DNA of 64,000 bases. Origin: Clostridium sp. Lineage in GTDB: Bacteria > Bacillota > Clostridia > Lachnospirales > Lachnospiraceae. The translations under genes and the position numbers were made by a program. The stretch is taken from NCBI GenBank assembly GCA_023664605.1, contig JAMPFF010000006.1, positions 30,977-94,976 of the forward strand, in the 5' to 3' direction. How positions within the stretch are numbered: position 1 is the stretch's first letter; each line of letters starts with the position of its first letter. The notes beneath the pieces are model-generated. The model was given only the letters and a program-made list of their open reading frames with translations. It made no database searches and was not told where the DNA came from. Below, piece by piece: positions 1-64,000 of this stretch.

Positions 1-128
1 TCCGCTTCCAAAAGCGCCATCTTTACTTCCTTTAAGGCCGCCTTTACGTCTTCCGGCGTCAGACGTCCCTTACTTCTTAAATTTTTAAAAACATTCTGCA
101 GTTTATCCGTTAAACTTTCAAATGCCAT
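1..128 (-). CDS. ffh: Signal recognition particle protein Ffh (N-terminal fragment)
   Basis: The first 42 codons of the SRP GTPase run off the left edge of the window. The reading begins MAFESLTDKLQNVFKNLRSK and continues through GRLTPEDVKAALKEVKMALLEAD, the helical N domain typical of Ffh. The protein binds the 4.5S-type SRP RNA and signal sequences of nascent membrane proteins and docks on FtsY, which is encoded about 7 kb upstream on the same strand. The start at 128 is set by a GGAAAGG ribosome site inside a repeated leader (129-190). It follows ylxM closely, the usual ylxM-ffh order. The GTPase and M domains lie outside the window. Confidence 0.93.
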   Translation of the reverse strand, partial: MAFESLTDKLQNVFKNLRSKGRLTPEDVKAALKEVKMALLEA

Positions 129-190
129 ATAATAACCATGCCTTTCCTCAACCTGCAAGTTTGTAGCCAAAGCGCTATCAGCGCTGACAC
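129..190 (-). repeat. Family-1 structured leader, copy A (upstream of ffh)
   Basis: Read on the minus strand this is a hairpin with arms AGCGC/GCGCT, then CTACAAACTTG, then CAGGTTGAGGAAAGG, then about 12 nt to the ffh ATG. The same arrangement of hairpin, CAAA(N5-6), CAGGCTGAGAGAAAGG and ATG recurs before alaS, ligA and the ABC ATPase gene at 54874. The conserved tail contains the ribosome binding site. It lies in the 68-bp ylxM-ffh gap, so it is transcribed. This copy is the most diverged in the tail (CAGGTTGAGG instead of CAGGCTGAGAG). Confidence 0.65.
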
Positions 191-196
191 AACCTT

Positions 197-562
197 TTAT
201 AACTCTTCTAAAATATCCGCCGATAACTGCCGGATTTTTCTGCAATACTTTATCTTGTCCTCTTTTTCATCCTGCTCGTAACGTTTCGATAAAGCATCGA
301 TTTCTTTAATCTGTTCTTTGATTTTTAGAAATCTGGCAATCAGCTTCAATTTCTCCTCATATTCCATAAGCGCCTTATCGCACCGCTTCACGATGTCATG
401 TACGCCCTGCCTGCTGATTCCCGCTTCCGCGGCAATCTCACTTAAGGAAAGATTTTCATAGACGATACCCTCGTATATCTGCCGTTGATGCTCTGTCAAT
501 AATTCGCCATAAAAGTCATACAACAAGCCCTGCTCTACGATTTTTTCCATGGTGACAGCCAT
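197..562 (-). CDS. ylxM: YlxM-like SRP-associated helix-turn-helix protein
   Basis: A 121-residue protein of the YlxM/p13 (UPF0122) family, encoded just before ffh as in most Firmicutes. The LLYDFYGELLTEHQRQIYEG segment and the following LSLSEIAAEAGISRQGVHDIVKRC form a sigma-region-4-like helix-turn-helix; the C-terminal half is a charged coiled coil. The family is thought to influence SRP assembly or expression; the mechanism is not visible here. The first ATG (562) lies only one base after a GGAG, so the ATG at residue 5 (MEKIVEQG, 550) is an equally plausible start. A promoter with TTGACA and TAAAAT boxes lies immediately upstream (600-628). Confidence 0.9.
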   Translation of the reverse strand: MAVTMEKIVEQGLLYDFYGELLTEHQRQIYEGIVYENLSLSEIAAEAGISRQGVHDIVKRCDKALMEYEEKLKLIARFLKIKEQIKEIDALSKRYEQDEKEDKIKYCRKIRQLSADILEEL

Positions 563-599
563 GCTCCTTTTTCAGCCCGTGGTTCTTTCAACTTTTGCT

Positions 600-628
600 A
601 TTTTACTATATTGGTGTGGGGGTGTCAA
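600..628 (-). promoter_or_regulatory. Sigma-A-type promoter for ylxM-ffh
   Basis: On the minus strand, TTGACA (628-623) is followed by 17 bp and TAAAAT (605-600), about 40 bp upstream of ylxM. This matches the vegetative consensus closely. It means ylxM-ffh is transcribed from its own promoter rather than depending on the ftsY-side operon, from which it is separated by the accessory island. Confidence 0.7.
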
Positions 629-825
629 GTATTTTTTCTTGACGGGGAAAGATTTGTGTTTGTCCGTCTTATGTTGTCTTGTTGTAAAATCAAGGTTTTA
701 TATGTTTTTCTTCTATGGCACATTCAAAGACAATATTAAGACAACTCTTCAAATTTGCCATTATGCTATGCTTCTTTCCCTCCTCAATCATTTCTGTGCA
801 ACATTGTCAAGTAACAATTTACCAA
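629..825. other. Intergenic stretch without a supported gene
   Basis: Between the ylxM promoter and the terminator at 826-877 the sequence is AT-rich with short T-runs. I see no convincing coding sequence on either strand. An open frame on the plus strand (549-959) has no ribosome site, no recognisable protein features and runs antisense across the ylxM promoter. Confidence 0.5.
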
Positions 826-877
826 AAAGAGCCGATATTCGATACAACTTTTTCATAGAAGTTTCGATTATCGGCTT
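826..877 (-). terminator. Terminator-like hairpin downstream of the acyltransferase gene
   Basis: Imperfect inverted repeat of about 19 bp per arm. The left arm contains AGCCGATA and ends in ACAACTT; the right arm begins AAGTTTCGAT and ends TATCGGCT. Read on the minus strand it is followed by CTTTTTGG, as expected for an intrinsic terminator. It lies about 150 bp beyond the stop of the acyltransferase gene and marks the ylxM-side edge of the accessory island. Confidence 0.55.
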
Positions 878-1025
878 TCGTATCTGTCTGTACAGGAAGA
901 TACAATTTTGTTCACTATGCTACATAAAAGCTGTGATATTTTCATCTGCCTCAGCTTAAAAAACTCTCTTTACTCGTTTTGACTTCACAATCTAATTATT
1001 TTTTCGTAACAGTCTCGGTTAAATA

Positions 1026-1610
1026 TCAAATAATGTCTTTCATATCATTCGATTCCTTTAAAAATTTCTTTTCAAGTTCAAGTAGGTCTTTTTTTCTCTC
1101 TTTTATTTTTTTACAAGGAATCCCGACATATATTCCCCACGTGTCCACACTCCTATTCACTAATGACATGCTTCCTATGGCACTTCCTTCTCCTATTGTT
1201 ACATTCGGCAAAACACTTACTCCTGTGCCTAAAATTACGTGTCTTCTAAGTGTTACTTTACCTCCAGATACGTTTCTAAATTCATCTGGAACAGTCGGAT
1301 TTGTAAGTGCTATACCACTATAATCATCACTGTCTCCATAAATCACACCACGAGATGATATGGCTGAAAAATCTTCCATCACAATTCCTGACTCACCGCC
1401 AAATAATCCACAATACGCAGCGATATGAATGAAATTTCCTAAGGTTATGTTTCCGCTCAATATACAAAAATCATCTATTCGAACATTGTCTCCAATACTG
1501 ATTTTATTAGCTCCGTATATTGTAGCGTTTCTGCTTATCAATACGTTTTCCCCATAAGCGTGTAATCCTAATTCCTTTAGTTCTTGTTTACTATAAAAAC
1601 TCGTTGCCAT
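1026..1610 (-). CDS. Hexapeptide-repeat acyltransferase (LbH family)
   Basis: A 194-residue left-handed beta-helix acyltransferase. Repeated isoleucine/valine-rich hexapeptides run from about residue 25 to 165 (ISIGDNVRID, ITLGNFIHIA, VTLRRHVILGTGVSVLPNV, TIGEGSAIGSMSLV), ending in the GIPCKKIKERK tail typical of sugar and antibiotic O-acetyltransferases. These enzymes move acetyl from acetyl-CoA to a sugar hydroxyl or amine; the substrate cannot be named. The ATG is preceded by a GGGGGG ribosome site and, further up, a small hairpin (1621-1640, CCAAAAAGT/ACTTTTTGG). The gene is AT-richer than the housekeeping genes nearby and sits beside a serine recombinase, so it is probably cargo of a mobile island. 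A surface-polysaccharide role is an inference. Confidence 0.75.
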   Translation of the reverse strand: MATSFYSKQELKELGLHAYGENVLISRNATIYGANKISIGDNVRIDDFCILSGNITLGNFIHIAAYCGLFGGESGIVMEDFSAISSRGVIYGDSDDYSGIALTNPTVPDEFRNVSGGKVTLRRHVILGTGVSVLPNVTIGEGSAIGSMSLVNRSVDTWGIYVGIPCKKIKERKKDLLELEKKFLKESNDMKDII

Positions 1611-1780
1611 TTTCTGCCCCCCAAAAAGTGTACTTTTTGGATAGCAATTTTTAATTAAAATTCTGCCTTGCGAAATAATACATTTTCATTGCAAAATAAG
1701 TGTTTTTATAGTATCATTGTTTTCGGATGTAGCAATAAGGCAATTTACAAAAAAGTACACATTCCTGTAAATCTGACTGC

Positions 1781-2407
<627 letters not shown>

Positions 2408-2541
2408 TTAAATCCAAGGCAGAACGCCACCTGTATCGTCGTCCATCTTCCTATTGTGCTTCTATACGCCACAATGCGTGCAAAATCGTTAAATCCGCTC
2501 TCTGCAAGATATGAAAGCCTCGCCTATTTTACATCACTATA

Positions 2542-2598
2542 AACAAATATAAAAATATGTGTTTCAACATTGACAAATACTTTTATATTTGTTATTAT
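2542..2598 (+). promoter_or_regulatory. hicAB promoter with overlapping palindromic operator
   Basis: TTGACA (2570-2575), 17 bp, TATTAT (2593-2598) form a strong promoter 25 bp before hicA. Two 16-bp arms, AACAAATATAAAAATA (2542-2557) and TACTTTTATATTTGTT (2578-2593), are inverted copies matching at 15 of 16 positions. One lies just upstream of the -35 box and the other fills the spacer up to the -10 box. This is the geometry expected for autorepression by the DNA-binding domain of HicB. Confidence 0.7.
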
Positions 2599-2622
2599 AT
2601 GAATGTCAGGAGGAAATACTGT

Positions 2623-2820
2623 ATGAAAAGCTATTCATCAAGGGAGATTATCAAAATGCTGAAAGCGGATGGATGGTATGAAGTAAATATTGTTGGAAGC
2701 CACCACCAATACAAGCACCCAACCAAAAAGGGGCGTACAACCGTCAAGCATCCCGATAAAAACATCCCGCTCCCAACGCTAAAGCGCATTGAGCAACAAT
2801 CAGGGCTAAAATTTAATTAA
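2623..2820 (+). CDS. hicA: HicA toxin, mRNA interferase
   Basis: A 65-residue protein of the HicA/YcfA family with a dsRBD-like fold. Visible features are the N-terminal SSREIIKMLKADGWYEV helix and strand, the GSHHQYKHP core with the catalytic histidine region, and the VKHPDKNIPLPTLKRIEQQSG tail. HicA cleaves mRNA unless bound by HicB. The ATG at 2623 is chosen because AGGAGG lies 8 nt upstream; a longer frame from 2557 would start upstream of the -10 box. It is followed 44 bp later by hicB, giving the toxin-first order usual for this family. Confidence 0.93.
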   Translation: MKSYSSREIIKMLKADGWYEVNIVGSHHQYKHPTKKGRTTVKHPDKNIPLPTLKRIEQQSGLKFN

Positions 2821-2864
2821 TTCCGGTATTTTCTCCCAGCAGACAATGAAAGGGGCATTATAAA

Positions 2865-3269
2865 ATGAAAAAAACTGAACGCTATTTTTATCCTGCTGTT
2901 TTTACCTACGCACCTAATCAGGAAATAGCCGTGGACTTTCCGGACTTAGGGGCAGCGACCAGTGGTACTAATGAGGATGACGCTTTATTATCGGCCCGTG
3001 AACTACTCGGCTGTGTCATTTATGGACTTGAAGAAGATGGGGATGAAATTCCCGCACCAACGCCCTTATCTGACATAAAAACAAAAGAAAATGAAAGAGC
3101 CGTTCTTATTGATGTTTATATGCCGTCTATACGCATGGCACATGTAAACCGCTCTGTAAACCGCACCGTAACGCTCCCTGCTTGGCTTAATGCTATTGCC
3201 TTAGAGCATAATGTAAATTTTTCCCAAATTCTTCAGGATGCATTAAAAACACAGCTTCATTTAAGATAA
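2865..3269 (+). CDS. hicB: HicB antitoxin
   Basis: A 134-residue antitoxin. Residues 8-60 (YPAVFTYAPNQEIAVDFPDL followed by GAATSGTNEDDALLSARELL) form the degraded RNase-H-like domain that occludes HicA. The C-terminal part (RTVTLPAWLNAIALEHNVNFSQILQDAL) is a ribbon-helix-helix DNA-binding domain. The latter fits the inverted-repeat operator upstream of hicA. Transcribed with hicA; a hairpin at 3318-3351 follows. Confidence 0.92.
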   Translation: MKKTERYFYPAVFTYAPNQEIAVDFPDLGAATSGTNEDDALLSARELLGCVIYGLEEDGDEIPAPTPLSDIKTKENERAVLIDVYMPSIRMAHVNRSVNRTVTLPAWLNAIALEHNVNFSQILQDALKTQLHLR

Positions 3270-3317
3270 AACTTCTTACACTCTGTTGTCGAATATGCTA
3301 TATTAGACGTAGAAAAG

Positions 3318-3351
3318 GGGAAAGCCATAGAAGCGACTCTATGGTTTTCCC
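3318..3351 (+). terminator. Hairpin downstream of hicB
   Basis: Arms GGGAAAGCCATAGA and TCTATGGTTTTCCC (one mismatch) around a 6-nt loop, 49 bp after the hicB stop. The downstream sequence reaches a run of five T only after about 12 bp, so it may be a weak terminator. Confidence 0.5.
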
Positions 3352-3387
3352 ATATCGACAATATTTTTCTTTTCAAACATCCCATCA

Positions 3388-3438
3388 AACAAAGCAGGAA
3401 ATAAACCGATATCGGTTCTATTTATTTCCTGCTTTGTT
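3388..3438 (-). terminator. Long near-perfect hairpin at the island/chromosome junction
   Basis: Eighteen-base arms AACAAAGCAGGAAATAAA and TTTATTTCCTGCTTTGTT flank an inner CCGAT/ATCGG stem. It directly follows the stop codon of the orphan fragment (3440-3499) on the minus strand. It may terminate minus-strand transcription, or be the end structure of the inserted element. Confidence 0.55.
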
Positions 3439-3439
3439 A

Positions 3440-3499
3440 TTAAGCCAAACCTACCGCTGTTTTGCCTTGACCTGTTGCACCTATACGCCCTATCAGCAC
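3440..3499 (-). pseudogene. Orphan C-terminal fragment with a P-loop-like motif
   Basis: On the minus strand, 19 codons read VLIGRIGATGQGKTAVGLA and a stop, beginning inside the last codons of the C39-like gene in another frame. GATGQGKT resembles a Walker A motif. There is no start codon or ribosome site, and a strong hairpin follows at once. The simplest reading is the tail of a gene carried in at the end of a mobile element and truncated at the insertion junction; chance cannot be excluded. Confidence 0.3.
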
Positions 3500-4161
3500 T
3501 TAATCTCCAAATATCCTAAAAGCTTACTCATATCATACTCTGTCAGTACGCCCGCGTGGGAATCATAGAACTTGCCGTCAAAGTGTACCAGATAATGACA
3601 GAAACGGCCCATTCTCTCCATCAGAATCGCACATTTCGGCAGCACGGTATCTTTTCCTTCCGTATACATGATAATATCGGTATGGTCGATGCCGTAATAA
3701 TTCAAGGCGGAAATCACGCGCCCCATTGTCGCCTGCCACTCTCTGCAATCCATCACGCTGATAACTTCCGCAATAGTCGTTCCCGCTAACATTGCCACGC
3801 AGGCCTGCCCGCAAAGTCCGTCTTCCTCCAGTTTGATAACATCAATGCTGTCAATCTTACGAATCGGATTCTCAAAACTATAAGGGCTGTTCTGATCCAT
3901 ACGGATTAAAGAACCGTTGACATGTAACAAAATTTTATGTGTGGAACCCGGCTCTACGCTCACTGCGGATTCATCTTCGATACGGATGTAATAATTTCCT
4001 TTCTCCTTGGGATGCAGTTCACAATCAATAATCTTATTATCCAATACTAAATCGCCTTGGATGACATCCCTCTGCTTACATACCTCCCATACATTAAAAG
4101 GAAGATGAATCTCATATCCTTTGTCCTGTTTTTCGACTTTAGCTTCAAAAAAATACCTCAT
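3493..4161 (-). CDS. DUF1905-like domain fused to a C39-like cysteine peptidase
   Basis: A 222-residue protein without signal peptide or membrane segment. Residues 1-90 resemble the DUF1905 beta-barrel (FFEAKVEKQDKGYEIHLPFN, then a VIQGDLVLDNKI segment). Residues 113-205 resemble a papain-like C39 peptidase: EDGLCGQACVAML with Cys117 as candidate nucleophile, CHYLVHFDG with His189, and KFYDSHAGV with Asp200. If active it would cleave a peptide, as leader-peptide C39 domains do, but no transporter is fused or adjacent and no precursor is visible. It is the last gene of the long minus-strand run before the island. Its ribosome site lies in a GGAATGGAGG block behind a GGTGT/ACACC hairpin, like the tail of the family-2 leaders. 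Confidence 0.6.
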   Translation of the reverse strand: MRYFFEAKVEKQDKGYEIHLPFNVWEVCKQRDVIQGDLVLDNKIIDCELHPKEKGNYYIRIEDESAVSVEPGSTHKILLHVNGSLIRMDQNSPYSFENPIRKIDSIDVIKLEEDGLCGQACVAMLAGTTIAEVISVMDCREWQATMGRVISALNYYGIDHTDIIMYTEGKDTVLPKCAILMERMGRFCHYLVHFDGKFYDSHAGVLTEYDMSKLLGYLEIKC

Positions 4162-4269
4162 GTTTCCTCCATTCCGGTGTCTTACACCTATATTTAATAA
4201 ATTGCACTGCTTTCTCTATACCCAGTTATCATTGTAGCAAATTTCCGGAGACTTGAAAACCACTTTTTA

Positions 4270-5394
4270 TCAGAATCCGCCCGATAAATCTTCAAAGCTG
4301 ATATTGATATCCACATTGGCCTTAATGCCGTCTATGCTTCCTTCATCCGTATACTGCCATACTTTGAACTGATAAGGGAAATATATCTCTTCGTCATAAT
4401 AGGCAAACCATTTATCATATTCCTCCAGTTTTTCCATATCCAGTAAGAGCATAAAAGTCTTTAAATTGCCGTAAATCATCGGCGTATAGCCCGCCTGCTT
4501 TATTTCTTCACAAAAAGTAATACAGTACTGTGTCCGTTCCTCTTTCGTCAAATCTTTTGTTCTCGCATTTTTATTGGTTACGGCCTCCACATCCAGTACA
4601 ACCGGATAGGTAACGTCATAAGGCTCTAACGCATCCAATACAAATTCCGCCTCTTCCTTTGCCTCCTCGTCACTGGTTGCCTGCGTGAAAAAATAAACGC
4701 CGACCGCAATATCGTTATCCAGCGCGCCATTGATGTTATCTTTAAACATAGCATCTTCTACAATTTCTCCCTCCGTATAGCCGCGGATACCAAGACGGAT
4801 AAAGGCATATTCCACATCATCCCCCGCCACTTTATCCCATTCAATTTTTTCCTGATAGCGGGAAACATCAATTCCCTTATGGGAAACCAGTTCGCCGTTT
4901 TCGTAATATTCCAAAAATCCTTCATCCGTATGTATAAAGTTCTCCGATAAATAAGGATGTTTCGCAATGGTATCTAAAATCGGAAAAAAATAATATTGAT
5001 TGCTGTCTACCAGAACAATTTCCTCCGGAAAAAACTGCCTGACCATATTAAGTGCGCCGTCTCCGGAAAGCAGCAGTTCTTTCATTGCCGCAATGATTTC
5101 TTCTTTTGTCTCTTCCTTCGCCTGTTTTGTGGCTTCCTCCGCCGCCTGTGCAAGCATGGCGTCCACTTCTTCTTTCGTATAATTATCCTGTAACTGCACT
5201 ACCTGCTCCATTGCTTCTTCCGCCTCGATACGGGAAGCGCGGTATTGAAAGAGTATAATCAGGCCAAACGTAATGGCGCTTAAAGTCACAATGCAGAGGA
5301 TGATGGAGGCAAACAATATTTTATTTTCATTTCGCCGCTGCTTCCTTTTTTTTATCTTCGTCTGTAAATTATTATCCTGCATCCGTACAACCAC
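4270..5394 (-). CDS. Membrane-anchored GH25 muramidase (lysozyme)
   Basis: A 374-residue glycoside hydrolase family 25 protein that cleaves peptidoglycan glycan strands between MurNAc and GlcNAc. An N-terminal hydrophobic helix (about residues 27-50, KILFASIILCIVTLSAITFG) anchors it with the rest outside. A helical linker with many Glu/Ala (60-110) follows, and the catalytic barrel runs from about 173 (HKGIDVSRYQEKIEW) through YAFIRLGIRGYTEG and YPVVLDVEAV to the C terminus. The Asp of GIDVS and the Asp/Glu of LDVEAV are the expected catalytic residues. The first codon is GTG; an ATG four codons later (MQDNN) is an alternative. It lies 26 bp after yitT in the same run. Confidence 0.88.
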   Translation of the reverse strand: MVVRMQDNNLQTKIKKRKQRRNENKILFASIILCIVTLSAITFGLIILFQYRASRIEAEEAMEQVVQLQDNYTKEEVDAMLAQAAEEATKQAKEETKEEIIAAMKELLLSGDGALNMVRQFFPEEIVLVDSNQYYFFPILDTIAKHPYLSENFIHTDEGFLEYYENGELVSHKGIDVSRYQEKIEWDKVAGDDVEYAFIRLGIRGYTEGEIVEDAMFKDNINGALDNDIAVGVYFFTQATSDEEAKEEAEFVLDALEPYDVTYPVVLDVEAVTNKNARTKDLTKEERTQYCITFCEEIKQAGYTPMIYGNLKTFMLLLDMEKLEEYDKWFAYYDEEIYFPYQFKVWQYTDEGSIDGIKANVDINISFEDLSGGF

Positions 5395-5420
5395 ATTCCT
5401 TTCCTGCTTCCCGGCGTTTT

Positions 5421-6272
5421 CTAAAAGCGTTCGCTGAAATAACTCTTAAAGCCTTCCCCGAAAATCTCGGTCGCGCTTGCAATCACCATAAAAGCCTCCG
5501 TATCTTCTTCCTTGACAATGGCTTCCACACGCGGAGACATTTGTTTTTTGGTAACGCACATCAGCACCTGTTTTTCCTTGCCGCTGTACGCTCCGCGCCC
5601 TTCAATATAAGTTACGCCGACGTCTAATTCTGTTAAAAGCCGCTGCGTAATCTGCTTTGGTTTATCGCTGATAATATAAAGAAGCTTTGCTTCGTCTTTT
5701 CCATACAATACAAGATCCAATACGATAGAATTAACGACTACCGTAATTCCTGCATACATCGCGGCATCAATGTTTTTTAAAACAATGCCCGACATGCTTA
5801 TAATGATAACGTCCGTAATAAAGAAAAGCGCTCCTGTCTTAATATACGGCAGTTTTGTCCGCAGCCATTTGACAATAATATCCATGCCTCCGGTCGTCGT
5901 TCCCATCTTCATGATAACGCCAATGGATACCGCATACACAACGCCGCCCGCCAATGCTGCTAACAGTATATCATCTGTCGCCGGTCCAAAGGGAGCTAAA
6001 ATATTGGTAAATGCGGAAATAAGTGTAATCGCATAAATCGTCGATATCGTGAATCTGATACCGAACTGCCAGACGGCAAACAGCAAAATAGGAATGTTGA
6101 GCATAAAAATCAACGTACCGGTCTCTACCGGTAAAAATCTGCTGATGATAATGGCGATTCCCGTTACGCCGCCGGGAACAAGATTATTCGGGTCAATAAA
6201 AAGGCTGATTGCCGCCGCATTGAGAAAAGACGCTCCTGTAATGACCGCATATTTTTTTACTGTTTTTTTCAT
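5421..6272 (-). CDS. YitT family membrane protein
   Basis: A 283-residue member of the YitT/DUF161 family. Five to six hydrophobic segments occupy residues 1-190, beginning KKYAVITGASFLNAAAISLF and containing the conserved NLVPGGVTGIAIIISR motif, MKMGTTTGGMDIIVKWL and LYGKDEAKLLYIISDKPKQI. The C-terminal 75 residues (VTYIEGRGAYSGKEKQVLMC) are the cytosolic DUF2179 ligand-like domain. The function is unknown; members are inner-membrane proteins, often several per genome. AAGGGGA lies 5 nt before the ATG. Located between ilvA and the lysozyme gene. Confidence 0.9.
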   Translation of the reverse strand: MKKTVKKYAVITGASFLNAAAISLFIDPNNLVPGGVTGIAIIISRFLPVETGTLIFMLNIPILLFAVWQFGIRFTISTIYAITLISAFTNILAPFGPATDDILLAALAGGVVYAVSIGVIMKMGTTTGGMDIIVKWLRTKLPYIKTGALFFITDVIIISMSGIVLKNIDAAMYAGITVVVNSIVLDLVLYGKDEAKLLYIISDKPKQITQRLLTELDVGVTYIEGRGAYSGKEKQVLMCVTKKQMSPRVEAIVKEEDTEAFMVIASATEIFGEGFKSYFSERF

Positions 6273-6353
6273 TCTTTTCCCCTTTTCTAAACAAGAAAAT
6301 CGCTTTGCACTTAGTATGCGGACTTATCACATATCGTATTCTTGAAAACCCTT

Positions 6354-7568
6354 TTAAATACTTGCCCGGACTACTTTCGGCTTATAACCGCTTTCCTCTA
6401 ACGCCTTAATAATCTGGTTTTTATGTTCCGTTCCGTAAGCTTCCATTGTGATACGAAGCTCCACGGCCGCGTTTCTGTTGATAGATACAAACTGATTATG
6501 TTCCAATTTAATAACGTTTCCGCTCTGTTTGGCAATCACATCGGAAACTCTCGACAATTCTCCCGGCTTATCCGGTAAAAGCACCGATACGGAGAAAATT
6601 CTATCCCGCAGTACAAGCCCCTGCTGCACCACGGACGACATTGTAATCACATCCATGTTTCCGCCGCTTAAAATAGAGACAATCTTTTTATTTTTGACAG
6701 ACAGATGTTTTAGCGCCGCCACCGTTAAAAGTCCGGAATTCTCCACTATCATTTTATGGTTTTCCACCATATCCAGAAAGGCTACGACAAGTTCTTCGTC
6801 TTCCACGGTAATGATATCGTCAAGATTTTTACTGACATATGGGAAAATCAGACTGCCCGGCGTTTTTACCGCCGTACCGTCCGCAATCGTATTGACCGCC
6901 TCCAGCGTCAGCACCTTGCCCGCTTCTACGGACTTTTGCATACAATTTGCTCCTGCGGGTTCCACACCGATTACCTGTATTTTCGGGTTTAAAAGTTTTG
7001 CCAGCGTGGAAACGCCGGTTGCCAGCCCGCCGCCGCCAATCGGCACGAGAATATAGTCCACAAGCGGAAGTTCCTTGATAATTTCCATAGCAATCGTTCC
7101 CTGCCCGGTTGCCACATCCAAATCGTCAAAAGGGTGGACAAACGTATAGCCTTTTTCCTCTGCCAACTGATACGCATAAGCACACGCCTCATCATAGACA
7201 TCTCCATACAAAATCACTTCCGCGCCGTATCCCTTTGTCCGGTTTACTTTGATAAGCGGCGTCGTTGTCGGCATGACAATCGTCGCCTTAACGCCATAGC
7301 ATTTGGCCGCATAGGCAACGCCCTGCGCGTGATTGCCCGCGGATGCCGTAATCAACCCTTTCTGCCTGTCCTCATACGATAAAGTGCTTAGTTTATAATA
7401 TGCGCCTCTTAACTTATACGCCCCCGTAAACTGCATATTTTCCGGCTTTAAATAGACCTTGTTTCCGGTCTGTACGCTAAAATAATCACTGTATACCAGT
7501 TTGGTCTCCATTGTGACACGTTTCACAATCTCACATGCTTCCTCAAACTTTTCCAACGATAATTCCAT
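6354..7568 (-). CDS. ilvA: Threonine ammonia-lyase with C-terminal ACT domain
   Basis: PLP enzyme converting threonine to 2-oxobutanoate and ammonia, the entry to isoleucine synthesis or threonine catabolism. The catalytic fold shows the PLP lysine in FTGAYKLRGAYYKL, the substrate loop TASAGNHAQGVA, and the phosphate-binding glycine loop PIGGGGLATG. The last 75 residues (FSVSVLLPDKPGELSRVSDV) form one ACT domain, the arrangement of the roughly 400-residue single-ACT class. The ATG reading MELSLEKFEEA (7568) has AAGGA 9 nt upstream; an in-frame ATG at 7592 overlaps the ftsY stop. Placement directly behind ftsY is unusual and probably reflects local rearrangement. Confidence 0.92.
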   Translation of the reverse strand: MELSLEKFEEACEIVKRVTMETKLVYSDYFSVQTGNKVYLKPENMQFTGAYKLRGAYYKLSTLSYEDRQKGLITASAGNHAQGVAYAAKCYGVKATIVMPTTTPLIKVNRTKGYGAEVILYGDVYDEACAYAYQLAEEKGYTFVHPFDDLDVATGQGTIAMEIIKELPLVDYILVPIGGGGLATGVSTLAKLLNPKIQVIGVEPAGANCMQKSVEAGKVLTLEAVNTIADGTAVKTPGSLIFPYVSKNLDDIITVEDEELVVAFLDMVENHKMIVENSGLLTVAALKHLSVKNKKIVSILSGGNMDVITMSSVVQQGLVLRDRIFSVSVLLPDKPGELSRVSDVIAKQSGNVIKLEHNQFVSINRNAAVELRITMEAYGTEHKNQIIKALEESGYKPKVVRASI

Positions 7569-7588
7569 TTGCATCTGTCCTTTCCCTT

Positions 7589-8542
7589 TCAACCCGTAAT
7601 ATTTTCTGCTGTGCTGACATCGAACAACGCGTTCACAAATTCCTCTGCGTCAAATTTCTGTAAATCCTCTATTGACTCTCCGACACCGATATATTTTACC
7701 GGAATCTTTAATTCGGACTGAATCGCTACGGCAATACCGCCTTTGGCAGTACCGTCCATCTTCGTCAGGATAATGCCGGTCAAATCCGCCGTCTCGCCAA
7801 ATTCCCTTGCCTGCTGTAAGGCGTTCTGCCCCGTCGTGGCGTCTAACACCACCAGATTTTCCCTATGGGCGTTAGGAAATTCCTTGTCGATAATGCGGTT
7901 GATTTTTTTCAACTCTTCCATCAGATTTTTCTTATTATGCAGCCGCCCTGCGGTATCGCATAGAAGGACGTCCACATTCCTTGCTCTTGCCGCCGTGACC
8001 GCGTCATAGATAACGCTTGCCGGGTCTGCGCCCTCTTTTCCGCCAATGATGTCCACACCTGCGCGGTGCGCCCATTCCGTTAGCTGTTCCCCGGCCGCCG
8101 CACGGAACGTATCCGCTGCCGCCAGCATGACTTTTTTATTCTGCGCCTTTAATTTACCCGCCAGCTTTCCTATGGAAGTCGTTTTTCCGACCCCGTTGAC
8201 GCCGATAACCAGAATAATGGACTGTTTATGCTCAAACTCATAAGCCGTTTCCCCCACCTGCATCTGTTCTTTGATATTTTGAACCAGAAATTCCTTACAG
8301 TCCTGCGGCTCTTTAATATGATTTTCCTTTACCTGCTCACGCAGTTTTTCCAGAATTTCCTGCGTCGCGTTCACGCCAATATCGCCCATAATCAAAATTT
8401 CTTCCAATTCTTCATAAAAATCCTCGTCAATATTGGAAAAACCGCCAAAGACGGAATCGATTCCATGCACGATATTGTTTCTTGTTTTTGTCAGTCCGTC
8501 TTTTAATCTGCTAAAAAGCCCCTTCTTTTCTTCGCTCATCAA
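7589..8542 (-). CDS. ftsY: SRP receptor GTPase FtsY
   Basis: A 317-residue SRP receptor. A short charged N terminus is followed by the helical N domain and the G domain, with GVNGVGKTTSIGKLAGKL (G1), DTFRAAAGEQL, DTAGRLHNKKNLMEEL (G3) and TKMDGTAKGG (G4). It forms the heterodimeric GTPase with Ffh at the membrane for co-translational targeting. The start overlaps the smc stop by four bases, indicating translational coupling; either of two consecutive ATGs could be used. Unlike B. subtilis or most clostridia, ylxM-ffh does not follow directly but lies 7 kb further on. Confidence 0.97.
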   Translation of the reverse strand: MMSEEKKGLFSRLKDGLTKTRNNIVHGIDSVFGGFSNIDEDFYEELEEILIMGDIGVNATQEILEKLREQVKENHIKEPQDCKEFLVQNIKEQMQVGETAYEFEHKQSIILVIGVNGVGKTTSIGKLAGKLKAQNKKVMLAAADTFRAAAGEQLTEWAHRAGVDIIGGKEGADPASVIYDAVTAARARNVDVLLCDTAGRLHNKKNLMEELKKINRIIDKEFPNAHRENLVVLDATTGQNALQQAREFGETADLTGIILTKMDGTAKGGIAVAIQSELKIPVKYIGVGESIEDLQKFDAEEFVNALFDVSTAENITG

Positions 8543-11500
8543 TCATCCAATTCCTTATCAATTAAATTGACACTGACTAACGTGGAGACGCCCTTCTCCT
8601 GCATCGTAATGCCATAGAGTCTGTCCGCTTTCTCCATCGTGCCGCGCCTGTGCGTAATCACAATAAACTGTGTACTCTTTGTCAGTTTATGTAAGTACTT
8701 CGCAAACCGTCCTACGTTATTTTCATCCAAAGCCGCCTCAATCTCATCCAAAAGGCAGAACGGAGACGGTTTTAAGTTCTGAATCGCAAATAACAAACAG
8801 ATTGCCGTAAGCGATTTCTCACCGCCGGACATCTGCATCATATTGACTAATTTTTTCCCCGGCGGCTGTGCAATAATGCGGATGCCCGCCTCTAAAACGT
8901 CTTCGTCCTCAATCAGTTCCAGACTGCCCTTGCCGCCGCCGAACAGTTCTTTAAAGACCTTATCAAACTCCCTATTGATTTCGCCGAATTTTTCATTAAA
9001 CTGCTTTCGCATGGAGGTGTCAAGTTCTTCGATAATGCCAAGCAGCGTCTGTTCCGCTTCCACCAAATCGTCATGCTGCGTCTTTAAGAAAGTATAACGC
9101 TCCATCAGATTCTTGTAATCTTCAATCGCATTGACATTGACGTCTCCTAACTTTCTGATTTCATCCTTTAAACGGGAAATATCTTTTTTCATCGCGGATA
9201 AATCGGACATTTCCTCGTTGCGCATGGAGGCCGCATCCGAAAGCGTAATCTCATATTCATCCCACATATAATTAATCTGGGATTCAATAGATGTTTCCAG
9301 CCTTTCTTTCTGCGCATTCAAACGATAAACTTCCTTATCCAACGAGTTCATCTGATTAGAAAGTTCTTCTCTTTCTTTGAAAAAGTTTTTCTGTTTGGCC
9401 GAAAGTTCTTCTTTAGCCGCAATGTCCTCCTGCAATTTTATCTCTGTGTCGGACTGCGTCGTATGGGAAGCTAAAATCGTCTTTTCGATTTCCAGAATAC
9501 TTTCTTTCTTTCGTTCAACTTCCTCTTTGCTTAACTGCAGGCCATCTTTTACTTCTTTCAGTTCCGCTTCATGCCGCTCTATTTCTCCTACGATACGCTC
9601 TACATTCTGTCTGTGGAATTCTTCTTTCTGGCGCATTTTCTCCACTTCCACATCCCATTCGGACACTTTTGCGGACTGTTCGGATTCTTCGGCACGTTCC
9701 TTTTCCAACCGGCTTTGAAACTCTGCAATCTGCGCTTCCACACTTTTTTCCAGTTTCTCGGAGTCTTCCAGTTCCCTGATGATATCCTCCTTGCCCTGCT
9801 TAATTTCCTTAATCTGCTCTTCCATTTCCATATCTTCGTTTTGCAACGCCTCGGAACCCTCAACGGCCTCGCTCTTACGTTCCCTTGCCTGCTCCACATT
9901 GAGCCTTGCAGTATTCTGCTCAATGAATTTACGCTGCAACTGCCCTTTAATATCCTCTATCTCAAGGCGCAGCTTATTTCTTTTGGCTTTGGTTTCTTCG
10001 ATATCGTTTAGCAGATTGTCAATATCTATAACATACTGTTTTACTTTTTTCTCCAGTTCCTCCATCTCACGACGGCGTCCTAACAGATTACTGTTATTCT
10101 TAAATGCGCCGCCGCTGATTGCGCCGCCGGGAACAAGCAGTTCCCCTTCTATCGTTACCATACGGATGCCGTAATGGTATTTTGCCGCGATTTTTACCGC
10201 ATTATCCACATTATCGACTACCACGATTCTTCCCAATAATGTCCTGGCTACGTTCCGATATTTTTTATCAATTTTCACCAGTTCATCCGCCATGCCGATA
10301 ACGCCTTTTTCTTTTAAGGCCTCCAGATTTTTAAATTCCTGCGGCTCCTTGATGCTCGTAAGCGGCAAAAATGTGGCACGCCCCGACCTGCTGGACTTTA
10401 AATAGGCAATCATACTCTTGGCCATCTCTTCATCTTCCGTTACGATATTTTGGATATTGCCGCCAAGCGCGGTTTCAATAGCCGTTTCATATTTGGCATC
10501 GGCCTGGATGATATCCGCCACAACGCCGACGATTCCCTTTTCTTTCGATTTTTTCTCCATGACGGCCTTAACCGCTCCGCCGTAGCCCTCATAGCGTTCC
10601 GTCAGATTGGAAAGCGCATCCAGTTTGGATTTTTCCTGATGATATAAAACCTGCGTATCACGGAGCTTCTGGTCTTTTCCGGCCAGTTCCTCACGCATTC
10701 CGGCCAATTTTTCTTCCTGCACTTCCTGATTGTCATGCAGCGTTTGAATCTCTTCGTTGACCCTCTCAAATTCTTTTTCCAGATTCTTAATCGTTTCCAC
10801 CTGCGCCGCTTCATCCGATTTTGCACGCAACAGCCTGGAATTTAACTCCGCTTTACGAATCTGCACCTGCTCCAACATCGCATCAAAACTACCCATCTTG
10901 GATTTGATGGTCGCTCTGTTATTCAATGCCTCAATAATTGTATTTTTTCCGCTTTCGATATTATTATTTAACGTCTCAATCCTGTTTTGGACGCCCTCTA
11001 AGAGTTCTCTTGCCTCTTCCCTTGCCTGCTGCAATGCCGTCAGCTTTTCGTCTATCTCCGCCTTTTGTGTTAGAATATCCTCTTTTTCCTGCTGTTTTTC
11101 CTGCATGGATGCCTGAATGGAATTTACTCTGGCATGAAGATGCTCCTCGTTGCCCTGCGCGGAATGAATCTGCTCTTTTAGAACGTTCATCTCGCCCTCT
11201 AATTTAGAGCGCATAACGCCCGTATCCGTCAGCGTAGCCCGCGCCTGTTCGATGGACTGGTCTAAAAGCTCTATTCTGCTTTCTATCTGCTCATACTCTT
11301 CTTTGATATGCTCATACTTATTTGTAGTATCGTCCAGTTCTCCTCCCGCAATCGAAAGCTTTTCATCAACGGAATCGAGCTGCTCCTTTATGCTGATATT
11401 CTCCACCAGAAAAACATTGACGTCCAATGTTTTTAACTCTTCCTTTTTGCGCAAATAAACTCTTGCCTTTTCAGACTGCTTCTCCAACGGGTCAATCTGC

Positions 11501-12099
11501 TTTTCCAGTTCGGCAAGAATGTCGTTGACACGGACAAGGTTTAGTTTCTCATCCTCCAGTTTTTTCTGCGCCGCATACTTTCTGCGCTTAAACTTTACAA
11601 TCCCCGCCGCCTCGTCAAAAAGCTCGCGGCGTTCCTCCGGCTTACCGCTTAGAATCTTATCAATCTGCCCCTGTCCGATAATGGAATACCCTTCCTTACC
11701 AATACCGGTATCGTAAAAAAGTTCATTGACATCCTTTAAACGGCATATCGTACCGTTAATCATATATTCGCTTTCGCCGGAACGGTACAATCTTCTGGAA
11801 ACCGTCACCTCGTTATAGTCAATGGCAAGCTGATGGTCGGCATTATCCAACGTAATTGCCACATAAGCGGAACCAAGCGCCTTACGCATCTCTGTACCTG
11901 AAAAAATAACATCCTGCATCGAGGCGCCGCGAAGCTGCTTAATACGCTGCTCGCCAAGCACCCACCGGACAGCGTCCGCAACATTGCTCTTCCCGCTTCC
12001 ATTCGGCCCTACGATACCCGTGATGCCGTTATGGAACTGAAACGTAATTTTATTTGCAAAAGACTTAAATCCCTGTACTTCAATACTTTTTAAATACAT
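8539..12099 (-). CDS. smc: Chromosome condensation protein SMC
   Basis: A 1186-residue structural maintenance of chromosomes ATPase, working with ScpA and ScpB to fold and segregate DNA. The N-terminal head has Walker A GPNGSGKSNVADAVRWVLG. Two long coiled coils flank the hinge at about residues 510-680 (GVVADIIQADAKYETAIE through VPGGAISGGAFKNNSN). The C-terminal head carries the signature QMSGGEKSLTAICLLFA and Walker B CLLDEIEAALDENNV. The ATG at 12099 (MYLKSIEVQGFKSF) is preceded by GGAGGG, so it is preferred over an in-frame TTG at 12126. It follows rnc by 27 bp and overlaps ftsY, the classical rnc-smc-ftsY order. Confidence 0.97.
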   Translation of the reverse strand: MYLKSIEVQGFKSFANKITFQFHNGITGIVGPNGSGKSNVADAVRWVLGEQRIKQLRGASMQDVIFSGTEMRKALGSAYVAITLDNADHQLAIDYNEVTVSRRLYRSGESEYMINGTICRLKDVNELFYDTGIGKEGYSIIGQGQIDKILSGKPEERRELFDEAAGIVKFKRRKYAAQKKLEDEKLNLVRVNDILAELEKQIDPLEKQSEKARVYLRKKEELKTLDVNVFLVENISIKEQLDSVDEKLSIAGGELDDTTNKYEHIKEEYEQIESRIELLDQSIEQARATLTDTGVMRSKLEGEMNVLKEQIHSAQGNEEHLHARVNSIQASMQEKQQEKEDILTQKAEIDEKLTALQQAREEARELLEGVQNRIETLNNNIESGKNTIIEALNNRATIKSKMGSFDAMLEQVQIRKAELNSRLLRAKSDEAAQVETIKNLEKEFERVNEEIQTLHDNQEVQEEKLAGMREELAGKDQKLRDTQVLYHQEKSKLDALSNLTERYEGYGGAVKAVMEKKSKEKGIVGVVADIIQADAKYETAIETALGGNIQNIVTEDEEMAKSMIAYLKSSRSGRATFLPLTSIKEPQEFKNLEALKEKGVIGMADELVKIDKKYRNVARTLLGRIVVVDNVDNAVKIAAKYHYGIRMVTIEGELLVPGGAISGGAFKNNSNLLGRRREMEELEKKVKQYVIDIDNLLNDIEETKAKRNKLRLEIEDIKGQLQRKFIEQNTARLNVEQARERKSEAVEGSEALQNEDMEMEEQIKEIKQGKEDIIRELEDSEKLEKSVEAQIAEFQSRLEKERAEESEQSAKVSEWDVEVEKMRQKEEFHRQNVERIVGEIERHEAELKEVKDGLQLSKEEVERKKESILEIEKTILASHTTQSDTEIKLQEDIAAKEELSAKQKNFFKEREELSNQMNSLDKEVYRLNAQKERLETSIESQINYMWDEYEITLSDAASMRNEEMSDLSAMKKDISRLKDEIRKLGDVNVNAIEDYKNLMERYTFLKTQHDDLVEAEQTLLGIIEELDTSMRKQFNEKFGEINREFDKVFKELFGGGKGSLELIEDEDVLEAGIRIIAQPPGKKLVNMMQMSGGEKSLTAICLLFAIQNLKPSPFCLLDEIEAALDENNVGRFAKYLHKLTKSTQFIVITHRRGTMEKADRLYGITMQEKGVSTLVSVNLIDKELDD

Positions 12100-12126
12100 G
12101 TATCCCTCCGTGCCGTTTTCGCACAA

Positions 12127-12813
12127 TTAATCTTTCATCATTCTGAGCGCCTGATACGCCGCCTGCTGCTCCGCCGCTTTTTTGGTGCGCCCCTGCCCCT
12201 CTCCGATTGTCTTCTCATCAATTCTGGCCTCCACGACAAACAGTTTATCATGGTCGGGGCCTTCCTCTTTGATAAGCGCATAATGGAGCGTTCCCTCATT
12301 TTTCTGCTGCACATGTTCCTGTAAAATAGTCTTGGCGTCATAAAAAAGCTGTTTATGCTCCAAATCCGACAGGATAAAGCGGTGAATATAAGCTTTTGCC
12401 TCATCCATGCCGTTATCGACATAGAGTGCGCCGATAATCGCCTCCATAACATCCGAAATAATAGAATCTTTCGTTCTGCCGCCGGTCATTTCTTCCCCTT
12501 TTCCCAGCAGAATATATTGCTCCAATCCAAACTCCCTTGCGCAATAGGCAAGCGCCTGCTCGCACACCATAGACGCCCGCAGCCTCGTCAACTGTCCTTC
12601 CGCCATCGTCTCATGCTCACGGAAAAGAAATTCGCTTGAAACAAGTTCTAATACGGCATCCCCCAAAAATTCCAGACGCTCATAGTCATCATATTTATTA
12701 ATTTTCTGCTCATTGGCAAAAGAACTGTGCGTCAACGCCTGCCTGAGCAGCCGTTTATCTTTAAAAGAATATCCGATTTTTTGTTCCAGTTCTTCTAACG
12801 GTTTTTGCTGCAT
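12127..12813 (-). CDS. rnc: Ribonuclease III
   Basis: A 228-residue double-strand-specific endoribonuclease for rRNA and mRNA processing. The signature ERLEFLGDAVLELVSSEFLF lies near residue 45, with the second acidic site in DVMEAIIGALYVD. The C-terminal dsRNA-binding domain (about 155-226) ends in the KKAAEQQAAYQAL helix. A GGGAGATACGG ribosome site precedes the ATG. The start lies only 18 bp after a terminator-like hairpin that follows acpP, so expression depends on readthrough or an unseen promoter. Confidence 0.96.
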   Translation of the reverse strand: MQQKPLEELEQKIGYSFKDKRLLRQALTHSSFANEQKINKYDDYERLEFLGDAVLELVSSEFLFREHETMAEGQLTRLRASMVCEQALAYCAREFGLEQYILLGKGEEMTGGRTKDSIISDVMEAIIGALYVDNGMDEAKAYIHRFILSDLEHKQLFYDAKTILQEHVQQKNEGTLHYALIKEEGPDHDKLFVVEARIDEKTIGEGQGRTKKAAEQQAAYQALRMMKD

Positions 12814-12830
12814 CCGTATCTCCCATCTAA

Positions 12831-12855
12831 AAAAACCCTTTCCGAAAGGGTTTTT
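12831..12855 (-). terminator. Hairpin between acpP and rnc
   Basis: AAAAACCCTTT, CCG, AAAGGGTTTTT: a compact 11-bp stem with T-run on both strands. Downstream of acpP it could partially terminate or stabilise the plsX-acpP message before rnc-smc-ftsY. Confidence 0.75.
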
Positions 12856-12858
12856 CTT

Positions 12859-13098
12859 TTACTGCGCCGACTGAATCGAACTTTTTATTAACTGAACCGC
12901 TTCTTCCACTGTTGTTATATGTTCCGTCTTTTCCGGCGGAATTTCTATATCAAATTCTTCTTCAATTCCCATTACAATCTGAAAAACATCCAAAGAATCC
13001 GCGCCCAAATCTTCCATAAAAGTCGTTTCCATCGTAATCTCTTTCGGGTCCACGTTTAAGACCTGTGCAATGACCTGTTTTAACTTTTCAAATTCCAT
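12859..13098 (-). CDS. acpP: Acyl carrier protein
   Basis: A 79-residue acidic carrier protein for fatty acid synthesis. The phosphopantetheine attachment serine lies in MEDLGADSLDVFQIVMGIEE (DSL motif, about residue 37). It is encoded 19 bp after plsX, whose product consumes acyl-ACP, matching the common plsX-acpP pairing. Followed by a terminator-like hairpin. Confidence 0.96.
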   Translation of the reverse strand: MEFEKLKQVIAQVLNVDPKEITMETTFMEDLGADSLDVFQIVMGIEEEFDIEIPPEKTEHITTVEEAVQLIKSSIQSAQ

Positions 13099-13116
13099 AG
13101 AAACAGCCAGCCTTTC

Positions 13117-14127
13117 CTAATCCTGTACGGTAATTTTCTCTCTGATTTTCTCGTTGATTTTCTGCTCTTTAAAAGTAATACACTGTAAAATAGAGTTCTT
13201 TATTTCAACCGATTTAGAACTGCCGTGCGTCTTTACGACAAGACCGTTTAAACCAAGCATCGGCGCGCCGCCGTACTGCTCCAAATCAAATGCTTTCAAC
13301 GTCTGCTTTAACGCGGGCTTTACTAGGAGTGCGCCAATCTTACTGCGAAAGGAAGTCATCATGCCCGCCTTTACCTTTTTAATCAAAGTGCCGCCGACGC
13401 CCTCATACATTTTTAAAATCACGTTGCCGACAAATGCCTCGCATACAATAACATCCGCCAGCCCCGCAGGAATATCCCTTGCCTCAATACTCCCTGTAAA
13501 ATTGATATCAGGACAGCTTTTTAACAGCGGAAACGTTTCCTTGACAAGCGCGTTGCCCTTTTCTTCTTCTGCACCGATATTGACAATCGCCACTTTCGGA
13601 TTTTTGACGCCCATTACATTTTCCATATAAATAGAACCCATCTTGGCAAACTGTACCAGATGAGACGGTCTTGCATCCACATTCGCGCCGCAGTCTACAA
13701 GCAGCGCGCAGCCGTTCTCCGTCGGAATAAGCGGCGCAAGCGGCGGTCTTTCCACGCCTTTAATCCGGCCTACAATAACCTGTCCGCCTACTAAGGATGC
13801 GCCAGTGCTGCCCGCCGATACATAAGCGTCGCATGTGCCGTCTTTTACCAGATATAGGGCTTTTACCAAAGAGGAATCTTTCTTCGTACGGATTGCCATA
13901 ACGGGAGGTTCCGCCGTCTCGATAATCTCACTTGCGGGAACAATCGTAAGCTGTTCTTCCGGATAGGTATATCCGGCAAGTTCGGCTTTTATCGCCTCTT
14001 CTTTTCCCACCAGATAAATTTTTACTTTCCGGCTTTCGTTGATTGCTTCAACAGCTCCTTTTACAATTTCTTTCGGCGCATTGTCACCGCCCATGGCGTC
14101 AACTGCTACATTTACATATTCTCCCAT
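13117..14127 (-). CDS. plsX: Phosphate acyltransferase PlsX
   Basis: Converts acyl-ACP to acyl-phosphate, the first committed step of phospholipid synthesis in Gram-positive bacteria. The sequence starts MGEYVNVAVDAMGGDNAPKE, with the family motif AVDAMGGDNAP, and contains VSAGSTGASLVGG, LLVDCGANVDARPSHLVQFA and VIVCEAFVGNVILKMYEG. The ATG at 14127 is chosen because family members start here; an in-frame ATG at 14199 would add 24 residues without family resemblance. Peripheral membrane enzyme, co-transcribed with acpP. Confidence 0.95.
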   Translation of the reverse strand: MGEYVNVAVDAMGGDNAPKEIVKGAVEAINESRKVKIYLVGKEEAIKAELAGYTYPEEQLTIVPASEIIETAEPPVMAIRTKKDSSLVKALYLVKDGTCDAYVSAGSTGASLVGGQVIVGRIKGVERPPLAPLIPTENGCALLVDCGANVDARPSHLVQFAKMGSIYMENVMGVKNPKVAIVNIGAEEEKGNALVKETFPLLKSCPDINFTGSIEARDIPAGLADVIVCEAFVGNVILKMYEGVGGTLIKKVKAGMMTSFRSKIGALLVKPALKQTLKAFDLEQYGGAPMLGLNGLVVKTHGSSKSVEIKNSILQCITFKEQKINEKIREKITVQD

Positions 14128-14244
14128 GACAATTTCCGTATTCCTTTCGTCAATTCGCAAACCCGTGCCATATGCACATTCTTTTTCTTGTCCAAGCATC
14201 TTATACTAATATACTAAACCATAGCCTAAAAATCAAGTTATTCG

Positions 14245-14274
14245 ATAAAAAATCGTCGTGAGAAACCGACGATT
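14245..14274 (-). terminator. Intrinsic terminator upstream of plsX
   Basis: Arms AATCGTCG and CGACGATT around an 8-nt loop; read on the minus strand the stem is followed by TTTTATC. It is the second of two stems between rpmF and plsX; a third short palindrome (GAATTTGC/GCAAATTC) lies between them at 14279-14297. Confidence 0.65.
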
Positions 14275-14326
14275 ACAAGAATTTGCATGGCAAATTCCTG
14301 ATGATGCCTGTAGGGATTTCCTATTA

Positions 14327-14369
14327 TATAAAAAATCAAGAGATTATATATCATATAAACTCTTGATTT
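14327..14369 (-). terminator. Intrinsic terminator downstream of rpmF
   Basis: Arms AAATCAAGAG and CTCTTGATTT (14333-14369) with an AT-rich loop, followed on the minus strand by TTTATA. It begins 21 bp after the rpmF stop and should end the yceD-rpmF transcript. Confidence 0.65.
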
Positions 14370-14390
14370 CATCCGCGTTTTCTTCGTTAG

Positions 14391-14570
14391 TTAGTCAACC
14401 GCAATAATTTCTTTTTTGTTGTATGTGCCGCACTTTTTGCATACTCTGTGAGGAACCATCAGCGCGCCGCATTTACTGCATTTTACTAATGTAGGAGCAG
14501 ACATTTTCCAGTTTGCTCTTCTCTTATCTCTTCTTCCTTTAGAAGATTTGTTCTTAGGACAAATAGACAT
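14391..14570 (-). CDS. rpmF: Ribosomal protein bL32
   Basis: A 59-residue basic zinc-ribbon ribosomal protein. It reads MSICPKNKSSKGRRDKRRAN, then WKMSAPTLVKCSKCGALMVP and HRVCKKCGTYNKKEIIAVD. Two CxxC pairs bind zinc. It follows yceD by 2 bp with an AAGGAGGTG ribosome site inside the end of yceD, the normal yceD-rpmF-plsX order. A terminator follows. Confidence 0.95.
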   Translation of the reverse strand: MSICPKNKSSKGRRDKRRANWKMSAPTLVKCSKCGALMVPHRVCKKCGTYNKKEIIAVD

Positions 14571-14572
14571 CG

Positions 14573-15112
14573 TTACACCTCCTTATTCGCATTAAAGATA
14601 TCTTTTATCACTGCCATCCGGGGGTCAGGAACGAATGTATCACATTCACAGCTTCCTGTATTTAAATCCTTGCCGCACTGTAAGCATATGCCTTTACAAT
14701 CCGGCTTGCACAACACTTTCCGAGGCCAGTTGATTATGATTTCATTGTTCAGTAAGTCCTCTACATTCAGTTGATAACCGTCCATAAAAACCTGGTCATC
14801 ATCCGATATATCCTCTTTATCCGATTCCGTCCTCTCCACGTCAGGCGCATACACTTGCCTGTTAATATGAAGCTTAAGCTTCTCTTGAACGGGCTTTAAA
14901 CATCGGTCACACTTCATGGCAAACGTTATTTCCGTCTCTCCCACAACTTCTGCCCTGTTCTTACCGGTATTGGTAAAGACAAAGCAAATCGGCGTCATGT
15001 CAAGAATCTGAAATGCCTCCCTGCCAACGGTTACCTTAGTCAGTTCTGCTTTCACCTGCATGGTAAGTTCTTTGTCATCGGATGTTAATACATCAGTTAA
15101 ATTTATGAACAT
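14573..15112 (-). CDS. yceD: YceD family protein (DUF177)
   Basis: A 179-residue YceD/DUF177 protein. The family is encoded with rpmF in most bacteria and is linked to 23S rRNA accumulation and 50S assembly. Visible signatures are FAMKCDRCLKPVQEKLKLHI and the cysteine cluster LCKPDCKGICLQCGKDLNTG, ending with the conserved DPRMAVIKDIF. It probably binds a metal through the cysteines. The start MFINLTDVL is the first in-frame ATG. Confidence 0.93.
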   Translation of the reverse strand: MFINLTDVLTSDDKELTMQVKAELTKVTVGREAFQILDMTPICFVFTNTGKNRAEVVGETEITFAMKCDRCLKPVQEKLKLHINRQVYAPDVERTESDKEDISDDDQVFMDGYQLNVEDLLNNEIIINWPRKVLCKPDCKGICLQCGKDLNTGSCECDTFVPDPRMAVIKDIFNANKEV

Positions 15113-15163
15113 AGCCGACTCCTATCCACACTCAAACTATTATACATAGGCCGCTTAGGTTTG

Positions 15164-17497
15164 TCAACACTTTATTGCATCCGCCCGTTCCTTTAGCGTT
15201 CCTGTTTTCTTTTTATCACGCATCATATAAATAACGATACCCGCCACGGTAAGCAATGATACTGCCTCACATACCCGCCAATACCAGGGTTCTTTAAACC
15301 TCACATGAAAACTTCCCGTAAATCCCGCCGGAACGGATACGGAAGCACGATATGACTCACCGGGTACGACTTGCAGTTTTTCTCCGCTGTCGGCTGCCGC
15401 GTAATATCCTTTATACAGAATCAACGGCACCTCCACCTGCGCAACCTTGTCTGAATGATTGCTAAGAGAAACTGTTACGCCGTTTTTCTCCCTATGCCAG
15501 TCATCTATCTGCACATTATCAGCATCATAAGTCAGTTGGTCAACATATTTTTCCTTATATTCATCCAAACCGGTATATTTATCCCATTCAACCGGAATAT
15601 ATTCCCCATACCCCACATCCAAAAAGTCCAGTTCTCCGGCCTGATAAACCTGATAAATATGTCCTGTATTGAGACATTCGCTCATATAGGATATTCCCTG
15701 CCATACAGACAAAAAGAGCAGCAATCCTGCCAGTATATTTCTATGCTTTTGCGCAATCCACTCCTTTTTTAAGATGATGCAGGATAAATAAGCCAGCATC
15801 AAGCCCGAAATAACTAAAAAACGCCACGGATATTGAAGGCTTTTAACGGGCATTTTTAATATCGGAATCCTATCGACAAACCATGTATAGGGGAATAAAT
15901 ACGTCGTCATAAAAAGGCTTAAAACAATCAAAAATACAACCAGATATTCTTCTTTCTTTTCCGATATATTTCTTTCCTTTTTCCCAAAGCACAAAACTAT
16001 CCAGCCTGCCAACACAGCCATGGCCGCACAGCCAACGGTTCGCGGCATATCCGCTATGGCGCCTTTATTTAAGCCGACAGGTCCTCCCATAGCCAGATAA
16101 TCGGTCATAAAAAGCTGCGCTACAACAGCGGATCTCCCCTCCAGTTTATATGGCGTGTAGGAATCAAGATTATTAATCACATACGTTCCGCTTAACATAT
16201 AGTCCAAAAAGGGAACAAGGAACCAAAGATTGCAGCATATCATCGCCGCAACAGCTTTACCAAATACAAGCAATGTCTTTTTTCGTATCGTTTTTTTCCA
16301 TAAAACAAGGACTGTCAGAATGATAAAAAGAGCCGTTATTTCCGTCGTAAGCATATGGGATAGAAAAATGCCGCTGCATCCAATCGTAAGTGGAATCCAG
16401 CTTCTGCTATGCTCTTTGGACTCTTCCGGAAGCGTATAAATCCGCCACAATCCGTATACAACTAACGGCATAAATGCCATTGCCGCATACTCTCCTGCCG
16501 CTCCCCTTGCAAAAATGCTGTACAGACGATAGATATTAAGTGAGTATACCACCGTACATACAATGCCCACTTTGTCGTTACCCATCTTGGAAAAGCAATG
16601 ATAAGCGATAAAGATTGTCAATGCATTAATGAAAACAATATAAAATTTATAAGCCGCCTGTATGGATACCCCGAAAATACGTAAAATTGCCGGAATATAT
16701 AACAGAAAATCACCATAAAATACAGATGCGGCATACCCATGCCCATTCAGCCATTCCGGTACGATTTTAACCGGAAAAACACCATTTTGCAAAGCGATAC
16801 TGATTCCTTCAATTCTCTGCAGATGGAAGCCCATATCATAAGAATTGCCGAACAAATAATTTGTCATCAGCGGAATATTGCTGGCAACAAACAATAAAAA
16901 AAGGATTTTAAAGTGCAATTTCGCCTTTTCATTTGTAAAAACTTTATCTTTTAACAGATAAAGAATCACTAATCCATCTATTAACAAAAAGCATACTGCA
17001 ATCCCAAACAGGAAGTTTCTTGTTGCAGTCGGCGAGGTAAACACTCTGACGTTTCTAAGTAAGATATAATCCCCATCAACCGCATCTCCGGTCAGTCTTC
17101 CCCATACCTGTAACGATTCCGCATAACGCACTTTAAAATCACACGATAACCTCCCGGAAGCTTTCAACGGAATTTTAGCAATTCTCTCGTCCAGCCGTCC
17201 GCCTGCATATTGAACCTCTAATGCCGTTCCGTTTCCTCCCATAAATTCATACTCTGCCTCAACCGTATATAACCCTTTAGGCAGAGAAAAAGCAGGCGTA
17301 GCAACATAACTGTGACCGGTTGACATATCCACATAAAATCCGTTTTCTCCGGAATCATAGAGCAAGTCTTCCTGTGCATAATTTAATTCCACTTTTTCAC
17401 GTCTGCTATATACAAAGCCTGCAATACAGGTAAACAATAATTCCGCGGCTATTAGTCCTATCCAGAATTTTTTACCCGTTTTAAACTTCTGAAACAT
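15164..17497 (-). CDS. Large polytopic membrane protein (GT-C-like / PTPS-related family)
   Basis: A 777-residue membrane protein. An N-terminal anchor (residues 10-30) is followed by an extracytoplasmic beta-rich domain (about 35-160). About eleven hydrophobic segments from 165 to 640 follow the pattern of GT-C glycosyltransferases and the bacterial 6-pyruvoyl-tetrahydropterin-synthase-related membrane family. A second exterior beta domain and a last helix (about 740-760, VCEAVSLLTVAGIVIYMM) close the protein. The segment FGNSYDMGFHLQRIEGISIAL after the third helix contains an acidic/His motif like the donor-site loop of GT-C enzymes. It may transfer a lipid-linked sugar to a surface polymer. 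It is unrelated in function to its neighbours alaS and yceD. The substrate is unknown. Confidence 0.6.
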   Translation of the reverse strand: MFQKFKTGKKFWIGLIAAELLFTCIAGFVYSRREKVELNYAQEDLLYDSGENGFYVDMSTGHSYVATPAFSLPKGLYTVEAEYEFMGGNGTALEVQYAGGRLDERIAKIPLKASGRLSCDFKVRYAESLQVWGRLTGDAVDGDYILLRNVRVFTSPTATRNFLFGIAVCFLLIDGLVILYLLKDKVFTNEKAKLHFKILFLLFVASNIPLMTNYLFGNSYDMGFHLQRIEGISIALQNGVFPVKIVPEWLNGHGYAASVFYGDFLLYIPAILRIFGVSIQAAYKFYIVFINALTIFIAYHCFSKMGNDKVGIVCTVVYSLNIYRLYSIFARGAAGEYAAMAFMPLVVYGLWRIYTLPEESKEHSRSWIPLTIGCSGIFLSHMLTTEITALFIILTVLVLWKKTIRKKTLLVFGKAVAAMICCNLWFLVPFLDYMLSGTYVINNLDSYTPYKLEGRSAVVAQLFMTDYLAMGGPVGLNKGAIADMPRTVGCAAMAVLAGWIVLCFGKKERNISEKKEEYLVVFLIVLSLFMTTYLFPYTWFVDRIPILKMPVKSLQYPWRFLVISGLMLAYLSCIILKKEWIAQKHRNILAGLLLFLSVWQGISYMSECLNTGHIYQVYQAGELDFLDVGYGEYIPVEWDKYTGLDEYKEKYVDQLTYDADNVQIDDWHREKNGVTVSLSNHSDKVAQVEVPLILYKGYYAAADSGEKLQVVPGESYRASVSVPAGFTGSFHVRFKEPWYWRVCEAVSLLTVAGIVIYMMRDKKKTGTLKERADAIKC

Positions 17498-17518
17498 TCT
17501 CTTTCCTCCGAAAATGGC

Positions 17519-20158
17519 TTAGTTTATCTGTCCTTCCAGCACTTTCGCCGCCTCTTCCATAGCCGCATCCATGCCTGCCGGGTTCTTGCCGCCCGCCTGC
17601 GCCATATTCGGGCGTCCGCCGCCGCCGCCGCCGACAAGCGCCGCAATGCCTTTAATCAGGTTTCCGGCATGAGCGCCCATTTTCATTGCGCCATCCGTTG
17701 CCATAGCAATTAAATTTACCTTACCGTCTTTGTCAGACGCCAGTACAACGACGCCTTCGCCCAGCTTTTCTTTCAACTGGTCTCCCAAATCGCGCAGACC
17801 GTTCATATCCACGCCGGACACTTTAGCGGCAAGCAGTTTTACGCCTTTTACCTCTCTCACCTTATCCATAACATCGCCAAGCGCATCTTTCGCCGCCTTG
17901 CTCTTTAAAGATTCGTTTTCACTCTGCAAAGTTTTTAATTCCGCCATCAAATGCTGACATCTATCAAGCAGGTTCGCCGGGGTCGCTTTCAATATTTTAG
18001 CCGCTTCCTCCAGCTTCTCCTCCAACTGCGCATAATATTTCACAACGCCGTCGCCTGTCAGCGCCTCAATCCTTCTGACGCCGGCTGCAACGCCGCTCTC
18101 TGAAATAATCTTAAAGGAAGAAATAACACCTGTATTGGAAACGTGCGTACCGCCGCAGAACTCCTTGGAGAAATCTCCCATTTCCACAACACGTACCATT
18201 TCCCCGTACTTTTCGCCAAAAAGCGCCATCGCGCCCGTCTTTTTTGCTTCTTCCATCGTAAGTACTTCCGTTACTACCGGAAGATTCTCCGCAATCTTTT
18301 CATTGACAATCTGCTCTACTTTCTGCAATTCTTCCGCAGTCATGGCTGAAAAATGAGAAAAGTCAAACCGCAGTCTTTCGCCGTCATTATAAGAACCCGC
18401 CTGCTCGACATGCGTGCCAAGCACCATACGCAGCGCTTTCTGTAAAAGATGCGTCGCGCTGTGGTTTTTACAGGTTGCGCCTCTTCTTTGCGCATCAACC
18501 TCCAGCGTCACGGTATCTCCCGTTTTAAACATACCGGAAACCACACGCCCGATATGCGCCACCTTGCCGCCTAAAAGCTGCACGGTATCTTCCACCTTAA
18601 ACTCGCCGTCCGCACTGCGGATGATGCCGATATCGCCGGACTGTCCGCCCATCGTTGCATAAAACGGCGTCTCGCTTACAAAAATCGTTCCCACTTCACC
18701 GTCCGTAAGCGCTTCTACAATTTCATTCTCCGTTGTCAGCACTGAAATTTTAGAATCATGCGCTAACTTATCATATCCGACGAAAGCAGAAGTTACCGCA
18801 GGGTCTATGGACTCGTACACCGTCACATCCGCGCCCATATAGTTTGTTACTTTACGCGCCTTGCGCGCCTTGACCTTCTGCTCCTCCATCGCCGCCGCGA
18901 AACCTTTTTCATCTACGCTGAAATTCTTTTCCGCCAGAATCTCCTTTGTCAAATCAATCGGGAATCCATATGTGTCGTATAATTTAAAGGCATCTTCACC
19001 GGAAAGCTCTTTTTTACTTTCTTTTTGCAGATTCTCCTCCATTTCCATTAAGATGCTTAACCCCTGGTCGATTGTCTTGTTGAATTTATTTTCCTCCTGT
19101 GTCAATACGTTGAAAATAAACTCTTTCTTCTCATCCAGCTCAGGATAGCCGTCCTTAGAACCCTCTATGACCGTATTGCTCAAATCAGCAAGAAATGTTC
19201 CCTGAATACCGAGTTTACGCCCCTGACGCGCCGCCCTTCTGATAATACGGCGCAGAACATAGCCGCGCCCCTCGTTGGATGGCATAATGCCGTCGGAAAT
19301 CATAAAAGTAGCGGAACGGATATGGTCGGTAATGATACGGATGGAAACATCCGTCTCTTCCTTTTCTTTATAAGTAACACCTGCTATTTCACAAACCTTT
19401 GTCCGCAGCGCAAGGATCGTATCGACGTCGAAAATAGAATCCACATCCTGCACGACGGAAGCAAGTCTTTCCAATCCCATGCCGGTATCAATATTTTTCT
19501 GTGACAGTTCGGTATAATTTCCCTTGCCGTCGTTGTCAAACTGTGTAAAGACGTTATTCCATATTTCCATATAGCGGTCGCAGTCACAGCCTACCGTACA
19601 ATCCGGCTTTCCGCATCCATACTTTTCACCTCGGTCATAATACACCTCGGAACAGGGTCCGCACGGTCCGGAACCATGCTCCCAGAAATTATCCTCTTTT
19701 CCGAAACGGTAAATACGCTCCGGCGCAATGCCGATTTCTTTTGTCCAGATTTCAAACGCCTCGTCGTCCTCTTCATAGATAGACGGATAGAGCCTGTCCG
19801 CGTCCAGCCCGACCACTTCCGTCAGAAATTCCCAGCACCAGGCGATTGCTTCATGCTTAAAATAATCCCCGAAAGAAAAGTTTCCCAGCATCTCAAAAAA
19901 CGTGCCGTGTCTTGCCGTCTTGCCGACGTTCTCCAAATCGCCCGTACGAATACATTTCTGACAGGTTGTCACGCGGCGTCTCGGCGGTATCTCCTGTCCT
20001 GTAAAATAAGGTTTTAACGGCGCCATGCCGGAATTAATTAACAATAAGCTGTTATCGTTATGCGGCACCAAAGAAAAACTTTTCATTTTCAGATGTTCCT
20101 TACTCTCAAAAAATTCAAGAAACATACGCCGCAACTCGTTCACACCATATTTTTTCAT
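17519..20158 (-). CDS. alaS: Alanyl-tRNA synthetase
   Basis: An 879-residue class II synthetase. The catalytic core begins MKKYGVNELRRMFLEFFESK and includes the motif 2 region RRRVTTCQKCIRTGDLENVG and TARHGTFFEMLGNFSFGDYF. The editing domain carries the zinc motif NHSATHLLQKAL and FCGGTHVSNTG. The C-Ala domain ends in a glycine-rich stretch (GGGGGGRPNMAQAGG). The start is fixed by family length and by the ribosome site in leader copy B (GAGAAAGGGG). No T-box is visible; instead the gap to glyS holds a symmetrical hairpin and a family-1 leader. Confidence 0.97.
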   Translation of the reverse strand: MKKYGVNELRRMFLEFFESKEHLKMKSFSLVPHNDNSLLLINSGMAPLKPYFTGQEIPPRRRVTTCQKCIRTGDLENVGKTARHGTFFEMLGNFSFGDYFKHEAIAWCWEFLTEVVGLDADRLYPSIYEEDDEAFEIWTKEIGIAPERIYRFGKEDNFWEHGSGPCGPCSEVYYDRGEKYGCGKPDCTVGCDCDRYMEIWNNVFTQFDNDGKGNYTELSQKNIDTGMGLERLASVVQDVDSIFDVDTILALRTKVCEIAGVTYKEKEETDVSIRIITDHIRSATFMISDGIMPSNEGRGYVLRRIIRRAARQGRKLGIQGTFLADLSNTVIEGSKDGYPELDEKKEFIFNVLTQEENKFNKTIDQGLSILMEMEENLQKESKKELSGEDAFKLYDTYGFPIDLTKEILAEKNFSVDEKGFAAAMEEQKVKARKARKVTNYMGADVTVYESIDPAVTSAFVGYDKLAHDSKISVLTTENEIVEALTDGEVGTIFVSETPFYATMGGQSGDIGIIRSADGEFKVEDTVQLLGGKVAHIGRVVSGMFKTGDTVTLEVDAQRRGATCKNHSATHLLQKALRMVLGTHVEQAGSYNDGERLRFDFSHFSAMTAEELQKVEQIVNEKIAENLPVVTEVLTMEEAKKTGAMALFGEKYGEMVRVVEMGDFSKEFCGGTHVSNTGVISSFKIISESGVAAGVRRIEALTGDGVVKYYAQLEEKLEEAAKILKATPANLLDRCQHLMAELKTLQSENESLKSKAAKDALGDVMDKVREVKGVKLLAAKVSGVDMNGLRDLGDQLKEKLGEGVVVLASDKDGKVNLIAMATDGAMKMGAHAGNLIKGIAALVGGGGGGRPNMAQAGGKNPAGMDAAMEEAAKVLEGQIN

Positions 20159-20220
20159 CTTTACTTATGCCCCTTTCTCAGCCTGCGATGTTTGTGTCTG
20201 GCGTTACCAACGTCAACACA
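20159..20220 (-). repeat. Family-1 structured leader, copy B (upstream of alaS)
   Basis: Minus-strand order: hairpin with arms GTGT...CGTT and AACG...ACAC, then AAACATCG, then CAGGCTGAGAAAGGGG, 12 nt, ATG of alaS. The tail matches copies C and D over CAGGCTGAGA-AAGG, while the stem sequence is entirely different but still paired. Confidence 0.7.
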
Positions 20221-20227
20221 AACTCGC

Positions 20228-20253
20228 GGTTGAAAGAATTTATTCTTTCAACC
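20228..20253 (-). terminator. Symmetric hairpin between glyS and alaS
   Basis: Perfect arms GGTTGAAAGAA and TTCTTTCAACC with a 4-nt loop, starting directly after the glyS stop codon. There is no T-run after it, so it may be an RNA-stabilising or processing stem rather than a terminator. Confidence 0.5.
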
Positions 20254-20254
20254 T

Positions 20255-21646
20255 CTAGAACTCAAATTTATCCGCAAAATAAGCATCCAGTTTTTCAATC
20301 TCCACGCGTTCCTGCTCCATGGAATCCCTGAACCTGACGGTTACGCAGTTATCCGTCTCGGAATCAAAATCGTAGGTAATGCAAAACGGCGTGCCGATTT
20401 CATCCTGCCTTCTGTAACGCTTGCCGATATTGCCTCTGTCGTCGTATTCGCAGTTGTATTTTTTTGATAACTGCGTATAAATCTTTTCCGCGCCCTCGTT
20501 TAATTTCTTGGATAACGGCAGTACGCCGATTTTTACAGGCGCAAGCGCGGGATGGAAATGCAGTACGGTACGCATATCCCCCTCCCTGATTTCTTCTTCG
20601 TCGTAAGCGCCGCAAAGTACGGCTAAAAAAAGCCTCTCCACGCCTAACGAAGGTTCAATCACATAGGGGATATATTTCTGCTGCTTCTCATCATCAAAAT
20701 AACTCATATCCTGCTTGGACACATTCTGGTGCTGTGTCAAATCATAATCCGTCCTATCTGCAATGCCCCACAACTCGCCCCAGCCGAAAGGAAACAGATA
20801 TTCAATATCTGTCGTCGCTTTGGAATAGAACGACAATTCCTCCTTTTCATGGTCGCGGACTCTCATTTCCTCCGCTTTCATGCCAAGGCTCTTTAAAAAG
20901 TCGATACAATATTTTTTCCAGTATGCGAACCACTCCAAGTCTGTGTCCGGCTCACAGAAAAACTCCATTTCCATCTGCTCAAACTCCCGGACGCGGAAAA
21001 TAAAGTTGCCCGGCGTAATTTCATTCCTGAAAGATTTGCCCACCTGACAGATACCGAAAGGAATCTTCTTACGGGAAGTTCTCTGTACATTTTTAAAGTT
21101 TACAAAAATACCCTGTGCGGTTTCGGGTCTTAAGTATACCGTATTCTTAGCGTCCTCCGTAACGCCCTGAAAGGTCTTAAACATCAGGTTAAACTGCCTG
21201 ATATCCGTAAAATTATGTTTGCCGCAGGTCGGACAGGGAACATTATTTTCTTCAATAAACGCTTTCATCTGCTCCTGGCTCCAGCCGTCTATGGAACTTT
21301 CCAATGTTATTCCTTTTTCTTTTGCATAGTTCTCAATCATCTGGTCGGCACGGAAACGCTCATGACATTCCTTACAGTCCATCAACGGGTCAGAGAAACT
21401 TCCCAAATGTCCGGACGCCACCCATGTCTGGGGATTCATCAAAATCGCGCAGTCCACGCCTACATTATATGGGCTTTCCATAACAAATTTCTGCCACCAG
21501 GCCTTTTTGATATTATTCTTAAGTTCCACGCCAAGGTTGCCGAAATCCCATGTATTGGCAAGACCCCCGTAAATTTCCGAACCCGGATATACAAATCCCC
21601 TTGACTTTGCTAACGCTACAATCTTCTCCATTGTCTTTTCCATCAT
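20255..21646 (-). CDS. glyS: Glycyl-tRNA synthetase, alpha2 type
   Basis: A 463-residue class II synthetase of the homodimeric (archaeal/eukaryotic-like) type found in many Gram-positive bacteria. Visible blocks are [57 protein letters not shown] (motif 2), [20 protein letters not shown] (motif 3) and the C-terminal anticodon-binding domain. Zinc-binding cysteines occur in [12 protein letters not shown] and [11 protein letters not shown]. The ATG at 21646 (MMEKTMEK) has GGAG 8 nt upstream; an in-frame ATG at 21673 is less likely. It lies behind a lipoprotein gene and ahead of alaS. Confidence 0.95.
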
Positions 21647-21687
21647 CTCATCTGCTCCTTTATGATTTATCAATATAATAAAACCTG

Positions 21688-22281
21688 TTATTGAAATACA
21701 ATACAGGAAAGTATTTCCTCATCTTCTCCCGTTACTATCAGCGCATCTCTCTTGCCGGGGCGCATCACATTTTCACTGGTATATAAAATTTTATCATATA
21801 CGTTGACGTCGAGTTGTTCTAAAGCCTTTGTCTGCACAATAACGACATGGTTCTCCCTGATAGCCGAAAGCTCCTCGTCGCTGATAACCTCTCCATCCTC
21901 TCCGACAATGTCTTTAAGGGAATAGCCTTTTTCAAACGCCTCCCCGACCGTTCCGCAGAACAGCTCCCTGTTATTATAATTTGTATACTCCGTACCGCTT
22001 TGATAAACCATTTTCACAATAATCTTATCACCGCTTGATTCCACCGACTCACAGACAATGGCGTCTTCACTGTCGCTATAACGGGCTATTTTCTCTTTAG
22101 CCATCTGCTCGAGTTCTTCCGGATTATAATAATTTCTTTCAAATCCGTCTACTATCGTCTGCGTAATCTTTCCGTCTTTCATAACGGAAATCGTATTCAT
22201 ATCAGGAACGCCCGCACTGCCGCACCCGGCCAGACAAAACGCGGCTGTCATGACAAATATCAATTTTTTCCACTTTCGCAT
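21688..22281 (-). CDS. Predicted lipoprotein of unknown function
   Basis: A 197-residue lipoprotein. The signal peptide [20 protein letters not shown] ends in the lipobox LAGC, so Cys20 would be lipidated and the protein held outside the membrane. The mature part is acidic and has no motif I recognise; segments such as [20 protein letters not shown] and [19 protein letters not shown] suggest a small alpha/beta domain. AGGAGG precedes the start. Placed between recO and glyS, so co-transcribed with them. Confidence 0.75.
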
Positions 22282-22354
22282 AAATTTTCCTCCTCAGAGA
22301 CACTTCTGTTATTATATCCGACTTAAGCCTGATTTTCAACATACATCTTTCATT

Positions 22355-23002
22355 TTACAGGCCGTCCACTATTTCCAGACTCTTAAAAATCTTATCCACA
22401 TATCGCATCCTATAATCATCCGCAATCTCTTTTAACTGTGCCAACACACTGTCCGTAACCGTAAAGGTATACAATTTTTCAATGGAAGAAGTCATTATAT
22501 AATAAACCGTATAATCGGTGGACTCGTCATATCCGCCATTTTCCGGCACACCCGGAAATTCACCGTTTAAAACCATCGCTTTCATCTCAAATATGTAGCG
22601 TACCAGCCTGTTGGGAATTTTCTCATGCATAAGCGCCTTAAGAGACTGGTATAAAAGCTTTAGCATTTCCTTTTCATCATTATTTTCCCTTGTATAATAA
22701 TCGATTACCTCCAGAAAATACATACCATAATAGGCGGCCTCAAAATCATGGCGCAGACCCTCGAAATAATTACTGATATCCGCATCCACCAGATTGTAGG
22801 AACTTCTTCCGACATAAAGCTTAAAAGTGCCAAAAGAAAAAGGATTGGTCGCGGCAAGCAGCCTGCTGTTTTGTTTTCTTGCGCCTTTGGCAAATGCCGA
22901 AATCTTTCCTTTTTCTTTCGTTAAAATAACGACTCTTCTATCATATTCACCAATGGGTTCCGCTTTTAGAACCATCCCCGTAATCTCTGTAAACTCCTGC
23001 AT
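22355..23002 (-). CDS. recO: DNA repair protein RecO
   Basis: A 215-residue RecF-pathway mediator that helps load RecA on SSB-coated DNA. The N-terminal OB fold reads TEITGMVLKAEPIGEYDRRV, then VILTKEKGKISAFAKGARK; the helical remainder follows. The zinc-binding cysteines of many RecO proteins are not evident. The ATG at 23002 (MQEFTEITG) has AGGTGG 8 nt upstream and aligns with family starts; an upstream in-frame ATG at 23074 would add 24 residues. Its 5' end overlaps the small YqzL-like gene. Confidence 0.88.
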   Translation of the reverse strand: MQEFTEITGMVLKAEPIGEYDRRVVILTKEKGKISAFAKGARKQNSRLLAATNPFSFGTFKLYVGRSSYNLVDADISNYFEGLRHDFEAAYYGMYFLEVIDYYTRENNDEKEMLKLLYQSLKALMHEKIPNRLVRYIFEMKAMVLNGEFPGVPENGGYDESTDYTVYYIMTSSIEKLYTFTVTDSVLAQLKEIADDYRMRYVDKIFKSLEIVDGL

Positions 23003-23144
23003 CTCTAAGTCCACCTGATTTGTCTTTTTCGGTATCGTTTCGTACTTCGCCGCTTTTAACGTCCTGTAACGCATTTCTATATGATAGAAAATCGCTTACG
23101 CTTCCCGTCATCAGAAATCTATCCCAGTAATTTATCTCCTTCAT
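22947..23144 (-). CDS. YqzL-like small protein
   Basis: A 65-codon frame between era and recO starting MKEINYWDRFLMTGSVSDFL. The pattern of an aromatic N terminus, W-x-x-F, TG and a short YL/FL helix is that of the roughly 50-residue YqzL family found at this place in Firmicutes. AGGGGG lies 6 nt upstream of the ATG. The last 19 codons overlap the start of recO, so its C-terminal tail may be poorly constrained. Function unknown. A hairpin of CCCTAAT/ATTAGGG arms covers the ribosome site region (about 23150-23183). Confidence 0.55.
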   Translation of the reverse strand: MKEINYWDRFLMTGSVSDFLSYRNALQDVKSGEVRNDTEKDKSGGLRDAGVYRDYGDGSKSGTHW

Positions 23145-23203
23145 CTTAAGCCCCCTAATCAACTATATGATTGTAGTATTAGGGTTCGCTTTTTTTGTTT
23201 TTT

Positions 23204-24109
23204 CTATTCGGCATCCTTGGGATTATATCCGAAATTTTTCAGAAGAAAATCACTGTCGCGCCAGTCCTTTTTGACCTTGACCCAGAGCTTTAAATTCACC
23301 TGGCATCCCACTAAATCTTCCATCTCCGGTCTTGCCTGCGAGCCTATTTTTTTAAGCATCTGCCCCTGTTTGCCAATGATGATGCCCTTATGGGAATCCT
23401 TTTCACAGATGATAGTCGCCTCGATATCCATGATACGCTTTCTTCTGTGCATGGACTCTATCGTTACGGCAATGCCATGCGGTATCTCGTCTTCCAGACA
23501 TCGGAGCGCCTTTTCACGGATAAGTTCCGCCGCAATCTGGCGGATTGGCTGGTCGGTTACCGTATCTTCATCATAAAAAGGATGCCCGTAGGGGAGATAT
23601 TTCATGATGCAGGAAAGTAAATCCTCCGTGCCGTCTCCCTTTAATGCCGATACCGGAACAATCTCCGCAAAATCCATCTGTTTTCTGTATGTATCAATAA
23701 AAAGAAGAACCTCTTCTTTTTTGACCGTGTCAATTTTATTGATTACTAATATAACAGGTGTTTTTATTTTTTTCAGTTCTTCGATAATATGCTGTTCGCC
23801 CGCCCCGATATAGGTTGTCGGCTCCACCAGCCACAAAATAACGTCAACATCCGACATGGTACGCTGCGCCACGTTTACCATGTAGTCGCCAAGTTTATTT
23901 TTAGCCTTATGGATGCCCGGCGTATCCAGAAAAACAATCTGCCCCTCATCCGACGTATATACCGTCTGAATCCGGTTTCTGGTCGTCTGCGGCTTACTGG
24001 AAGTAATGGCTATCTTCTGCCCAATCAACTGATTCATCAAAGTAGACTTTCCTACGTTCGGTCTGCCAATCAGTGTGGCAAATCCCGCTTTATACTGTGC
24101 ATTCTCCAT
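23204..24109 (-). CDS. era: GTPase Era
   Basis: A 301-residue ribosome-assembly GTPase binding the 3' end of 16S rRNA. G1 GRPNVGKSTLMN, G3 DTPGIHKAKNKLGDYM and G4 NKIDTVKKEE are clear. The C-terminal KH domain includes VTIESMHRRKRIMDIEATII and GIIIGKQGQMLKKIGSQAR. It lies 21 bp after the DUF4349 gene and upstream of recO, the usual era-recO neighbourhood. Confidence 0.97.
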   Translation of the reverse strand: MENAQYKAGFATLIGRPNVGKSTLMNQLIGQKIAITSSKPQTTRNRIQTVYTSDEGQIVFLDTPGIHKAKNKLGDYMVNVAQRTMSDVDVILWLVEPTTYIGAGEQHIIEELKKIKTPVILVINKIDTVKKEEVLLFIDTYRKQMDFAEIVPVSALKGDGTEDLLSCIMKYLPYGHPFYDEDTVTDQPIRQIAAELIREKALRCLEDEIPHGIAVTIESMHRRKRIMDIEATIICEKDSHKGIIIGKQGQMLKKIGSQARPEMEDLVGCQVNLKLWVKVKKDWRDSDFLLKNFGYNPKDAE

Positions 24110-24130
24110 AGTTATATTTTCCTTTTCTTC

Positions 24131-25147
24131 CTATTCCCCGTCTTTGTTACCGTCTTTCATTTCATCCATGTCTGGCTTAGGCCGCATATTCTCCGCTTTC
24201 CGTCTGCGTCTCGCTTTTTTCCATAACCGCCACAGAATCAGCACAATGACGATAATCACAATCCAGATAATAAAATAAGGAATATTGACAACAAACCAGA
24301 TAAATCCATACTCGATATCGTCTCCGATATTGTAGATTGACTTCACAAAACCGTTTCTTATCTTATCCCAGACGGATTTTTCCTCTGTCGGCGTCAGTCT
24401 TTCCACTTCCTGTATGTTTAAGTTAATCGTGCTGTAATCAATCTGATTATTTAACGTCCGAAGCTGCGATTCCATGCTCTCCAGCTCATAACGCACATCG
24501 GAAAGACGCTGTTCGATGGTAATGATATCCTCCACCGTCTCCGCTTTCTCCAATAACTCCAGCAATCTGTCCTGCTCGGTCACTAACGCCCTTTTACGGC
24601 TCTCCAAGTCCACATATTGTAAGGTAACGTCCTCCACCCGTTCTTCCTTATTCGTAATATTCGTCCATTCTCCTACCCTTACCACAAATTCATCCAGCTT
24701 CTCCACCGGAATGCGGACCTGCAGATAGGCATTTCTTGTATCCTGATAGTTTGCGTAATAACTGCCGTTATATTGGCTCTGATATTCAATATAACCGCCC
24801 AACTCCGTTATTTTATTTTCCAGATTGGCAATCAGCGTGTCATACTCCTCCGTCTCCACGAATAAGTCCACCGTTTTAATCAGTTTCCGCTCCGCTTCCC
24901 GCGCATTTTCCTCCAACATCTCCGCGCCCGCTTCCTGCACCGCCCCAGCGCTATCGGTTGTCGAATAATTCGCTTCCGCAATCTCCATCTCCGCCGCGGC
25001 ATAGGCGCCTCCCGCATCATAAGCGGCGGACGTATTTTTGCTTTCCGAATATGATAACTGCCCGCTTCCGCTGCTGCCGCAGCCGGATAATATAACACAC
25101 GATATTATCATAGCCGCCGCAGCCACGCCAAAACTTCTCTTTTTCAT
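24131..25147 (-). CDS. DUF4349 lipoprotein
   Basis: A 338-residue lipoprotein. The signal sequence ends ILSGC at Cys23. A low-complexity Ser/Ala/Glu region follows to about residue 85. The DUF4349 domain (KLIKTVDLFVETEEYDTLIA through the RIPVEKLDEFVVRVG block) contains a long coiled coil (about 175-240, RKRALVTEQDRLLELLEKAE). One membrane helix (about 285-305, FVVNIPYFIIWIVIIVIVLI) and a basic tail end it. The family is widespread and its role is unknown; the layout resembles a membrane-clamped envelope sensor or scaffold. GGAGA lies before the ATG. Confidence 0.85.
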   Translation of the reverse strand: MKKRSFGVAAAAMIISCVILSGCGSSGSGQLSYSESKNTSAAYDAGGAYAAAEMEIAEANYSTTDSAGAVQEAGAEMLEENAREAERKLIKTVDLFVETEEYDTLIANLENKITELGGYIEYQSQYNGSYYANYQDTRNAYLQVRIPVEKLDEFVVRVGEWTNITNKEERVEDVTLQYVDLESRKRALVTEQDRLLELLEKAETVEDIITIEQRLSDVRYELESMESQLRTLNNQIDYSTINLNIQEVERLTPTEEKSVWDKIRNGFVKSIYNIGDDIEYGFIWFVVNIPYFIIWIVIIVIVLILWRLWKKARRRRKAENMRPKPDMDEMKDGNKDGE

Positions 25148-25179
25148 AATAGTATCTCTCCTTTTATTCTTTCAACCTG

Positions 25180-28095
25180 TTAGTGGAATAAATAATCCGT
25201 CTCCTCAAATAATTTCGCCTGTTTCTTTATTTTTTCCTCATTTCCTACAACGCACAGGCAGTCGTTTTCCATAAACGCCCTGATATACGCCGCCAGTTCC
25301 CTGATGGTCTGCGGCACAGCTGCCAGCAGCTCATCCCGCTCTTTCTGTACCTGTTCGTCCGTATAGTGCGTCATATAGCCCGCCAGAGAATACGCTCCCT
25401 TAGCCGCAGGCGTCATCGGCATATCCAGTTCGCTGACCGCGCCGATAATATATTGCGTCATCGTCCGCTCATCCGCATCAAAATTCTTAATATAATCCGC
25501 AGCCTGTTCATAGATTTCTATCGTCTTTTCCAGATTCGGATCCCTATAGGAAACAAAATAACTCTCGCCCGATTTTCCAAAACTGCACCAACATCCGTAA
25601 GCGCCGCCTTTTACACGCACCTGCGTCCACAAATAATCATAGCCCATGATAACTTTTAATACCCTTAGCGCGCCTGTATAAGAAAGCCCCTGTGCATGGA
25701 AATTACCGGCTCTGCACACATACTGTACCTGAGCGGACGACATAAAGCCCTCGTTTTTATGCTCTAATACCGGTTCATATCCTGTTTCCACAATCGGCTC
25801 CTTATGGAGGCTGTCACGAAATGCGGCGATTAAAGTTTCGATATTTTGCAGTCCTTGCGGCTGCGCGGTATAATCCACCATCAGATTTTCCGGTCTGAAA
25901 AGGCAGACGGCAAGCTGGTTTAATTTCTCCACCAGCTCCTCTTTTCTATTTTCAAAATCGCTGTCCATATCCTCTAACAGACGGTAAAACGGCAGTCCGC
26001 TTATCATGTCGGAAACAGCGGCAGTCTTAGAAATATAAGATAATGCGCGCACCAGCGCAAGCGAATGCCCCGATAACATCATATTTGCCTGTTTCTGGGA
26101 TTTGAACTCCGCTACTAATTCACGCAGACGCTTCGTATCGTCAAAGCGGGAAGTCATAACAATTTCCTCCACCAGCTTAAATGCCTGCTCCAAATTCTCA
26201 TAAAGCACCTTGACTTTTATTTCCAGTGCCGCCGTATATTTATCCATCTGTCCGGCGTCCGTATAGGTATTTGCCGTCGGCGAGATACCGCCCGTCTGTA
26301 TATTGATTTCATTAAATAATTCCCCGTAGGTATAGTGTTTCGTGCCAATCAGACCAAGAATGGACTTTAACAGCCCCACATAAGGAAATAACCTTTCCGG
26401 CACATTTCGCAAATCAAACATAAAACGCAGATAGCCTATGCCGTTTGTAGAAAGATTATGATAGAGCAGAACCGTATCGCCGACCTTTTTTTCCTCGTTG
26501 ACATACTTTGGCGCTTCTTTTTTCATATCCGCCCTTGTCAATAAGGGAATTTTTTCCAAATCCTCTTTTTTATCCGGCTCCTCCTGATAACGTTTCAGTT
26601 CTTTTGTCTGCGCCACAATCTCTTCCAGTTTCTCTTTAGCCATCCCTGCCTTTATCTTTGCAAGTTTCTCCTCCAACTCCCTGTCTTTTTGTCCTGTCAG
26701 CCCTTTTACGGGTTCTACCACCACTATTGTCTTATGGTTATTATCAATCAGATAATCTCTAAGCAGTTTCTCGTAATAATCGCTGTCAATGGCTTTTTTT
26801 AATTTTTTATAAGTCTCTTCGGCTTCCAGATGAATAAAGGGTTTTTCATCATCATAAAGCCAACTGTCAAACATCTGCAAGCCATACATCAATCCTTTCG
26901 GATAGGAACCGAAATCCGCTTCCCTGAACCGGAACTCATAATAATTGAGTCCTGCACGCAGCGCATCTTTATTGATCCCATCCCTGGCCAGTTTCCGTAA
27001 ATTTTCTTCTATCGTTTCCGTAAATTCCGAAAGCTGCTCCTTATTGGCATTTTTAGCCACTATGGAAAAATAGGGCTGTTTCAGGCTGCTGTCGTATATA
27101 CTGTAAATATCTTTTCCAATGCCCTTATCAATCAAGGCCTGTTTTAGCGGTGCGCCGGGCGCAGAACACAGCACATAGTCAAATACCTGATAGGCAATGT
27201 AACGTTCTTTATCCGAACTGTTCCCTAAAGAAATATTATAAGAAAGATACGTATTGTCCTTTTCCGATTCGCTCTCCATAATCGGATATTTCTTATAAAC
27301 GGTAACGATATTATCAAAAGGGGGTTGCGTTTGTAAAGCAGAATCCACATTCAACTTATCATAATGGGATAAATAGTTTTCGTCTATAAACGTAAGATTC
27401 TCGGCCATATCCATATCGCCATACAAATAAATATAGCTGTTTGACGGATGATAGTATTTTTTATGGAATGCCAGAAAATCCTCGTAGGTAAGCTCGGGAA
27501 TCACATCCGGGTCTCCGCCCGATTCCACCGCATAGGAAGTCTGCGGGTATAAGGAGTTCATAATTTCCCTGATAAGCATATCGTCGGGAGAAGAAAAGGC
27601 TCCTTTCATCTCATTATAGACAACGCCGTTAATCGTCAGTTCATCATCCGCACTCTCCATTTCATAGTGCCAGCCCTCCTGCTTAAAGATTTTTTCCTCA
27701 CGATAGATATTGGGATGAAAAACGGCGTCTAAATATACGTCCATCAGATTCCTAAAATCCTTGTCATGGCAGCTTGCCACCGGATATACCGTCTTATCCG
27801 GATAGGTCATGGCATTTAAAAACGTATTAAGCGACCCTTTCGATAATTCAATAAAAGGGTCTTTGACCGGAAATTTATCGGAACCACAAAGCACAGTATG
27901 TTCTATGATGTGCGCTACGCCCGTACTGTCCTTGGGCGGCGTTCTGAATCCGATACAGAACACCTTGTTATTATCATCATTGGACATTAACACTACCCTT
28001 GCGCCCGTCTTATTGTGTTTCATCAGATATCCGATGGAATTAAGTTCTTTGATTTGTCTTTTTTCAAGCACTGTATATGCCTGTAATTGTTCCAT
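25180..28095 (-). CDS. M16C zinc metallopeptidase (presequence-protease-like)
   Basis: A 971-residue insulinase-family protease of the PreP/Cym1 type, which degrades oligopeptides inside a closed clam-shell of four homologous domains. The inverted zinc motif HIIEHTVLCGSDKFP (HxxEH) is near residue 55, and the downstream glutamate is expected in the GVVYNEMKGAFSSPDDML segment. Length fits the single-chain M16C class. No signal peptide, so probably cytosolic. The start at 28095 (MEQLQAYTV) is set by the GGAG of a family-2 leader; an in-frame ATG at 28230 would translate that repeat and is rejected. Confidence 0.92.
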   Translation of the reverse strand: MEQLQAYTVLEKRQIKELNSIGYLMKHNKTGARVVLMSNDDNNKVFCIGFRTPPKDSTGVAHIIEHTVLCGSDKFPVKDPFIELSKGSLNTFLNAMTYPDKTVYPVASCHDKDFRNLMDVYLDAVFHPNIYREEKIFKQEGWHYEMESADDELTINGVVYNEMKGAFSSPDDMLIREIMNSLYPQTSYAVESGGDPDVIPELTYEDFLAFHKKYYHPSNSYIYLYGDMDMAENLTFIDENYLSHYDKLNVDSALQTQPPFDNIVTVYKKYPIMESESEKDNTYLSYNISLGNSSDKERYIAYQVFDYVLCSAPGAPLKQALIDKGIGKDIYSIYDSSLKQPYFSIVAKNANKEQLSEFTETIEENLRKLARDGINKDALRAGLNYYEFRFREADFGSYPKGLMYGLQMFDSWLYDDEKPFIHLEAEETYKKLKKAIDSDYYEKLLRDYLIDNNHKTIVVVEPVKGLTGQKDRELEEKLAKIKAGMAKEKLEEIVAQTKELKRYQEEPDKKEDLEKIPLLTRADMKKEAPKYVNEEKKVGDTVLLYHNLSTNGIGYLRFMFDLRNVPERLFPYVGLLKSILGLIGTKHYTYGELFNEINIQTGGISPTANTYTDAGQMDKYTAALEIKVKVLYENLEQAFKLVEEIVMTSRFDDTKRLRELVAEFKSQKQANMMLSGHSLALVRALSYISKTAAVSDMISGLPFYRLLEDMDSDFENRKEELVEKLNQLAVCLFRPENLMVDYTAQPQGLQNIETLIAAFRDSLHKEPIVETGYEPVLEHKNEGFMSSAQVQYVCRAGNFHAQGLSYTGALRVLKVIMGYDYLWTQVRVKGGAYGCWCSFGKSGESYFVSYRDPNLEKTIEIYEQAADYIKNFDADERTMTQYIIGAVSELDMPMTPAAKGAYSLAGYMTHYTDEQVQKERDELLAAVPQTIRELAAYIRAFMENDCLCVVGNEEKIKKQAKLFEETDYLFH

Positions 28096-28195
28096 TTTAC
28101 TCTCCATTCCGGAGCGTTTTTGCGACGGGGCGACGCAAATCTCAAATTTGCGTCTGCCATCAGGGCATATTTGTGACGCTCCGGCACAAATTGCC
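28096..28195 (-). repeat. Family-2 structured leader, copy E (upstream of M16 peptidase)
   Basis: Minus-strand order: GGCAATTTGTGC, CCGGAGCGT, CAAATATGCC, TGATGGC, a variable stem (GCAAAT repeated inverted), then ACGCTCCGGAATGGAG and the M16 start. CCGGAGCGT pairs with ACGCTCCGG over about 80 nt, placing the Shine-Dalgarno GGAG just outside the stem. The same order occurs at 59077-59175. Confidence 0.7.
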
Positions 28196-28305
28196 GTGTG
28201 AAAAATCAGCACATCAGTGTGATTTTTCACACTACTCCTCCTACTCGATTAGAACTTCTCTTCACCCTAGTATATCACTTCCCCCGAAAATTAGTAAAGC
28301 CTATT

Positions 28306-28352
28306 ACACAATAAAAGAACAGGTAAAAAGATATAGCATTTTCTACCTGTTC
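28306..28352 (-). terminator. Intrinsic terminator downstream of 28480-30740 genes
   Basis: Arms GAACAGGTA and TACCTGTTC (28317-28352) followed on the minus strand by TTTTATTG. It separates the transcript from the rhomboid-like/sigma-like cluster from the M16 operon. The rest of the gap to 28479 holds no gene that I can support. Confidence 0.7.
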
Positions 28353-28479
28353 AGTGTAAAAGGGGAATTTTACCTAATTTTGTGTAACAATGTCAGTTTA
28401 GCAGAAAAAAAAGTCAAAAGCAAGCGTATTATGCGTTAAATAAATTGTAAGTTATCGCGTTTATTTTGACATGTTCCCT

Positions 28480-28902
28480 TTATACGTTAAACGACATCAA
28501 CGCCAGCTTGGAGAGGACAATTTCCTGTATGGTAACGCCGCACGCCTTTTTACGGGCCAGATTCATCTGCACAAATTCCTCCAGCGTAAACGCCTGATTG
28601 CGATATACCGTCTTTTTTTCGCCAAACAACGGTTTCTTTTCCACAAGCAGACATACTTTCACCTTTGCCTTTAGCTGCATGTATGTTTTATAAGAAAACA
28701 TATCGCGCGTCATGTAATAAAACTGGCTCTCCAATGTCGTGTCAGCCTGTGTGTCTTTCATAATATAATGTTCTATGATGCTCTTGAATTTAAAAGGAAT
28801 CATCTCATGCGCCATCAGTTCTTCATAGTTATAGCGCGCGCCGATATAGAGATTGCCGATATCCTGCATAAAATACTTAAAATCATTATTCTGATATTCC
28901 AT
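28480..28902 (-). CDS. Hypothetical protein
   Basis: A 140-residue cytosolic protein I do not recognise. It is rich in aromatic residues (EYQNNDFKYFMQDIGNLYIG) and has a basic central strand pair (LKAKVKVCLLVEKKPLFGEK). There is no signal peptide or membrane segment. It starts 6 bp after the stop of the sigma-like gene, so the two are almost certainly co-expressed and perhaps functionally linked. Confidence 0.6.
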   Translation of the reverse strand: MEYQNNDFKYFMQDIGNLYIGARYNYEELMAHEMIPFKFKSIIEHYIMKDTQADTTLESQFYYMTRDMFSYKTYMQLKAKVKVCLLVEKKPLFGEKKTVYRNQAFTLEEFVQMNLARKKACGVTIQEIVLSKLALMSFNV

Positions 28903-28907
28903 TATCC

Positions 28908-29660
28908 TTACATTCTCCCGTCATTTGTAGAAAGGATGGACTCAATCTTATCCCCGCTGATGCGTACGGCGTCCAAAATGGACTTTCTGCTAAAACCCGT
29001 CTCCTGCATCAACTCTTCCACCGTTACTTTACGCTGTAAATCCCGCGCCAGTTCGTTGGCCTTATCCGCCACTTTATTGACCTTATCGGCAAGCTGTTTA
29101 TCTTTTCCGGCTTCTTTGGCCTCCTTTGCAATCAAATCTTCCATGGCGTCCATTATCATCTTTCCTAACATGCCCTGCGCTTCTATAGGATGCTCCAATG
29201 CGCCTAACATCGTCACGCCTACGGTCAGCGCGATATTACCCTCGCCGATTAAATCTTCCAAAAACACGCCCTGTCCGGCATATAATTTCGCGATTTCCGC
29301 CACCTGCGGCAAAAAAATCTGAATCAGCTTATTTTGTGCATCCGCATCCCCAGCCATGGCGGAAAGCGTAATCGCCTCTTTTTCCCCCTCCGAAACTTCG
29401 GGCATCGTATTTAACTGTTCTAAATAAGAATCCAGATAATCAACCTCATCTTCGCTTAAATAGTCGTCCGGATTGACCGGCTCCCCAATGCCGATTCTAT
29501 GCTGCTTTAAATAATCAAAGACCATAGCAAGCTGTTCTCCGGTCAGTGAAAGCTCTAAAAAAGCTTCCTTTACCTGCTCTTCCGATATACAGCCGCCCTG
29601 CTCCTTCGCCCTTACCCTGACTTTCTCCAACGTCTGTGCAAATTGTACTTCACGATTCAT
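28908..29660 (-). CDS. Sigma-70-like protein lacking region 4
   Basis: A 250-residue protein. Residues 1-75 resemble the start of a primary sigma factor (ISEEQVKEAFLELSLTGEQL). Residues 95-150 resemble sigma region 2 (DAQNKLIQIFLPQVAEIAKL, VFLEDLIGEGNIALTVGVTM), but the aromatic -10 recognition helix of region 2.4 is missing. Residues 190-250 resemble region 3 (VADKANELARDLQRKVTVEE). The protein ends before a region 4, so it could not contact a -35 element. It may be an RNA polymerase-binding regulator rather than a promoter-specific factor. It is followed by an unknown gene and preceded by two hairpins. Confidence 0.65.
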   Translation of the reverse strand: MNREVQFAQTLEKVRVRAKEQGGCISEEQVKEAFLELSLTGEQLAMVFDYLKQHRIGIGEPVNPDDYLSEDEVDYLDSYLEQLNTMPEVSEGEKEAITLSAMAGDADAQNKLIQIFLPQVAEIAKLYAGQGVFLEDLIGEGNIALTVGVTMLGALEHPIEAQGMLGKMIMDAMEDLIAKEAKEAGKDKQLADKVNKVADKANELARDLQRKVTVEELMQETGFSRKSILDAVRISGDKIESILSTNDGRM

Positions 29661-29733
29661 AAATTACTCCATACCTCTCACAATTTCACCACTTCCAGCA
29701 TCATCTTCACCATCAGGAAAAATCGCCCCATAT

Positions 29734-29809
29734 GAAGAATCACAAAGTGATTCTTCGGGGAATAACTTAGTGTTTCTTAGACCATGTATTTTGTGGTCTT
29801 AGAAACACT
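29734..29809 (-). other. Two strong hairpins between the rhomboid-like and sigma-like genes
   Basis: Hairpin 1 (29734-29756) has arms GAAGAATCAC/GTGATTCTTC. Hairpin 2 (29769-29809) has perfect 16-bp arms AGTGTTTCTTAGACCA and TGGTCTTAGAAACACT. Neither is followed by a good T-run on the minus strand, so they may be processing or attenuation structures rather than simple terminators. Confidence 0.6.
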
Positions 29810-29816
29810 TTATTCC

Positions 29817-30740
29817 CTATTCCTTTTTGACGTGCATATGCGTATACAAATGTTCCTCGCAATACTCATAATTTCCATCACATTTCGAGCAGAACCGAAA
29901 CTGCATATTAGGACTATCCACTTCCGTCCTGCCGCAGATGGCGCATTTATGTTTCGTAATGCCGCCGCTGTTTCGTCTGATATCCCGCTTAAACTCCTGT
30001 CTTCTGTGTATCTGCTTCGGATTTAAGTGCATCATGTTCCGAGACCTTAAAAAGAATACGATAAAATTCATTAACGACGCTGCAATCGCAAACTTCGTGC
30101 AGACATCCCCGCTTAAAAACGAGAACACAAGCATAATACCGTAAATAATGCCAAGCCACTTCACCTTAATAGGGATAATGAACATCAGCAGTACGGACAC
30201 ATCAGGAAACGTCGCCGCAAACGCCAGGAAAATCGACATATTGATATAATAGGTACTGAAAAATATCGACGTCTGCAAAAAGTAATACTGATACGCTATA
30301 CTTCCCGCGCTTGCCAGATATTCTCCGGTAATCGCAACGCCGTCGATTGTGATAAGGGAACCGGGATATAGATAGGAAAATGCCATAAACAGAAAGCTTC
30401 CGGCAATCGTAAATAAAATGCCCGAAAAAATATAGACATTATATCGGTAAGTTCCCCATGTTCTTTCCAACGTCGTACCGATGGAACAATAAAAATATAG
30501 CATTAACAGCGTAAAAAAGATATTGGAGCCGCTCGGCGGAATAAAAATCCATGAGATAAGCCTCCACACCTGTCCGTGTAAAATGGCATACGGATTCAGG
30601 GTCATATAGCTTAACACTACCTGCGGCGCCATAAATTCCAGAACATAACCTATCGCATAACAGATAACCAGCACAAACGACAGGTTCCTAATAGCATATT
30701 TTCCATATTTTCTTTCAAATGAACTCATGTTATTTAACAT
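29817..30740 (-). CDS. Rhomboid-like pseudoprotease with C-terminal zinc ribbon
   Basis: A 307-residue polytopic protein with about six hydrophobic helices. Conserved rhomboid signposts are present: ILHGQVWRLISWIFIPP in loop 1 and TTLERTWGTYRYNVY after helix 3. The catalytic GxSG serine motif and the helix-6 histidine are absent (the corresponding stretches read LASAGSIAYQYY and TKFAIAASLMNFIVF), so it looks inactive, like derlins and iRhoms. The cytosolic tail has a four-cysteine ribbon, CAICGRTE...FRFCSKCD, plus a CEEHLYTHMH cluster. It may bind membrane substrates rather than cleave them. An ATG at residue 5 (30728) is an alternative start. Confidence 0.75.
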   Translation of the reverse strand: MLNNMSSFERKYGKYAIRNLSFVLVICYAIGYVLEFMAPQVVLSYMTLNPYAILHGQVWRLISWIFIPPSGSNIFFTLLMLYFYCSIGTTLERTWGTYRYNVYIFSGILFTIAGSFLFMAFSYLYPGSLITIDGVAITGEYLASAGSIAYQYYFLQTSIFFSTYYINMSIFLAFAATFPDVSVLLMFIIPIKVKWLGIIYGIMLVFSFLSGDVCTKFAIAASLMNFIVFFLRSRNMMHLNPKQIHRRQEFKRDIRRNSGGITKHKCAICGRTEVDSPNMQFRFCSKCDGNYEYCEEHLYTHMHVKKE

Positions 30741-30895
30741 GCTCTCCTCCTAAGCCTGCATTTTATAGTAATAAGTTGAATATATTCTATCATTCCTTTT
30801 TTTAAAAGTAAACGCCGCCCGCGCGAAATAAACGAAAATCATAAAAATTTAATATTTCTCTTTCAAAAACTTCATAAATTCTAAGAAAGAGTTGA

Positions 30896-30924
30896 TTGCT
30901 TTTTCAAAATGACTGTCGTATAAT
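30896..30924 (+). promoter_or_regulatory. Promoter for the activase gene
   Basis: TTGCTT (30896-30901), 17 bp, TATAAT (30919-30924), with about 118 nt of leader to the ATG at 31043. It lies in the 302-bp divergent gap after the rhomboid-like gene; the rest of the gap shows no gene. Confidence 0.6.
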
Positions 30925-31042
30925 GACTTAGCATGTCAAAATACATTTAATAAGGAAAGATTTTACATGTATTTGTCGGGCTGCGTCTGCTATGATAGTC
31001 ATATCCGGCACATGTATAGGAATATAAAGGAGTGAATATAAA

Positions 31043-34000
31043 ATGAATCAGATGCAATATACTCTTGGTATCGATATTGGGTCTACTACGGTCAAAATAG
31101 CGATTCTGGATGAGAAACACCGGATTCTTTTTTCCGACTATAAACGGCACTTTGCCAATATCAGAGAAACATTGTCCGATTTATTGCAAAGCGCATATAA
31201 AAAACTGGGGAATATTCCCCTGCATCCCATGATTACCGGTTCGGGCGGCCTCACGCTCGCCAATCACTTACAGGTTCCGTTTGTACAGGAAGTTATCGCG
31301 GTATCCACTTCCTTACAGGAACTTGCCCCGGTGACGGACGTCGCTATCGAACTGGGCGGCGAGGATGCCAAAATCATCTATTTTGAGGGCGGCAATGTGG
31401 AACAGCGTATGAACGGTATCTGCGCCGGCGGTACCGGTTCTTTTATCGACCAGATGGCGTCCTTATTACAGACCGACGCCTCGGGCTTGAACGAATATGC
31501 GAAAAATTACCATTCTCTTTATACGATTGCTGCAAGATGCGGCGTATTCGCCAAATCCGATATCCAGCCCCTTATTAACGAAGGCGCAACCAAAGAAGAT
31601 TTATCCGCCTCTATTTTTCAGGCGGTTGTCAATCAGACCATCAGCGGACTTGCCTGCGGTAAGCCGATTCGCGGACATGTTGCCTTTCTCGGAGGTCCTC
31701 TTCATTTTCTCTCCGAGTTAAAACAGTCTTTTATCCGCACGTTAAAACTGGATGATGAACATATTATTGACACGGAAAATTCGCATTTGTTCGCCGCTAT
31801 CGGTTCTGCCTTAAACGCAAAAGAAGACGCCTGTTATTCTATGCAGGAAATGGTGGAAAAACTTTCCTCCGATATCAAAATGGAATTTGAAGTGGAGCGT
31901 ATGGAACCGCTATTCGCTTCTCCAAAAGAATATGAAGATTTCACGAAACGGCATTCCACACACCATGTAAAGACTGCCGATTTGGCTTCTTATCAGGGAA
32001 ACTGCTTTCTTGGCATCGACGCCGGAAGCACAACGACCAAGGTAGCTCTTGTCAGCGAGGACGGCTCTTTGCTCTATTCTTTCTACAGCAGCAACGACGG
32101 CAGTCCGCTAAAAACGGCCATTCGCTCGATTCAGGAGATTTATTCCCTTCTACCGGACGGTGTAAAAATCGTGCGTTCCTGCTCTACCGGTTACGGGGAG
32201 GCGCTGATGAAAGCGGCGTTTTTATTAGATGACGGTGAAGTGGAAACCGTTGCCCATTATAATGCGGCGGCATTTTTCAACCCGGATGTGGACTGCATTT
32301 TGGATATCGGCGGTCAGGACATGAAATGTATTAAAATCAAAAATCAGACCGTAGACAGCGTACAGCTCAATGAGGCCTGCTCTTCCGGCTGCGGCTCTTT
32401 TATCGAGACATTCGCCAAATCATTAAATTACGGCGTACAGGATTTTGCAAACGCGGCTCTTTTTGCCGCGCATCCGATTGATTTGGGAACCCGCTGTACT
32501 GTATTTATGAATTCCAAGGTAAAACAGGCGCAGAAAGAGGGCGCGGAAGTCTCCGACATTTCGGCGGGACTGGCTTATTCGGTTATTAAAAATGCGCTTT
32601 TTAAAGTTATTAAAGTCTCCGATGCCTCCGAACTTGGCAAAAACATCGTCGTACAGGGCGGCACATTCTATAACGACGCCGTACTGCGCAGTTTTGAAAA
32701 AATCGCGGAATGCGAGGCGATACGTCCTGATATCGCAGGTATCATGGGCGCTTTTGGCGCGGCGTTAATTGCCAGGGAAAATTACCGCGACGGTTATCAG
32801 ACAACGATGCTGTCCATCGACAAAATCAATACGCTGCAATTTGAAACAAGCATGGCAAAATGTAAAGGCTGTACAAATAACTGCCGCCTTACCATCAATA
32901 AATTCACCGGCGGCCGCCAGTATATCTCCGGCAACCGCTGTGAAAGAGGACTCGGCAAGGCAAAGAAAGAAAATAATGTGCCGAACTTATTTGACTATAA
33001 ATTGAAACGCCTCTTTTCCTATGAACCGCTTCCCGCTGATGAAGCAAAAAGGGGTACGGTAGGCATTCCAAGGGTTTTAAATATGTATGAAGATTATCCG
33101 TTCTGGTTTACCTTTTTCACCGAACTTGGCTACCGCGTCATCCTTTCTCCGAGTTCCAACCGCAATATCTATGAACTCGGTATTGAATCGATTCCCAGTG
33201 AATCGGAATGCTATCCGGCGAAGCTGGCGCACGGCCATATTACATGGCTGATAAAGCAGGGCGTGGATTTTATCTTTTATCCCGCGCTCTTTTACGAAAG
33301 AAATGAATTTCCGGAAGCCAACGACCACTACAACTGCCCGATTGTCACTTCCTATTCGGAAAATATTAAAAATAACGTGGAAGAAATTGGGCGCGGCGAG
33401 GTTGTTTTCCGCAATCCGTTTATGTCTTTCAGGGATTTACAGACCGTAACGGACGCTTTGACAAAAGAATTCGATTCTCTTCCAATAACAGATGTTATGG
33501 AAGCCTGCGAGGCTGCTTGGGAAGAGCTTGCCAGGGCCAGAGAAGATATGCGCGCCAAAGGTGAGGAAGTTCTTGCCTATATGGAGAAAAACCACAAACG
33601 CGGTATCGTGCTGGCGGGGCGCCCTTACCATATCGACCCGGAAATCAATCACGGCATCCCGGAATTAATCAACTCCTATGATATTGCCGTATTGACGGAG
33701 GACTCCGTTTCTCACCTGGCCGCGCCCGAAAGGCCTCTTATCGTCTCCGACCAGTGGATGTATCATTCCCGCTTATATGCCGCCGCCAGCTTTGTCAAAA
33801 CAAGAGAGGATTTGGACTTGATTCAGCTTAACTCTTTCGGCTGCGGACTGGACGCCGTAACCACGGACCAGGTGAATGATATTTTATCGGGTTCTGATAA
33901 AATATATACCTGTTTAAAAATTGATGAAGTCAATAACTTAGGCGCGGCAAGAATCCGCATCCGTTCTCTTCTTTCCGCCATTAAGGTAAGGGAACAAAAA

Positions 34001-35281
34001 AAGAAAGAACGCATCATCCATTCCAGCGCCATCCATAAGGTGGCGTTTACGGAAGAAATGCGCAAAGACTATACGATTCTCTGCCCGCAGATGTCCCCGA
34101 TTCACTTTGACGTTTTGCAGGCGGCGTTCTGCGCATGCGGTTATCACTTTGAAGTGCTTGACAACGATAACCGCCGCGCCGTAGACGTCGGCTTGAAATA
34201 TGTTAATAATGACGCGTGTTATCCATCCTTAATGGTAGTCGGGCAAATAATGGATGCACTTTTATCCGGCAGATACGACCTTAACAAAGTGGCGATTATC
34301 ATGACACAGACCGGCGGCGGCTGCCGTGCCACCAATTATGTCGGTTTTATCAGAAGAGCTTTGGAGAAAGCCGGTATGTCACAGATTCCGGTTATCTCTT
34401 TAAACCTTGCGGGCATCGAAAGCAATCCGGGCTTCCATTTAAATGCGGATATGTTTATACGCGCCGCTTATGGCGCCGTATTCGGCGATATTTTCATGCG
34501 CTGCGTCTACCGGATGCGTCCTTATGAGGTAACGCCCGGCTCCGTCAATGCCGTACATCAAAAGTGGGTGAAAAAATGCTGCGAATTTGTCTCCGGAAAG
34601 CATATGAACTATTTTACATTCTGCAGGATGTGCCGCGATATTGTCCGAGACTTTGACGCTATCCCGATTACGGATGAGCAAAAGCCCCGTGTCGGCATCG
34701 TAGGAGAAATCCTTGTAAAATTTGCGCCCGCGGCGAATAACTATCTCGTAGAACTTTTGGAGGCGGAGGGAGCCGAAGCCGTCGTTCCCGATTTAATCGA
34801 CTTTATCCTCTACTGCTTCTATAACCAGATTTATAAGGCGGAGTATCTTGGCAAAACGAAAAAAGCCGCAGCGCTCTCCCGACTCGGCATCTGGGGGATT
34901 GAAAGACTGCGCCAAAGCGCCGCCAAAGCATTGGAAAAAAGCGTACATTTTGAACCACCGACAAGCATTTACCGCCTGGTCGATTATGCCAAACCGATTG
35001 TCAATATCGGCAACCAGACGGGCGAAGGCTGGTTTTTAACCGGTGAAATGGTAGAACTTATCCACAGTGGCGTCAACAACATTGTCTGCACGCAGCCGTT
35101 CGGATGTCTGCCAAACCATGTGGTCGGCAAAGGCGTCATCAAGGAACTGCGAAAGCGTTACCCGCTTTCCAACATTGTCGCGATTGATTATGACCCCGGC
35201 GCGAGCGAGGTCAACCAGCTTAACAGAATCAAGTTAATGCTCTCTACTGCGCAGAAAAACTTAAAAAAACAAATCAGCTAA
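31043..35281 (+). CDS. Giant acyl-CoA dehydratase activase-type protein (ASKHA x2 + DUF2229 + HgdB-like)
   Basis: A 1412-residue protein of the HgdC/BcrA-BadG activase superfamily. Two tandem actin-like ATPase domains begin [20 protein letters not shown] (residue 6) and [20 protein letters not shown] (about 325). Each has an iron-sulfur cysteine region ([17 protein letters not shown] and [19 protein letters not shown]). A cysteine patch ([12 protein letters not shown]) precedes a DUF2229 region ([20 protein letters not shown]) and a long C-terminal part related to 2-hydroxyglutaryl-CoA dehydratase subunits. Classical activases use ATP to inject an electron into 2-hydroxyacyl-CoA dehydratases. 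No separate dehydratase genes are nearby, and the target of these giant fused forms is unknown. AAAGGAG lies 7-8 nt before the ATG. Confidence 0.9.
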
Positions 35282-35313
35282 AAAACTATGCTGTGAAAAA
35301 CGCCGCTATATAA

Positions 35314-35354
35314 AAAGCAGATGTGACTGCATCCTGTCAGTTCACATCTGCTTT
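35314..35354. terminator. Bidirectional terminator hairpin
   Basis: Perfect 13-bp arms AAAGCAGATGTGA and TCACATCTGCTTT around a 15-nt loop, between the convergent activase and DUF6472 genes. The right arm contains the last codons and stop of the DUF6472 gene. Confidence 0.75.
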
Positions 35355-35518
35355 CTTACTATCCTGTATTCATCGTCCGCCTGATAAAACGAACATTCAA
35401 AATTCCCGCCGCTTAAAAAGCGCGCCATATCGTCTTCATCCAAATCCACCATACAGACGTAACATTCATAATCTTCATCATAAACGTAGTTGCTGCAGGT
35501 ATCGCAGTTACTGCTCAT
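35342..35518 (-). CDS. DUF6472 family small cysteine-rich protein
   Basis: A 58-residue protein reading MSSNCDTCSNYVYDEDYECY, VCMVDLDEDDMARFLSGGNF, ECSFYQADDEYRIVRKQM. Four or five cysteines (CDTC, CYVC and ECSF) suggest a metal site; the acidic centre and KQM end are typical of DUF6472, a Clostridia-specific family. The ATG at 35518 is supported by family resemblance. Function unknown. The stop codon is embedded in the terminator stem. Confidence 0.75.
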   Translation of the reverse strand: MSSNCDTCSNYVYDEDYECYVCMVDLDEDDMARFLSGGNFECSFYQADDEYRIVRKQM

Positions 35519-35553
35519 TGTATCACCATTCTCTATCTGTATTTGCCAATGCC

Positions 35554-35844
35554 TTAATAAAAGGTCTTTTCAAACTTACGGTTAAGGAACTTAATCTTTT
35601 CCTTATCTTCCGCCACTAACGATTCTATTGCATTGTCCGCGGCTTCTTTTTGCAACTGGTTCACGCAAAATACGCAGGTTCCAAATTTATCCCTTGAAAA
35701 GAATCCGGGTTTTTCCCATTTTACATAATAAGATACCCTGTGCTTCAACAAGAGTTTCTCTATCCGCTCTTTCGTATTCATGTCAGTGACTTGGCACCAT
35801 TCCAGTTCATTGTGTACTTTTACCTTTTGATATGCTGTTTCCAT
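35554..35844 (-). CDS. Hypothetical protein
   Basis: A 96-residue protein I cannot place with certainty. It begins METAYQKVKVHNELEWCQVT, continues ERIEKLLLKHRVSYYVKWEK and has FGTCVFCVNQLQKEAADNAI. The pattern of an N-terminal helix, a beta pair and a CVFC motif recalls small clostridial proteins of unknown function. GAGGGG lies 6 nt before the ATG at 35844; an in-frame ATG at 35865 is less likely. It is followed by the DUF6472 gene 35 bp on. Confidence 0.65.
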   Translation of the reverse strand: METAYQKVKVHNELEWCQVTDMNTKERIEKLLLKHRVSYYVKWEKPGFFSRDKFGTCVFCVNQLQKEAADNAIESLVAEDKEKIKFLNRKFEKTFY

Positions 35845-36022
35845 CTTCGTCCCCTCATTTTTCATTAGCTTATCATAATCTCCGCGTAAAAATACGCCTG
35901 TTTTATTATATCCCTTTTTGCCAAATTGTGCAAGCTTGCAGAATATAGCAATTTATGTTATCTTTATGTAAGATTTATGTCCAAGCGGGCATAAAATTGT
36001 TGTCTAAGAATGGAGAATAGCT

Positions 36023-36940
36023 ATGCCAATCAAGATTCAGGATTCCTTACCCGCAAGAGCGACACTGGAAGGAGAAAATATTTTCGTCATGACCGAATAT
36101 CGTGCCATCCATCAGGATATTCGTCCTTTGCATGTACTGATTTTAAATCTGATGCCGACTAAAGTTGTCACGGAAACACAGCTTTTGCGCAAACTTTCCA
36201 ATTCTCCCTTACAGGTAACAGTGGAATTTTTACAGACTGCAAGCTATATTCCGCAGCATGTGGATTCCAGCCATATGGAATCTTTTTATACTACTTTCGA
36301 CCGAATCAAAGACCGCAAATTTGACGGTATGATTATTACCGGAGCGCCTCTCGATTATGTAAAATTTGAGGATGTCACCTACTGGAACGAATTATGCACC
36401 ATTATGGAATGGGGAAAAAACCATGTGCATTGTACCCTGCACCTATGCTGGGGCGCCTATGCAGGTCTCTATTATTTATACGGTTTAAACCGCTACGACA
36501 TGGAGGAGAAATTATCCGGCGTTTACGCGCACAGGGTACTAAAAAAGACCTCTCCGCTGTTTCGCGGCTTCGATGATATTTTCTATGCGCCGCAGTCACG
36601 CGCTATGGGCATTGATGAAAAACTGATTGCCTCCGTTCCCGAACTGGAACTGATGGCCATTTCCGATGAAGCGGGCGTCACGATTGTAAAAACAACGGAC
36701 AGCCGCCACTTCTTCGTCACATGCCATCCCGAATACGACACGGACACGCTTGCCAAGGAATATTACCGGGATTTGGAAAAAGGATTAAATCCGAAAATCC
36801 CCTGCAATTATTTTCCGGACGATGACCCGGCCAAAGCGCCCGTCGTCAACTGGCGTTCCACCGGCCAGCTTCTATACTCCAACTGGTTGAATTATTACGT
36901 ATATCAAACCACGCCGTATGATGTTAGGGAGATTGTGTAA
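36023..36940 (+). CDS. metA: Homoserine O-acyltransferase MetA
   Basis: A 305-residue enzyme activating homoserine with an acyl-CoA, the first step of methionine synthesis. The catalytic triad is complete: Cys142 (LHLCWGAYAGLYYL), His235 and Glu237 (TCHPEYDTDTLAKEYYRDL). Residue 111, which sets acyl-donor choice (Gly for succinyl-CoA, Glu for acetyl-CoA in studied enzymes), is Asp here (TGAPLDYVKF). Acetyl-CoA use is therefore the more likely inference. TGGAGA precedes the ATG. No SAM riboswitch is recognisable in the short leader. The 3' end overlaps convergent ligA by 17 bp. Confidence 0.95.
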   Translation: MPIKIQDSLPARATLEGENIFVMTEYRAIHQDIRPLHVLILNLMPTKVVTETQLLRKLSNSPLQVTVEFLQTASYIPQHVDSSHMESFYTTFDRIKDRKFDGMIITGAPLDYVKFEDVTYWNELCTIMEWGKNHVHCTLHLCWGAYAGLYYLYGLNRYDMEEKLSGVYAHRVLKKTSPLFRGFDDIFYAPQSRAMGIDEKLIASVPELELMAISDEAGVTIVKTTDSRHFFVTCHPEYDTDTLAKEYYRDLEKGLNPKIPCNYFPDDDPAKAPVVNWRSTGQLLYSNWLNYYVYQTTPYDVREIV

Positions 36941-38894
36941 GATACTCCCCCATAAAATCCTCTTCCGAAATAATCCGCACGCCCAGTTCTTTTGCCTTTT
37001 TATTTTTGGAAGAGGTGGACGTTACGTCGTTGTTAATCAGACAAGTTGTCTTGGAAGTGACGCTGCCTGTTACTTTCCCGCCTTTTTTTTCAATGACATC
37101 TTTTAACTCGTTTCGGTTTTCATAGTGCATAAGGCTTCCCGTAATGACAAAATTCATTCCCGATAGAATCTGTTCGCTTTCGTCCATCGTTTCAATAGCG
37201 ATTGTTATTTCATCCAACAGATGCGCTAACTGCGCCACATTTTCCGCATCCTGAAAATATTCGTAAAACGCGCCCGCAAGCACCTCCCCGATACCGTCTA
37301 TCTCGCTTAACTCTTCTATCTGCGCCGTCTGCACCGCCCCGATATCATAACGGTAGTATCGGCATATCATTTTAGCATTGGCAAGTCCGATTCCCGCAAT
37401 GCCAAGACCATAGATAACTCTGGGAAGCGTCGTATTCCTTGCCGTATCGATACTGTTTATCAGATTCCGGTACGACTTTTCCCCGAATCCCTCCATATTG
37501 GTAATTTCTTCTTCATAATGATGCAGCTTAAAAATATCCGCATATTCATGGATAAAGCCTTTGGCAATAAACTTTTCCAACGTGGCTTCCGAAAGCCCGT
37601 CAATATTCATTGCATCCCTGCTGACAAAAAGGGTAAACGATTTAATCTTTTTTGCTTCACACGACGGATTCGTGCAATATAACGACTGCACTTCATTCAC
37701 TTTTCTAATTTCCGTCGGCTGTCCGCACACCGGACAGGCATCCGGAATCTGAACGGAATCGCTTTTTGTCAAATTTTCCGCAATCTGTGGAATAATCATA
37801 TTCGCCTTATATACGGTAATATGGTCGCCGATGCCTAACTTTAAATTACGCATGATACTGATATTGTGTACCGACGCCCGGCTGACAGTCGTTCCCTCTA
37901 ATTCCACCGGCTCAAATACGGCAATCGGGTTTATCAGTCCGGTACGGCTCGGACTCCATTCTATCTCTTTTAATACCGTCTCCCGCAGTTCGTCCGCCCA
38001 CTTAAAGGCTATGGAATCCCGTGGGAATTTTGCGGTCATGCCAAGGGAACGCCCATAAGTGATATCATCATAGGTAAGCACAAGCCCGTCCGAGGGAATA
38101 TCATAGTTTTCTATCTTCTTTTCAAAATAGGAAACCGTCTCTAAAATATTATCGGGCGTCACTTTTTTATACTCCACCACATCAAAACCCTGTTCCTGTA
38201 AAAAATGAAACTGTTCCTCGCGGGAATTATGAAAATCCACGCCCTCCGCTTTCACAAGGCTGAATGCATAAAACATGACGTTCCGATTAGCGGTCACCTC
38301 GTTATTTAATTGACGCACGGAACCGCTGCAAAGGTTACGCGGATTTTTATACTTGCTCTCTACATCCTCGATTTTCTGATTAATCTGCTCAAAATCAGAA
38401 TAGGAAATCACAGCCTCCCCCCGCAAAATCAATTCCCCCTGAAAAGGAATGGAAAGCGGGATATTTTTAAAAACTCTGGCGTTATTCGTAATAACCTCTC
38501 CTACTTCCCCGTTTCCCCGTGTAACAGCCTTTGCAAGTTTTCCTGCAAAAAATGTCAAAACAATGGTAAGCCCGTCTAATTTCCACGATAAAAGCGCCTC
38601 CTTATCATTTAACCAATCGCGCAACTCTTCTCTGTTTTTCGTTTTTCCAAGTGACAACATCGGGCTTTCATGCCTTTCTTTCGGTAGTTCATCCACCGCC
38701 TCATATCCGACCTGCACCGTGGGGCTGTTTGTCAAAACAATGCCCGTATCTGCCTCTAATGCCGTCAGCTCGTCATACAGTTTATCGTATTCAAAATTAC
38801 TCATGATTTCCCTATCCTGCGCATAATATGCTTCGGAAGCCCTGTTTAATGTGGAAACCAATTCTTTCATACGGTTCATTTTTTCATTCGCCAT
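36924..38894 (-). CDS. ligA: Divergent NAD-dependent DNA ligase LigA
   Basis: A 656-residue ligase with the full layout: Ia domain (1-70), adenylation domain with catalytic Lys105 (LLSWKLDGLTIVL), OB fold, four-cysteine zinc finger (CPVCGQP...YCTNPSCEAKK), helix-hairpin-helix repeats and a C-terminal BRCT domain. It uses NAD+ to seal nicks. Several usually strict positions differ: TRGDG is TRGNG (residue 128), and the motif IV lysine of DGVVIK is Thr274 in DGLVLTYDD. The motif V lysine is kept (Lys298, IAFKW). It is either a lineage variant or a second, specialised ligase. The start is defined by leader copy C. Tail-to-tail with metA. Confidence 0.9.
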   Translation of the reverse strand: MANEKMNRMKELVSTLNRASEAYYAQDREIMSNFEYDKLYDELTALEADTGIVLTNSPTVQVGYEAVDELPKERHESPMLSLGKTKNREELRDWLNDKEALLSWKLDGLTIVLTFFAGKLAKAVTRGNGEVGEVITNNARVFKNIPLSIPFQGELILRGEAVISYSDFEQINQKIEDVESKYKNPRNLCSGSVRQLNNEVTANRNVMFYAFSLVKAEGVDFHNSREEQFHFLQEQGFDVVEYKKVTPDNILETVSYFEKKIENYDIPSDGLVLTYDDITYGRSLGMTAKFPRDSIAFKWADELRETVLKEIEWSPSRTGLINPIAVFEPVELEGTTVSRASVHNISIMRNLKLGIGDHITVYKANMIIPQIAENLTKSDSVQIPDACPVCGQPTEIRKVNEVQSLYCTNPSCEAKKIKSFTLFVSRDAMNIDGLSEATLEKFIAKGFIHEYADIFKLHHYEEEITNMEGFGEKSYRNLINSIDTARNTTLPRVIYGLGIAGIGLANAKMICRYYRYDIGAVQTAQIEELSEIDGIGEVLAGAFYEYFQDAENVAQLAHLLDEITIAIETMDESEQILSGMNFVITGSLMHYENRNELKDVIEKKGGKVTGSVTSKTTCLINNDVTSTSSKNKKAKELGVRIISEEDFMGEYLTQSP

Positions 38895-38957
38895 TTAATA
38901 CCCATTCCTTTCTCTCAGCCTGTGGTATTTGCTGTTAAAGCGCTAACAGTGCCAGCA
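38895..38957 (-). repeat. Family-1 structured leader, copy C (upstream of ligA)
   Basis: Minus strand: hairpin CTGTTA-GCGCTT-TAACAG, then CAAATACCA, then CAGGCTGAGAGAAAGG, 12 nt, ATG of ligA. The tail is identical over 16 bases to copy D. It fills most of the 87-bp rluF-ligA gap. Confidence 0.72.
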
Positions 38958-38981
38958 TAAATTTACGTCTATTTTTACACA

Positions 38982-39704
38982 TTAATGCGTCATTTTGCAT
39001 AAAGAATACAGAAGTTGTGTCTCTTCTTCGCTCAATTCACGATATTCTCCCGGTTTTAAGTTTGCAAGATAAACGTTCATAACACGCGTTCTCTTCAAAC
39101 TGCGTACCCGATATCCGACCGCTTCACACATTCTGCGTATCTGCCTGTTGACCCCTTGGGTTAATATCATATTCATTGTCTTTTCACCCGTCTTGGTAAT
39201 CTCACAGGCTCGTGTCGTCAAACCGAGTTCTTCCAGATAAATGCCCGCTCTCATCTTTTCAAGGGCATCATCCGTCAATATTTTATCCACTTTTACGACA
39301 TATTCTTTCTCATGACGGTTCGCGCCCCGCATCATTGCGTCAATCAGCTCCCCGTCGTTTGTCATCAGCAAAAGCCCCTCAGAGTCTTTATCCAGCCTGC
39401 CCGCATAGGTTACGCGGATTGGATAACACATGTTATCTATCACCTTTACCTTGGCATGTTTATCACGCTGCGTACACGTTACGCCAATCGGCTTATAATA
39501 GGCCAAAACCACCTTTTTTTCCGGGTTTTTTACAGGTTTTCCATGGACGCAGACCTCGTCTGCATCCGTTACCTGTAACCCGGGATGCGCAGGCTTTCCA
39601 TTGACGGTAACCGCACCCTTTTCTATCAGTTTATCCGCGTCTCTCCGGGAACAGATACCGCACTGCGCAATATATTTATTTAGTCTCGTTGTCTTATTGT
39701 TCAT
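38982..39704 (-). CDS. rluF: 23S rRNA pseudouridine synthase, RluF/RsuA family
   Basis: A 240-residue enzyme isomerising uridine in rRNA. An N-terminal S4 RNA-binding domain (RLNKYIAQCGICSRRDADKL) precedes the catalytic domain with the Asp in TYAGRLDKDSEGLLLMTNDG, and the family end block GVNRQIRRMCEAVGYRVRSL then KRTRVMNV. The latter favours RluF (U2604) over RluB. The start MNNKTTRLNKY (39704) overlaps the end of the SGNH gene by 11 bp; longer in-frame starts lack resemblance to the family. Confidence 0.88.
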   Translation of the reverse strand: MNNKTTRLNKYIAQCGICSRRDADKLIEKGAVTVNGKPAHPGLQVTDADEVCVHGKPVKNPEKKVVLAYYKPIGVTCTQRDKHAKVKVIDNMCYPIRVTYAGRLDKDSEGLLLMTNDGELIDAMMRGANRHEKEYVVKVDKILTDDALEKMRAGIYLEELGLTTRACEITKTGEKTMNMILTQGVNRQIRRMCEAVGYRVRSLKRTRVMNVYLANLKPGEYRELSEEETQLLYSLCKMTH

Positions 39705-40752
39705 TGTCCGCTTCGTTTCTCGCATCCCTAATGATGCCGTGCTGTGCCAAAAAAGTCTTCCATTCCAAATAGTTATTCGCATATAAATGAACGCCGTCAA
39801 AAGTTATATCTTCTTTTAATAATCCATCCTCATCCGTGAACAACGGATTGCTATCCAAGTAAAAAACGTTGATTCCATCAGCAAGACTCGCTGCGGCAAC
39901 ATTTTTGGAATTGATGTTAATATTATTAAATTCTGTTTGAATATTATTCTTTTCCTGGCTGACATGCAGATTTGCCATCAAAAAAATGATAGCCTGCGGC
40001 TGCCACTGCCTAATCTGTTCAAGCACTTCATGATAGCGTTCTAAAAAATAATTGGTGTCACGATATCCCAGTTCATTCATGCCTAACATAATATAAATCT
40101 TTCCATACTGCTTCTGCTGCATGACCTGGTTTAAATTTACCTTTTCGCCGGTCTTTTGATAAGTAACTCCCTTTTCATCCAAAAGCTTATAAATCGTCAT
40201 GCCGTTCTCACAGTAAAAATCCGCGTTCAATCCGGAATAGTCGGAAATGCCCATTGTTCTGGAATCTCCCAAAAACGCCGCGTCATCAAAATATTCATCC
40301 CCGACCGTTATATACGGATATTCCGTCGTCAATGCAACTTTTCCTGCATCCGTATAATAAATGGAGTTTGTCTCTACCGGCGGATATGTTTCAAAAATTG
40401 TCTTCCCAACAGGTATACTCTCTTTCTCTGCCTCTTTCTCTTCTTCTTCGATCTTTGCCACATCAATAACCGGTGTCTCTATCTGCTCCAATATATTATT
40501 GGCTGCTACAAGATGTTCCCGCCCTAATACCGCCATCGCCGGTTCCACCCTGGAGGAACGCACCGAACTTTCCCGCATTTCTTCCTCTGCAACTACTACA
40601 AAAAAGGGATTCGAGCAAAAGGTTTTCCAATCCCATCCCCCATAATCACGATATATCATCAATCCGATTCCGCCTATTGTCAAAAACAGCCACATAATCA
40701 ATAACGCAACCAGATATGGACAATTTTCTAATATCTTTTTCCAGCGTTTCAT
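39694..40752 (-). CDS. Membrane-anchored SGNH/GDSL hydrolase-like protein
   Basis: A 352-residue protein. A basic N terminus and one membrane helix (CPYLVALLIMWLFLTIGGIG) are followed by a Glu-rich linker and an SGNH domain. Block I is AAFLGDSRTMGISDYS with the serine nucleophile. MLGMNELGYR carries the Asn block, and the Asp/His pair is in TFDGVHLYANNY. Next to an MBOAT gene, such a protein is expected to pass acetyl groups to a cell-wall or exopolysaccharide sugar outside the membrane. GGAG lies 12 nt before the ATG at 40752; a TTG at 40797 is the only longer start. Confidence 0.82.
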   Translation of the reverse strand: MKRWKKILENCPYLVALLIMWLFLTIGGIGLMIYRDYGGWDWKTFCSNPFFVVVAEEEMRESSVRSSRVEPAMAVLGREHLVAANNILEQIETPVIDVAKIEEEEKEAEKESIPVGKTIFETYPPVETNSIYYTDAGKVALTTEYPYITVGDEYFDDAAFLGDSRTMGISDYSGLNADFYCENGMTIYKLLDEKGVTYQKTGEKVNLNQVMQQKQYGKIYIMLGMNELGYRDTNYFLERYHEVLEQIRQWQPQAIIFLMANLHVSQEKNNIQTEFNNININSKNVAAASLADGINVFYLDSNPLFTDEDGLLKEDITFDGVHLYANNYLEWKTFLAQHGIIRDARNEADNEQ

Positions 40753-40828
40753 AAAAACCGTCACTCCTACTATATAAAAGAAAATTCCCGATTTCAAATT
40801 ATCAGTTTCTCAAGAGCGAATCGTCAGC

Positions 40829-42217
40829 TTAAAATCTAAAATACAGGAATGGATTATTACTGCCCGTCATTATCTCATAAACCGAAAACCAGAATAGGAC
40901 AAGCACAAGAATAACCGTATACCATTTATATTTATATTTGCGGTATAATTCCATCGGATAAGAGGTGGAAAACAGAATACAAAATAAAAATAACACCCCA
41001 TATTCTTTTATGTATCGCAATATCTGCTCACTGCCGACAATGACGTCCGATGCATGAATGCCTATCATATTCTGCAAATACAATAGCAGTTGTTTCATAT
41101 CACTGATGGCAAATATCATCCAGGTAACGGGTATCACCAAAACCACATACAGATGCCCCAATATTTTACTTTGCTCCAAGTACTTGCCGATTCCCCGCTT
41201 TTCTATCGCCAGTATGATAAAAAACGTCAGGCCCCATAATGCAAAATTTACGGCCGCTCCATGCCATAGTCCTGTTAAAACCCATACTGCCAAAAGATTA
41301 CAGGCGGTTCTGGCATAGCCTTTTCGGTTCCCGCCTAACGGAATATACAAATATTCCTTAAACCATCTCCCCAGCGTAATATGCCATCTTCGCCAAAATT
41401 CCGAAACGGATTTGGACATATACGGGTCGTTAAAGTTTTTCGGAATACGGAAACCGAGCATTCTCCCCAACCCCTTAGCCATCAGGGAATATCCCCAGAA
41501 ATCAAAATATATCTGGAAAGAATAAGCAAATGCACCCATCCAGGCAGCCGGAACGGACAAATTTCCTGCTCCCGCCGTCATGATGACATTCCAAAGCGTT
41601 CCTATCTGATTAGCCAACAGCACTTTAAAACCCAAACCGATACTAAAGAGTTTAAATCCGCTTTCTACGGCTTTTGCATGAATTTTACGCTCTTTCATCC
41701 GCCCGGCCACTTCTTCATATTTTACAATCGGTCCTGCAATCAACTGCGGGAACATTGTAACATAGGAAGCAAACGCCGTAAAAGGAACCGTCTCCTTTAT
41801 CCTGCCCATATAACAGTCAATCAGATAAGACGCAATCTGAAAGGTATAAAAGCTGATGCCTAACGGCAGCGCAAGCGACAAAAGCGGTATCTTCCCGCCA
41901 TGAAACAGGCGGTTTAGGTTTTCTGCCGCAAAATCCCAATATTTAAACAGGAACAGCACGCCGAAATTATAAAGCAGGGCCGCAATGAGAACCGGTTTTC
42001 CAAACTTTTCCTTTTTCTCAAGAATAAGCCTGCCCGCTCCATAATTGAGGACAATAGAAAGAATAAGCAGCAGAACATAGTATGGTTCTCCTACCCCGTA
42101 AAACACCAGACTCCCCGAAAGTAATACAACATTACGATACTTATCGGGAACTAATAAATATATAAGCATAAACACCGGCAAAAACCGGAATAAAAACTCT
42201 ACACTGGAAAATAGCAT
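40829..42217 (-). CDS. MBOAT O-acyltransferase (AlgI/DltB-like)
   Basis: A 462-residue polytopic acyltransferase with about eleven hydrophobic helices, starting MLFSSVEFLFRFLPVFMLIY. The MBOAT core is visible: FPQLIAGPIVKYEEVAGRM, SVSEFWRRWHITLGRWFKEY, YIPLGGNRKG and VWVLTGLWHGAAVNFALWGL, the last with the active-site histidine. The enzyme moves acetyl across the membrane for polysaccharide O-acetylation. It lies 76 bp ahead of the SGNH gene, the usual two-gene partnership. GGGGAG precedes the ATG. Confidence 0.93.
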   Translation of the reverse strand: MLFSSVEFLFRFLPVFMLIYLLVPDKYRNVVLLSGSLVFYGVGEPYYVLLLILSIVLNYGAGRLILEKKEKFGKPVLIAALLYNFGVLFLFKYWDFAAENLNRLFHGGKIPLLSLALPLGISFYTFQIASYLIDCYMGRIKETVPFTAFASYVTMFPQLIAGPIVKYEEVAGRMKERKIHAKAVESGFKLFSIGLGFKVLLANQIGTLWNVIMTAGAGNLSVPAAWMGAFAYSFQIYFDFWGYSLMAKGLGRMLGFRIPKNFNDPYMSKSVSEFWRRWHITLGRWFKEYLYIPLGGNRKGYARTACNLLAVWVLTGLWHGAAVNFALWGLTFFIILAIEKRGIGKYLEQSKILGHLYVVLVIPVTWMIFAISDMKQLLLYLQNMIGIHASDVIVGSEQILRYIKEYGVLFLFCILFSTSYPMELYRKYKYKWYTVILVLVLFWFSVYEIMTGSNNPFLYFRF

Positions 42218-42329
42218 ATCTATAGGCTCCCCAAAAAAAGCGACTCTAGATATAGTATATTCCAGGCAGAGTTAATTTACAAGCATTACTATGCTTATTT
42301 TATATGCTATTTTGTGCTTCAGGGCATTG

Positions 42330-43874
42330 CTATATTCTCCATATGACAAAGGACTGTTCTTCCATATGGCAGCTTCCGTTTTGAAAATCCGCTTCACCAA
42401 TGGCATAGAGTTTTTCTTTTGCCTTTATCAGTCCATCCACTTTCAAATCAGCCTCTTTCCCTGACGGATTACAACACATCAAAAGACTGCCTCTTTTGTA
42501 GGCAAAAGCCCGCTCATTCTCTTTCGCATACACGATTTCCAGATTAGCGTTCTCTCTTAAGTCCTCCTCCCTGTTTCGGACTGCCAGTATATCTTTTACC
42601 GTATGCAGTAAGGAATCTTTATCTTTTTCCTGCTTCTCCACCGTTGGAGCGTCGGACGCCGTATCCACCGGCAGATAAAGGTCTTTTTCAGACGCCGTGG
42701 AAAATCCGCAGTTTATTGTATTATCCCACTGCATCGGCGTACGGGAGCCGGTTCTTGTGTAGCCTCCCTCTTTGGATATAAGCGTCTGATAGCGCATACC
42801 GATTTCGTCTCCATAATAGATAAACGGATTGCCCGGCATCGTAAAAAGAAAGGCATAAACAAGTTTCAGTTCTCTGACATCCAGATAGCGCGCCGCCCGG
42901 ATTGTATCGTGGTTTCCCGTAATCAGACAGTAATATCCTTCTTTTTTTATCTTCTCATAGCTGTCCATATATTCATTCAGAAAATCTAAAATGCTTCTGT
43001 CACTGTCTCTATGGAAAATACTGTTATTTTTCCCATCCACGTCATCGCGCATCAACAGGTTATATCCGTTCCCCGTCCAGTCCAAATAAAAGTCCATATG
43101 AAAACCGGCGGGAATGGCAAGCCACGGCCTGTTCCATTCCGAAACAAGCGCTGCCTCCGGATATTCCTTATCCAGCATGGCACGGATATCTTTCCAGACC
43201 ATAGAAGTGCCGCTCTTATTATCATCATCTTTTTTCACAAGAGAATCCGCCATATCCACCCGAAAACCATCGCAGCCCTTATCCAGCCAGAAACGCATAA
43301 TATCCTTTAACGCTTCCCTTGTCGCGATGCAGGCAGGGTCTGAAACCGCTTTCTGCCAAGGCTTTTCGGGATGTAAAAAACCATAGTTTAGGGCCGGCTG
43401 GCATTTAAAGAAATTCAATACATAAACGCCGTTTCTTTCGCTCTCCCCTGCCACATAATTAAGCCCCTCCGGTGAATGAAACCAATTATCCGTCCAGATA
43501 TAACGGTCTGAATACGCATTGTGTTCCGCCTTGGAACTCTCCCTAAACCATTCATGCTCCTCGGAAGTATGTCCGGGAACCAAATCCAGTAAAATATGCA
43601 TATCTTTCTTATGCACTTCATCAAACAGACGGACTATATCTTCGTTCGTACCATAGCGCGCCGCTGTTTTCTTATAATCGCGCACATCATATCCGGCATC
43701 ATGAAACGGGGAGTCAAAACATGGATTTAACCAGATGGCATTACAGCCAAGTCCTTTGATATAATCCAATTTTTCCACGATTCCGTCAAAATCTCCGATG
43801 CCATCTGCATTGGAATCTTTAAACGACTGCGGATAGATTTCATAAAATACTGCGTCTTTTAACCATTTTGGCAT
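42330..43874 (-). CDS. GH13 alpha-glucosidase / alpha-amylase family enzyme
   Basis: A 514-residue cytosolic glycoside hydrolase of family 13. The barrel starts WLKDAVFYEIYPQSFKDSNA and DGIGDFDGIVEKLDYIKGLG. Conserved regions are LLDLVPGHTSEEHEWF, GFRVDMADSL (nucleophile Asp), LVSEWNRP (acid/base Glu) and ITGNHDTIR (third carboxylate). The DGIGD motif and length point to oligo-1,6-glucosidase-like enzymes acting on short alpha-glucans; the region II and III sequences are unusual, so linkage specificity is uncertain. It lies 24 bp after the methyltransferase gene. AAGGAG precedes the ATG. Confidence 0.88.
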   Translation of the reverse strand: MPKWLKDAVFYEIYPQSFKDSNADGIGDFDGIVEKLDYIKGLGCNAIWLNPCFDSPFHDAGYDVRDYKKTAARYGTNEDIVRLFDEVHKKDMHILLDLVPGHTSEEHEWFRESSKAEHNAYSDRYIWTDNWFHSPEGLNYVAGESERNGVYVLNFFKCQPALNYGFLHPEKPWQKAVSDPACIATREALKDIMRFWLDKGCDGFRVDMADSLVKKDDDNKSGTSMVWKDIRAMLDKEYPEAALVSEWNRPWLAIPAGFHMDFYLDWTGNGYNLLMRDDVDGKNNSIFHRDSDRSILDFLNEYMDSYEKIKKEGYYCLITGNHDTIRAARYLDVRELKLVYAFLFTMPGNPFIYYGDEIGMRYQTLISKEGGYTRTGSRTPMQWDNTINCGFSTASEKDLYLPVDTASDAPTVEKQEKDKDSLLHTVKDILAVRNREEDLRENANLEIVYAKENERAFAYKRGSLLMCCNPSGKEADLKVDGLIKAKEKLYAIGEADFQNGSCHMEEQSFVIWRI

Positions 43875-43898
43875 ATTTCTTTCTCCTTTTCTTTCTCT

Positions 43899-45407
43899 TT
43901 ATTTTCTCAACCCTTTCGGGTAATGATTTTTCATTTGACCGTTTCCCGCTTTTCCAAAGCCGACTGTATAGCCGCCGTATGTTAGAAGCGTCCAGCCCTT
44001 TATCGTATCGCTGCAGGCAAATGTCTCCCCCCGCAGATAAGCTTTCGCCTGTTCTTGTGTCATATCATAACACCTGCTTGTTTGTTCGGGCGATAAATAC
44101 AATGCAAGCGCATGTGCGGGTTCTATCCGGTTTTTCTTATAAACGCCCAGATGCAGCCCCGGTCTTAACACGGTAAGACCCTTAAGCGGTATCATCTGTG
44201 TGGGAAGCAGATAGAAATTGTCACCAAACATGATAAACTTTCCTCTATTTTCCCACTTTTCCCATATATCAGCGGATAGCTCCAATTCATCGCTTAAAAA
44301 GCGGCGATATTGCTCCCTATCATCAATTCCGTCTTGTCCTTTCCCTTTTCTTCTTGTCCGCGTTTCTTTCTCCATAACAGAAACAGCAGCCGCCAAGGCG
44401 TCATAGAGTCCGTCTGCTTTTTTTAACTTCGCAATAAAATGCCCTTCTCCCGCTATTTTATGAGGCCATAAGCGCATCGTATGCGCAAGTCCGTCTGCGG
44501 GATTTTCCACCCATTCGCTTCTTCCCGGTGAAAAGAATTTCTCCAGTGTACTTTCTTCTATGGAAAATTCCGGATGCTCCTCTAAAAAGCGGCTGATAAC
44601 GCCCTCGTTTTCCTCCGGTGAAAACGTACAGGTGGAATATACTAAAGTTCCGCCGGGTTTTAGCATAAGCGCCGCCTGTTTTAGTATCGTACGCTGCCTG
44701 TTGGCGCACATAGCGACATTTTCCGGACTCCATTCGCAAACCGCGGTTTCATCTTTGCGAAACATTCCCTCTCCGGAACAGGGCGCGTCCACTAATATCC
44801 TGTCAAAAAATGACGGGAAACGCTCCGCAAGCCTCTCCGGCGTCTCATTGCAGACTACCGCATTAGCGATTCCCATTCTTTCTATATTCTGCGAAAGGAT
44901 TTTGGCTCTGCCGGGAATGATTTCGTTGGCAACTAACAGGCCTTCTCCGCACATTTTTCCCGCTATCTGCGTGCTTTTCCCGCCCGGCGCGGCGCATAAA
45001 TCAAGAATTTTTTCTCCGGGTTTTGGCGAAAGCGTCTCCACGACCGCCATTGCGCTCGGTTCCTGGATATAATAGGCTCCCGCCTCATGAAAAACATGTT
45101 TGCCGGGCTGTGCCTCTTCCTTATAATAAAAGCCCTCCGGCGTCCATGCAACTTCTTCCAGCACAAGCGGCATCCGTGCCAAAAACGTCTCTTTATCCGC
45201 CTTTAACGGATTGAAGCGCAGTCCGTACAGGCGTTTCCCGTCATATGCCTTTAAAAAATCCGGATATTCTTCTTTTAATAAAACCCGCATCCGCTCTGTA
45301 AAATCCCGCGGCAGCGGTATTTTTTCCTCTGTCCGTTCCATCCTGGCGATTTCCTTTTTAGCTTTCTTATCCTTTTTAGTGTACCAAGATTTTGGGCTTT
45401 TTTCCAT
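43899..45407 (-). CDS. rRNA cytosine-C5 methyltransferase (RsmF/NOP2 family)
   Basis: A 502-residue RNA m5C methyltransferase. The SAM-binding domain shows LDLCAAPGGKSTQIAGKMCG, and the catalytic cysteines lie in VDAPCSGEGMF and LVYSTCTFSPEENEGV. The N-terminal part (FLKAYDGKRLYGLRFNPLKA) and a C-terminal PUA-like/RsmF domain (LRPGLHLGVYKKNRIEPAHA) fit the long RsmF-like class found in Firmicutes. The first ATG has GGAAAG upstream; an alternative ATG is at residue 23. Confidence 0.9.
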   Translation of the reverse strand: MEKSPKSWYTKKDKKAKKEIARMERTEEKIPLPRDFTERMRVLLKEEYPDFLKAYDGKRLYGLRFNPLKADKETFLARMPLVLEEVAWTPEGFYYKEEAQPGKHVFHEAGAYYIQEPSAMAVVETLSPKPGEKILDLCAAPGGKSTQIAGKMCGEGLLVANEIIPGRAKILSQNIERMGIANAVVCNETPERLAERFPSFFDRILVDAPCSGEGMFRKDETAVCEWSPENVAMCANRQRTILKQAALMLKPGGTLVYSTCTFSPEENEGVISRFLEEHPEFSIEESTLEKFFSPGRSEWVENPADGLAHTMRLWPHKIAGEGHFIAKLKKADGLYDALAAAVSVMEKETRTRRKGKGQDGIDDREQYRRFLSDELELSADIWEKWENRGKFIMFGDNFYLLPTQMIPLKGLTVLRPGLHLGVYKKNRIEPAHALALYLSPEQTSRCYDMTQEQAKAYLRGETFACSDTIKGWTLLTYGGYTVGFGKAGNGQMKNHYPKGLRK

Positions 45408-45423
45408 ATCTTTCCGATATTAC

Positions 45424-45452
45424 TTGCGTATTTTTTTCAAACTCTGTATAAT
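45424..45452 (+). promoter_or_regulatory. Promoter for the symporter gene
   Basis: TTGCGT (45424-45429), 17 bp, TATAAT (45447-45452), 42 bp upstream of the ATG at 45495 with GAGGAGA as ribosome site. Divergent from the methyltransferase gene. Confidence 0.6.
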
Positions 45453-45494
45453 GGAACACGTGCTATAAATCAAACAAAAGAATGAGGAGAAATT

Positions 45495-47015
45495 ATGATA
45501 TCACAAATTTGTATTATAATCGCAATCGTGGCCTATCTGGGGGTCATGATTTATGTAGGCGTTTCCTACTCCAAAACAAATACCAGCATCGACGCTTTCT
45601 ATCTGGGCGGGCGTAAGCTCGGTCCGATTGTCACCGCCATGAGCGCGGAAGCGTCCGATATGAGCAGTTATCTTTTAATGGGCGTTCCCGGTCTGGCCTA
45701 TCTATCCGGCCTGGCAGAAGCTGGATGGACCGTTATCGGTCTGGCTGTCGGAACTTATTTAAACTGGTTAATCGTTTCCAAAAGAATCAGACGCTACACA
45801 AGCGAATTGCACGCGCTTACCCTGCCGGATTTCTTTTCCAAACGGTATGGCGATGATAAGAATATTCTGACCTGTATAGCGGCCATCATTATTATTATCT
45901 TCTTTATCCCTTATACCGCTTCCGGTTTCGCGGCATGCGCCAAGCTGTTCAACACGCTATTTGGCGTCAACTACATGATAGGCTTGGTAATCAGCGCGGT
46001 TATTATCGTCCTTTACTGTACGTTAGGCGGTTTTCTTGCCGTCAGCACCACGGATTTAATCCAGAGCGTGACGATGACCATTGCCTTGCTTATCGTCATC
46101 TGTTTTGGCGTTTTTTCAGCCGGCGGCTGGAGCAACGTTGTTGCCAATGCCAAATCCCTGCCGGGTTACTTCAGCATGGTGCAATCTTACATTCCATCAA
46201 CGGGAACCGGCACGCCTTACGGTATATTTTCTATTGTCTCTATGTTCGCATGGGGACTTGGCTATTTCGGGATGCCGCATATCCTGTTACGCTTCATGGC
46301 GATTGAAGATGAAGAAAAACTGACGCTTTCCAGAAGAATCGCCAGCATTTGGGTCGTTATCTCCATGGCGGTTGCTGTCCTTATCGGTATTGTCGGCTAC
46401 AGTATGTCAAAAACTTCAATCATCCCGATGTTAGAGGGAAGCAATACGGAAACGGTCATCATACAGATTGCTTCCGCATTAAGCCGACACAACATACTGA
46501 CTGCTCTGCTTGCGGGTATTATCCTTGCAGGTATTCTGGCGGCTACGATGTCTACGGCGGATTCACAGCTTCTGGCGGCGGCGTCAAGCATTTCCCAGAA
46601 TCTCTTGCAGGATTTTGGCAAAAAGAAGATTGACACAAAGACTTCCCTTAAAATTGCAAGAATTACTGTTGTCGTTATTTCGTTAATTTCTATTTTGTTA
46701 GCGTCCAACCCTGACAGTTCCATCTTTCAAATTGTTTCCTTTGCATGGGCGGGATTCGGCGCGGCTTTCGGTCCGGTTGTATTATGCGCGTTATTCTGGA
46801 AGCGTTCCAACAAATGGGGCGCGCTTGCGGGTATGATTACCGGCGGCGCAATGATTTTTATCTGGAAATACGGAATTGCCAAACTCGGCGGCATCTTTGC
46901 CATCTATGAACTGCTTCCCGCATTTATCATAGCGACGATTGTCAATGTCATCGTTTCACTCATTACCGCCGCGCCATCAAAAGAAATTGTCGATACTTTC
47001 GAGCGTATCAAATAA
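45495..47015 (+). CDS. putP: Sodium/proline symporter (SSS family)
   Basis: A 506-residue sodium:solute symporter with about 13 membrane helices and the LeuT-type core. Visible signatures are YLGGRKLGPIVTAMSAEASD, WLIVSKRIRRYTSELHALTL, VSTTDLIQSVTMTIALLIVI, GYFGMPHILLRFMAIEDEEK and ATMSTADSQLLAAASSISQN. The overall match is to PutP; the substrate could be another compatible solute. It has its own promoter and a terminator immediately at the stop. Confidence 0.93.
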   Translation: MISQICIIIAIVAYLGVMIYVGVSYSKTNTSIDAFYLGGRKLGPIVTAMSAEASDMSSYLLMGVPGLAYLSGLAEAGWTVIGLAVGTYLNWLIVSKRIRRYTSELHALTLPDFFSKRYGDDKNILTCIAAIIIIIFFIPYTASGFAACAKLFNTLFGVNYMIGLVISAVIIVLYCTLGGFLAVSTTDLIQSVTMTIALLIVICFGVFSAGGWSNVVANAKSLPGYFSMVQSYIPSTGTGTPYGIFSIVSMFAWGLGYFGMPHILLRFMAIEDEEKLTLSRRIASIWVVISMAVAVLIGIVGYSMSKTSIIPMLEGSNTETVIIQIASALSRHNILTALLAGIILAGILAATMSTADSQLLAAASSISQNLLQDFGKKKIDTKTSLKIARITVVVISLISILLASNPDSSIFQIVSFAWAGFGAAFGPVVLCALFWKRSNKWGALAGMITGGAMIFIWKYGIAKLGGIFAIYELLPAFIIATIVNVIVSLITAAPSKEIVDTFERIK

Positions 47016-47040
47016 AAAAGGCACCGCAAGGTGTCTTTTT
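47015..47040. terminator. Terminator shared by convergent genes
   Basis: AAAAGGCACC, GCAA, GGTGTCTTTT followed by TT: a compact stem at the end of the symporter gene and abutting the stop of the minus-strand gene 47040-47660. Confidence 0.8.
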
Positions 47041-47660
47041 TATTTGCCAAGTGTGCTTCTTTGCCCGTGTTTATTATAAGAATCCAGCAGATAAGCCGTA
47101 TTTATCTGTATTTCATAAACCTCTTCTTTGGTAACGGCCCGCGTTCCATTTTCCTTTTTCTTCTTCGGCTGCTCTTTCTTTTCCTTCCCCGCTTTCTGTT
47201 CCATGCTTTCCAAAAAGGTATGAATGCCGCTTTTTAACTTTTCAATGTACTTTTTATAAGAAAAACGGGGGCTTTGCTTTTCTATCGCCCATCCAACGTC
47301 TGCGACGGCCTCGTTTTTATCCGGTATCACGGTAATGTTGACGGTATCTTTTGGATGCCCGACCGAATGCTGCGCCTTGCCGTTTCCGTCTGTTTTTTCC
47401 CCTGCCTGCCCCAAAGCGCCGATACCGTTTCCAAAACCTGCTGCCGGATTTACATGATAAAAAGGCGGCTGCACTGTCTGTCCACCCGCCTGTGTTACTG
47501 TATGGCTCTCCCTGCCGCTGCCACTCGATGCGCCGCCGTCAAAGGATACCCCTCCAAGCATCTTTTTCTTCTGCCCCGTATCATGATTATGAAAAATACA
47601 TTTCATGACATGGTGTTCCGGAAGCATATTATCCTGTATGCCGTTCATGGTTTTGCCCAA
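47040..47660 (-). CDS. Hypothetical protein, Gly/Ser-rich with basic linker
   Basis: A 206-residue protein I do not recognise. Residues 1-80 are Gly/Ser/His-rich and probably disordered (LGGVSFDGGASSGSGRESHT). Residues 95-150 may form a small helical unit (NEAVADVGWAIEKQSPRFSY, IEKLKSGIHTFLESMEQ). A Lys/Glu-rich linker (160-175) leads to a conserved-looking end, INTAYLLDSYNKHGQRSTLG. There is no signal or membrane segment. It starts 24 bp after the FliD-like gene, so the two are probably one operon. Confidence 0.6.
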   Translation of the reverse strand: MGKTMNGIQDNMLPEHHVMKCIFHNHDTGQKKKMLGGVSFDGGASSGSGRESHTVTQAGGQTVQPPFYHVNPAAGFGNGIGALGQAGEKTDGNGKAQHSVGHPKDTVNITVIPDKNEAVADVGWAIEKQSPRFSYKKYIEKLKSGIHTFLESMEQKAGKEKKEQPKKKKENGTRAVTKEEVYEIQINTAYLLDSYNKHGQRSTLGK

Positions 47661-47684
47661 GTCTTTCCCGAAAATTTTTCGTAT

Positions 47685-48341
47685 TTATGACCAGAAGTTA
47701 AAATAATTTCCCCTTGAACCATAGTTTCGCAGCAGATTCGTATATGCGTTTCCAATCAGACTATTCATACCGGAAACCGCATTCTCCTGTACGTTCACCG
47801 CGGCTGCGCCTGCTTTTTTCGCAAAGGATGAGTCCGTTCCCCATGCCTTTTTCAACTGCTCCACGCTTGCCTGCGAAAGCGTCTTATCGTCTACCGAAAG
47901 CGTTCCGTCCGCATTTTTGGTAACGCCCGTTGCCTGTAAGGAAGAACGGTACATAGTCGCGTAGGAATTTAACTGATTTAAATAACTGTTATCGACTCTG
48001 CTTCCGCTGTTTCTTAAACTTTTCACCATGCCGTTATACTTGCTCACAAACTCTTTTACCTGATTTTTTATCGCGGATGTATCGCCGCTTTCCTGCGCTT
48101 TTGCAAAAAGAGAATCCTCTTTTTCATCTGTCAGTTTAGAGACAATACTTTGCAGTTCGCCCGCATTGTTTTTCATGTTCTGGTAATTCGTCTGTGTGCT
48201 GTTTGTTTTAGTTGACGACTGTGTACCGAAAAGCCGGCTTGCACTGTTCGTACTCAGGCGATCCATCATACGGCTTTTCTTCGTAGTACTCTTATTGCCG
48301 ATTCCAAGCATCGCACTCATAAAATTTCTGGAAACCCTCAT
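47685..48341 (-). CDS. FliD-like helical protein of unknown role
   Basis: A 218-residue protein with a basic, Ser/Thr/Asn-rich N terminus (MRVSRNFMSAMLGIGNKSTT). The helical middle, SAIKNQVKEFVSKYNGMVKS and LNQLNSYATMYRSSLQATGV, then TKNADGTLSVDDKTLSQ, closely follows the pattern at the C-terminal part of the flagellar cap protein FliD (helix with YN, then GxTxNxDGTLxxD). The long FliD body is missing, and no flagellar genes are in the window. It may be a stand-alone secreted or surface helical protein; secretion is not predicted from a standard signal. Confidence 0.55.
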   Translation of the reverse strand: MRVSRNFMSAMLGIGNKSTTKKSRMMDRLSTNSASRLFGTQSSTKTNSTQTNYQNMKNNAGELQSIVSKLTDEKEDSLFAKAQESGDTSAIKNQVKEFVSKYNGMVKSLRNSGSRVDNSYLNQLNSYATMYRSSLQATGVTKNADGTLSVDDKTLSQASVEQLKKAWGTDSSFAKKAGAAAVNVQENAVSGMNSLIGNAYTNLLRNYGSRGNYFNFWS

Positions 48342-48450
48342 ATTAACACCCCTTTTTATTTCATTTCCATCGTCCGGACTTTGTTATATTTATTATATCG
48401 AACATTTAAGCAAAAAATAAAGAGAATTGTCACCAACAACACCGTTTCTG

Positions 48451-49920
48451 TCATGAATTGTCCACCGGCTGCCTGACGCTTCCATCTTCCCGCGTGCTTC
48501 CCTGCAGCATAACGGTCAGGCTAAAAACATCATCCCTGATTTCATGCGTCATCGTTCCGAAATACCGCTCCGTAACGCTTCTCATATTTTTAAGGCCAAT
48601 GCCATGCATCCGGCTGTCAGCTTTTGTTGTCTGCATATTTTTTATCTGTCCGGCATCGCAGTCATTGTCTATACGGATAAAAAACATGCCATTCTTTTGA
48701 TAACTGTGTACAAAAATATGCCGTTTTTCTTTTCTATGGCATTTTAAACACGCCTCCACCGCATTATCAAGCGCATTATTCATGAGAATACCCAAATCAA
48801 ACGCCTCAATGCCAAGCCCTGTCAGATAGATAAAATCACTATCCAGCTCAATGCCTTTCTTTTCGCATTCCTGCCATTTTCTATTCATAATCACATCCGT
48901 TACCGGATTACCCGTGCTGTATTTCATTGTCAGCGTATCCAGCGCATTTTTCATACGATACAAATATTGCTTTGCTTCCTCTCCCGCATCGTTTTGAAAA
49001 AGCTGCTCCATATCCGCGATACAGTTATTCATATCGTGGCGCATACTGCGGATGCCGTCATAAAGCCGCTCCATATCCTGTACATGCCCGGTCATATCTA
49101 AAAGCTGCTGTTTATAAAAAAGCATATTACGTTTTTCCTCTTCGGCGCACATTAGCTCTTTGTATATTTTCGCACTGTATACGATAGATAAAAGACACAA
49201 AAACGTCATCACCGGAACGATGACATACAGCCCCGTATGCTTGTCATAGATAAACTCATAGCTGTTTTCCGTAATGGTAAAAAGCAGACAGCGTAAAATC
49301 AAATCAAACGCCATACCCACCGCCGGGGAAAGCATTAAAAACAGTACCCCCTGCCTGTCCATCCTCTCCGCTCCCCGCCTGTACTTTATCACGGCGCGGC
49401 CGGTGATATAAGCGACTGAAAAATACAATGTTATCAGCAGTACATTCCCCAAAAAACCTAGCATCTGCATATCAGTCACATAGTTTTCCAACGCCGCGGC
49501 GTCATCGATTATCCGGTTTATCCTCCATTCACTGTATGCGCTGATAAAAAGGTTCCAAAACCCGTATATGCCAAGTTTCGACATTTCCAAAACCGCTTCA
49601 TATAAAAGCGTCAGATACAGCTTAACAAGCCCTGTACCCTCATAAAATAAAGTCAGCAGTAAGTAACATACCAACATCATCAAAAATACCTTGACGATGC
49701 TGGTACTGCTTTTTTGTATACCCATATTTTCTCCGTAAAGCAGCTTGTCCAGCCACGCGGAGTTGCCAAGCCAGAAGCCCCAGAGAACAAAGAGCAGGAA
49801 AAACATATATTTTCCCCACTTTGCATACTTTTGTTTCCAATGTAACATATCGCGGCACAAATACAGCAATAAAGCGGCTTTTAGCGCGCATTCCGTTATA
49901 TCGAGCAACTGCCACATCAT
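48451..49920 (-). CDS. GHKL-type sensor histidine kinase (AgrC-like)
   Basis: A 489-residue sensor kinase. Six or seven membrane helices fill residues 1-255. The coiled coil and dimerisation part has the phospho-acceptor His in IRSMRHDMNNCIADMEQ, and the ATP-binding domain has the N box LGILMNNALDNAVEACL and the G box RMHGIGLKNMRSVTER. This is the HPK10 class, which pairs with LytTR response regulators and often senses peptides. Its start overlaps the stop of the D,D-carboxypeptidase gene by four bases. The likely partner is the LytTR regulator at 51287-51988. Confidence 0.9.
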   Translation of the reverse strand: MMWQLLDITECALKAALLLYLCRDMLHWKQKYAKWGKYMFFLLFVLWGFWLGNSAWLDKLLYGENMGIQKSSTSIVKVFLMMLVCYLLLTLFYEGTGLVKLYLTLLYEAVLEMSKLGIYGFWNLFISAYSEWRINRIIDDAAALENYVTDMQMLGFLGNVLLITLYFSVAYITGRAVIKYRRGAERMDRQGVLFLMLSPAVGMAFDLILRCLLFTITENSYEFIYDKHTGLYVIVPVMTFLCLLSIVYSAKIYKELMCAEEEKRNMLFYKQQLLDMTGHVQDMERLYDGIRSMRHDMNNCIADMEQLFQNDAGEEAKQYLYRMKNALDTLTMKYSTGNPVTDVIMNRKWQECEKKGIELDSDFIYLTGLGIEAFDLGILMNNALDNAVEACLKCHRKEKRHIFVHSYQKNGMFFIRIDNDCDAGQIKNMQTTKADSRMHGIGLKNMRSVTERYFGTMTHEIRDDVFSLTVMLQGSTREDGSVRQPVDNS

Positions 49921-51089
49921 TTCTTTCCCCCATTAGAAAGACACTCCTTATACAAATAGGCGTGATCCTCAATACAACGCCATTTTCCCTCGGCGTCGGC
50001 TGTAACGCAGATATACTCTCTGCCGTTTTTATCCATCCCGTAACTGACCGCACAGTGCTTCGACTGCTTCACATAGCCCGTCTTACCGCAAATCACCTCG
50101 CCGCCTGTATCTTTATCCTCGATACGGCGCAAAAACCAGTTCGAGAGTAAAATTCCTTCCGGATGCTTCGTGGTAACAGAGGTCGTATAGGTGTGCGCCG
50201 AAAGGACTTTCCTGCAGGTTTCATTTTTCACGGCAGCCTGCATAACCGCCGCCATATCGCAGAGCGTACAGTAATGGTTTTCTTCGTAAATCCCCACGCA
50301 GTTTGTAAAATGCGCCGTGTCCGACAATCCCATCTCTTCTAACTTCTCATTCATCAATTCCACAAAAGCCTCCTGCGACCCCGCCACATAACAGGCAAGC
50401 CCCAGCGCGCCGTCCGCCCCTGACGGCAGAATGGCGGCATATAATAAATCCCTGATTGTCACCACCTCACCGTTTTCAAATCCGGCGTTACTGCAGTCAT
50501 TTTTCAGGCAATACTCTGTAATTTCACTTGTTATTTCAAACGTATCGTCCAGATTCTCAATATTTTCCACGGCAACTAAAAGCGTCAGCACCTTAGTCAT
50601 GGACGCCGGAACAATGCGAACGTCCTCTCCTTTTCCGGCAAGAATCTTACCGCTTTCCATATCGATAAAAACCGCATAGTTACTGACAATATTGCTTCCC
50701 AGCGTTATCGTGTCCTCTGTCCTGTCATACTCATAAAGCGGCGCGGTTTGTTCCGTATCCTCGTCTTGTCCGTTCTGCGTCTGTTCTTCCACTACGGGAT
50801 TTTCCATATGGATGGTCTGTGCAATCTGTGTATCTATCTGCGTATCGTTCTGCACGGACGGCGTATTTTCCTCCGTGCCCGCTTCCTGCGTCTCTATATC
50901 CGTAATTTCTTCTTTTTTTCCTCTTTCAATAACAATGACAGCTGCAATAAGAAAAACAAGCAAAACTGCCATGCCCGGCAGCGCAAATCTGCGGAACGTC
51001 TCCTGCCTTTGCTTTTTTCGTCTCATTTCCTGCTTTCTTTTTTCCCACCGCGCGCGGCGCGCAGCCTCTTCGTCCAACCGACTCTCCAT
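49917..51089 (-). CDS. D-alanyl-D-alanine carboxypeptidase (PBP5/DacF-like)
   Basis: A 390-residue penicillin-binding protein that trims peptidoglycan stem peptides. A basic N terminus and one membrane helix (FALPGMAVLLVFLIAAVIVI) are followed by a Thr/Glu-rich linker and the catalytic domain. The SxxK motif is ASMTKVLTLLVAVE, the SxN position reads LPSGADGALGLA (Ala for Asn), and KTG is CGKTGYV. The anchor is at the N terminus rather than the usual C-terminal amphipathic helix, and there is no cleavable signal. Translationally coupled to the GHKL kinase gene, which suggests the kinase and the wall enzyme act together. Confidence 0.88.
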   Translation of the reverse strand: MESRLDEEAARRARWEKRKQEMRRKKQRQETFRRFALPGMAVLLVFLIAAVIVIERGKKEEITDIETQEAGTEENTPSVQNDTQIDTQIAQTIHMENPVVEEQTQNGQDEDTEQTAPLYEYDRTEDTITLGSNIVSNYAVFIDMESGKILAGKGEDVRIVPASMTKVLTLLVAVENIENLDDTFEITSEITEYCLKNDCSNAGFENGEVVTIRDLLYAAILPSGADGALGLACYVAGSQEAFVELMNEKLEEMGLSDTAHFTNCVGIYEENHYCTLCDMAAVMQAAVKNETCRKVLSAHTYTTSVTTKHPEGILLSNWFLRRIEDKDTGGEVICGKTGYVKQSKHCAVSYGMDKNGREYICVTADAEGKWRCIEDHAYLYKECLSNGGKK

Positions 51090-51229
51090 CTATTACAATC
51101 TCCGTTTATGACAGTTTCCTTTATTTATGCGGGCAAGTTGCGTAAGCCGCAAATAAGTCTCCGCTAAACGTTTATTATATGACGTATGCCGTCTTTTTGT
51201 CAATCTGCGCAGCTATTGTGGTACAACGC

Positions 51230-51259
51230 AAAAGTGGATAAGCATCCCTATCCACTTTT
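51230..51259 (-). terminator. Terminator-like hairpin between the LytTR regulator and carboxypeptidase genes
   Basis: Perfect 11-bp arms AAAAGTGGATA and TATCCACTTTT with an 8-nt loop, 27 bp after the regulator stop. A short TTTT ends the stem on the minus strand, so termination may be partial. The following 140 bp to the carboxypeptidase start holds no further gene. Confidence 0.6.
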
Positions 51260-51286
51260 ATAACACTTGTTATGACAATGAAATAA

Positions 51287-51988
51287 TTAGATTGATTCCT
51301 GTAAAAACCCGCAGTACGTCTGCACAAACTCCCCGTATTTCCGTTTTGCCAGATAAATCTGTTCGCCGTTACTGACACGGATGCTGGTACTGTCATATCC
51401 TCTGATTTCCGCCAGGGATACGATATAACTGCGGTGGCAGCGGTAGAAGCCCTCGCCCAGCCGCTTCTCTAATTCCTCCATCTTCTCATAAAATTCCAGC
51501 TTCTCCTGCTTCGTATGCAGAATGACTTTTCTGCCGTCGCTCTCCGCATACAAAATATCCGACAGATTCAATCTCCGGTAGCCGTCCGCCGCCTTTACCA
51601 GCATATATCTTTGCCTGCTATTTGCCTTTTCCACTTCTGCAATGGCTCTTTCCATAACCGAAAGCAGCTTTTCTTTTTCCACAGGCTTAAGCAGATAATG
51701 AAAAGCGCCTACGTCAAATGCCTGAAATACCTGTTCCTTTATGCCTGTTACAAAGATTAACAGCATATCGGAAAGTTCCCGCAGCTTTTTCGCTGTCTCC
51801 ATGCCGTCCATGCCATCCATAGCAATATCAAGCAGTACGATATCCGGCATATATGTCTCTCCTATCGTCTCTAACAGTTCCCGTCCGGAGGCAAACTCAC
51901 GTATTATCATTTCCGGAAATGCCTTTCCTAATACCGTGTGTATGCTTTCTCTGACTCTGCTCTCATCATCACAGATTGCAATATTCAT
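51287..51988 (-). CDS. LytTR-family response regulator
   Basis: A 233-residue regulator. The receiver domain starts MNIAICDDESRVRESIHTVL with phospho-acceptor Asp in MPDIVLLDIAMDGMDGMETA and ends in FHYLLKPVEKEKLLSVMERA. The LytTR DNA-binding domain (about 135-230) contains VILHTKQEKLEFYEKMEELE and FYRCHRSYIVSLAEIRGYDS. It likely controls envelope or peptide-signalling genes and pairs with the GHKL kinase encoded downstream. The start at 51988 is the canonical MNIAICDDE; an upstream in-frame codon at 52039 is rejected. Confidence 0.93.
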   Translation of the reverse strand: MNIAICDDESRVRESIHTVLGKAFPEMIIREFASGRELLETIGETYMPDIVLLDIAMDGMDGMETAKKLRELSDMLLIFVTGIKEQVFQAFDVGAFHYLLKPVEKEKLLSVMERAIAEVEKANSRQRYMLVKAADGYRRLNLSDILYAESDGRKVILHTKQEKLEFYEKMEELEKRLGEGFYRCHRSYIVSLAEIRGYDSTSIRVSNGEQIYLAKRKYGEFVQTYCGFLQESI

Positions 51989-52169
51989 ATAAGTTCCAGT
52001 AACTTTCCTTCCTGCCCCTCCATGGCTGTTTACTTTCAAAATCCATTCTCCGGTTTCTGATATTATTATCGGGCAGTTTGTGCCGGTTTCTTAACCGGAA
52101 TGTCATGAAATACGTTGTTTTTGTCATAAACGTTGCGCGGCTGCGGCATTTTTTACCAGGCGCTTATGG

Positions 52170-54092
52170 TTATACGCCCGCATTCTTTTTATAAAACGTT
52201 ACTGAAAGTTCATAAAATAAAACGAAAATCACCAAAATAATCAAAACGCTCGCAACATTAATACCCCGCAAATTACAGGACATGACTTTTTCTAAAGAAT
52301 GCACCGAAAAATAAGAGGAAACCATCATCAGTAAAAACGGCATCCCGTATGCGGCGCACATCTCTTTTTCCACCGCCCTGCCGAGGGCTTTTTTAGAAAT
52401 GCCAATTTTTTGTAAAACGAGATAACGCTCTTTTTCCTCGAAGGCGTCGTTATACAATTTCATAAATAAAATGCTGCCGCTCGCCAGTACAAAGACAAGG
52501 AACATGAAGATACATAACGAATACTCCACCTTTATCCAGGCGCGGTCGTCATTGTCGGGGTCAATCGCCACGCGCCCCGTATAGGTTTCGTCCGTATTAT
52601 CCATAATGCTGTCCAGTTCGTCCATAGACGCCCTGAAATTTCTGATATCCTCAATTCTGTAATTATAGGTATACGCCTCGTCAAAGGTCAGTCCCGTACC
52701 GGCATTTTGCCTGCATACTTCCAATAACTGCGCATAGGTCGTATCGCTTACAATATAATAACTGCTGTTTTCCTGTAAATATCCCAGATAGGGAACCCTT
52801 GTATCGTCTATCTGCCTGTACTGCCTGCCGTTTATTCCCACTTGTTTTTCCGCAGTATTACTGATAAAAGACATTAATACGACGTGTCCGGCATAGATGA
52901 CCTCATCATCCGCTAACGCTTCATAGGGAAAATCCAGACCAGCCTGCGCCGCCGCTTCTTTTACCTTGGAAAAAGATAAAATCCCGTAGGAAAAACCGTC
53001 GTCAAAATAACTGCCATCCAAAGAAAAGAAAGGAATTTCGCAGCTGTAGGCAATATCGTTATCCTTTTCGATTAATGCCGCCACCTCGTCTTTCCTGTCC
53101 GGGATATTGGTAAGAATCTGGAACGTATAGGTATTCCTGAAATTCACGATATTATCATACTGCTGTTTCGTCGCAAAACTCGCCGCAAGCGCGGTCACCG
53201 AACAGGTAAGCAGCACACAGGTCATCGCATAAGTTCTGTAATTTTTCCGCATACGGAAGATAACGTTATTCACCCAGAGGGCGCGTTCTTTTTTGTACAA
53301 AAATAGTTTATTTCTGGAAAGCTGCTGGAACAATATCGGCAAAAATCCGCCAAAGAGCAGATAGGTTCCCACAATAACAAAGACCGTCGCCGCAAACAGA
53401 TTCCCTATCTGATTATACCCGCTTTCTTTCGTGGCAAGGTAGTAACCGTTTATCAGCGCGGCAACGCCAAGCGCCGCTTTTGCCATTAAAATCAAACCAT
53501 TTACCTTGACATATTCATTCTGCCTTGCGGCGGATATCTTTTCCAAAACGCTGCTTCTTACGATATTAACATACCCTTTTAACATAAAAATACCATAAAT
53601 AATAAAATAAACCGCCGCCGATAAGGCAACCGGCTTCCATGTAAAGTCAAAAGAAATTTCTACCGCAATCTCGGACAGTTTTAATAAAATCATCTGAAAA
53701 AGCTGCGCCGTTATGACGCCTAATCCGATACCGAATAAAAAAGCCGCGCATCCTGTCATAACGGTCTCCATCAGGTACAGCCTGGCAATTTTCCTATTCG
53801 TAAGCCCCATGAAAATATAGGTTCCCATTTCCTTTTTTCTTGCCGTCAGAAAAACATTTGCCGCATACCAGATAAAGAAAAACATAAAACAGACCAGCAC
53901 AAACGCCACTATCCGGGTAATCATATCAATGAAGTCTTTATTTCTTCCCCCCAGCGCACGGAACGTGTCCGCATAGGTAAGGTTGATAAAGTTAAATAAA
54001 ATTAATACCGTAAAGGCAAGCGAAAGAATCATGGAAAGATAATTCCTGAAGCTTCTTTTGAAATTATAAAAGGCAAGTTTCATAATACTCAT
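52170..54092 (-). CDS. BceB-type ABC permease (FtsX/MacB family)
   Basis: A 640-residue permease of an antimicrobial-peptide resistance ABC transporter. It has about ten membrane helices, two FtsX-type blocks (residues 50-165 and 540-640), and a large exterior domain of about 200 residues between helices 7 and 8 (from ATKQQYDNIVNFRNTYTFQI to YTGRVAIDPDNDDRAWIKVE). That domain is the usual peptide-sensing element. The start overlaps the ATPase stop by four bases. Together with the kinase upstream it would act as co-sensor of bacitracin-like or lantibiotic peptides. Confidence 0.92.
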   Translation of the reverse strand: MSIMKLAFYNFKRSFRNYLSMILSLAFTVLILFNFINLTYADTFRALGGRNKDFIDMITRIVAFVLVCFMFFFIWYAANVFLTARKKEMGTYIFMGLTNRKIARLYLMETVMTGCAAFLFGIGLGVITAQLFQMILLKLSEIAVEISFDFTWKPVALSAAVYFIIYGIFMLKGYVNIVRSSVLEKISAARQNEYVKVNGLILMAKAALGVAALINGYYLATKESGYNQIGNLFAATVFVIVGTYLLFGGFLPILFQQLSRNKLFLYKKERALWVNNVIFRMRKNYRTYAMTCVLLTCSVTALAASFATKQQYDNIVNFRNTYTFQILTNIPDRKDEVAALIEKDNDIAYSCEIPFFSLDGSYFDDGFSYGILSFSKVKEAAAQAGLDFPYEALADDEVIYAGHVVLMSFISNTAEKQVGINGRQYRQIDDTRVPYLGYLQENSSYYIVSDTTYAQLLEVCRQNAGTGLTFDEAYTYNYRIEDIRNFRASMDELDSIMDNTDETYTGRVAIDPDNDDRAWIKVEYSLCIFMFLVFVLASGSILFMKLYNDAFEEKERYLVLQKIGISKKALGRAVEKEMCAAYGMPFLLMMVSSYFSVHSLEKVMSCNLRGINVASVLIILVIFVLFYELSVTFYKKNAGV

Positions 54093-54874
54093 GACAACGC
54101 ACCTCCCGTCTCGTCTCCAAACGTCTCACCCATAGACGCCTGCAGGGAAATAATGCGGTCGTAAAATTCCTTACGGCTCTCTCCCCTGCTGATTCTGCAT
54201 TTTATGATACCGTCATTTAAAAGACAGACGTCTCTGGCATAAGAAGCGCTGAACGCATCATGCGTCACCATTAAGATTGCCGCCTGCTTTCTCTCATTGA
54301 CCGTTCTGAAACATTCCAGTAAATCTCTGCCCGCTTTGGAATCTAACGCTCCCGTCGGCTCGTCCGCAAAAAGAATCTCCGGCTCCGTAATTAAGGCACG
54401 ACACACCGCGCCTCTCTGCTTCTGTCCGCCCGATAACTGATACGGGTATTTGGATAAATGCTCCGTCAATCCAAACAGCCTCGCCAATTCTTCCGTCTTT
54501 TCTTTACATACTTTAGAGGAAACGCCGTTTAACGAGAGCGGCAGAGCGATATTGTCCTGTAACGTCATGGTGTCTAACAGGTTATAGTCCTGAAAAACAA
54601 AGCCGATTTTATCCCGCCGCAGCTTGGATAATTCCTGATTAGAAATTTTACCGATGTCTTTTCCATCCATCAAAAGAATGCCCTGCGTGGGCGTATCGAT
54701 GGATGATAAGATATTCAGAAGCGTCGTCTTGCCGGAACCGCTGGGACCCATAACGGCAATAAAATCGCTTTCATAAATTGTCAAATCGATTCCTTTTAAT
54801 ACTCTGCTGCGGAATCCCTTTGCACCGTATTCTTTTGTCAGGTTTTTGATTTCTACGATAATTTTTTCATTCAT
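54089..54874 (-). CDS. BceA-type ABC transporter ATPase
   Basis: A 261-residue ATPase of the MacB/LolD class. Walker A is MGPSGSGKTTLLNILSSID, the Q-loop FVFQDYNLLDTMTLQDNIAL, the signature YQLSGGQKQRGAVCRALI, Walker B EILFADEPTGALDSKAG and the switch VTHDAF. Its message starts with a family-1 leader (copy D), and a putative operator/promoter lies behind that. Confidence 0.95.
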   Translation of the reverse strand: MNEKIIVEIKNLTKEYGAKGFRSRVLKGIDLTIYESDFIAVMGPSGSGKTTLLNILSSIDTPTQGILLMDGKDIGKISNQELSKLRRDKIGFVFQDYNLLDTMTLQDNIALPLSLNGVSSKVCKEKTEELARLFGLTEHLSKYPYQLSGGQKQRGAVCRALITEPEILFADEPTGALDSKAGRDLLECFRTVNERKQAAILMVTHDAFSASYARDVCLLNDGIIKCRISRGESRKEFYDRIISLQASMGETFGDETGGALS

Positions 54875-54940
54875 GTGAATAATCCTGCCTTTCTCTCAGC
54901 CTGTAATATTTGTGCGCCAAGACGCCAAGCGTCAGCGCAA
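54875..54940 (-). repeat. Family-1 structured leader, copy D (upstream of the ABC ATPase)
   Basis: Minus strand: nested hairpin TGCGC-T-GACGC-TTG-GCGTC-TTG-GCGCA, then AATATTA, then CAGGCTGAGAGAAAGG, 14 nt, ATG. It lies wholly within the predicted 5' UTR, because the -10 box is at 54979-54984. Confidence 0.72.
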
Positions 54941-54978
54941 CATTCGCATGACACACAAGCTTTTTAACTTACAGTCCT

Positions 54979-55022
54979 ATTATAGAAAAGAAAGAAACAG
55001 AAATCCTTACATTAACATTACA
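54979..55022 (-). promoter_or_regulatory. Promoter and direct-repeat operator of the bceAB-like genes
   Basis: Minus strand: two TGTAA motifs 11 bp apart (55022-55018 and 55011-55007), then a poor -35 box AGGATT (55007-55002), 17 bp, and TATAAT (54984-54979). One-turn direct repeats abutting a weak -35 fit activation by an OmpR-family regulator such as the one encoded at 56109-56789. Confidence 0.55.
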
Positions 55023-55037
55023 AAACAGGGCGCATTC

Positions 55038-56066
55038 TTACAGTTTTGTCAGGAAATATTCCCTGTTATCGGAAAAGGTAATGGTAAAGCGCGCGCCTTT
55101 TCCATACTCGCTCTCTACCTTTATGCCGTGTCCTAATCTTTGCAGGATAACGGACGCCATATAAAGTCCCATGCCGGTTGATTTATACTGCCCGTTATGA
55201 TAGTTTGCGCCGACATAGCCTTTTTCAAAAATCCACCGGATATCGCTTTCTTTGATACCCTCCCCGTTATCCTGTATTGATAATTGAATCATCCGCCCTT
55301 TTGCTAAATCATCCTGATAAGAACAGGTTATCGTCAGCATGGGATTTTCTCCCGCATATTTAATAGAATTACTGATAAGCTGGTCCAGCACATACGTCAG
55401 CCACGCCGGGTCGGTATAGACCGCAATATCCGCTTCGTCCGGCATCTCAATGGAAAAATGTTTATCAATCAGGAAAAACTGATTGTTATGAATCGAATTT
55501 TTCACGCACTGTAAGAGGCTCGTTTTCTGAATCTGCAAATCAAAAAGGCTGCTCTGGACTTTAGCGCCAAGCAGCGCAGACTTTAACTGCATATTCATCT
55601 TTTCCACCTGTTCTTTCATCGATTTTTTCAAGGACGGTTCTTCAATCTTTTCTACCATCAGCCATACGGCGGTCAGTGGAATTTTGATTTCATGGCACCA
55701 CTTAGCGAAGTAATCCTGTAATTCGCAGTTTATCGTAAACTGTTCGTTTAACTGCTTTTCTAATACCGCCACGTCATGCGCCGTAACATCCCTATCCTCT
55801 CCGCCGTCAATCTCCTGATAAATCAAAAAGTCCTGTTTTAGCAACTCCTCTTTTTTCCGCTGTCTTTGTCTCTCCCGCCGGATATTTTTACCAAAATATG
55901 CCGCCATCACGCATAAAATCAGAAAATCCAGATAGAGCAGGTAAAATAACTTTACCTCCGGAAGCAGGAAAATAAAATATAAGTTGTACGCCGCCGCTGC
56001 AAGCAATATTCCGCATATCATCTTTCCGTATTTTCTATAGCCGCTCATATCATTTCGCGTTTTCAT
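55038..56066 (-). CDS. BceS-type intramembrane-sensing histidine kinase
   Basis: A 342-residue kinase. Two membrane helices (about 15-33 and 38-57) are joined by only a few exterior residues, so it has no sensor domain of its own and depends on the ABC permease. The dimerisation helix reads DYFAKWCHEIKIPLTAVWLM with the phospho-acceptor His. The ATPase domain has LDQLISNSIKYA (N box), QDNGEGIKESD (G1) and STGMGLYMASVILQRLGHGI (G2). Encoded 42 bp after its regulator. Confidence 0.93.
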   Translation of the reverse strand: MKTRNDMSGYRKYGKMICGILLAAAAYNLYFIFLLPEVKLFYLLYLDFLILCVMAAYFGKNIRRERQRQRKKEELLKQDFLIYQEIDGGEDRDVTAHDVAVLEKQLNEQFTINCELQDYFAKWCHEIKIPLTAVWLMVEKIEEPSLKKSMKEQVEKMNMQLKSALLGAKVQSSLFDLQIQKTSLLQCVKNSIHNNQFFLIDKHFSIEMPDEADIAVYTDPAWLTYVLDQLISNSIKYAGENPMLTITCSYQDDLAKGRMIQLSIQDNGEGIKESDIRWIFEKGYVGANYHNGQYKSTGMGLYMASVILQRLGHGIKVESEYGKGARFTITFSDNREYFLTKL

Positions 56067-56108
56067 CTCAATACCTTTCTTTCGGTTCTAAATATTATGA
56101 CGTATGTT

Positions 56109-56789
56109 CTAGCTTATATAGTACCCCTCTCCTTTTTTCGTACGGATAATTTCATCATGGCAGACGTCCGACAATTTTGTACGCAGTCTACTGACCATCG
56201 TAGTCAATGCGGTGTCCGAAACAAATTCATCCGTACTCCATAACGTCATCATCAATTCATCCCTTGTCACGATATCCGGTCTGTTTTCCAACAGTTTTTC
56301 CATAATCCGCTTTTCCGACTTTGTCAGTTCCACCGTTTTTTGCTCAAACACCAAAGTCGAGGTATTCTGCTCAAAATATAAGTCATTTCCGATATAGATT
56401 CTGTCTTTTACCTTATATTGATACGTCCGACGCAGCATCGCCTCTATTTTCGCCCTTAAAACTTCCAGCCTGAACGGTTTTTCCACATAGTCGTCGCCGC
56501 CCTGTGCAAGCGCCATAATCTTATCTACATCGCCGTTTCTGCTGCTGATAAAAATGACCGGCGCTTCCGACAGTTCACGGATTTTATTGCACCAGTAAAA
56601 TCCGTCGTAATAGGGGAGGTTAATGTCCATCAAAATAAGCTGCGGACACGAAGCCCTAAAAGCCGCCAGAATATCGTTAAATTCCGTAACCGCGCTTGTT
56701 TCGTAGCCCCATTTTTGCAAAAATAAAACTATTTCTTTCGCCAGTATTTCGTCGTCCTCTACTAACATTATTTTGATGGCGCTATTCAT
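56109..56789 (-). CDS. BceR-type OmpR-family response regulator
   Basis: A 226-residue regulator. The receiver opens KIMLVEDDEILAKEIVLFLQ, with the Asp in CPQLILMDINLPYYDGFYWC and the Lys in DDYVEKPFRLEVLRAKIEAM. The winged-helix domain includes VELTKSEKRIMEKLLENRPD and TALTTMVSRLRTKLSDVCHD. It should activate the bceAB-like genes through the repeats at 55007-55022. It starts 19 bp after the putative anti-sigma gene, so it shares its transcript. Confidence 0.94.
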   Translation of the reverse strand: MNSAIKIMLVEDDEILAKEIVLFLQKWGYETSAVTEFNDILAAFRASCPQLILMDINLPYYDGFYWCNKIRELSEAPVIFISSRNGDVDKIMALAQGGDDYVEKPFRLEVLRAKIEAMLRRTYQYKVKDRIYIGNDLYFEQNTSTLVFEQKTVELTKSEKRIMEKLLENRPDIVTRDELMMTLWSTDEFVSDTALTTMVSRLRTKLSDVCHDEIIRTKKGEGYYIS

Positions 56790-56808
56790 TTTAATCCCCC
56801 ATTCTTAC

Positions 56809-57333
56809 TCAACCTTCCCACAAGCCCGATACACGCCGGACACCGTCAAGTTCTTCGACAGCCTTTTTAATTTCTTCTATGTCCGTATGTAAAGAAACCC
56901 CTACCCGCAGATTCGCGCTGTCCGCCAATGGATTATCGTCAAACGATTCTGTCAGTTCCGGCGCCAGATACTTTTCACTAAATTCTTTCCATGCTTCATC
57001 GCCGCTTATATAACGGCAGGAAGAAACGCCCTCTATGCGGCGCACTTCATTTTCTAAATCAGAAAGCTGCTCATTTGTTATATCATGTGTCACGAAAACA
57101 TTCAAGTGTGTATTGACATAAACGGCATGCGCCGTTATGCCCGTCGTCGCCAAAATAACCGCCATACATACCGCCGCAGCCGGTTTGACATACCGGAAAC
57201 GGTAGAAAATATTTTTCTGCCGGCTTTGCCGCGCTCCCGTCATCATAAGCTCTTTTCTCATTCCCTCCGGCATGGTGATTGCCTTGAGCGCATTCTGCCA
57301 TTTAGTGTTACTTAAACAATGTTCTATTCCCAT
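56809..57333 (-). CDS. Putative anti-sigma factor with an FtsX-like extracellular domain
   Basis: A 174-residue single-pass membrane protein. Residues 1-48 are cytosolic and basic, the place of an anti-sigma domain, but without a zinc HxxxCxxC motif. One helix follows (about 51-72, PAAAVCMAVILATTGITAHA). The outer part (74-174) reads LNVFVTHDITNEQLSDLENE, IEGVSSCRYISGDEAWKEFS, DNPLADSANLRVGV and ELDGVRRV. This is the layout of the FtsX extracellular domain (strand, helix, GV, strand, AxxxF, NPLP-like, strand, helix, GV). FtsX uses that domain to engage peptidoglycan hydrolases. Position directly after an ECF sigma gene supports an anti-sigma role; the FtsX likeness is my reading of the pattern. 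Confidence 0.65.
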   Translation of the reverse strand: MGIEHCLSNTKWQNALKAITMPEGMRKELMMTGARQSRQKNIFYRFRYVKPAAAVCMAVILATTGITAHAVYVNTHLNVFVTHDITNEQLSDLENEVRRIEGVSSCRYISGDEAWKEFSEKYLAPELTESFDDNPLADSANLRVGVSLHTDIEEIKKAVEELDGVRRVSGLWEG

Positions 57334-57361
57334 ATTGACTCCTTTCTTGATTGCTCATCAA

Positions 57362-57847
57362 TTACCCATTTATTCTCTCCCACAGCCCCTTTTTCGCCCG
57401 CTGCATCCTTTTTTTAACCGCATTTTCGGAAATTGCAAGGATATCTGCAATCTCTTTTAAAGAATAGCCTTCCACATAATGCAGTAAAAGCACAATTTTC
57501 CATCCGGGCGGAAGCATCATAATTTCCTGTATTAACTGCCTGTCTGCTGTATCTGCCGCATCCGCCGCTTCTATCCCCAGTTCATCCAACGGCAAATACT
57601 GATGCCTGCGCCTAAATCGCAGCATATCCTTACAAAGGTTGATTGTCACGCGTAAAAGCCATGCCTTTTCATGCTCACTGTCACGAAATTCAGGTTTTTT
57701 CTGTAAGACTTTTAACATCACTTCCTGCAAAACATCCTGTACGTCCTGCGGATTCCCAAGTATCATAATGCCTGTCCGGTAAAGCAAATCACCGTATATT
57801 GTTATGATATTTTCTATCCGGTTATCCTCTGTTTCACTATATCTCAT
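57362..57847 (-). CDS. ECF sigma factor (sigma-70 family)
   Basis: A 161-residue ECF sigma. Region 2 includes IITIYGDLLYRTGIMILGNP, VQDVLQEVMLKVLQKKPEFR and KAWLLRVTINLCKDMLR (-10 recognition). Region 4 has MMLPPGWKIVLLLHYVEGYS and LKEIADILAISENAVKKRMQ (-35 helix-turn-helix). The ATG at 57847 is the family-like start, but the AAAGGAGG ribosome site lies about 15 nt upstream. An in-frame GTG at 57883 would lie before that site, so neither start is ideal. The sequence upstream (CAGGTTGGGAAAGG) faintly resembles the family-1 leader tail. Followed 28 bp later by the putative anti-sigma gene. Confidence 0.92.
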   Translation of the reverse strand: MRYSETEDNRIENIITIYGDLLYRTGIMILGNPQDVQDVLQEVMLKVLQKKPEFRDSEHEKAWLLRVTINLCKDMLRFRRRHQYLPLDELGIEAADAADTADRQLIQEIMMLPPGWKIVLLLHYVEGYSLKEIADILAISENAVKKRMQRAKKGLWERING

Positions 57848-57973
57848 TTTAGCAAATTTCCAACCTCCTTTCCCAACCTGCACAATCGCCTATTAGCATA
57901 CAGGTTTCAATGTAAACACAAATTAATATATCAAACAGCCGCGCGTTTGTTCTACTTAATACACGTTTAAAAA

Positions 57974-58001
57974 ACAAAAAAGGTGCCGCCGCACCTCTTT
58001 T
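57974..58001. terminator. Terminator between the FMN dehydrogenase and ECF sigma genes
   Basis: AAAGGTGC, CGCC, GCACCTCTTTT: an 8-bp stem with A-run and T-run on both strands. It ends the dehydrogenase transcript 55 bp after its stop and isolates the ECF operon. Confidence 0.8.
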
Positions 58002-58053
58002 ATAATTATAGAAATTTTCTCGTATCTGTGGCGCGTCCGAAAATCGCAAATCT

Positions 58054-59076
58054 TTAAGGAATACGCACCATATCCCTTGTAATCTCACGCAGGCTTCCTG
58101 CGCCGCACATCGCCATCGTATCGCTCAGTTCTCCCGCCAGTTTTTCTATATAGGTTTTTACCCCCCAGGCTTCGCCGCCATAAAGCGCCGTCACAAACGG
58201 TCTGCAGATTAACACGCCGTCCGCTCCCATCGCCAGAGCCTTGAAAATATCCGTACCGCTTCTGATACCGCCGTCCACCAGAATCTTTACCTGACTGCCC
58301 TGTAACGCGTCCGCAATCTCCGTCAATACCTCCGCGGTTGCCGGACACTGGTCCAAAACGCGTCCGCCATGGTTACTGACAACGATTGCCGCCGCTCCTG
58401 CCTCTTTTGCTTTCAACGCACCCTTTATCGTCATAATACCTTTTACGATAAACGGAACGCCCGCCATCTGCACAATTTCCTGTAACTGGACAACGCTCTT
58501 ACTGCCCGCAGGTGGCGTCATATTTTTTAAAAAAGGCAGTCCCGCCGCATCAACATCCATGGCAAGCGCAAAGCAGCCCGCTTTTTTACAGAGCGCAATT
58601 TTTTCCCGGATTGTCTCGATATTCCATGGTTTAATCGTCGGTATTCCTTGCCCGTTTACCTGCTCTATCGCCTTAGCCGCCTGTATCACGACATCAGGAT
58701 TCGTACCGTCTCCGGTAAATGCGGCTATCCCGTTTTCCACGCAGGCTTTTAACATAATGTCATTATAAGAAAGGTCGTCGTATTTTTCCCCGTAATGCAG
58801 ATTAAGCGCGCCGACCGGTCCCGCAAAAAAGGGATAACGGAATGTTTTGCCAAATAATTCGAGTGAAGTGTCCGGCTCCCTATATTCGCACAGCGTATCC
58901 ATATTGACGCAGATTTCCTGCCATTTCGCATAATTTCTGACCGCGGTATCGCCCGTGCCTTTCGCGCCCGGACCGGGTATCTGATTTTTACAGGCTATGC
59001 CGTTACAAACCGGACACGCCTTGCAGTATGCACCGATATTTTCTTTTGCTTTTTTTAAAATCTCTTGATAGTTCAT
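58054..59076 (-). CDS. FMN-dependent alpha-hydroxy-acid dehydrogenase
   Basis: A 340-residue TIM-barrel flavoenzyme of the lactate oxidase/glycolate oxidase family. FMN and substrate residues appear in AIVVSNHGGRVLDQCPATAE (catalytic His and Arg), KILVDGGIRSGTDIFKALAM and GADGVLICRPFV. The N terminus has a cysteine cluster (CKACPVCNGIACKNQ) not seen in the oxidases, which may hold a metal or iron-sulfur centre; in an anaerobe electrons would go to a carrier rather than to O2. The ATG at 59076 (MNYQEILKKA) is set by the GGAGG of the family-2 leader. Confidence 0.88.
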   Translation of the reverse strand: MNYQEILKKAKENIGAYCKACPVCNGIACKNQIPGPGAKGTGDTAVRNYAKWQEICVNMDTLCEYREPDTSLELFGKTFRYPFFAGPVGALNLHYGEKYDDLSYNDIMLKACVENGIAAFTGDGTNPDVVIQAAKAIEQVNGQGIPTIKPWNIETIREKIALCKKAGCFALAMDVDAAGLPFLKNMTPPAGSKSVVQLQEIVQMAGVPFIVKGIMTIKGALKAKEAGAAAIVVSNHGGRVLDQCPATAEVLTEIADALQGSQVKILVDGGIRSGTDIFKALAMGADGVLICRPFVTALYGGEAWGVKTYIEKLAGELSDTMAMCGAGSLREITRDMVRIP

Positions 59077-59175
59077 TTTATCCTCCATTCCGAAGCGTTT
59101 TCGCGGCGTAGTAACGCAAATTCCGGTTTATGTCCGCCATCAAGGCATATTTGCGACGCTCCTGCACAAATTGCC
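59077..59175 (-). repeat. Family-2 structured leader, copy F (upstream of the FMN dehydrogenase)
   Basis: Minus strand: GGCAATTTGTGC, AGGAGCGTC, GCAAATATGCC, TGATGGC, variable middle, then AAACGCTTCGGAATGGAGG and the start codon. Order and spacing match copy E; the outer stem AGGAGCGT/ACGCTTC differs from copy E but still pairs. Confidence 0.7.
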
Positions 59176-59295
59176 ATGTTTCTATGAATAATAAGTGCGT
59201 TAAAATCCGCTCCCACTGTTGAGCATTTTTCTCCACACTTAAAATATATTTTTACATAGTATATAGCAAATACTTTAACCAAAATGGAGATTAAA

Positions 59296-59781
59296 ATGCT
59301 TTTCGATAATACGTTTTATCCTGCTATGCCTGACGCACAGGCGGTTGTCCGCGGCAATCATTTATATCCCGATTTGTACGGTATCGTCTTTTTCTGCCAG
59401 ATGCCCTGCGGGGTCTTTATCAACGCGCAGTTTCACGGACTGCCCGTCTTATCCGCCACAAACGCGAATGCAAGCCGTTTTCTGGGATTTCATATCCATG
59501 AATATGGCGACTGTGCGCAAAACGCCGATTTTGATTTTGACCGTACGGGAAACCATTATAATCCTGAAAACTTTCCCCATCCCAGTCATCGTGGCGACCT
59601 TCCGCCCATCTTAAACTGCAGCGGTTATGCGTGGCAGTCGTTTCTGACAGATACTTTTACGGTTGCGGAAATTATTGGGCGCAGCGTCATCGTACATTCA
59701 CAGCCTGACGATTTTACAACACAGCCGTCCGGAAACAGCGGCGTTAAGATTGGCTGCGGGGTGATACAACAAAATCATTAA
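59296..59781 (+). CDS. Cu/Zn superoxide dismutase-like protein
   Basis: A 161-residue SodC-family beta barrel. Copper ligands are in GFHIHEYGDC (two His), GNHYNP (bridging His) and VIVHSQPDDF. Zinc ligands are in NFPHPSHRGDLPP (two His and Asp). The disulfide pair is Cys of YGDC and of IGCGVI. The active-site Arg that guides superoxide (GNAGSR in eukaryotes) is Lys here (GNSGVKIGCGVI). There is no signal peptide, whereas most bacterial SodC are exported. The ATG at 59296 has GGAG 7 nt upstream; an in-frame ATG at 59284 is weaker. Convergent with the phosphatase gene, overlapping 4 bp. Confidence 0.85.
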   Translation: MLFDNTFYPAMPDAQAVVRGNHLYPDLYGIVFFCQMPCGVFINAQFHGLPVLSATNANASRFLGFHIHEYGDCAQNADFDFDRTGNHYNPENFPHPSHRGDLPPILNCSGYAWQSFLTDTFTVAEIIGRSVIVHSQPDDFTTQPSGNSGVKIGCGVIQQNH

Positions 59782-60242
59782 ATTTGATGCTGTTTCTTTA
59801 ACCATACAAGGAATGCCTCACAGCCTTCTATAATATCATCATAGGTAATATCAAAATTCCCCGTATACCACGGGTCTGCTATATCCCGTGGATGAGCGCC
59901 AAAATCAAGCAGTTTATATACTTTATGTTCCGGGTCGCTTCCTAATATTCTCATCATATTACGAATATTCATGCCGTCCATACCGATTAGATAATCGTAT
60001 TTGGCATAGTCCGCTTTTGTCATCTGGACGGCGCGATGCGGAATAAGCGGGATGCCCACGCTTCGCAGCTTGTCCACCGTGCCATAGTGGGGCGGATTGC
60101 CGATTTCCTCCCTGCTGGTGGCGGCGGAAGCGATTTGGAAATTTGATTGTAAATGGTTACGGGTTACTATATGGGTCATGACGCTTTCTGCCATGGTGGA
60201 ACGGCAGATGTTGCCGTGGCAGATGAATAATATTTTTATCAT
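59778..60242 (-). CDS. Low-molecular-weight protein-tyrosine phosphatase
   Basis: A 154-residue phosphatase of the LMW-PTP/arsenate-reductase fold. The P-loop CX5R is ILFICHGNICRSTMAESV at residue 8, and the acid is in DIADPWYTGNFDITYDDI. It removes phosphate from protein tyrosine or arginine residues; the Thr/Ile position in the P-loop (Ile, CHGNICRS) leaves tyrosine as the default call. AAGGAG precedes the ATG. It borders the integrative element. Confidence 0.93.
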   Translation of the reverse strand: MIKILFICHGNICRSTMAESVMTHIVTRNHLQSNFQIASAATSREEIGNPPHYGTVDKLRSVGIPLIPHRAVQMTKADYAKYDYLIGMDGMNIRNMMRILGSDPEHKVYKLLDFGAHPRDIADPWYTGNFDITYDDIIEGCEAFLVWLKKQHQI

Positions 60243-60370
60243 CTATTTTTATCTCCTTGAAAATACTGATTTTCCTTATAAAATCAATGTTTTTGACTTT
60301 TTATCTTCTTTTGGCATACTCCTTGAAAACTTCCATAAAACAGCATATCGTAGCATAATGAAGCCTTCAA

Positions 60371-60421
60371 TGTTGGTAAAAATGTTGGTAAAATAAGCCC
60401 TGATTTTCCATTTTACCAACA
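60371..60421. repeat. Direct and inverted TGTTGGTAAAA repeats near the element end
   Basis: TGTTGGTAAAAA (60371-60382) and TGTTGGTAAAAT (60383-60394) in tandem, with the inverted copy ATTTTACCAACA (60410-60421). They lie between the phosphatase gene and the int stop, where an attachment site is expected. A TTTTGGCAT motif at 60309-60317 is the inverse of the arm-like repeats at 61774-61881. The 270-bp gap contains no gene I can support. Confidence 0.45.
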
Positions 60422-60511
60422 CTGATATATGCCGTTTTCTGATGGCGGAAAAAATCCTGCACCCGCCATATATCTGATGTTTACAGAAACCTTCTCCATT
60501 ATTTTCTGCCA

Positions 60512-61741
60512 TTATGCCTGTTTCTTAAAGGCATGGTTCGCTGAAGTCCCTGCCATATTAATGCGCGTCAGTTCTGCCTTTGCATCATCGTATCCTAAAT
60601 GTGTGTAAACATTCAAGGTTACTCCGATATCCGAATGCCCCATAAGGTACTGTAATGTCTTGGGATTCATCCCCGCCCTCGCACAATTACTGCAATAAGT
60701 GTGCCTACAGACATGGGGCGTTACTTTTGGCATCTGCACTTTATAAATCTTATTGTATTTTTCAACAATATGCTCAAAATATTTTTCCCAGTGCAATGCA
60801 ACCATCGGCATCCCATTCTTATCCAGATAAAGAAATCCCGTCCGTCCGGCAATCATGGGTTCATTTTTAATGTCTGCCCTGTTTTGAATGATTGTTTTAA
60901 AGCATGCATAGACTTCATCTGTCATAGGCAGAACTCTTGTGCCCGCATTTGTCTTGGTGTCTTCAATCAGGTACTCCATCCTGCTGCTTCTCTGTAACTG
61001 ATGGTCCACATTGATCTTTCTGTTTTTCAGGTCAATGTCAGAGAGGGTAAGCCCGCAGAATTCCGAAATCCGCAGTCCGGTCTTAAACAGGATATAGATT
61101 CCTTCATAATATTTTTGGAAATGCTTATCCTGCCTGACAAACTCCAAAAACTGCCTTTCCTGCTTCATCGTAATGGCTTCCCTTGTCACAGAATCATTGA
61201 CAATGACTGTTGCAAGCTGGAATTCAAACGGATTTTTCAGGAGCATGTCATCGTCCACCGCCATCTGGAATGCCGGCCTTAGCACTCCCCTGATGGTGTG
61301 TATGGAACTGTAACCTCTTCCATTCTCTTGTAACCGGATCAGCCATATCTTCGCGTCCGAAAGTTTGACCTTATCAATCCTCTTTGCGCCAAACGGATCA
61401 TTTTCCAGTATGTTCAGCACTGTCCGGTATCCTGCCTGTGTCGTGTGTTTGACGCCCCGCTTCTGAAGCGTATACTTATCGACAAGCTCAAGCACTGTCA
61501 TCCCGTCACCCTGATAAGCAAGCCCCCGTTCTTTGGACTGCCGGAGTTCCTTTTCTTTATCCCGGAGCGCTATACATTCCCTCTTGTCCGGCGGCAGGGG
61601 ATCAGTCCTTTCCAGTTTCCAGCTATAGAAGCATTTCTGTCTGCCATTCTCATAAAATGTGAACCGGTACCTGCCATCTTTGCATTGTGTCTCTCCATCC
61701 CTCAGTATTCTGCCTTTCTTATCGCGGCGTTTCATACTCAT
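60512..61741 (-). CDS. int: Tyrosine integrase 1 (Tn916-type)
   Basis: A 409-residue tyrosine recombinase. The N-terminal arm-binding domain reads RDKKGRILRDGETQCKDGRY with RFTFYENGRQKCFYSWKLE. A SAM-like core-binding domain follows (about 85-180). The catalytic domain has Arg in ILFKTGLRISEFCGLTLSDI, HxxR in TPHVCRHTYCSN, His in LMGHSDIGVTLN and the nucleophile in VYTHLGYDDAK. All active-site residues are present. It is most similar to its neighbour int2. GGAGGG lies before the ATG. No excisionase gene is adjacent to this copy. Confidence 0.95.
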   Translation of the reverse strand: MSMKRRDKKGRILRDGETQCKDGRYRFTFYENGRQKCFYSWKLERTDPLPPDKRECIALRDKEKELRQSKERGLAYQGDGMTVLELVDKYTLQKRGVKHTTQAGYRTVLNILENDPFGAKRIDKVKLSDAKIWLIRLQENGRGYSSIHTIRGVLRPAFQMAVDDDMLLKNPFEFQLATVIVNDSVTREAITMKQERQFLEFVRQDKHFQKYYEGIYILFKTGLRISEFCGLTLSDIDLKNRKINVDHQLQRSSRMEYLIEDTKTNAGTRVLPMTDEVYACFKTIIQNRADIKNEPMIAGRTGFLYLDKNGMPMVALHWEKYFEHIVEKYNKIYKVQMPKVTPHVCRHTYCSNCARAGMNPKTLQYLMGHSDIGVTLNVYTHLGYDDAKAELTRINMAGTSANHAFKKQA

Positions 61742-61771
61742 GGTTTTCTTCCCTCCTTACTTATCGGAGAG

Positions 61772-61881
61772 CAAATGCCACAATACACTGTTAGTATATC
61801 ATGCCTTTTGTGTATGCTCAAATACTTCTTGCTGTCAATGCCAAAATACTCAAATCTTACCGATAACAAATGCCAAGTAAG
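61772..61881. repeat. Short AATGCCA-type direct repeats between the two integrases
   Basis: AATGCCACAATAC (61774-61786), AATGCCAAAATAC (61837-61849) and AATGCCAAGTAAG (61869-61881) are spaced repeats in the gap between the int2 terminator and int1. Their position just past the int2 gene matches where integrase arm-binding sites occur at an element end. Confidence 0.45.
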
Positions 61882-61906
61882 CCACTTGGTTATTTAAGGC
61901 ACAAAA

Positions 61907-61943
61907 AAACATCATGGAGTTACAGCCAACGTCCATGATGTTT
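61907..61943 (-). terminator. Terminator of integrase 2
   Basis: Arms AACATCATGGA and TCCATGATGTT with a run of seven T on the minus strand, 15 bp after the int2 stop. Confidence 0.8.
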
Positions 61944-61957
61944 ATATCTTTTTATTT

Positions 61958-63220
61958 TTAAGCGCTTTTGTTTCCAAAAGACATAATGTTCGCCTTTTCT
62001 TCTTTCTCGGCTGTCTGTCCGGATGCCAGACCAAGCCTTACTATTTCATCCATCGAATTATCTGCTTTTAAATGTGTATATATCTTGAAAGTGGTCGATA
62101 TATCGTCATGCCCCAAAATCTGCTTTAAGATCGCCGGATTCATTCCCTTCAAAACCATATTGGTTGCGAATGTATGTCGGCATATATGCGGCGTCACTTT
62201 ATTCACAGCGCCTTGACACTGTTTTCTGTATTGTTCCCATATGTTTTCAAAAATCTTATCCCACTGCCCTCCATATCTGGGCATATCATTCCTGTCAAAA
62301 CAAAGATAACCTTTCCGACCTTCCACACATCTTTTTTTCTGCTTTTCGGTGCGGTTCTCTATCAGCCTTACAAAACACTCATATGCTTTGTCTGTCATCG
62401 GCACTGTACGGGAGCCTGCCGCTGTTTTAGGCGGCTCCAGATAATAACCATCTTTGTCTTTATGGAGCTGTGTGTCAATTTTTATTGTTCTTCGCTCCAT
62501 ATCAATGTTATCTGTGGTAAGGCCACAGAATTCTGCAATACGTAAACCGGTTTCAAACAACACCACAACAGCATCATAATACTGGCTGTAATACCTGTCA
62601 TTCTTTATAAAAGCTAATAGAGAGTCCTGTTCACCCGATGTAAGGGCATCCTTTTTCCTGCTGTCATCTGGTACATATTCGGTCAGCACAAAATCAAACG
62701 GGTTCTTCATAATCAAATCATCTTCTACCGCCATCCTGAAGGACAATTTTAGAAGGCTGAATATGGATGATATCGTACTATAGCCTAAGCCGCTCTCCCT
62801 AAGAGCAATCATCCAGCCTTTTGCATCCGACTTCTTGACCTTATCTATCCGAGCCATTGCAAAAGTTGCTGCTTTGATATGGTTAAAGGATGTTCTATAC
62901 CCTGTCTTAGTCGATGTCCTTAACTTCCCATTGGCATTTTGGAGCGCCAGATATTTTTCTGCCAGTCTCAATACAGTAATCCCATTTCCGCGAAAGGCAA
63001 TCCCCTGTTCTAATGATTTGTTCAGTTCTTTTATTTTGCTGCGCAGAGATTCACATGACCTTTTCCCTTGTGGTACCCTGTCAGTATCTTCCAATTTCCA
63101 ACTGTAAAAGCAATGCTGCCTGCCATTACGATAATAGGTATACCTGTACCGCCCGTCTTTTTGCTGGCTTTCCCCTGCACGAAGCACCCTGCCTTTTGCA
63201 TCTCTTCTTTTGCTATCCAT
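61958..63220 (-). CDS. int: Tyrosine integrase 2 (Tn916-type)
   Basis: A 420-residue tyrosine recombinase paralogous to int1: KRRDAKGRVLRAGESQQKDG and YYRNGRQHCFYSWKLEDTD align directly with it. Catalytic residues are complete: Arg in LFETGLRIAEFCGLTTDNI, HICRHTFATN, GHDDISTT and the Tyr in FKIYTHLKADN. The start MDSKRRD (63220) has GAAGGGA just upstream; an in-frame ATG at 63241 is less likely. It follows the excisionase gene by 30 bp, the normal xis-int order of Tn916-like elements. Confidence 0.95.
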   Translation of the reverse strand: MDSKRRDAKGRVLRAGESQQKDGRYRYTYYRNGRQHCFYSWKLEDTDRVPQGKRSCESLRSKIKELNKSLEQGIAFRGNGITVLRLAEKYLALQNANGKLRTSTKTGYRTSFNHIKAATFAMARIDKVKKSDAKGWMIALRESGLGYSTISSIFSLLKLSFRMAVEDDLIMKNPFDFVLTEYVPDDSRKKDALTSGEQDSLLAFIKNDRYYSQYYDAVVVLFETGLRIAEFCGLTTDNIDMERRTIKIDTQLHKDKDGYYLEPPKTAAGSRTVPMTDKAYECFVRLIENRTEKQKKRCVEGRKGYLCFDRNDMPRYGGQWDKIFENIWEQYRKQCQGAVNKVTPHICRHTFATNMVLKGMNPAILKQILGHDDISTTFKIYTHLKADNSMDEIVRLGLASGQTAEKEEKANIMSFGNKSA

Positions 63221-63250
63221 TCCCTTCACCCCCTTCCGCAAAAAATAATG

Positions 63251-63490
63251 TTAAACGGAACATACTGCATCTATATATTTCTCAAATACATTCCGCTTGA
63301 TCAGCATATGGCTCCCATTTCTCAGGATAAAATCCGCATCAGGGTTTTCTTCAACGATTCTCCTTAACTTCTTCTCGCCAATCGAAAAATATGCCGATGC
63401 TTCTTTCACAGTAAGATTGTATTTTTCGCCCGGCAGTAAATTTCTCCCACATGCATTACCTATCATGCTGCCTGTTGTTACTTCGCTCAT
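63251..63490 (-). CDS. xis: Excisionase (Tn916 Xis-like)
   Basis: A 79-residue winged-helix protein: NLTVKEASAYFSIGEKKLRR, IVEENPDADFILRNGSHMLI and KRNVFEKYIDAV, the layout of the Tn916 excisionase that bends DNA and directs integrase to excision. GAGGAGG lies 8 nt before the ATG at 63490. The following 137 bp upstream (63491-63627) holds no gene. Confidence 0.9.
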   Translation of the reverse strand: MSEVTTGSMIGNACGRNLLPGEKYNLTVKEASAYFSIGEKKLRRIVEENPDADFILRNGSHMLIKRNVFEKYIDAVCSV

Positions 63491-63627
63491 AACGCGCACC
63501 TCCTCATAATTTATTCAACAATCAATATCTTTTCCACCTCCCAATAGTATTCTTCTATTGTGTAAGCACGAATTTGGTCTTATTTCCTGACATTTGGCTT
63601 ATTTCAGATTGATGCCTCTGCTTTTAC

Positions 63628-64000
63628 TTAATTGTCTGAATCATAACTTTCATCAAAAACAGAATTTGTAACATATCCACCGGGCTGCTTCAATATGAAC
63701 TCTTCTTCAATAACATCTCTATCAATATCAAACAGGATAAAAGACATATCGAAGGGAACGCAGTAATTTGCAAATTCGGCTTTAATATAGCTAAAGCATT
63801 CTTTGTCTATAATCACAAACGAATACTTCCCTATCTTTTCGCTGCCTTGTTCTTCGCCAAAAAACATCGGCAGTATTCTCCCCATTCTGTCAAGTATTCT
63901 GCGCCCATAGGTGCGGGTTGTACTGTTTCTACCATTTTCCCCACCATCAGATGTCTGTTGGTGGAACAATAAATCAAATGCCCACAGATTGCTGGAACTT
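63628..64000 (-). CDS. Hypothetical protein, truncated by the window edge
   Basis: The frame is open to the end of the window (the residues before FHQQTSDGG read SSSNLWAFDLL), so this is the C-terminal part of a longer protein; a TTG at 63969 need not be its start. The visible 124 residues include a basic patch (STTRTYGRRILDRMGRILPM), a strand-rich domain (YSFVIIDKECFSYIKAEFAN, FDMSFILFDIDRDVI) and an acidic tail. I do not recognise the family. It is probably cargo of the integrative element. Confidence 0.55.
   Translation of the reverse strand, partial: SSSNLWAFDLLFHQQTSDGGENGRNSTTRTYGRRILDRMGRILPMFFGEEQGSEKIGKYSFVIIDKECFSYIKAEFANYCVPFDMSFILFDIDRDVIEEEFILKQPGGYVTNSVFDESYDSDN

Follow-up and report, generated by a model that had tools for sequence, protein, structure and literature searches.

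The repeated 5′ leaders in the window (the whole stretch of 64,000 nt analysed here) are probably copies of a non-autonomous mobile repeat of a Lachnospiraceae genus, which would land at ribosome-binding sites, supply its own Shine-Dalgarno (SD) sequence and later lose its hairpins. The first-pass annotation had described four such leaders, before ffh, alaS, ligA and an ABC ATPase gene, and had offered a mobile ribosome-site cassette as one reading. All four were found where claimed, on the minus strand. The cassette idea is supported, as the element is multi-copy, gene-oriented, SD-carrying, and present or absent at orthologous sites.

The element consists, in order, of a palindrome (P1), a hairpin (P3) and a tail carrying the SD. 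Type A is about 80 nt long; type B, of about 135 nt, has one hairpin and a pseudoknot as extra parts before its SD. The build is modular, with P1, an optional P2 and P3, hairpin modules varying in number, and head-to-tail arrays were observed. The copies of the window are given in Table 1. The palindrome upstream of alaS is absent from the first-pass description; at the ffh, ligA and ABC ATPase sites no P1 is recognisable by eye. The tail had been called nearly invariant, and the exact 16-mer does stand in the ligA and ABC ATPase copies, but only there, the other two tails being variants. The stems had been said to share no sequence. This does not hold: the reported "CAAA plus 5-6 nt" is present, but it is the 3′ arm of the longer stem P3, therefore the stem bases do have a common sequence (GCGA.TTTG.../...CAAA..TCGC). 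Counting only the window, matches to the 16-mer at three mismatches or fewer number 3 against 0.46 expected, which is only weakly significant (1 of 100 shuffles equally high).

Table 1. Element copies in the window, and sites of the sister species G034 that are empty of the element; scores are from the covariance model
Feature	Location	Strand	Score (bits)	Start codon	Parts and remarks
ffh copy	132..216	-	24.0	ATG at 128	P3 hairpin, decayed (about 156-197), then tail CAGGTTGAGGAAAGG (155-141)
alaS copy	20161..20256	-	80.2		full-length type A; P1 palindrome GGTTGAAAGAATAAATTCTTTCAACC, P3 hairpin, tail CAGGCTGAGAAAGGGG from 20185
fifth copy, type B	28101..28233	-	33.2 (over 28142-28235)	ATG at 28095	P1, P3′, P4, pseudoknot GGAGCGT/ACGCTCC, SD GGAATGGAG; SD-like AGGAGGAG directly 5′
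ligA copy	38898..38983	-	28.2	ATG at 38894	P3 hairpin, then tail CAGGCTGAGAGAAAGG from 38922
ABC ATPase copy	54879..54963	-	26.3	ATG at 54874	P3 hairpin with GACGC/GCGTC inner stem, then tail CAGGCTGAGAGAAAGG from 54903
clean empty sites in G034	L191, L218, second copy in L174				exact junction and target duplication not readable

How widely is the element spread? A covariance model was seeded from copies found via the SD-containing tail pattern. In the genome of the window (G000) it gave 125 matches at E ≤ 1, with 79 below 0.001 as counted from the match list. The pattern CAGGYTGAGN{0,3}AAAGG occurs 23 times in this genome and once when read backwards. A scan of the genome collection matched at least 108 stretches, some of them in the cultured Lachnospiraceae bacterium 28-4 and IMSAGC_002. 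Among 60 genomes of the genus the matches range from 0 to 73 per genome, and 54 of the 60 reach E ≤ 0.001 with one match or more, while across the family matches at E ≤ 1e-5 were seen in only 7 of 150 genomes (7 of 149 genera, the own one included). In one genome, G067, near-identical units are found at many sites.

For the position relative to genes, 97 of 106 matches in G000 and 62 of 64 in other genomes were kept, short and identical ones being dropped; at least one row of the first set (L175 +) is the opposite strand of a copy already counted, and one place is entered twice in the second (L253/L315). By the gene calls of a crude caller, a sense start codon lies within 40 nt in 73 of the 97 G000 matches, at 41-300 nt in 11 and farther in 2, with 6 matches convergent and 5 without a gene; the corresponding numbers for the other genomes are 35, 18, 4, 4 and 1. 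On the same crude calls, a sense start codon just downstream was counted 78 times against 10 at the mirror position in G000, and 37 against 4 in the other genomes, and the model is biased toward start-adjacent copies because its seed pattern includes the SD. Dozens of sense, start-adjacent matches with covarying pairs, which the first-pass annotation had named as what would support its leader family, are thus present.

What stands at the 5′ junction? The flank test took the copies with a canonical P1 start and not in tandem (52 of the 97 in G000, 56 of the 62 in other genomes). Junction windows reaching -5 kcal/mol against the anti-SD were 28/52 and 32/56, while each of the other 15 offsets gave 4-14 and 4-18 such windows. 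For scored start-adjacent copies, as called by the crude caller, an SD-like flank precedes 16 of 33 in G000 versus 23 of 30 from other genomes; it is clear in only one of the five window copies, the type B one. A tentative explanation is that some machinery recognises the ribosome-binding site (consensus GGAG(A/G)ATA), leading to sense landing between the SD and the start codon, and that TD-2 RNA of Rfam, compared below, is a distant branch annotated on the wrong strand. It is possible, though rather unlikely, that we see an ordinary interspersed repeat without target choice, which enters any TA while selection alone leaves the sense copies at start codons, the SD being tolerated or useful. 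Such a repeat would explain four G067 copies (L297, L303, L307, L308) whose left flanks end in TA without SD, and tail-like SDs would be selected once inserted. Yet copies far upstream should then be no less tolerable, and the start-adjacent ones still make up 73/97; moreover the SD-like flank is strongest among high-scoring copies (the 23/30 above), whereas slow selection acting on old copies would predict the opposite. Some recent G067 copies are placed in non-SD sequence or face the 3′ end of another gene.

The placement of the element is not conserved among orthologues. By the covariance model it is present at 2 of 30 fetched alaS orthologues, 2 of 14 for ligA (12 without) and 3 of 14 for ffh, where one further gene has a tail-like remnant and 10 are without; it is therefore not kept before orthologues across the genus as a conserved cis-regulatory leader would be. 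In the sister species G034, the ffh leader lost its hairpin and kept the tail, with AAAGGTTGAGGAAAGGCATGG in place of the hairpin, which in G000 is flanked by two AGGTTG repeats. For 40 G000 copies both flanks were found in G034, whose DNA came from those contigs and places where the model had matched, so that the comparison leans toward shared copies. Three of these sites are clean and empty by eye, and several others show an internal deletion with scraps of tail or P1 remaining; deletions at orthologous sites run through microhomology. At the filled sites L218 and L174 the old SD is preserved on the left side, and on the right side the final bases ahead of the ATG. In 400 kb of G063, a flank was found for 6 of 96 G000 copies, divergence being too high there to read junctions.

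These sites suggest a scenario for the mobile repeat. A copy coming from another place in the genome would land at a ribosome-binding site, in most cases downstream of the old SD and ahead of the ATG. Ribosomes would switch to the SD of the element, and translation of the gene would continue. The hairpins may later be deleted via short direct repeats, so that the tail would remain as the only SD of the gene. Could the same sites arise without transposase, from 5′ UTR modules copied by template switching or recombination at SD and start similarities? The outer ends retained at L218 and L174, the microhomology deletions and the site L177, where the whole P1 was exchanged for a different palindrome, all suit such copying, but the near-identical units at many sites of G067 and the copies outside start regions better fit transposition, and we consider this explanation improbable.

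The covariation of the stems that the first-pass annotation reported was found in both types. Two-sided pair changes number 325 versus 78 in shuffles, or 53 versus 19 in an alignment not fitted to the model; for type B, pseudoknot included, they are 53 versus 14. The annotation had taken this as arguing against simple repeat copying, which is not supported: these are interspersed repeats, patchy at orthologues, with near-identical bursts and head-to-tail arrays, therefore a large part of the covariation sets copied hairpins against each other rather than orthologues. Covariation among repeat copies, taken alone, is no evidence for a regulatory RNA. Within copies common to G000 and G034, stems changed at 27 of 927 positions versus 64 of 1201 in the surroundings (p = 0.007; 21 of the 40 orthologous pairs used; 6 were too short, and 13 lacked an intact copy in one species or both). 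However, 12 of 24 changed pairs are broken, thus the in-place constraint on stems is weak. The stems may stay paired because they are needed for mobility, mRNA handling or both. Sequestration of the SD by the type A P3 loop was tried and rejected, as pairing equals that of shuffles (-8.1 versus -7.8 kcal/mol for 37 copies; p < 0.05 in 1 of 37). In L162 and L075, the P3 loop looks complementary to the SD. A conserved cis-regulatory RNA, controlling a housekeeping regulon via tail and hairpins, is very doubtful: strong covariation, sense orientation, the slightly slower change of stems, the motif before rpmE in several species, and copies at ffh, alaS, ligA, cmk, glmS, murA, uppS and thrS (named from first residues) speak for it, but most tested orthologues, those of ligA and ffh included, are without the element, copy number varies widely among genomes, tandem copies and copies away from genes occur, half of the changed pairs are broken, and the type A P3 does not pair with its own SD beyond shuffles.

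Is the element related to a named RNA? The annotation knew of none, and no Rfam family, including TPP, T-box and other riboswitches, reaches its gathering score in the window; the statement needs qualification for sub-threshold matches to TD-2 (RF03162, clan CL00124; listed as "Gene; sRNA") on the opposite strand. At E ≤ 0.001, TD-2 gave 44 full-length matches, spread over 8 of 15 genomes, and none in 14 control genomes, the best of the 44 at 45.6 bits against a cut-off of 48.7, with 0 of 15 genomes above it. Its pair ugcGA.GUUU...AAACUCg, then GcUgAAaAgu..acUuUUcAgC, aligns with P3 and P1. By eye, its strand is opposite to that of the element at 17 places present in both match lists, and its consensus has no SD tail, which the element has. 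Permissive Rfam scans, covering 15, 12 and 6 loci, returned TD-2 on the other strand and, upstream of the thrS copy, a T-box; the remaining weak matches were taken for chance. An antisense sRNA gene with the tail complement was also considered. In the own genome, the reverse-strand matches of the pattern are those of genes on the minus strand, therefore no such gene is seen at the length of the tail pattern. One copy, L164, bears a terminator and is a possible small RNA.

Which known repeats does it resemble? REP/RAYT and IS200/IS605-derived palindromes have subterminal hairpins, no terminal inverted repeats and an orientation fixed relative to a short target motif. The element is like them in all three respects (by eye, its left end TAG..TGAA and right end GGTTATTA are unmatched), but they are moved by Y1 transposase. 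A search for a mobilising gene found none, with 0 Y1 matches in G000, G067, G063 and G016; the enzyme is intact or partial in G035, G034, G071, G021, G079 and G005. An IS200/IS605 or RAYT origin was rejected since four high-copy genomes are without it. The element resembles MITEs in being short, non-coding and dispersed in many copies, but by eye lacks their terminal inverted repeats. A phage origin was rejected, the 24-base tail pattern having no exact match in viral contigs. A literature search, with most subscription journals outside its scope, found no description of such an element. In the sections of PMC3049150 drawn on here, BOX, RUP and SPRITE of pneumococcus are short modular hairpin intergenic repeats, multi-copy, that alter the expression of neighbours; the terminal inverted repeats of BOX resemble those of an IS, and ORFs made by BOX miss good SD candidates. 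The element resembles these repeats, as described, in its modular hairpins of variable number; those sections describe neither insertion at SD sites nor a repeat-borne SD.

From the sequences compared here, it seems that essential genes have come to use a jumping repeat as their signal for starting translation. If ribosome-binding sites are recognised as suggested, the element would survive between SD and start codon because a replacement SD comes along, and dozens of genes, some of them essential, would have had their start signals rewritten over time. The most damaging place for an insertion, the gap between SD and ATG, would be made harmless by the repeat's own ribosome site, and the origin of many SD sequences in a bacterial genus would be explained.

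The four leaders reported by the first-pass annotation before ffh, alaS, ligA and an ABC ATPase gene, each a hairpin followed by a Shine-Dalgarno (SD) tail, are present on the minus strand at the places it gave. A covariance model, R1, of 83 positions (palindrome P1, hairpin P3 and the tail) was built from 28 copies aligned with MAFFT, and a fifth window copy, of a second type, is also matched by it. On reading, this type B copy extends to 28101, and an ATG stands at 28095 just after its end.

Copies of the element in the window and their scores with the model R1
Copy	Positions	Strand	R1 score (bits)
alaS copy	20161-20256	-	80.2
ligA copy	38898-38983	-	28.2
ABC gene copy	54879-54963	-	26.3
ffh copy	132-216	-	24.0
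fifth copy, type B	28142-28235	-	33.2

In type A the left end reads ..TAG, P1 is for example GTGTGAAAAATAAATTTTTCACAC (other versions have GATTGA, GGTTGA or GGGTGA), and P3 has the form GCGA.TTTG...loop...CAAA..TCGC, with a hairpin P2 (GACAAATGTATTTGTC) between P1 and P3 in some copies. The tail CAGGYTGAGAGAAAGGCATGGTTATT lies 3' of P3 and is followed by about 4 bases and then ATG. An extra small palindrome is possible in the P3 loop, and this is the main difference among the four leaders. Type B has P1 in common with type A, carries the hairpins P3' (GGCAATTTGTG...CACAAATATGCC) and P4 (GACGCAAAT...ATTTGCGTC) and ends in GGAATGGAGATTA; the P3' loop pairs with the bases immediately 5' of its SD (GGAGCGT/ACGCTCC) as a pseudoknot. 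More hairpin types, with a left end resembling TAGTGTGA (..AGAGAAGTTCT..), adjoin type A copies at four loci (L064, L113, L152, L291). L011/L043/L201 carry a hairpin CACCTGCGATGTAGGTG; its strand CCTGCGATGT could pair alternatively with ACATCGCAGG at the tail, the two being likewise complementary at every base. In several copies a unit of about 20 nt (AATAGTCATGTGTAGACGGA) is tandemly repeated 3' of the element; at locus L177 the sister species, G034, has it once.

Is the pairing itself maintained? In the MAFFT alignment of 28 copies, two-sided changes occur in 13 of 23 pairs, and 53 two-sided cells compare with 19.1 in shuffles (0/500) and 1-15 in slid controls. Model-fitted alignments, which are biased towards the structure, give 325 against 78.4 shuffled for the own genome (100 distinct rows) and 83 against 25.1 for other genomes (57 rows). 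For 21 type B copies the counts are 53 and 13.6. Pairing in the pseudoknot stands at 99.3%, and three of its pairs have changed on both sides. Such counts overstate the number of events, because the copies are related repeats. Constraint in place was measured on 21 of the 40 orthologous copy pairs of the own genome and G034, where 27/927 stem positions differ, against 21/361 in loops, 43/840 in flanks and 26/503 in tails (stems versus loops plus flanks, p = 0.007). Among changed pairs 12 were kept paired and 12 broken, the random expectation being 35% kept. Therefore the in-place constraint on stems is real but weak. DNA-level correction of palindromes may contribute to the kept pairing, since at L177 (contig C4) the whole P1 is replaced by a different palindrome at the orthologous G034 site.

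The 40 pairs are those, out of 96 own-genome copies, with both flanks (at least 80% identity) in the G034 DNA examined. Three of the sites, L191, L218 and the second copy of L174, were judged by eye to lack the element in G034, which has a normal SD and ATG there. The L218 orthologues in two other genomes, G071 and G073, are likewise empty, and this copy was therefore gained by the own genome. At L172, L179, L201, L230 and L237 of G034, and at L239 of the own genome, the hairpins are lost and scraps of P1 or tail are left. At the window ffh site an AGGTTG repeat flanks the hairpin on each side; in G034 a single AGGTTG leads into the same tail. Bare tails, for example before csoR-like (L001) and ppdK-like (L012) genes, fit such scars of hairpin loss.

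Copy number in the genus, over 60 genomes, ranges from 0 to 73, and 54 genomes have at least one match at E<=0.001; family-wide, only 7 of 150 genomes have any match at E<=1e-5. In one genome, G067, there are nearly identical copies as well as two- and three-unit arrays. A scan with the tail pattern found at least 108 stretches, and the named contigs among the matches listed are Lachnospiraceae (one Anaerocolumna sedimenticola) and MAGs labelled Bacillus, Ruminococcus, Blautia, Muribaculaceae or Clostridiales. Before alaS, R1 finds the element only in the own genome and G034, 2 of 30 fetched loci (28 with starts located); in G079, inspection by eye shows an end resembling type B. It precedes 2 of 14 ligA orthologues and 3 of 14 ffh orthologues, namely the own genome, G034 (bare tail) and G035 (a different full element). 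The ffh of G007 has a tail-like remnant; no ffh gene was found in G016. In several species of the genus a copy stands before a gene taken for rpmE (ribosomal protein L31; L028-L030, L032, L035, L051), the best candidate for conserved placement.

No Rfam family matched the window at gathering. In permissive scans TD-2 (RF03162) hits lay antisense to two type A copies (E about 0.03). In 15 genomes it gave 44 matches at E<=0.001, distributed over 8 of them; none is above the cut-off, and 14 control genomes gave none. Four of five own-genome TD-2 matches coincide with R1 matches, and the strand is opposite at all 17 places located by eye in both match lists. TD presumably stands for Treponema denticola; a literature search found no paper containing both names as well as T. 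denticola. The nearest described system found is the BOX repeats, as presented in part of PMC3049150, and the portions examined of PMC2864571 and PMC8040213 contain nothing on these elements.

Do the copies always abut sense start codons? For R1, seeded from tail-found copies so that tail-less copies distant from genes are under-represented, 73 of 97 own-genome matches have their end at most 40 nt from a sense start; 11 are 41-300 nt upstream of one, 2 are farther away, 6 point towards a converging gene and 5 have no gene in the piece. The 62 matches in other genomes divide into 35, 18, 4, 4 and 1 in the same order. Under the same ORF rule, sense starts outnumber mirror-image starts at the left end by 78 to 10 of 97 and by 37 to 4 of 62. 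Before thrS (L017/L193) the element sits between a T-box leader (110 bits) and the start codon. A full type A copy (L014/L164, contig C48), common to the own genome and G034 and identical over the matched element, has a terminator-like hairpin, not an ORF, after its tail, and is possibly a small RNA.

The sequence immediately 5' of the element, which may be the gene's earlier SD, follows the pattern GG(A)G(A/G)ATA. Junction windows reach -5 kcal/mol against the anti-SD in 28 of 52 own-genome cases (4-14 at fifteen other offsets) and in 32 of 56 in other genomes (4-18). Among start-adjacent copies with canonical P1, an SD-like 5' flank is seen in 16 of 33 (16 without, 1 tandem) and 23 of 30 (5 without, 2 tandem), respectively; in the window it is clear for the type B copy only. 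That the insertion machinery itself chooses SD sites as target is a tentative reading, the less favoured side of an even chance, and selection may instead retain copies at such sites. A Y1 (IS200/IS605/RAYT) transposase is absent from four high-copy genomes. As for the elements themselves, they are probably mobile repeats bringing a ribosome site with them.
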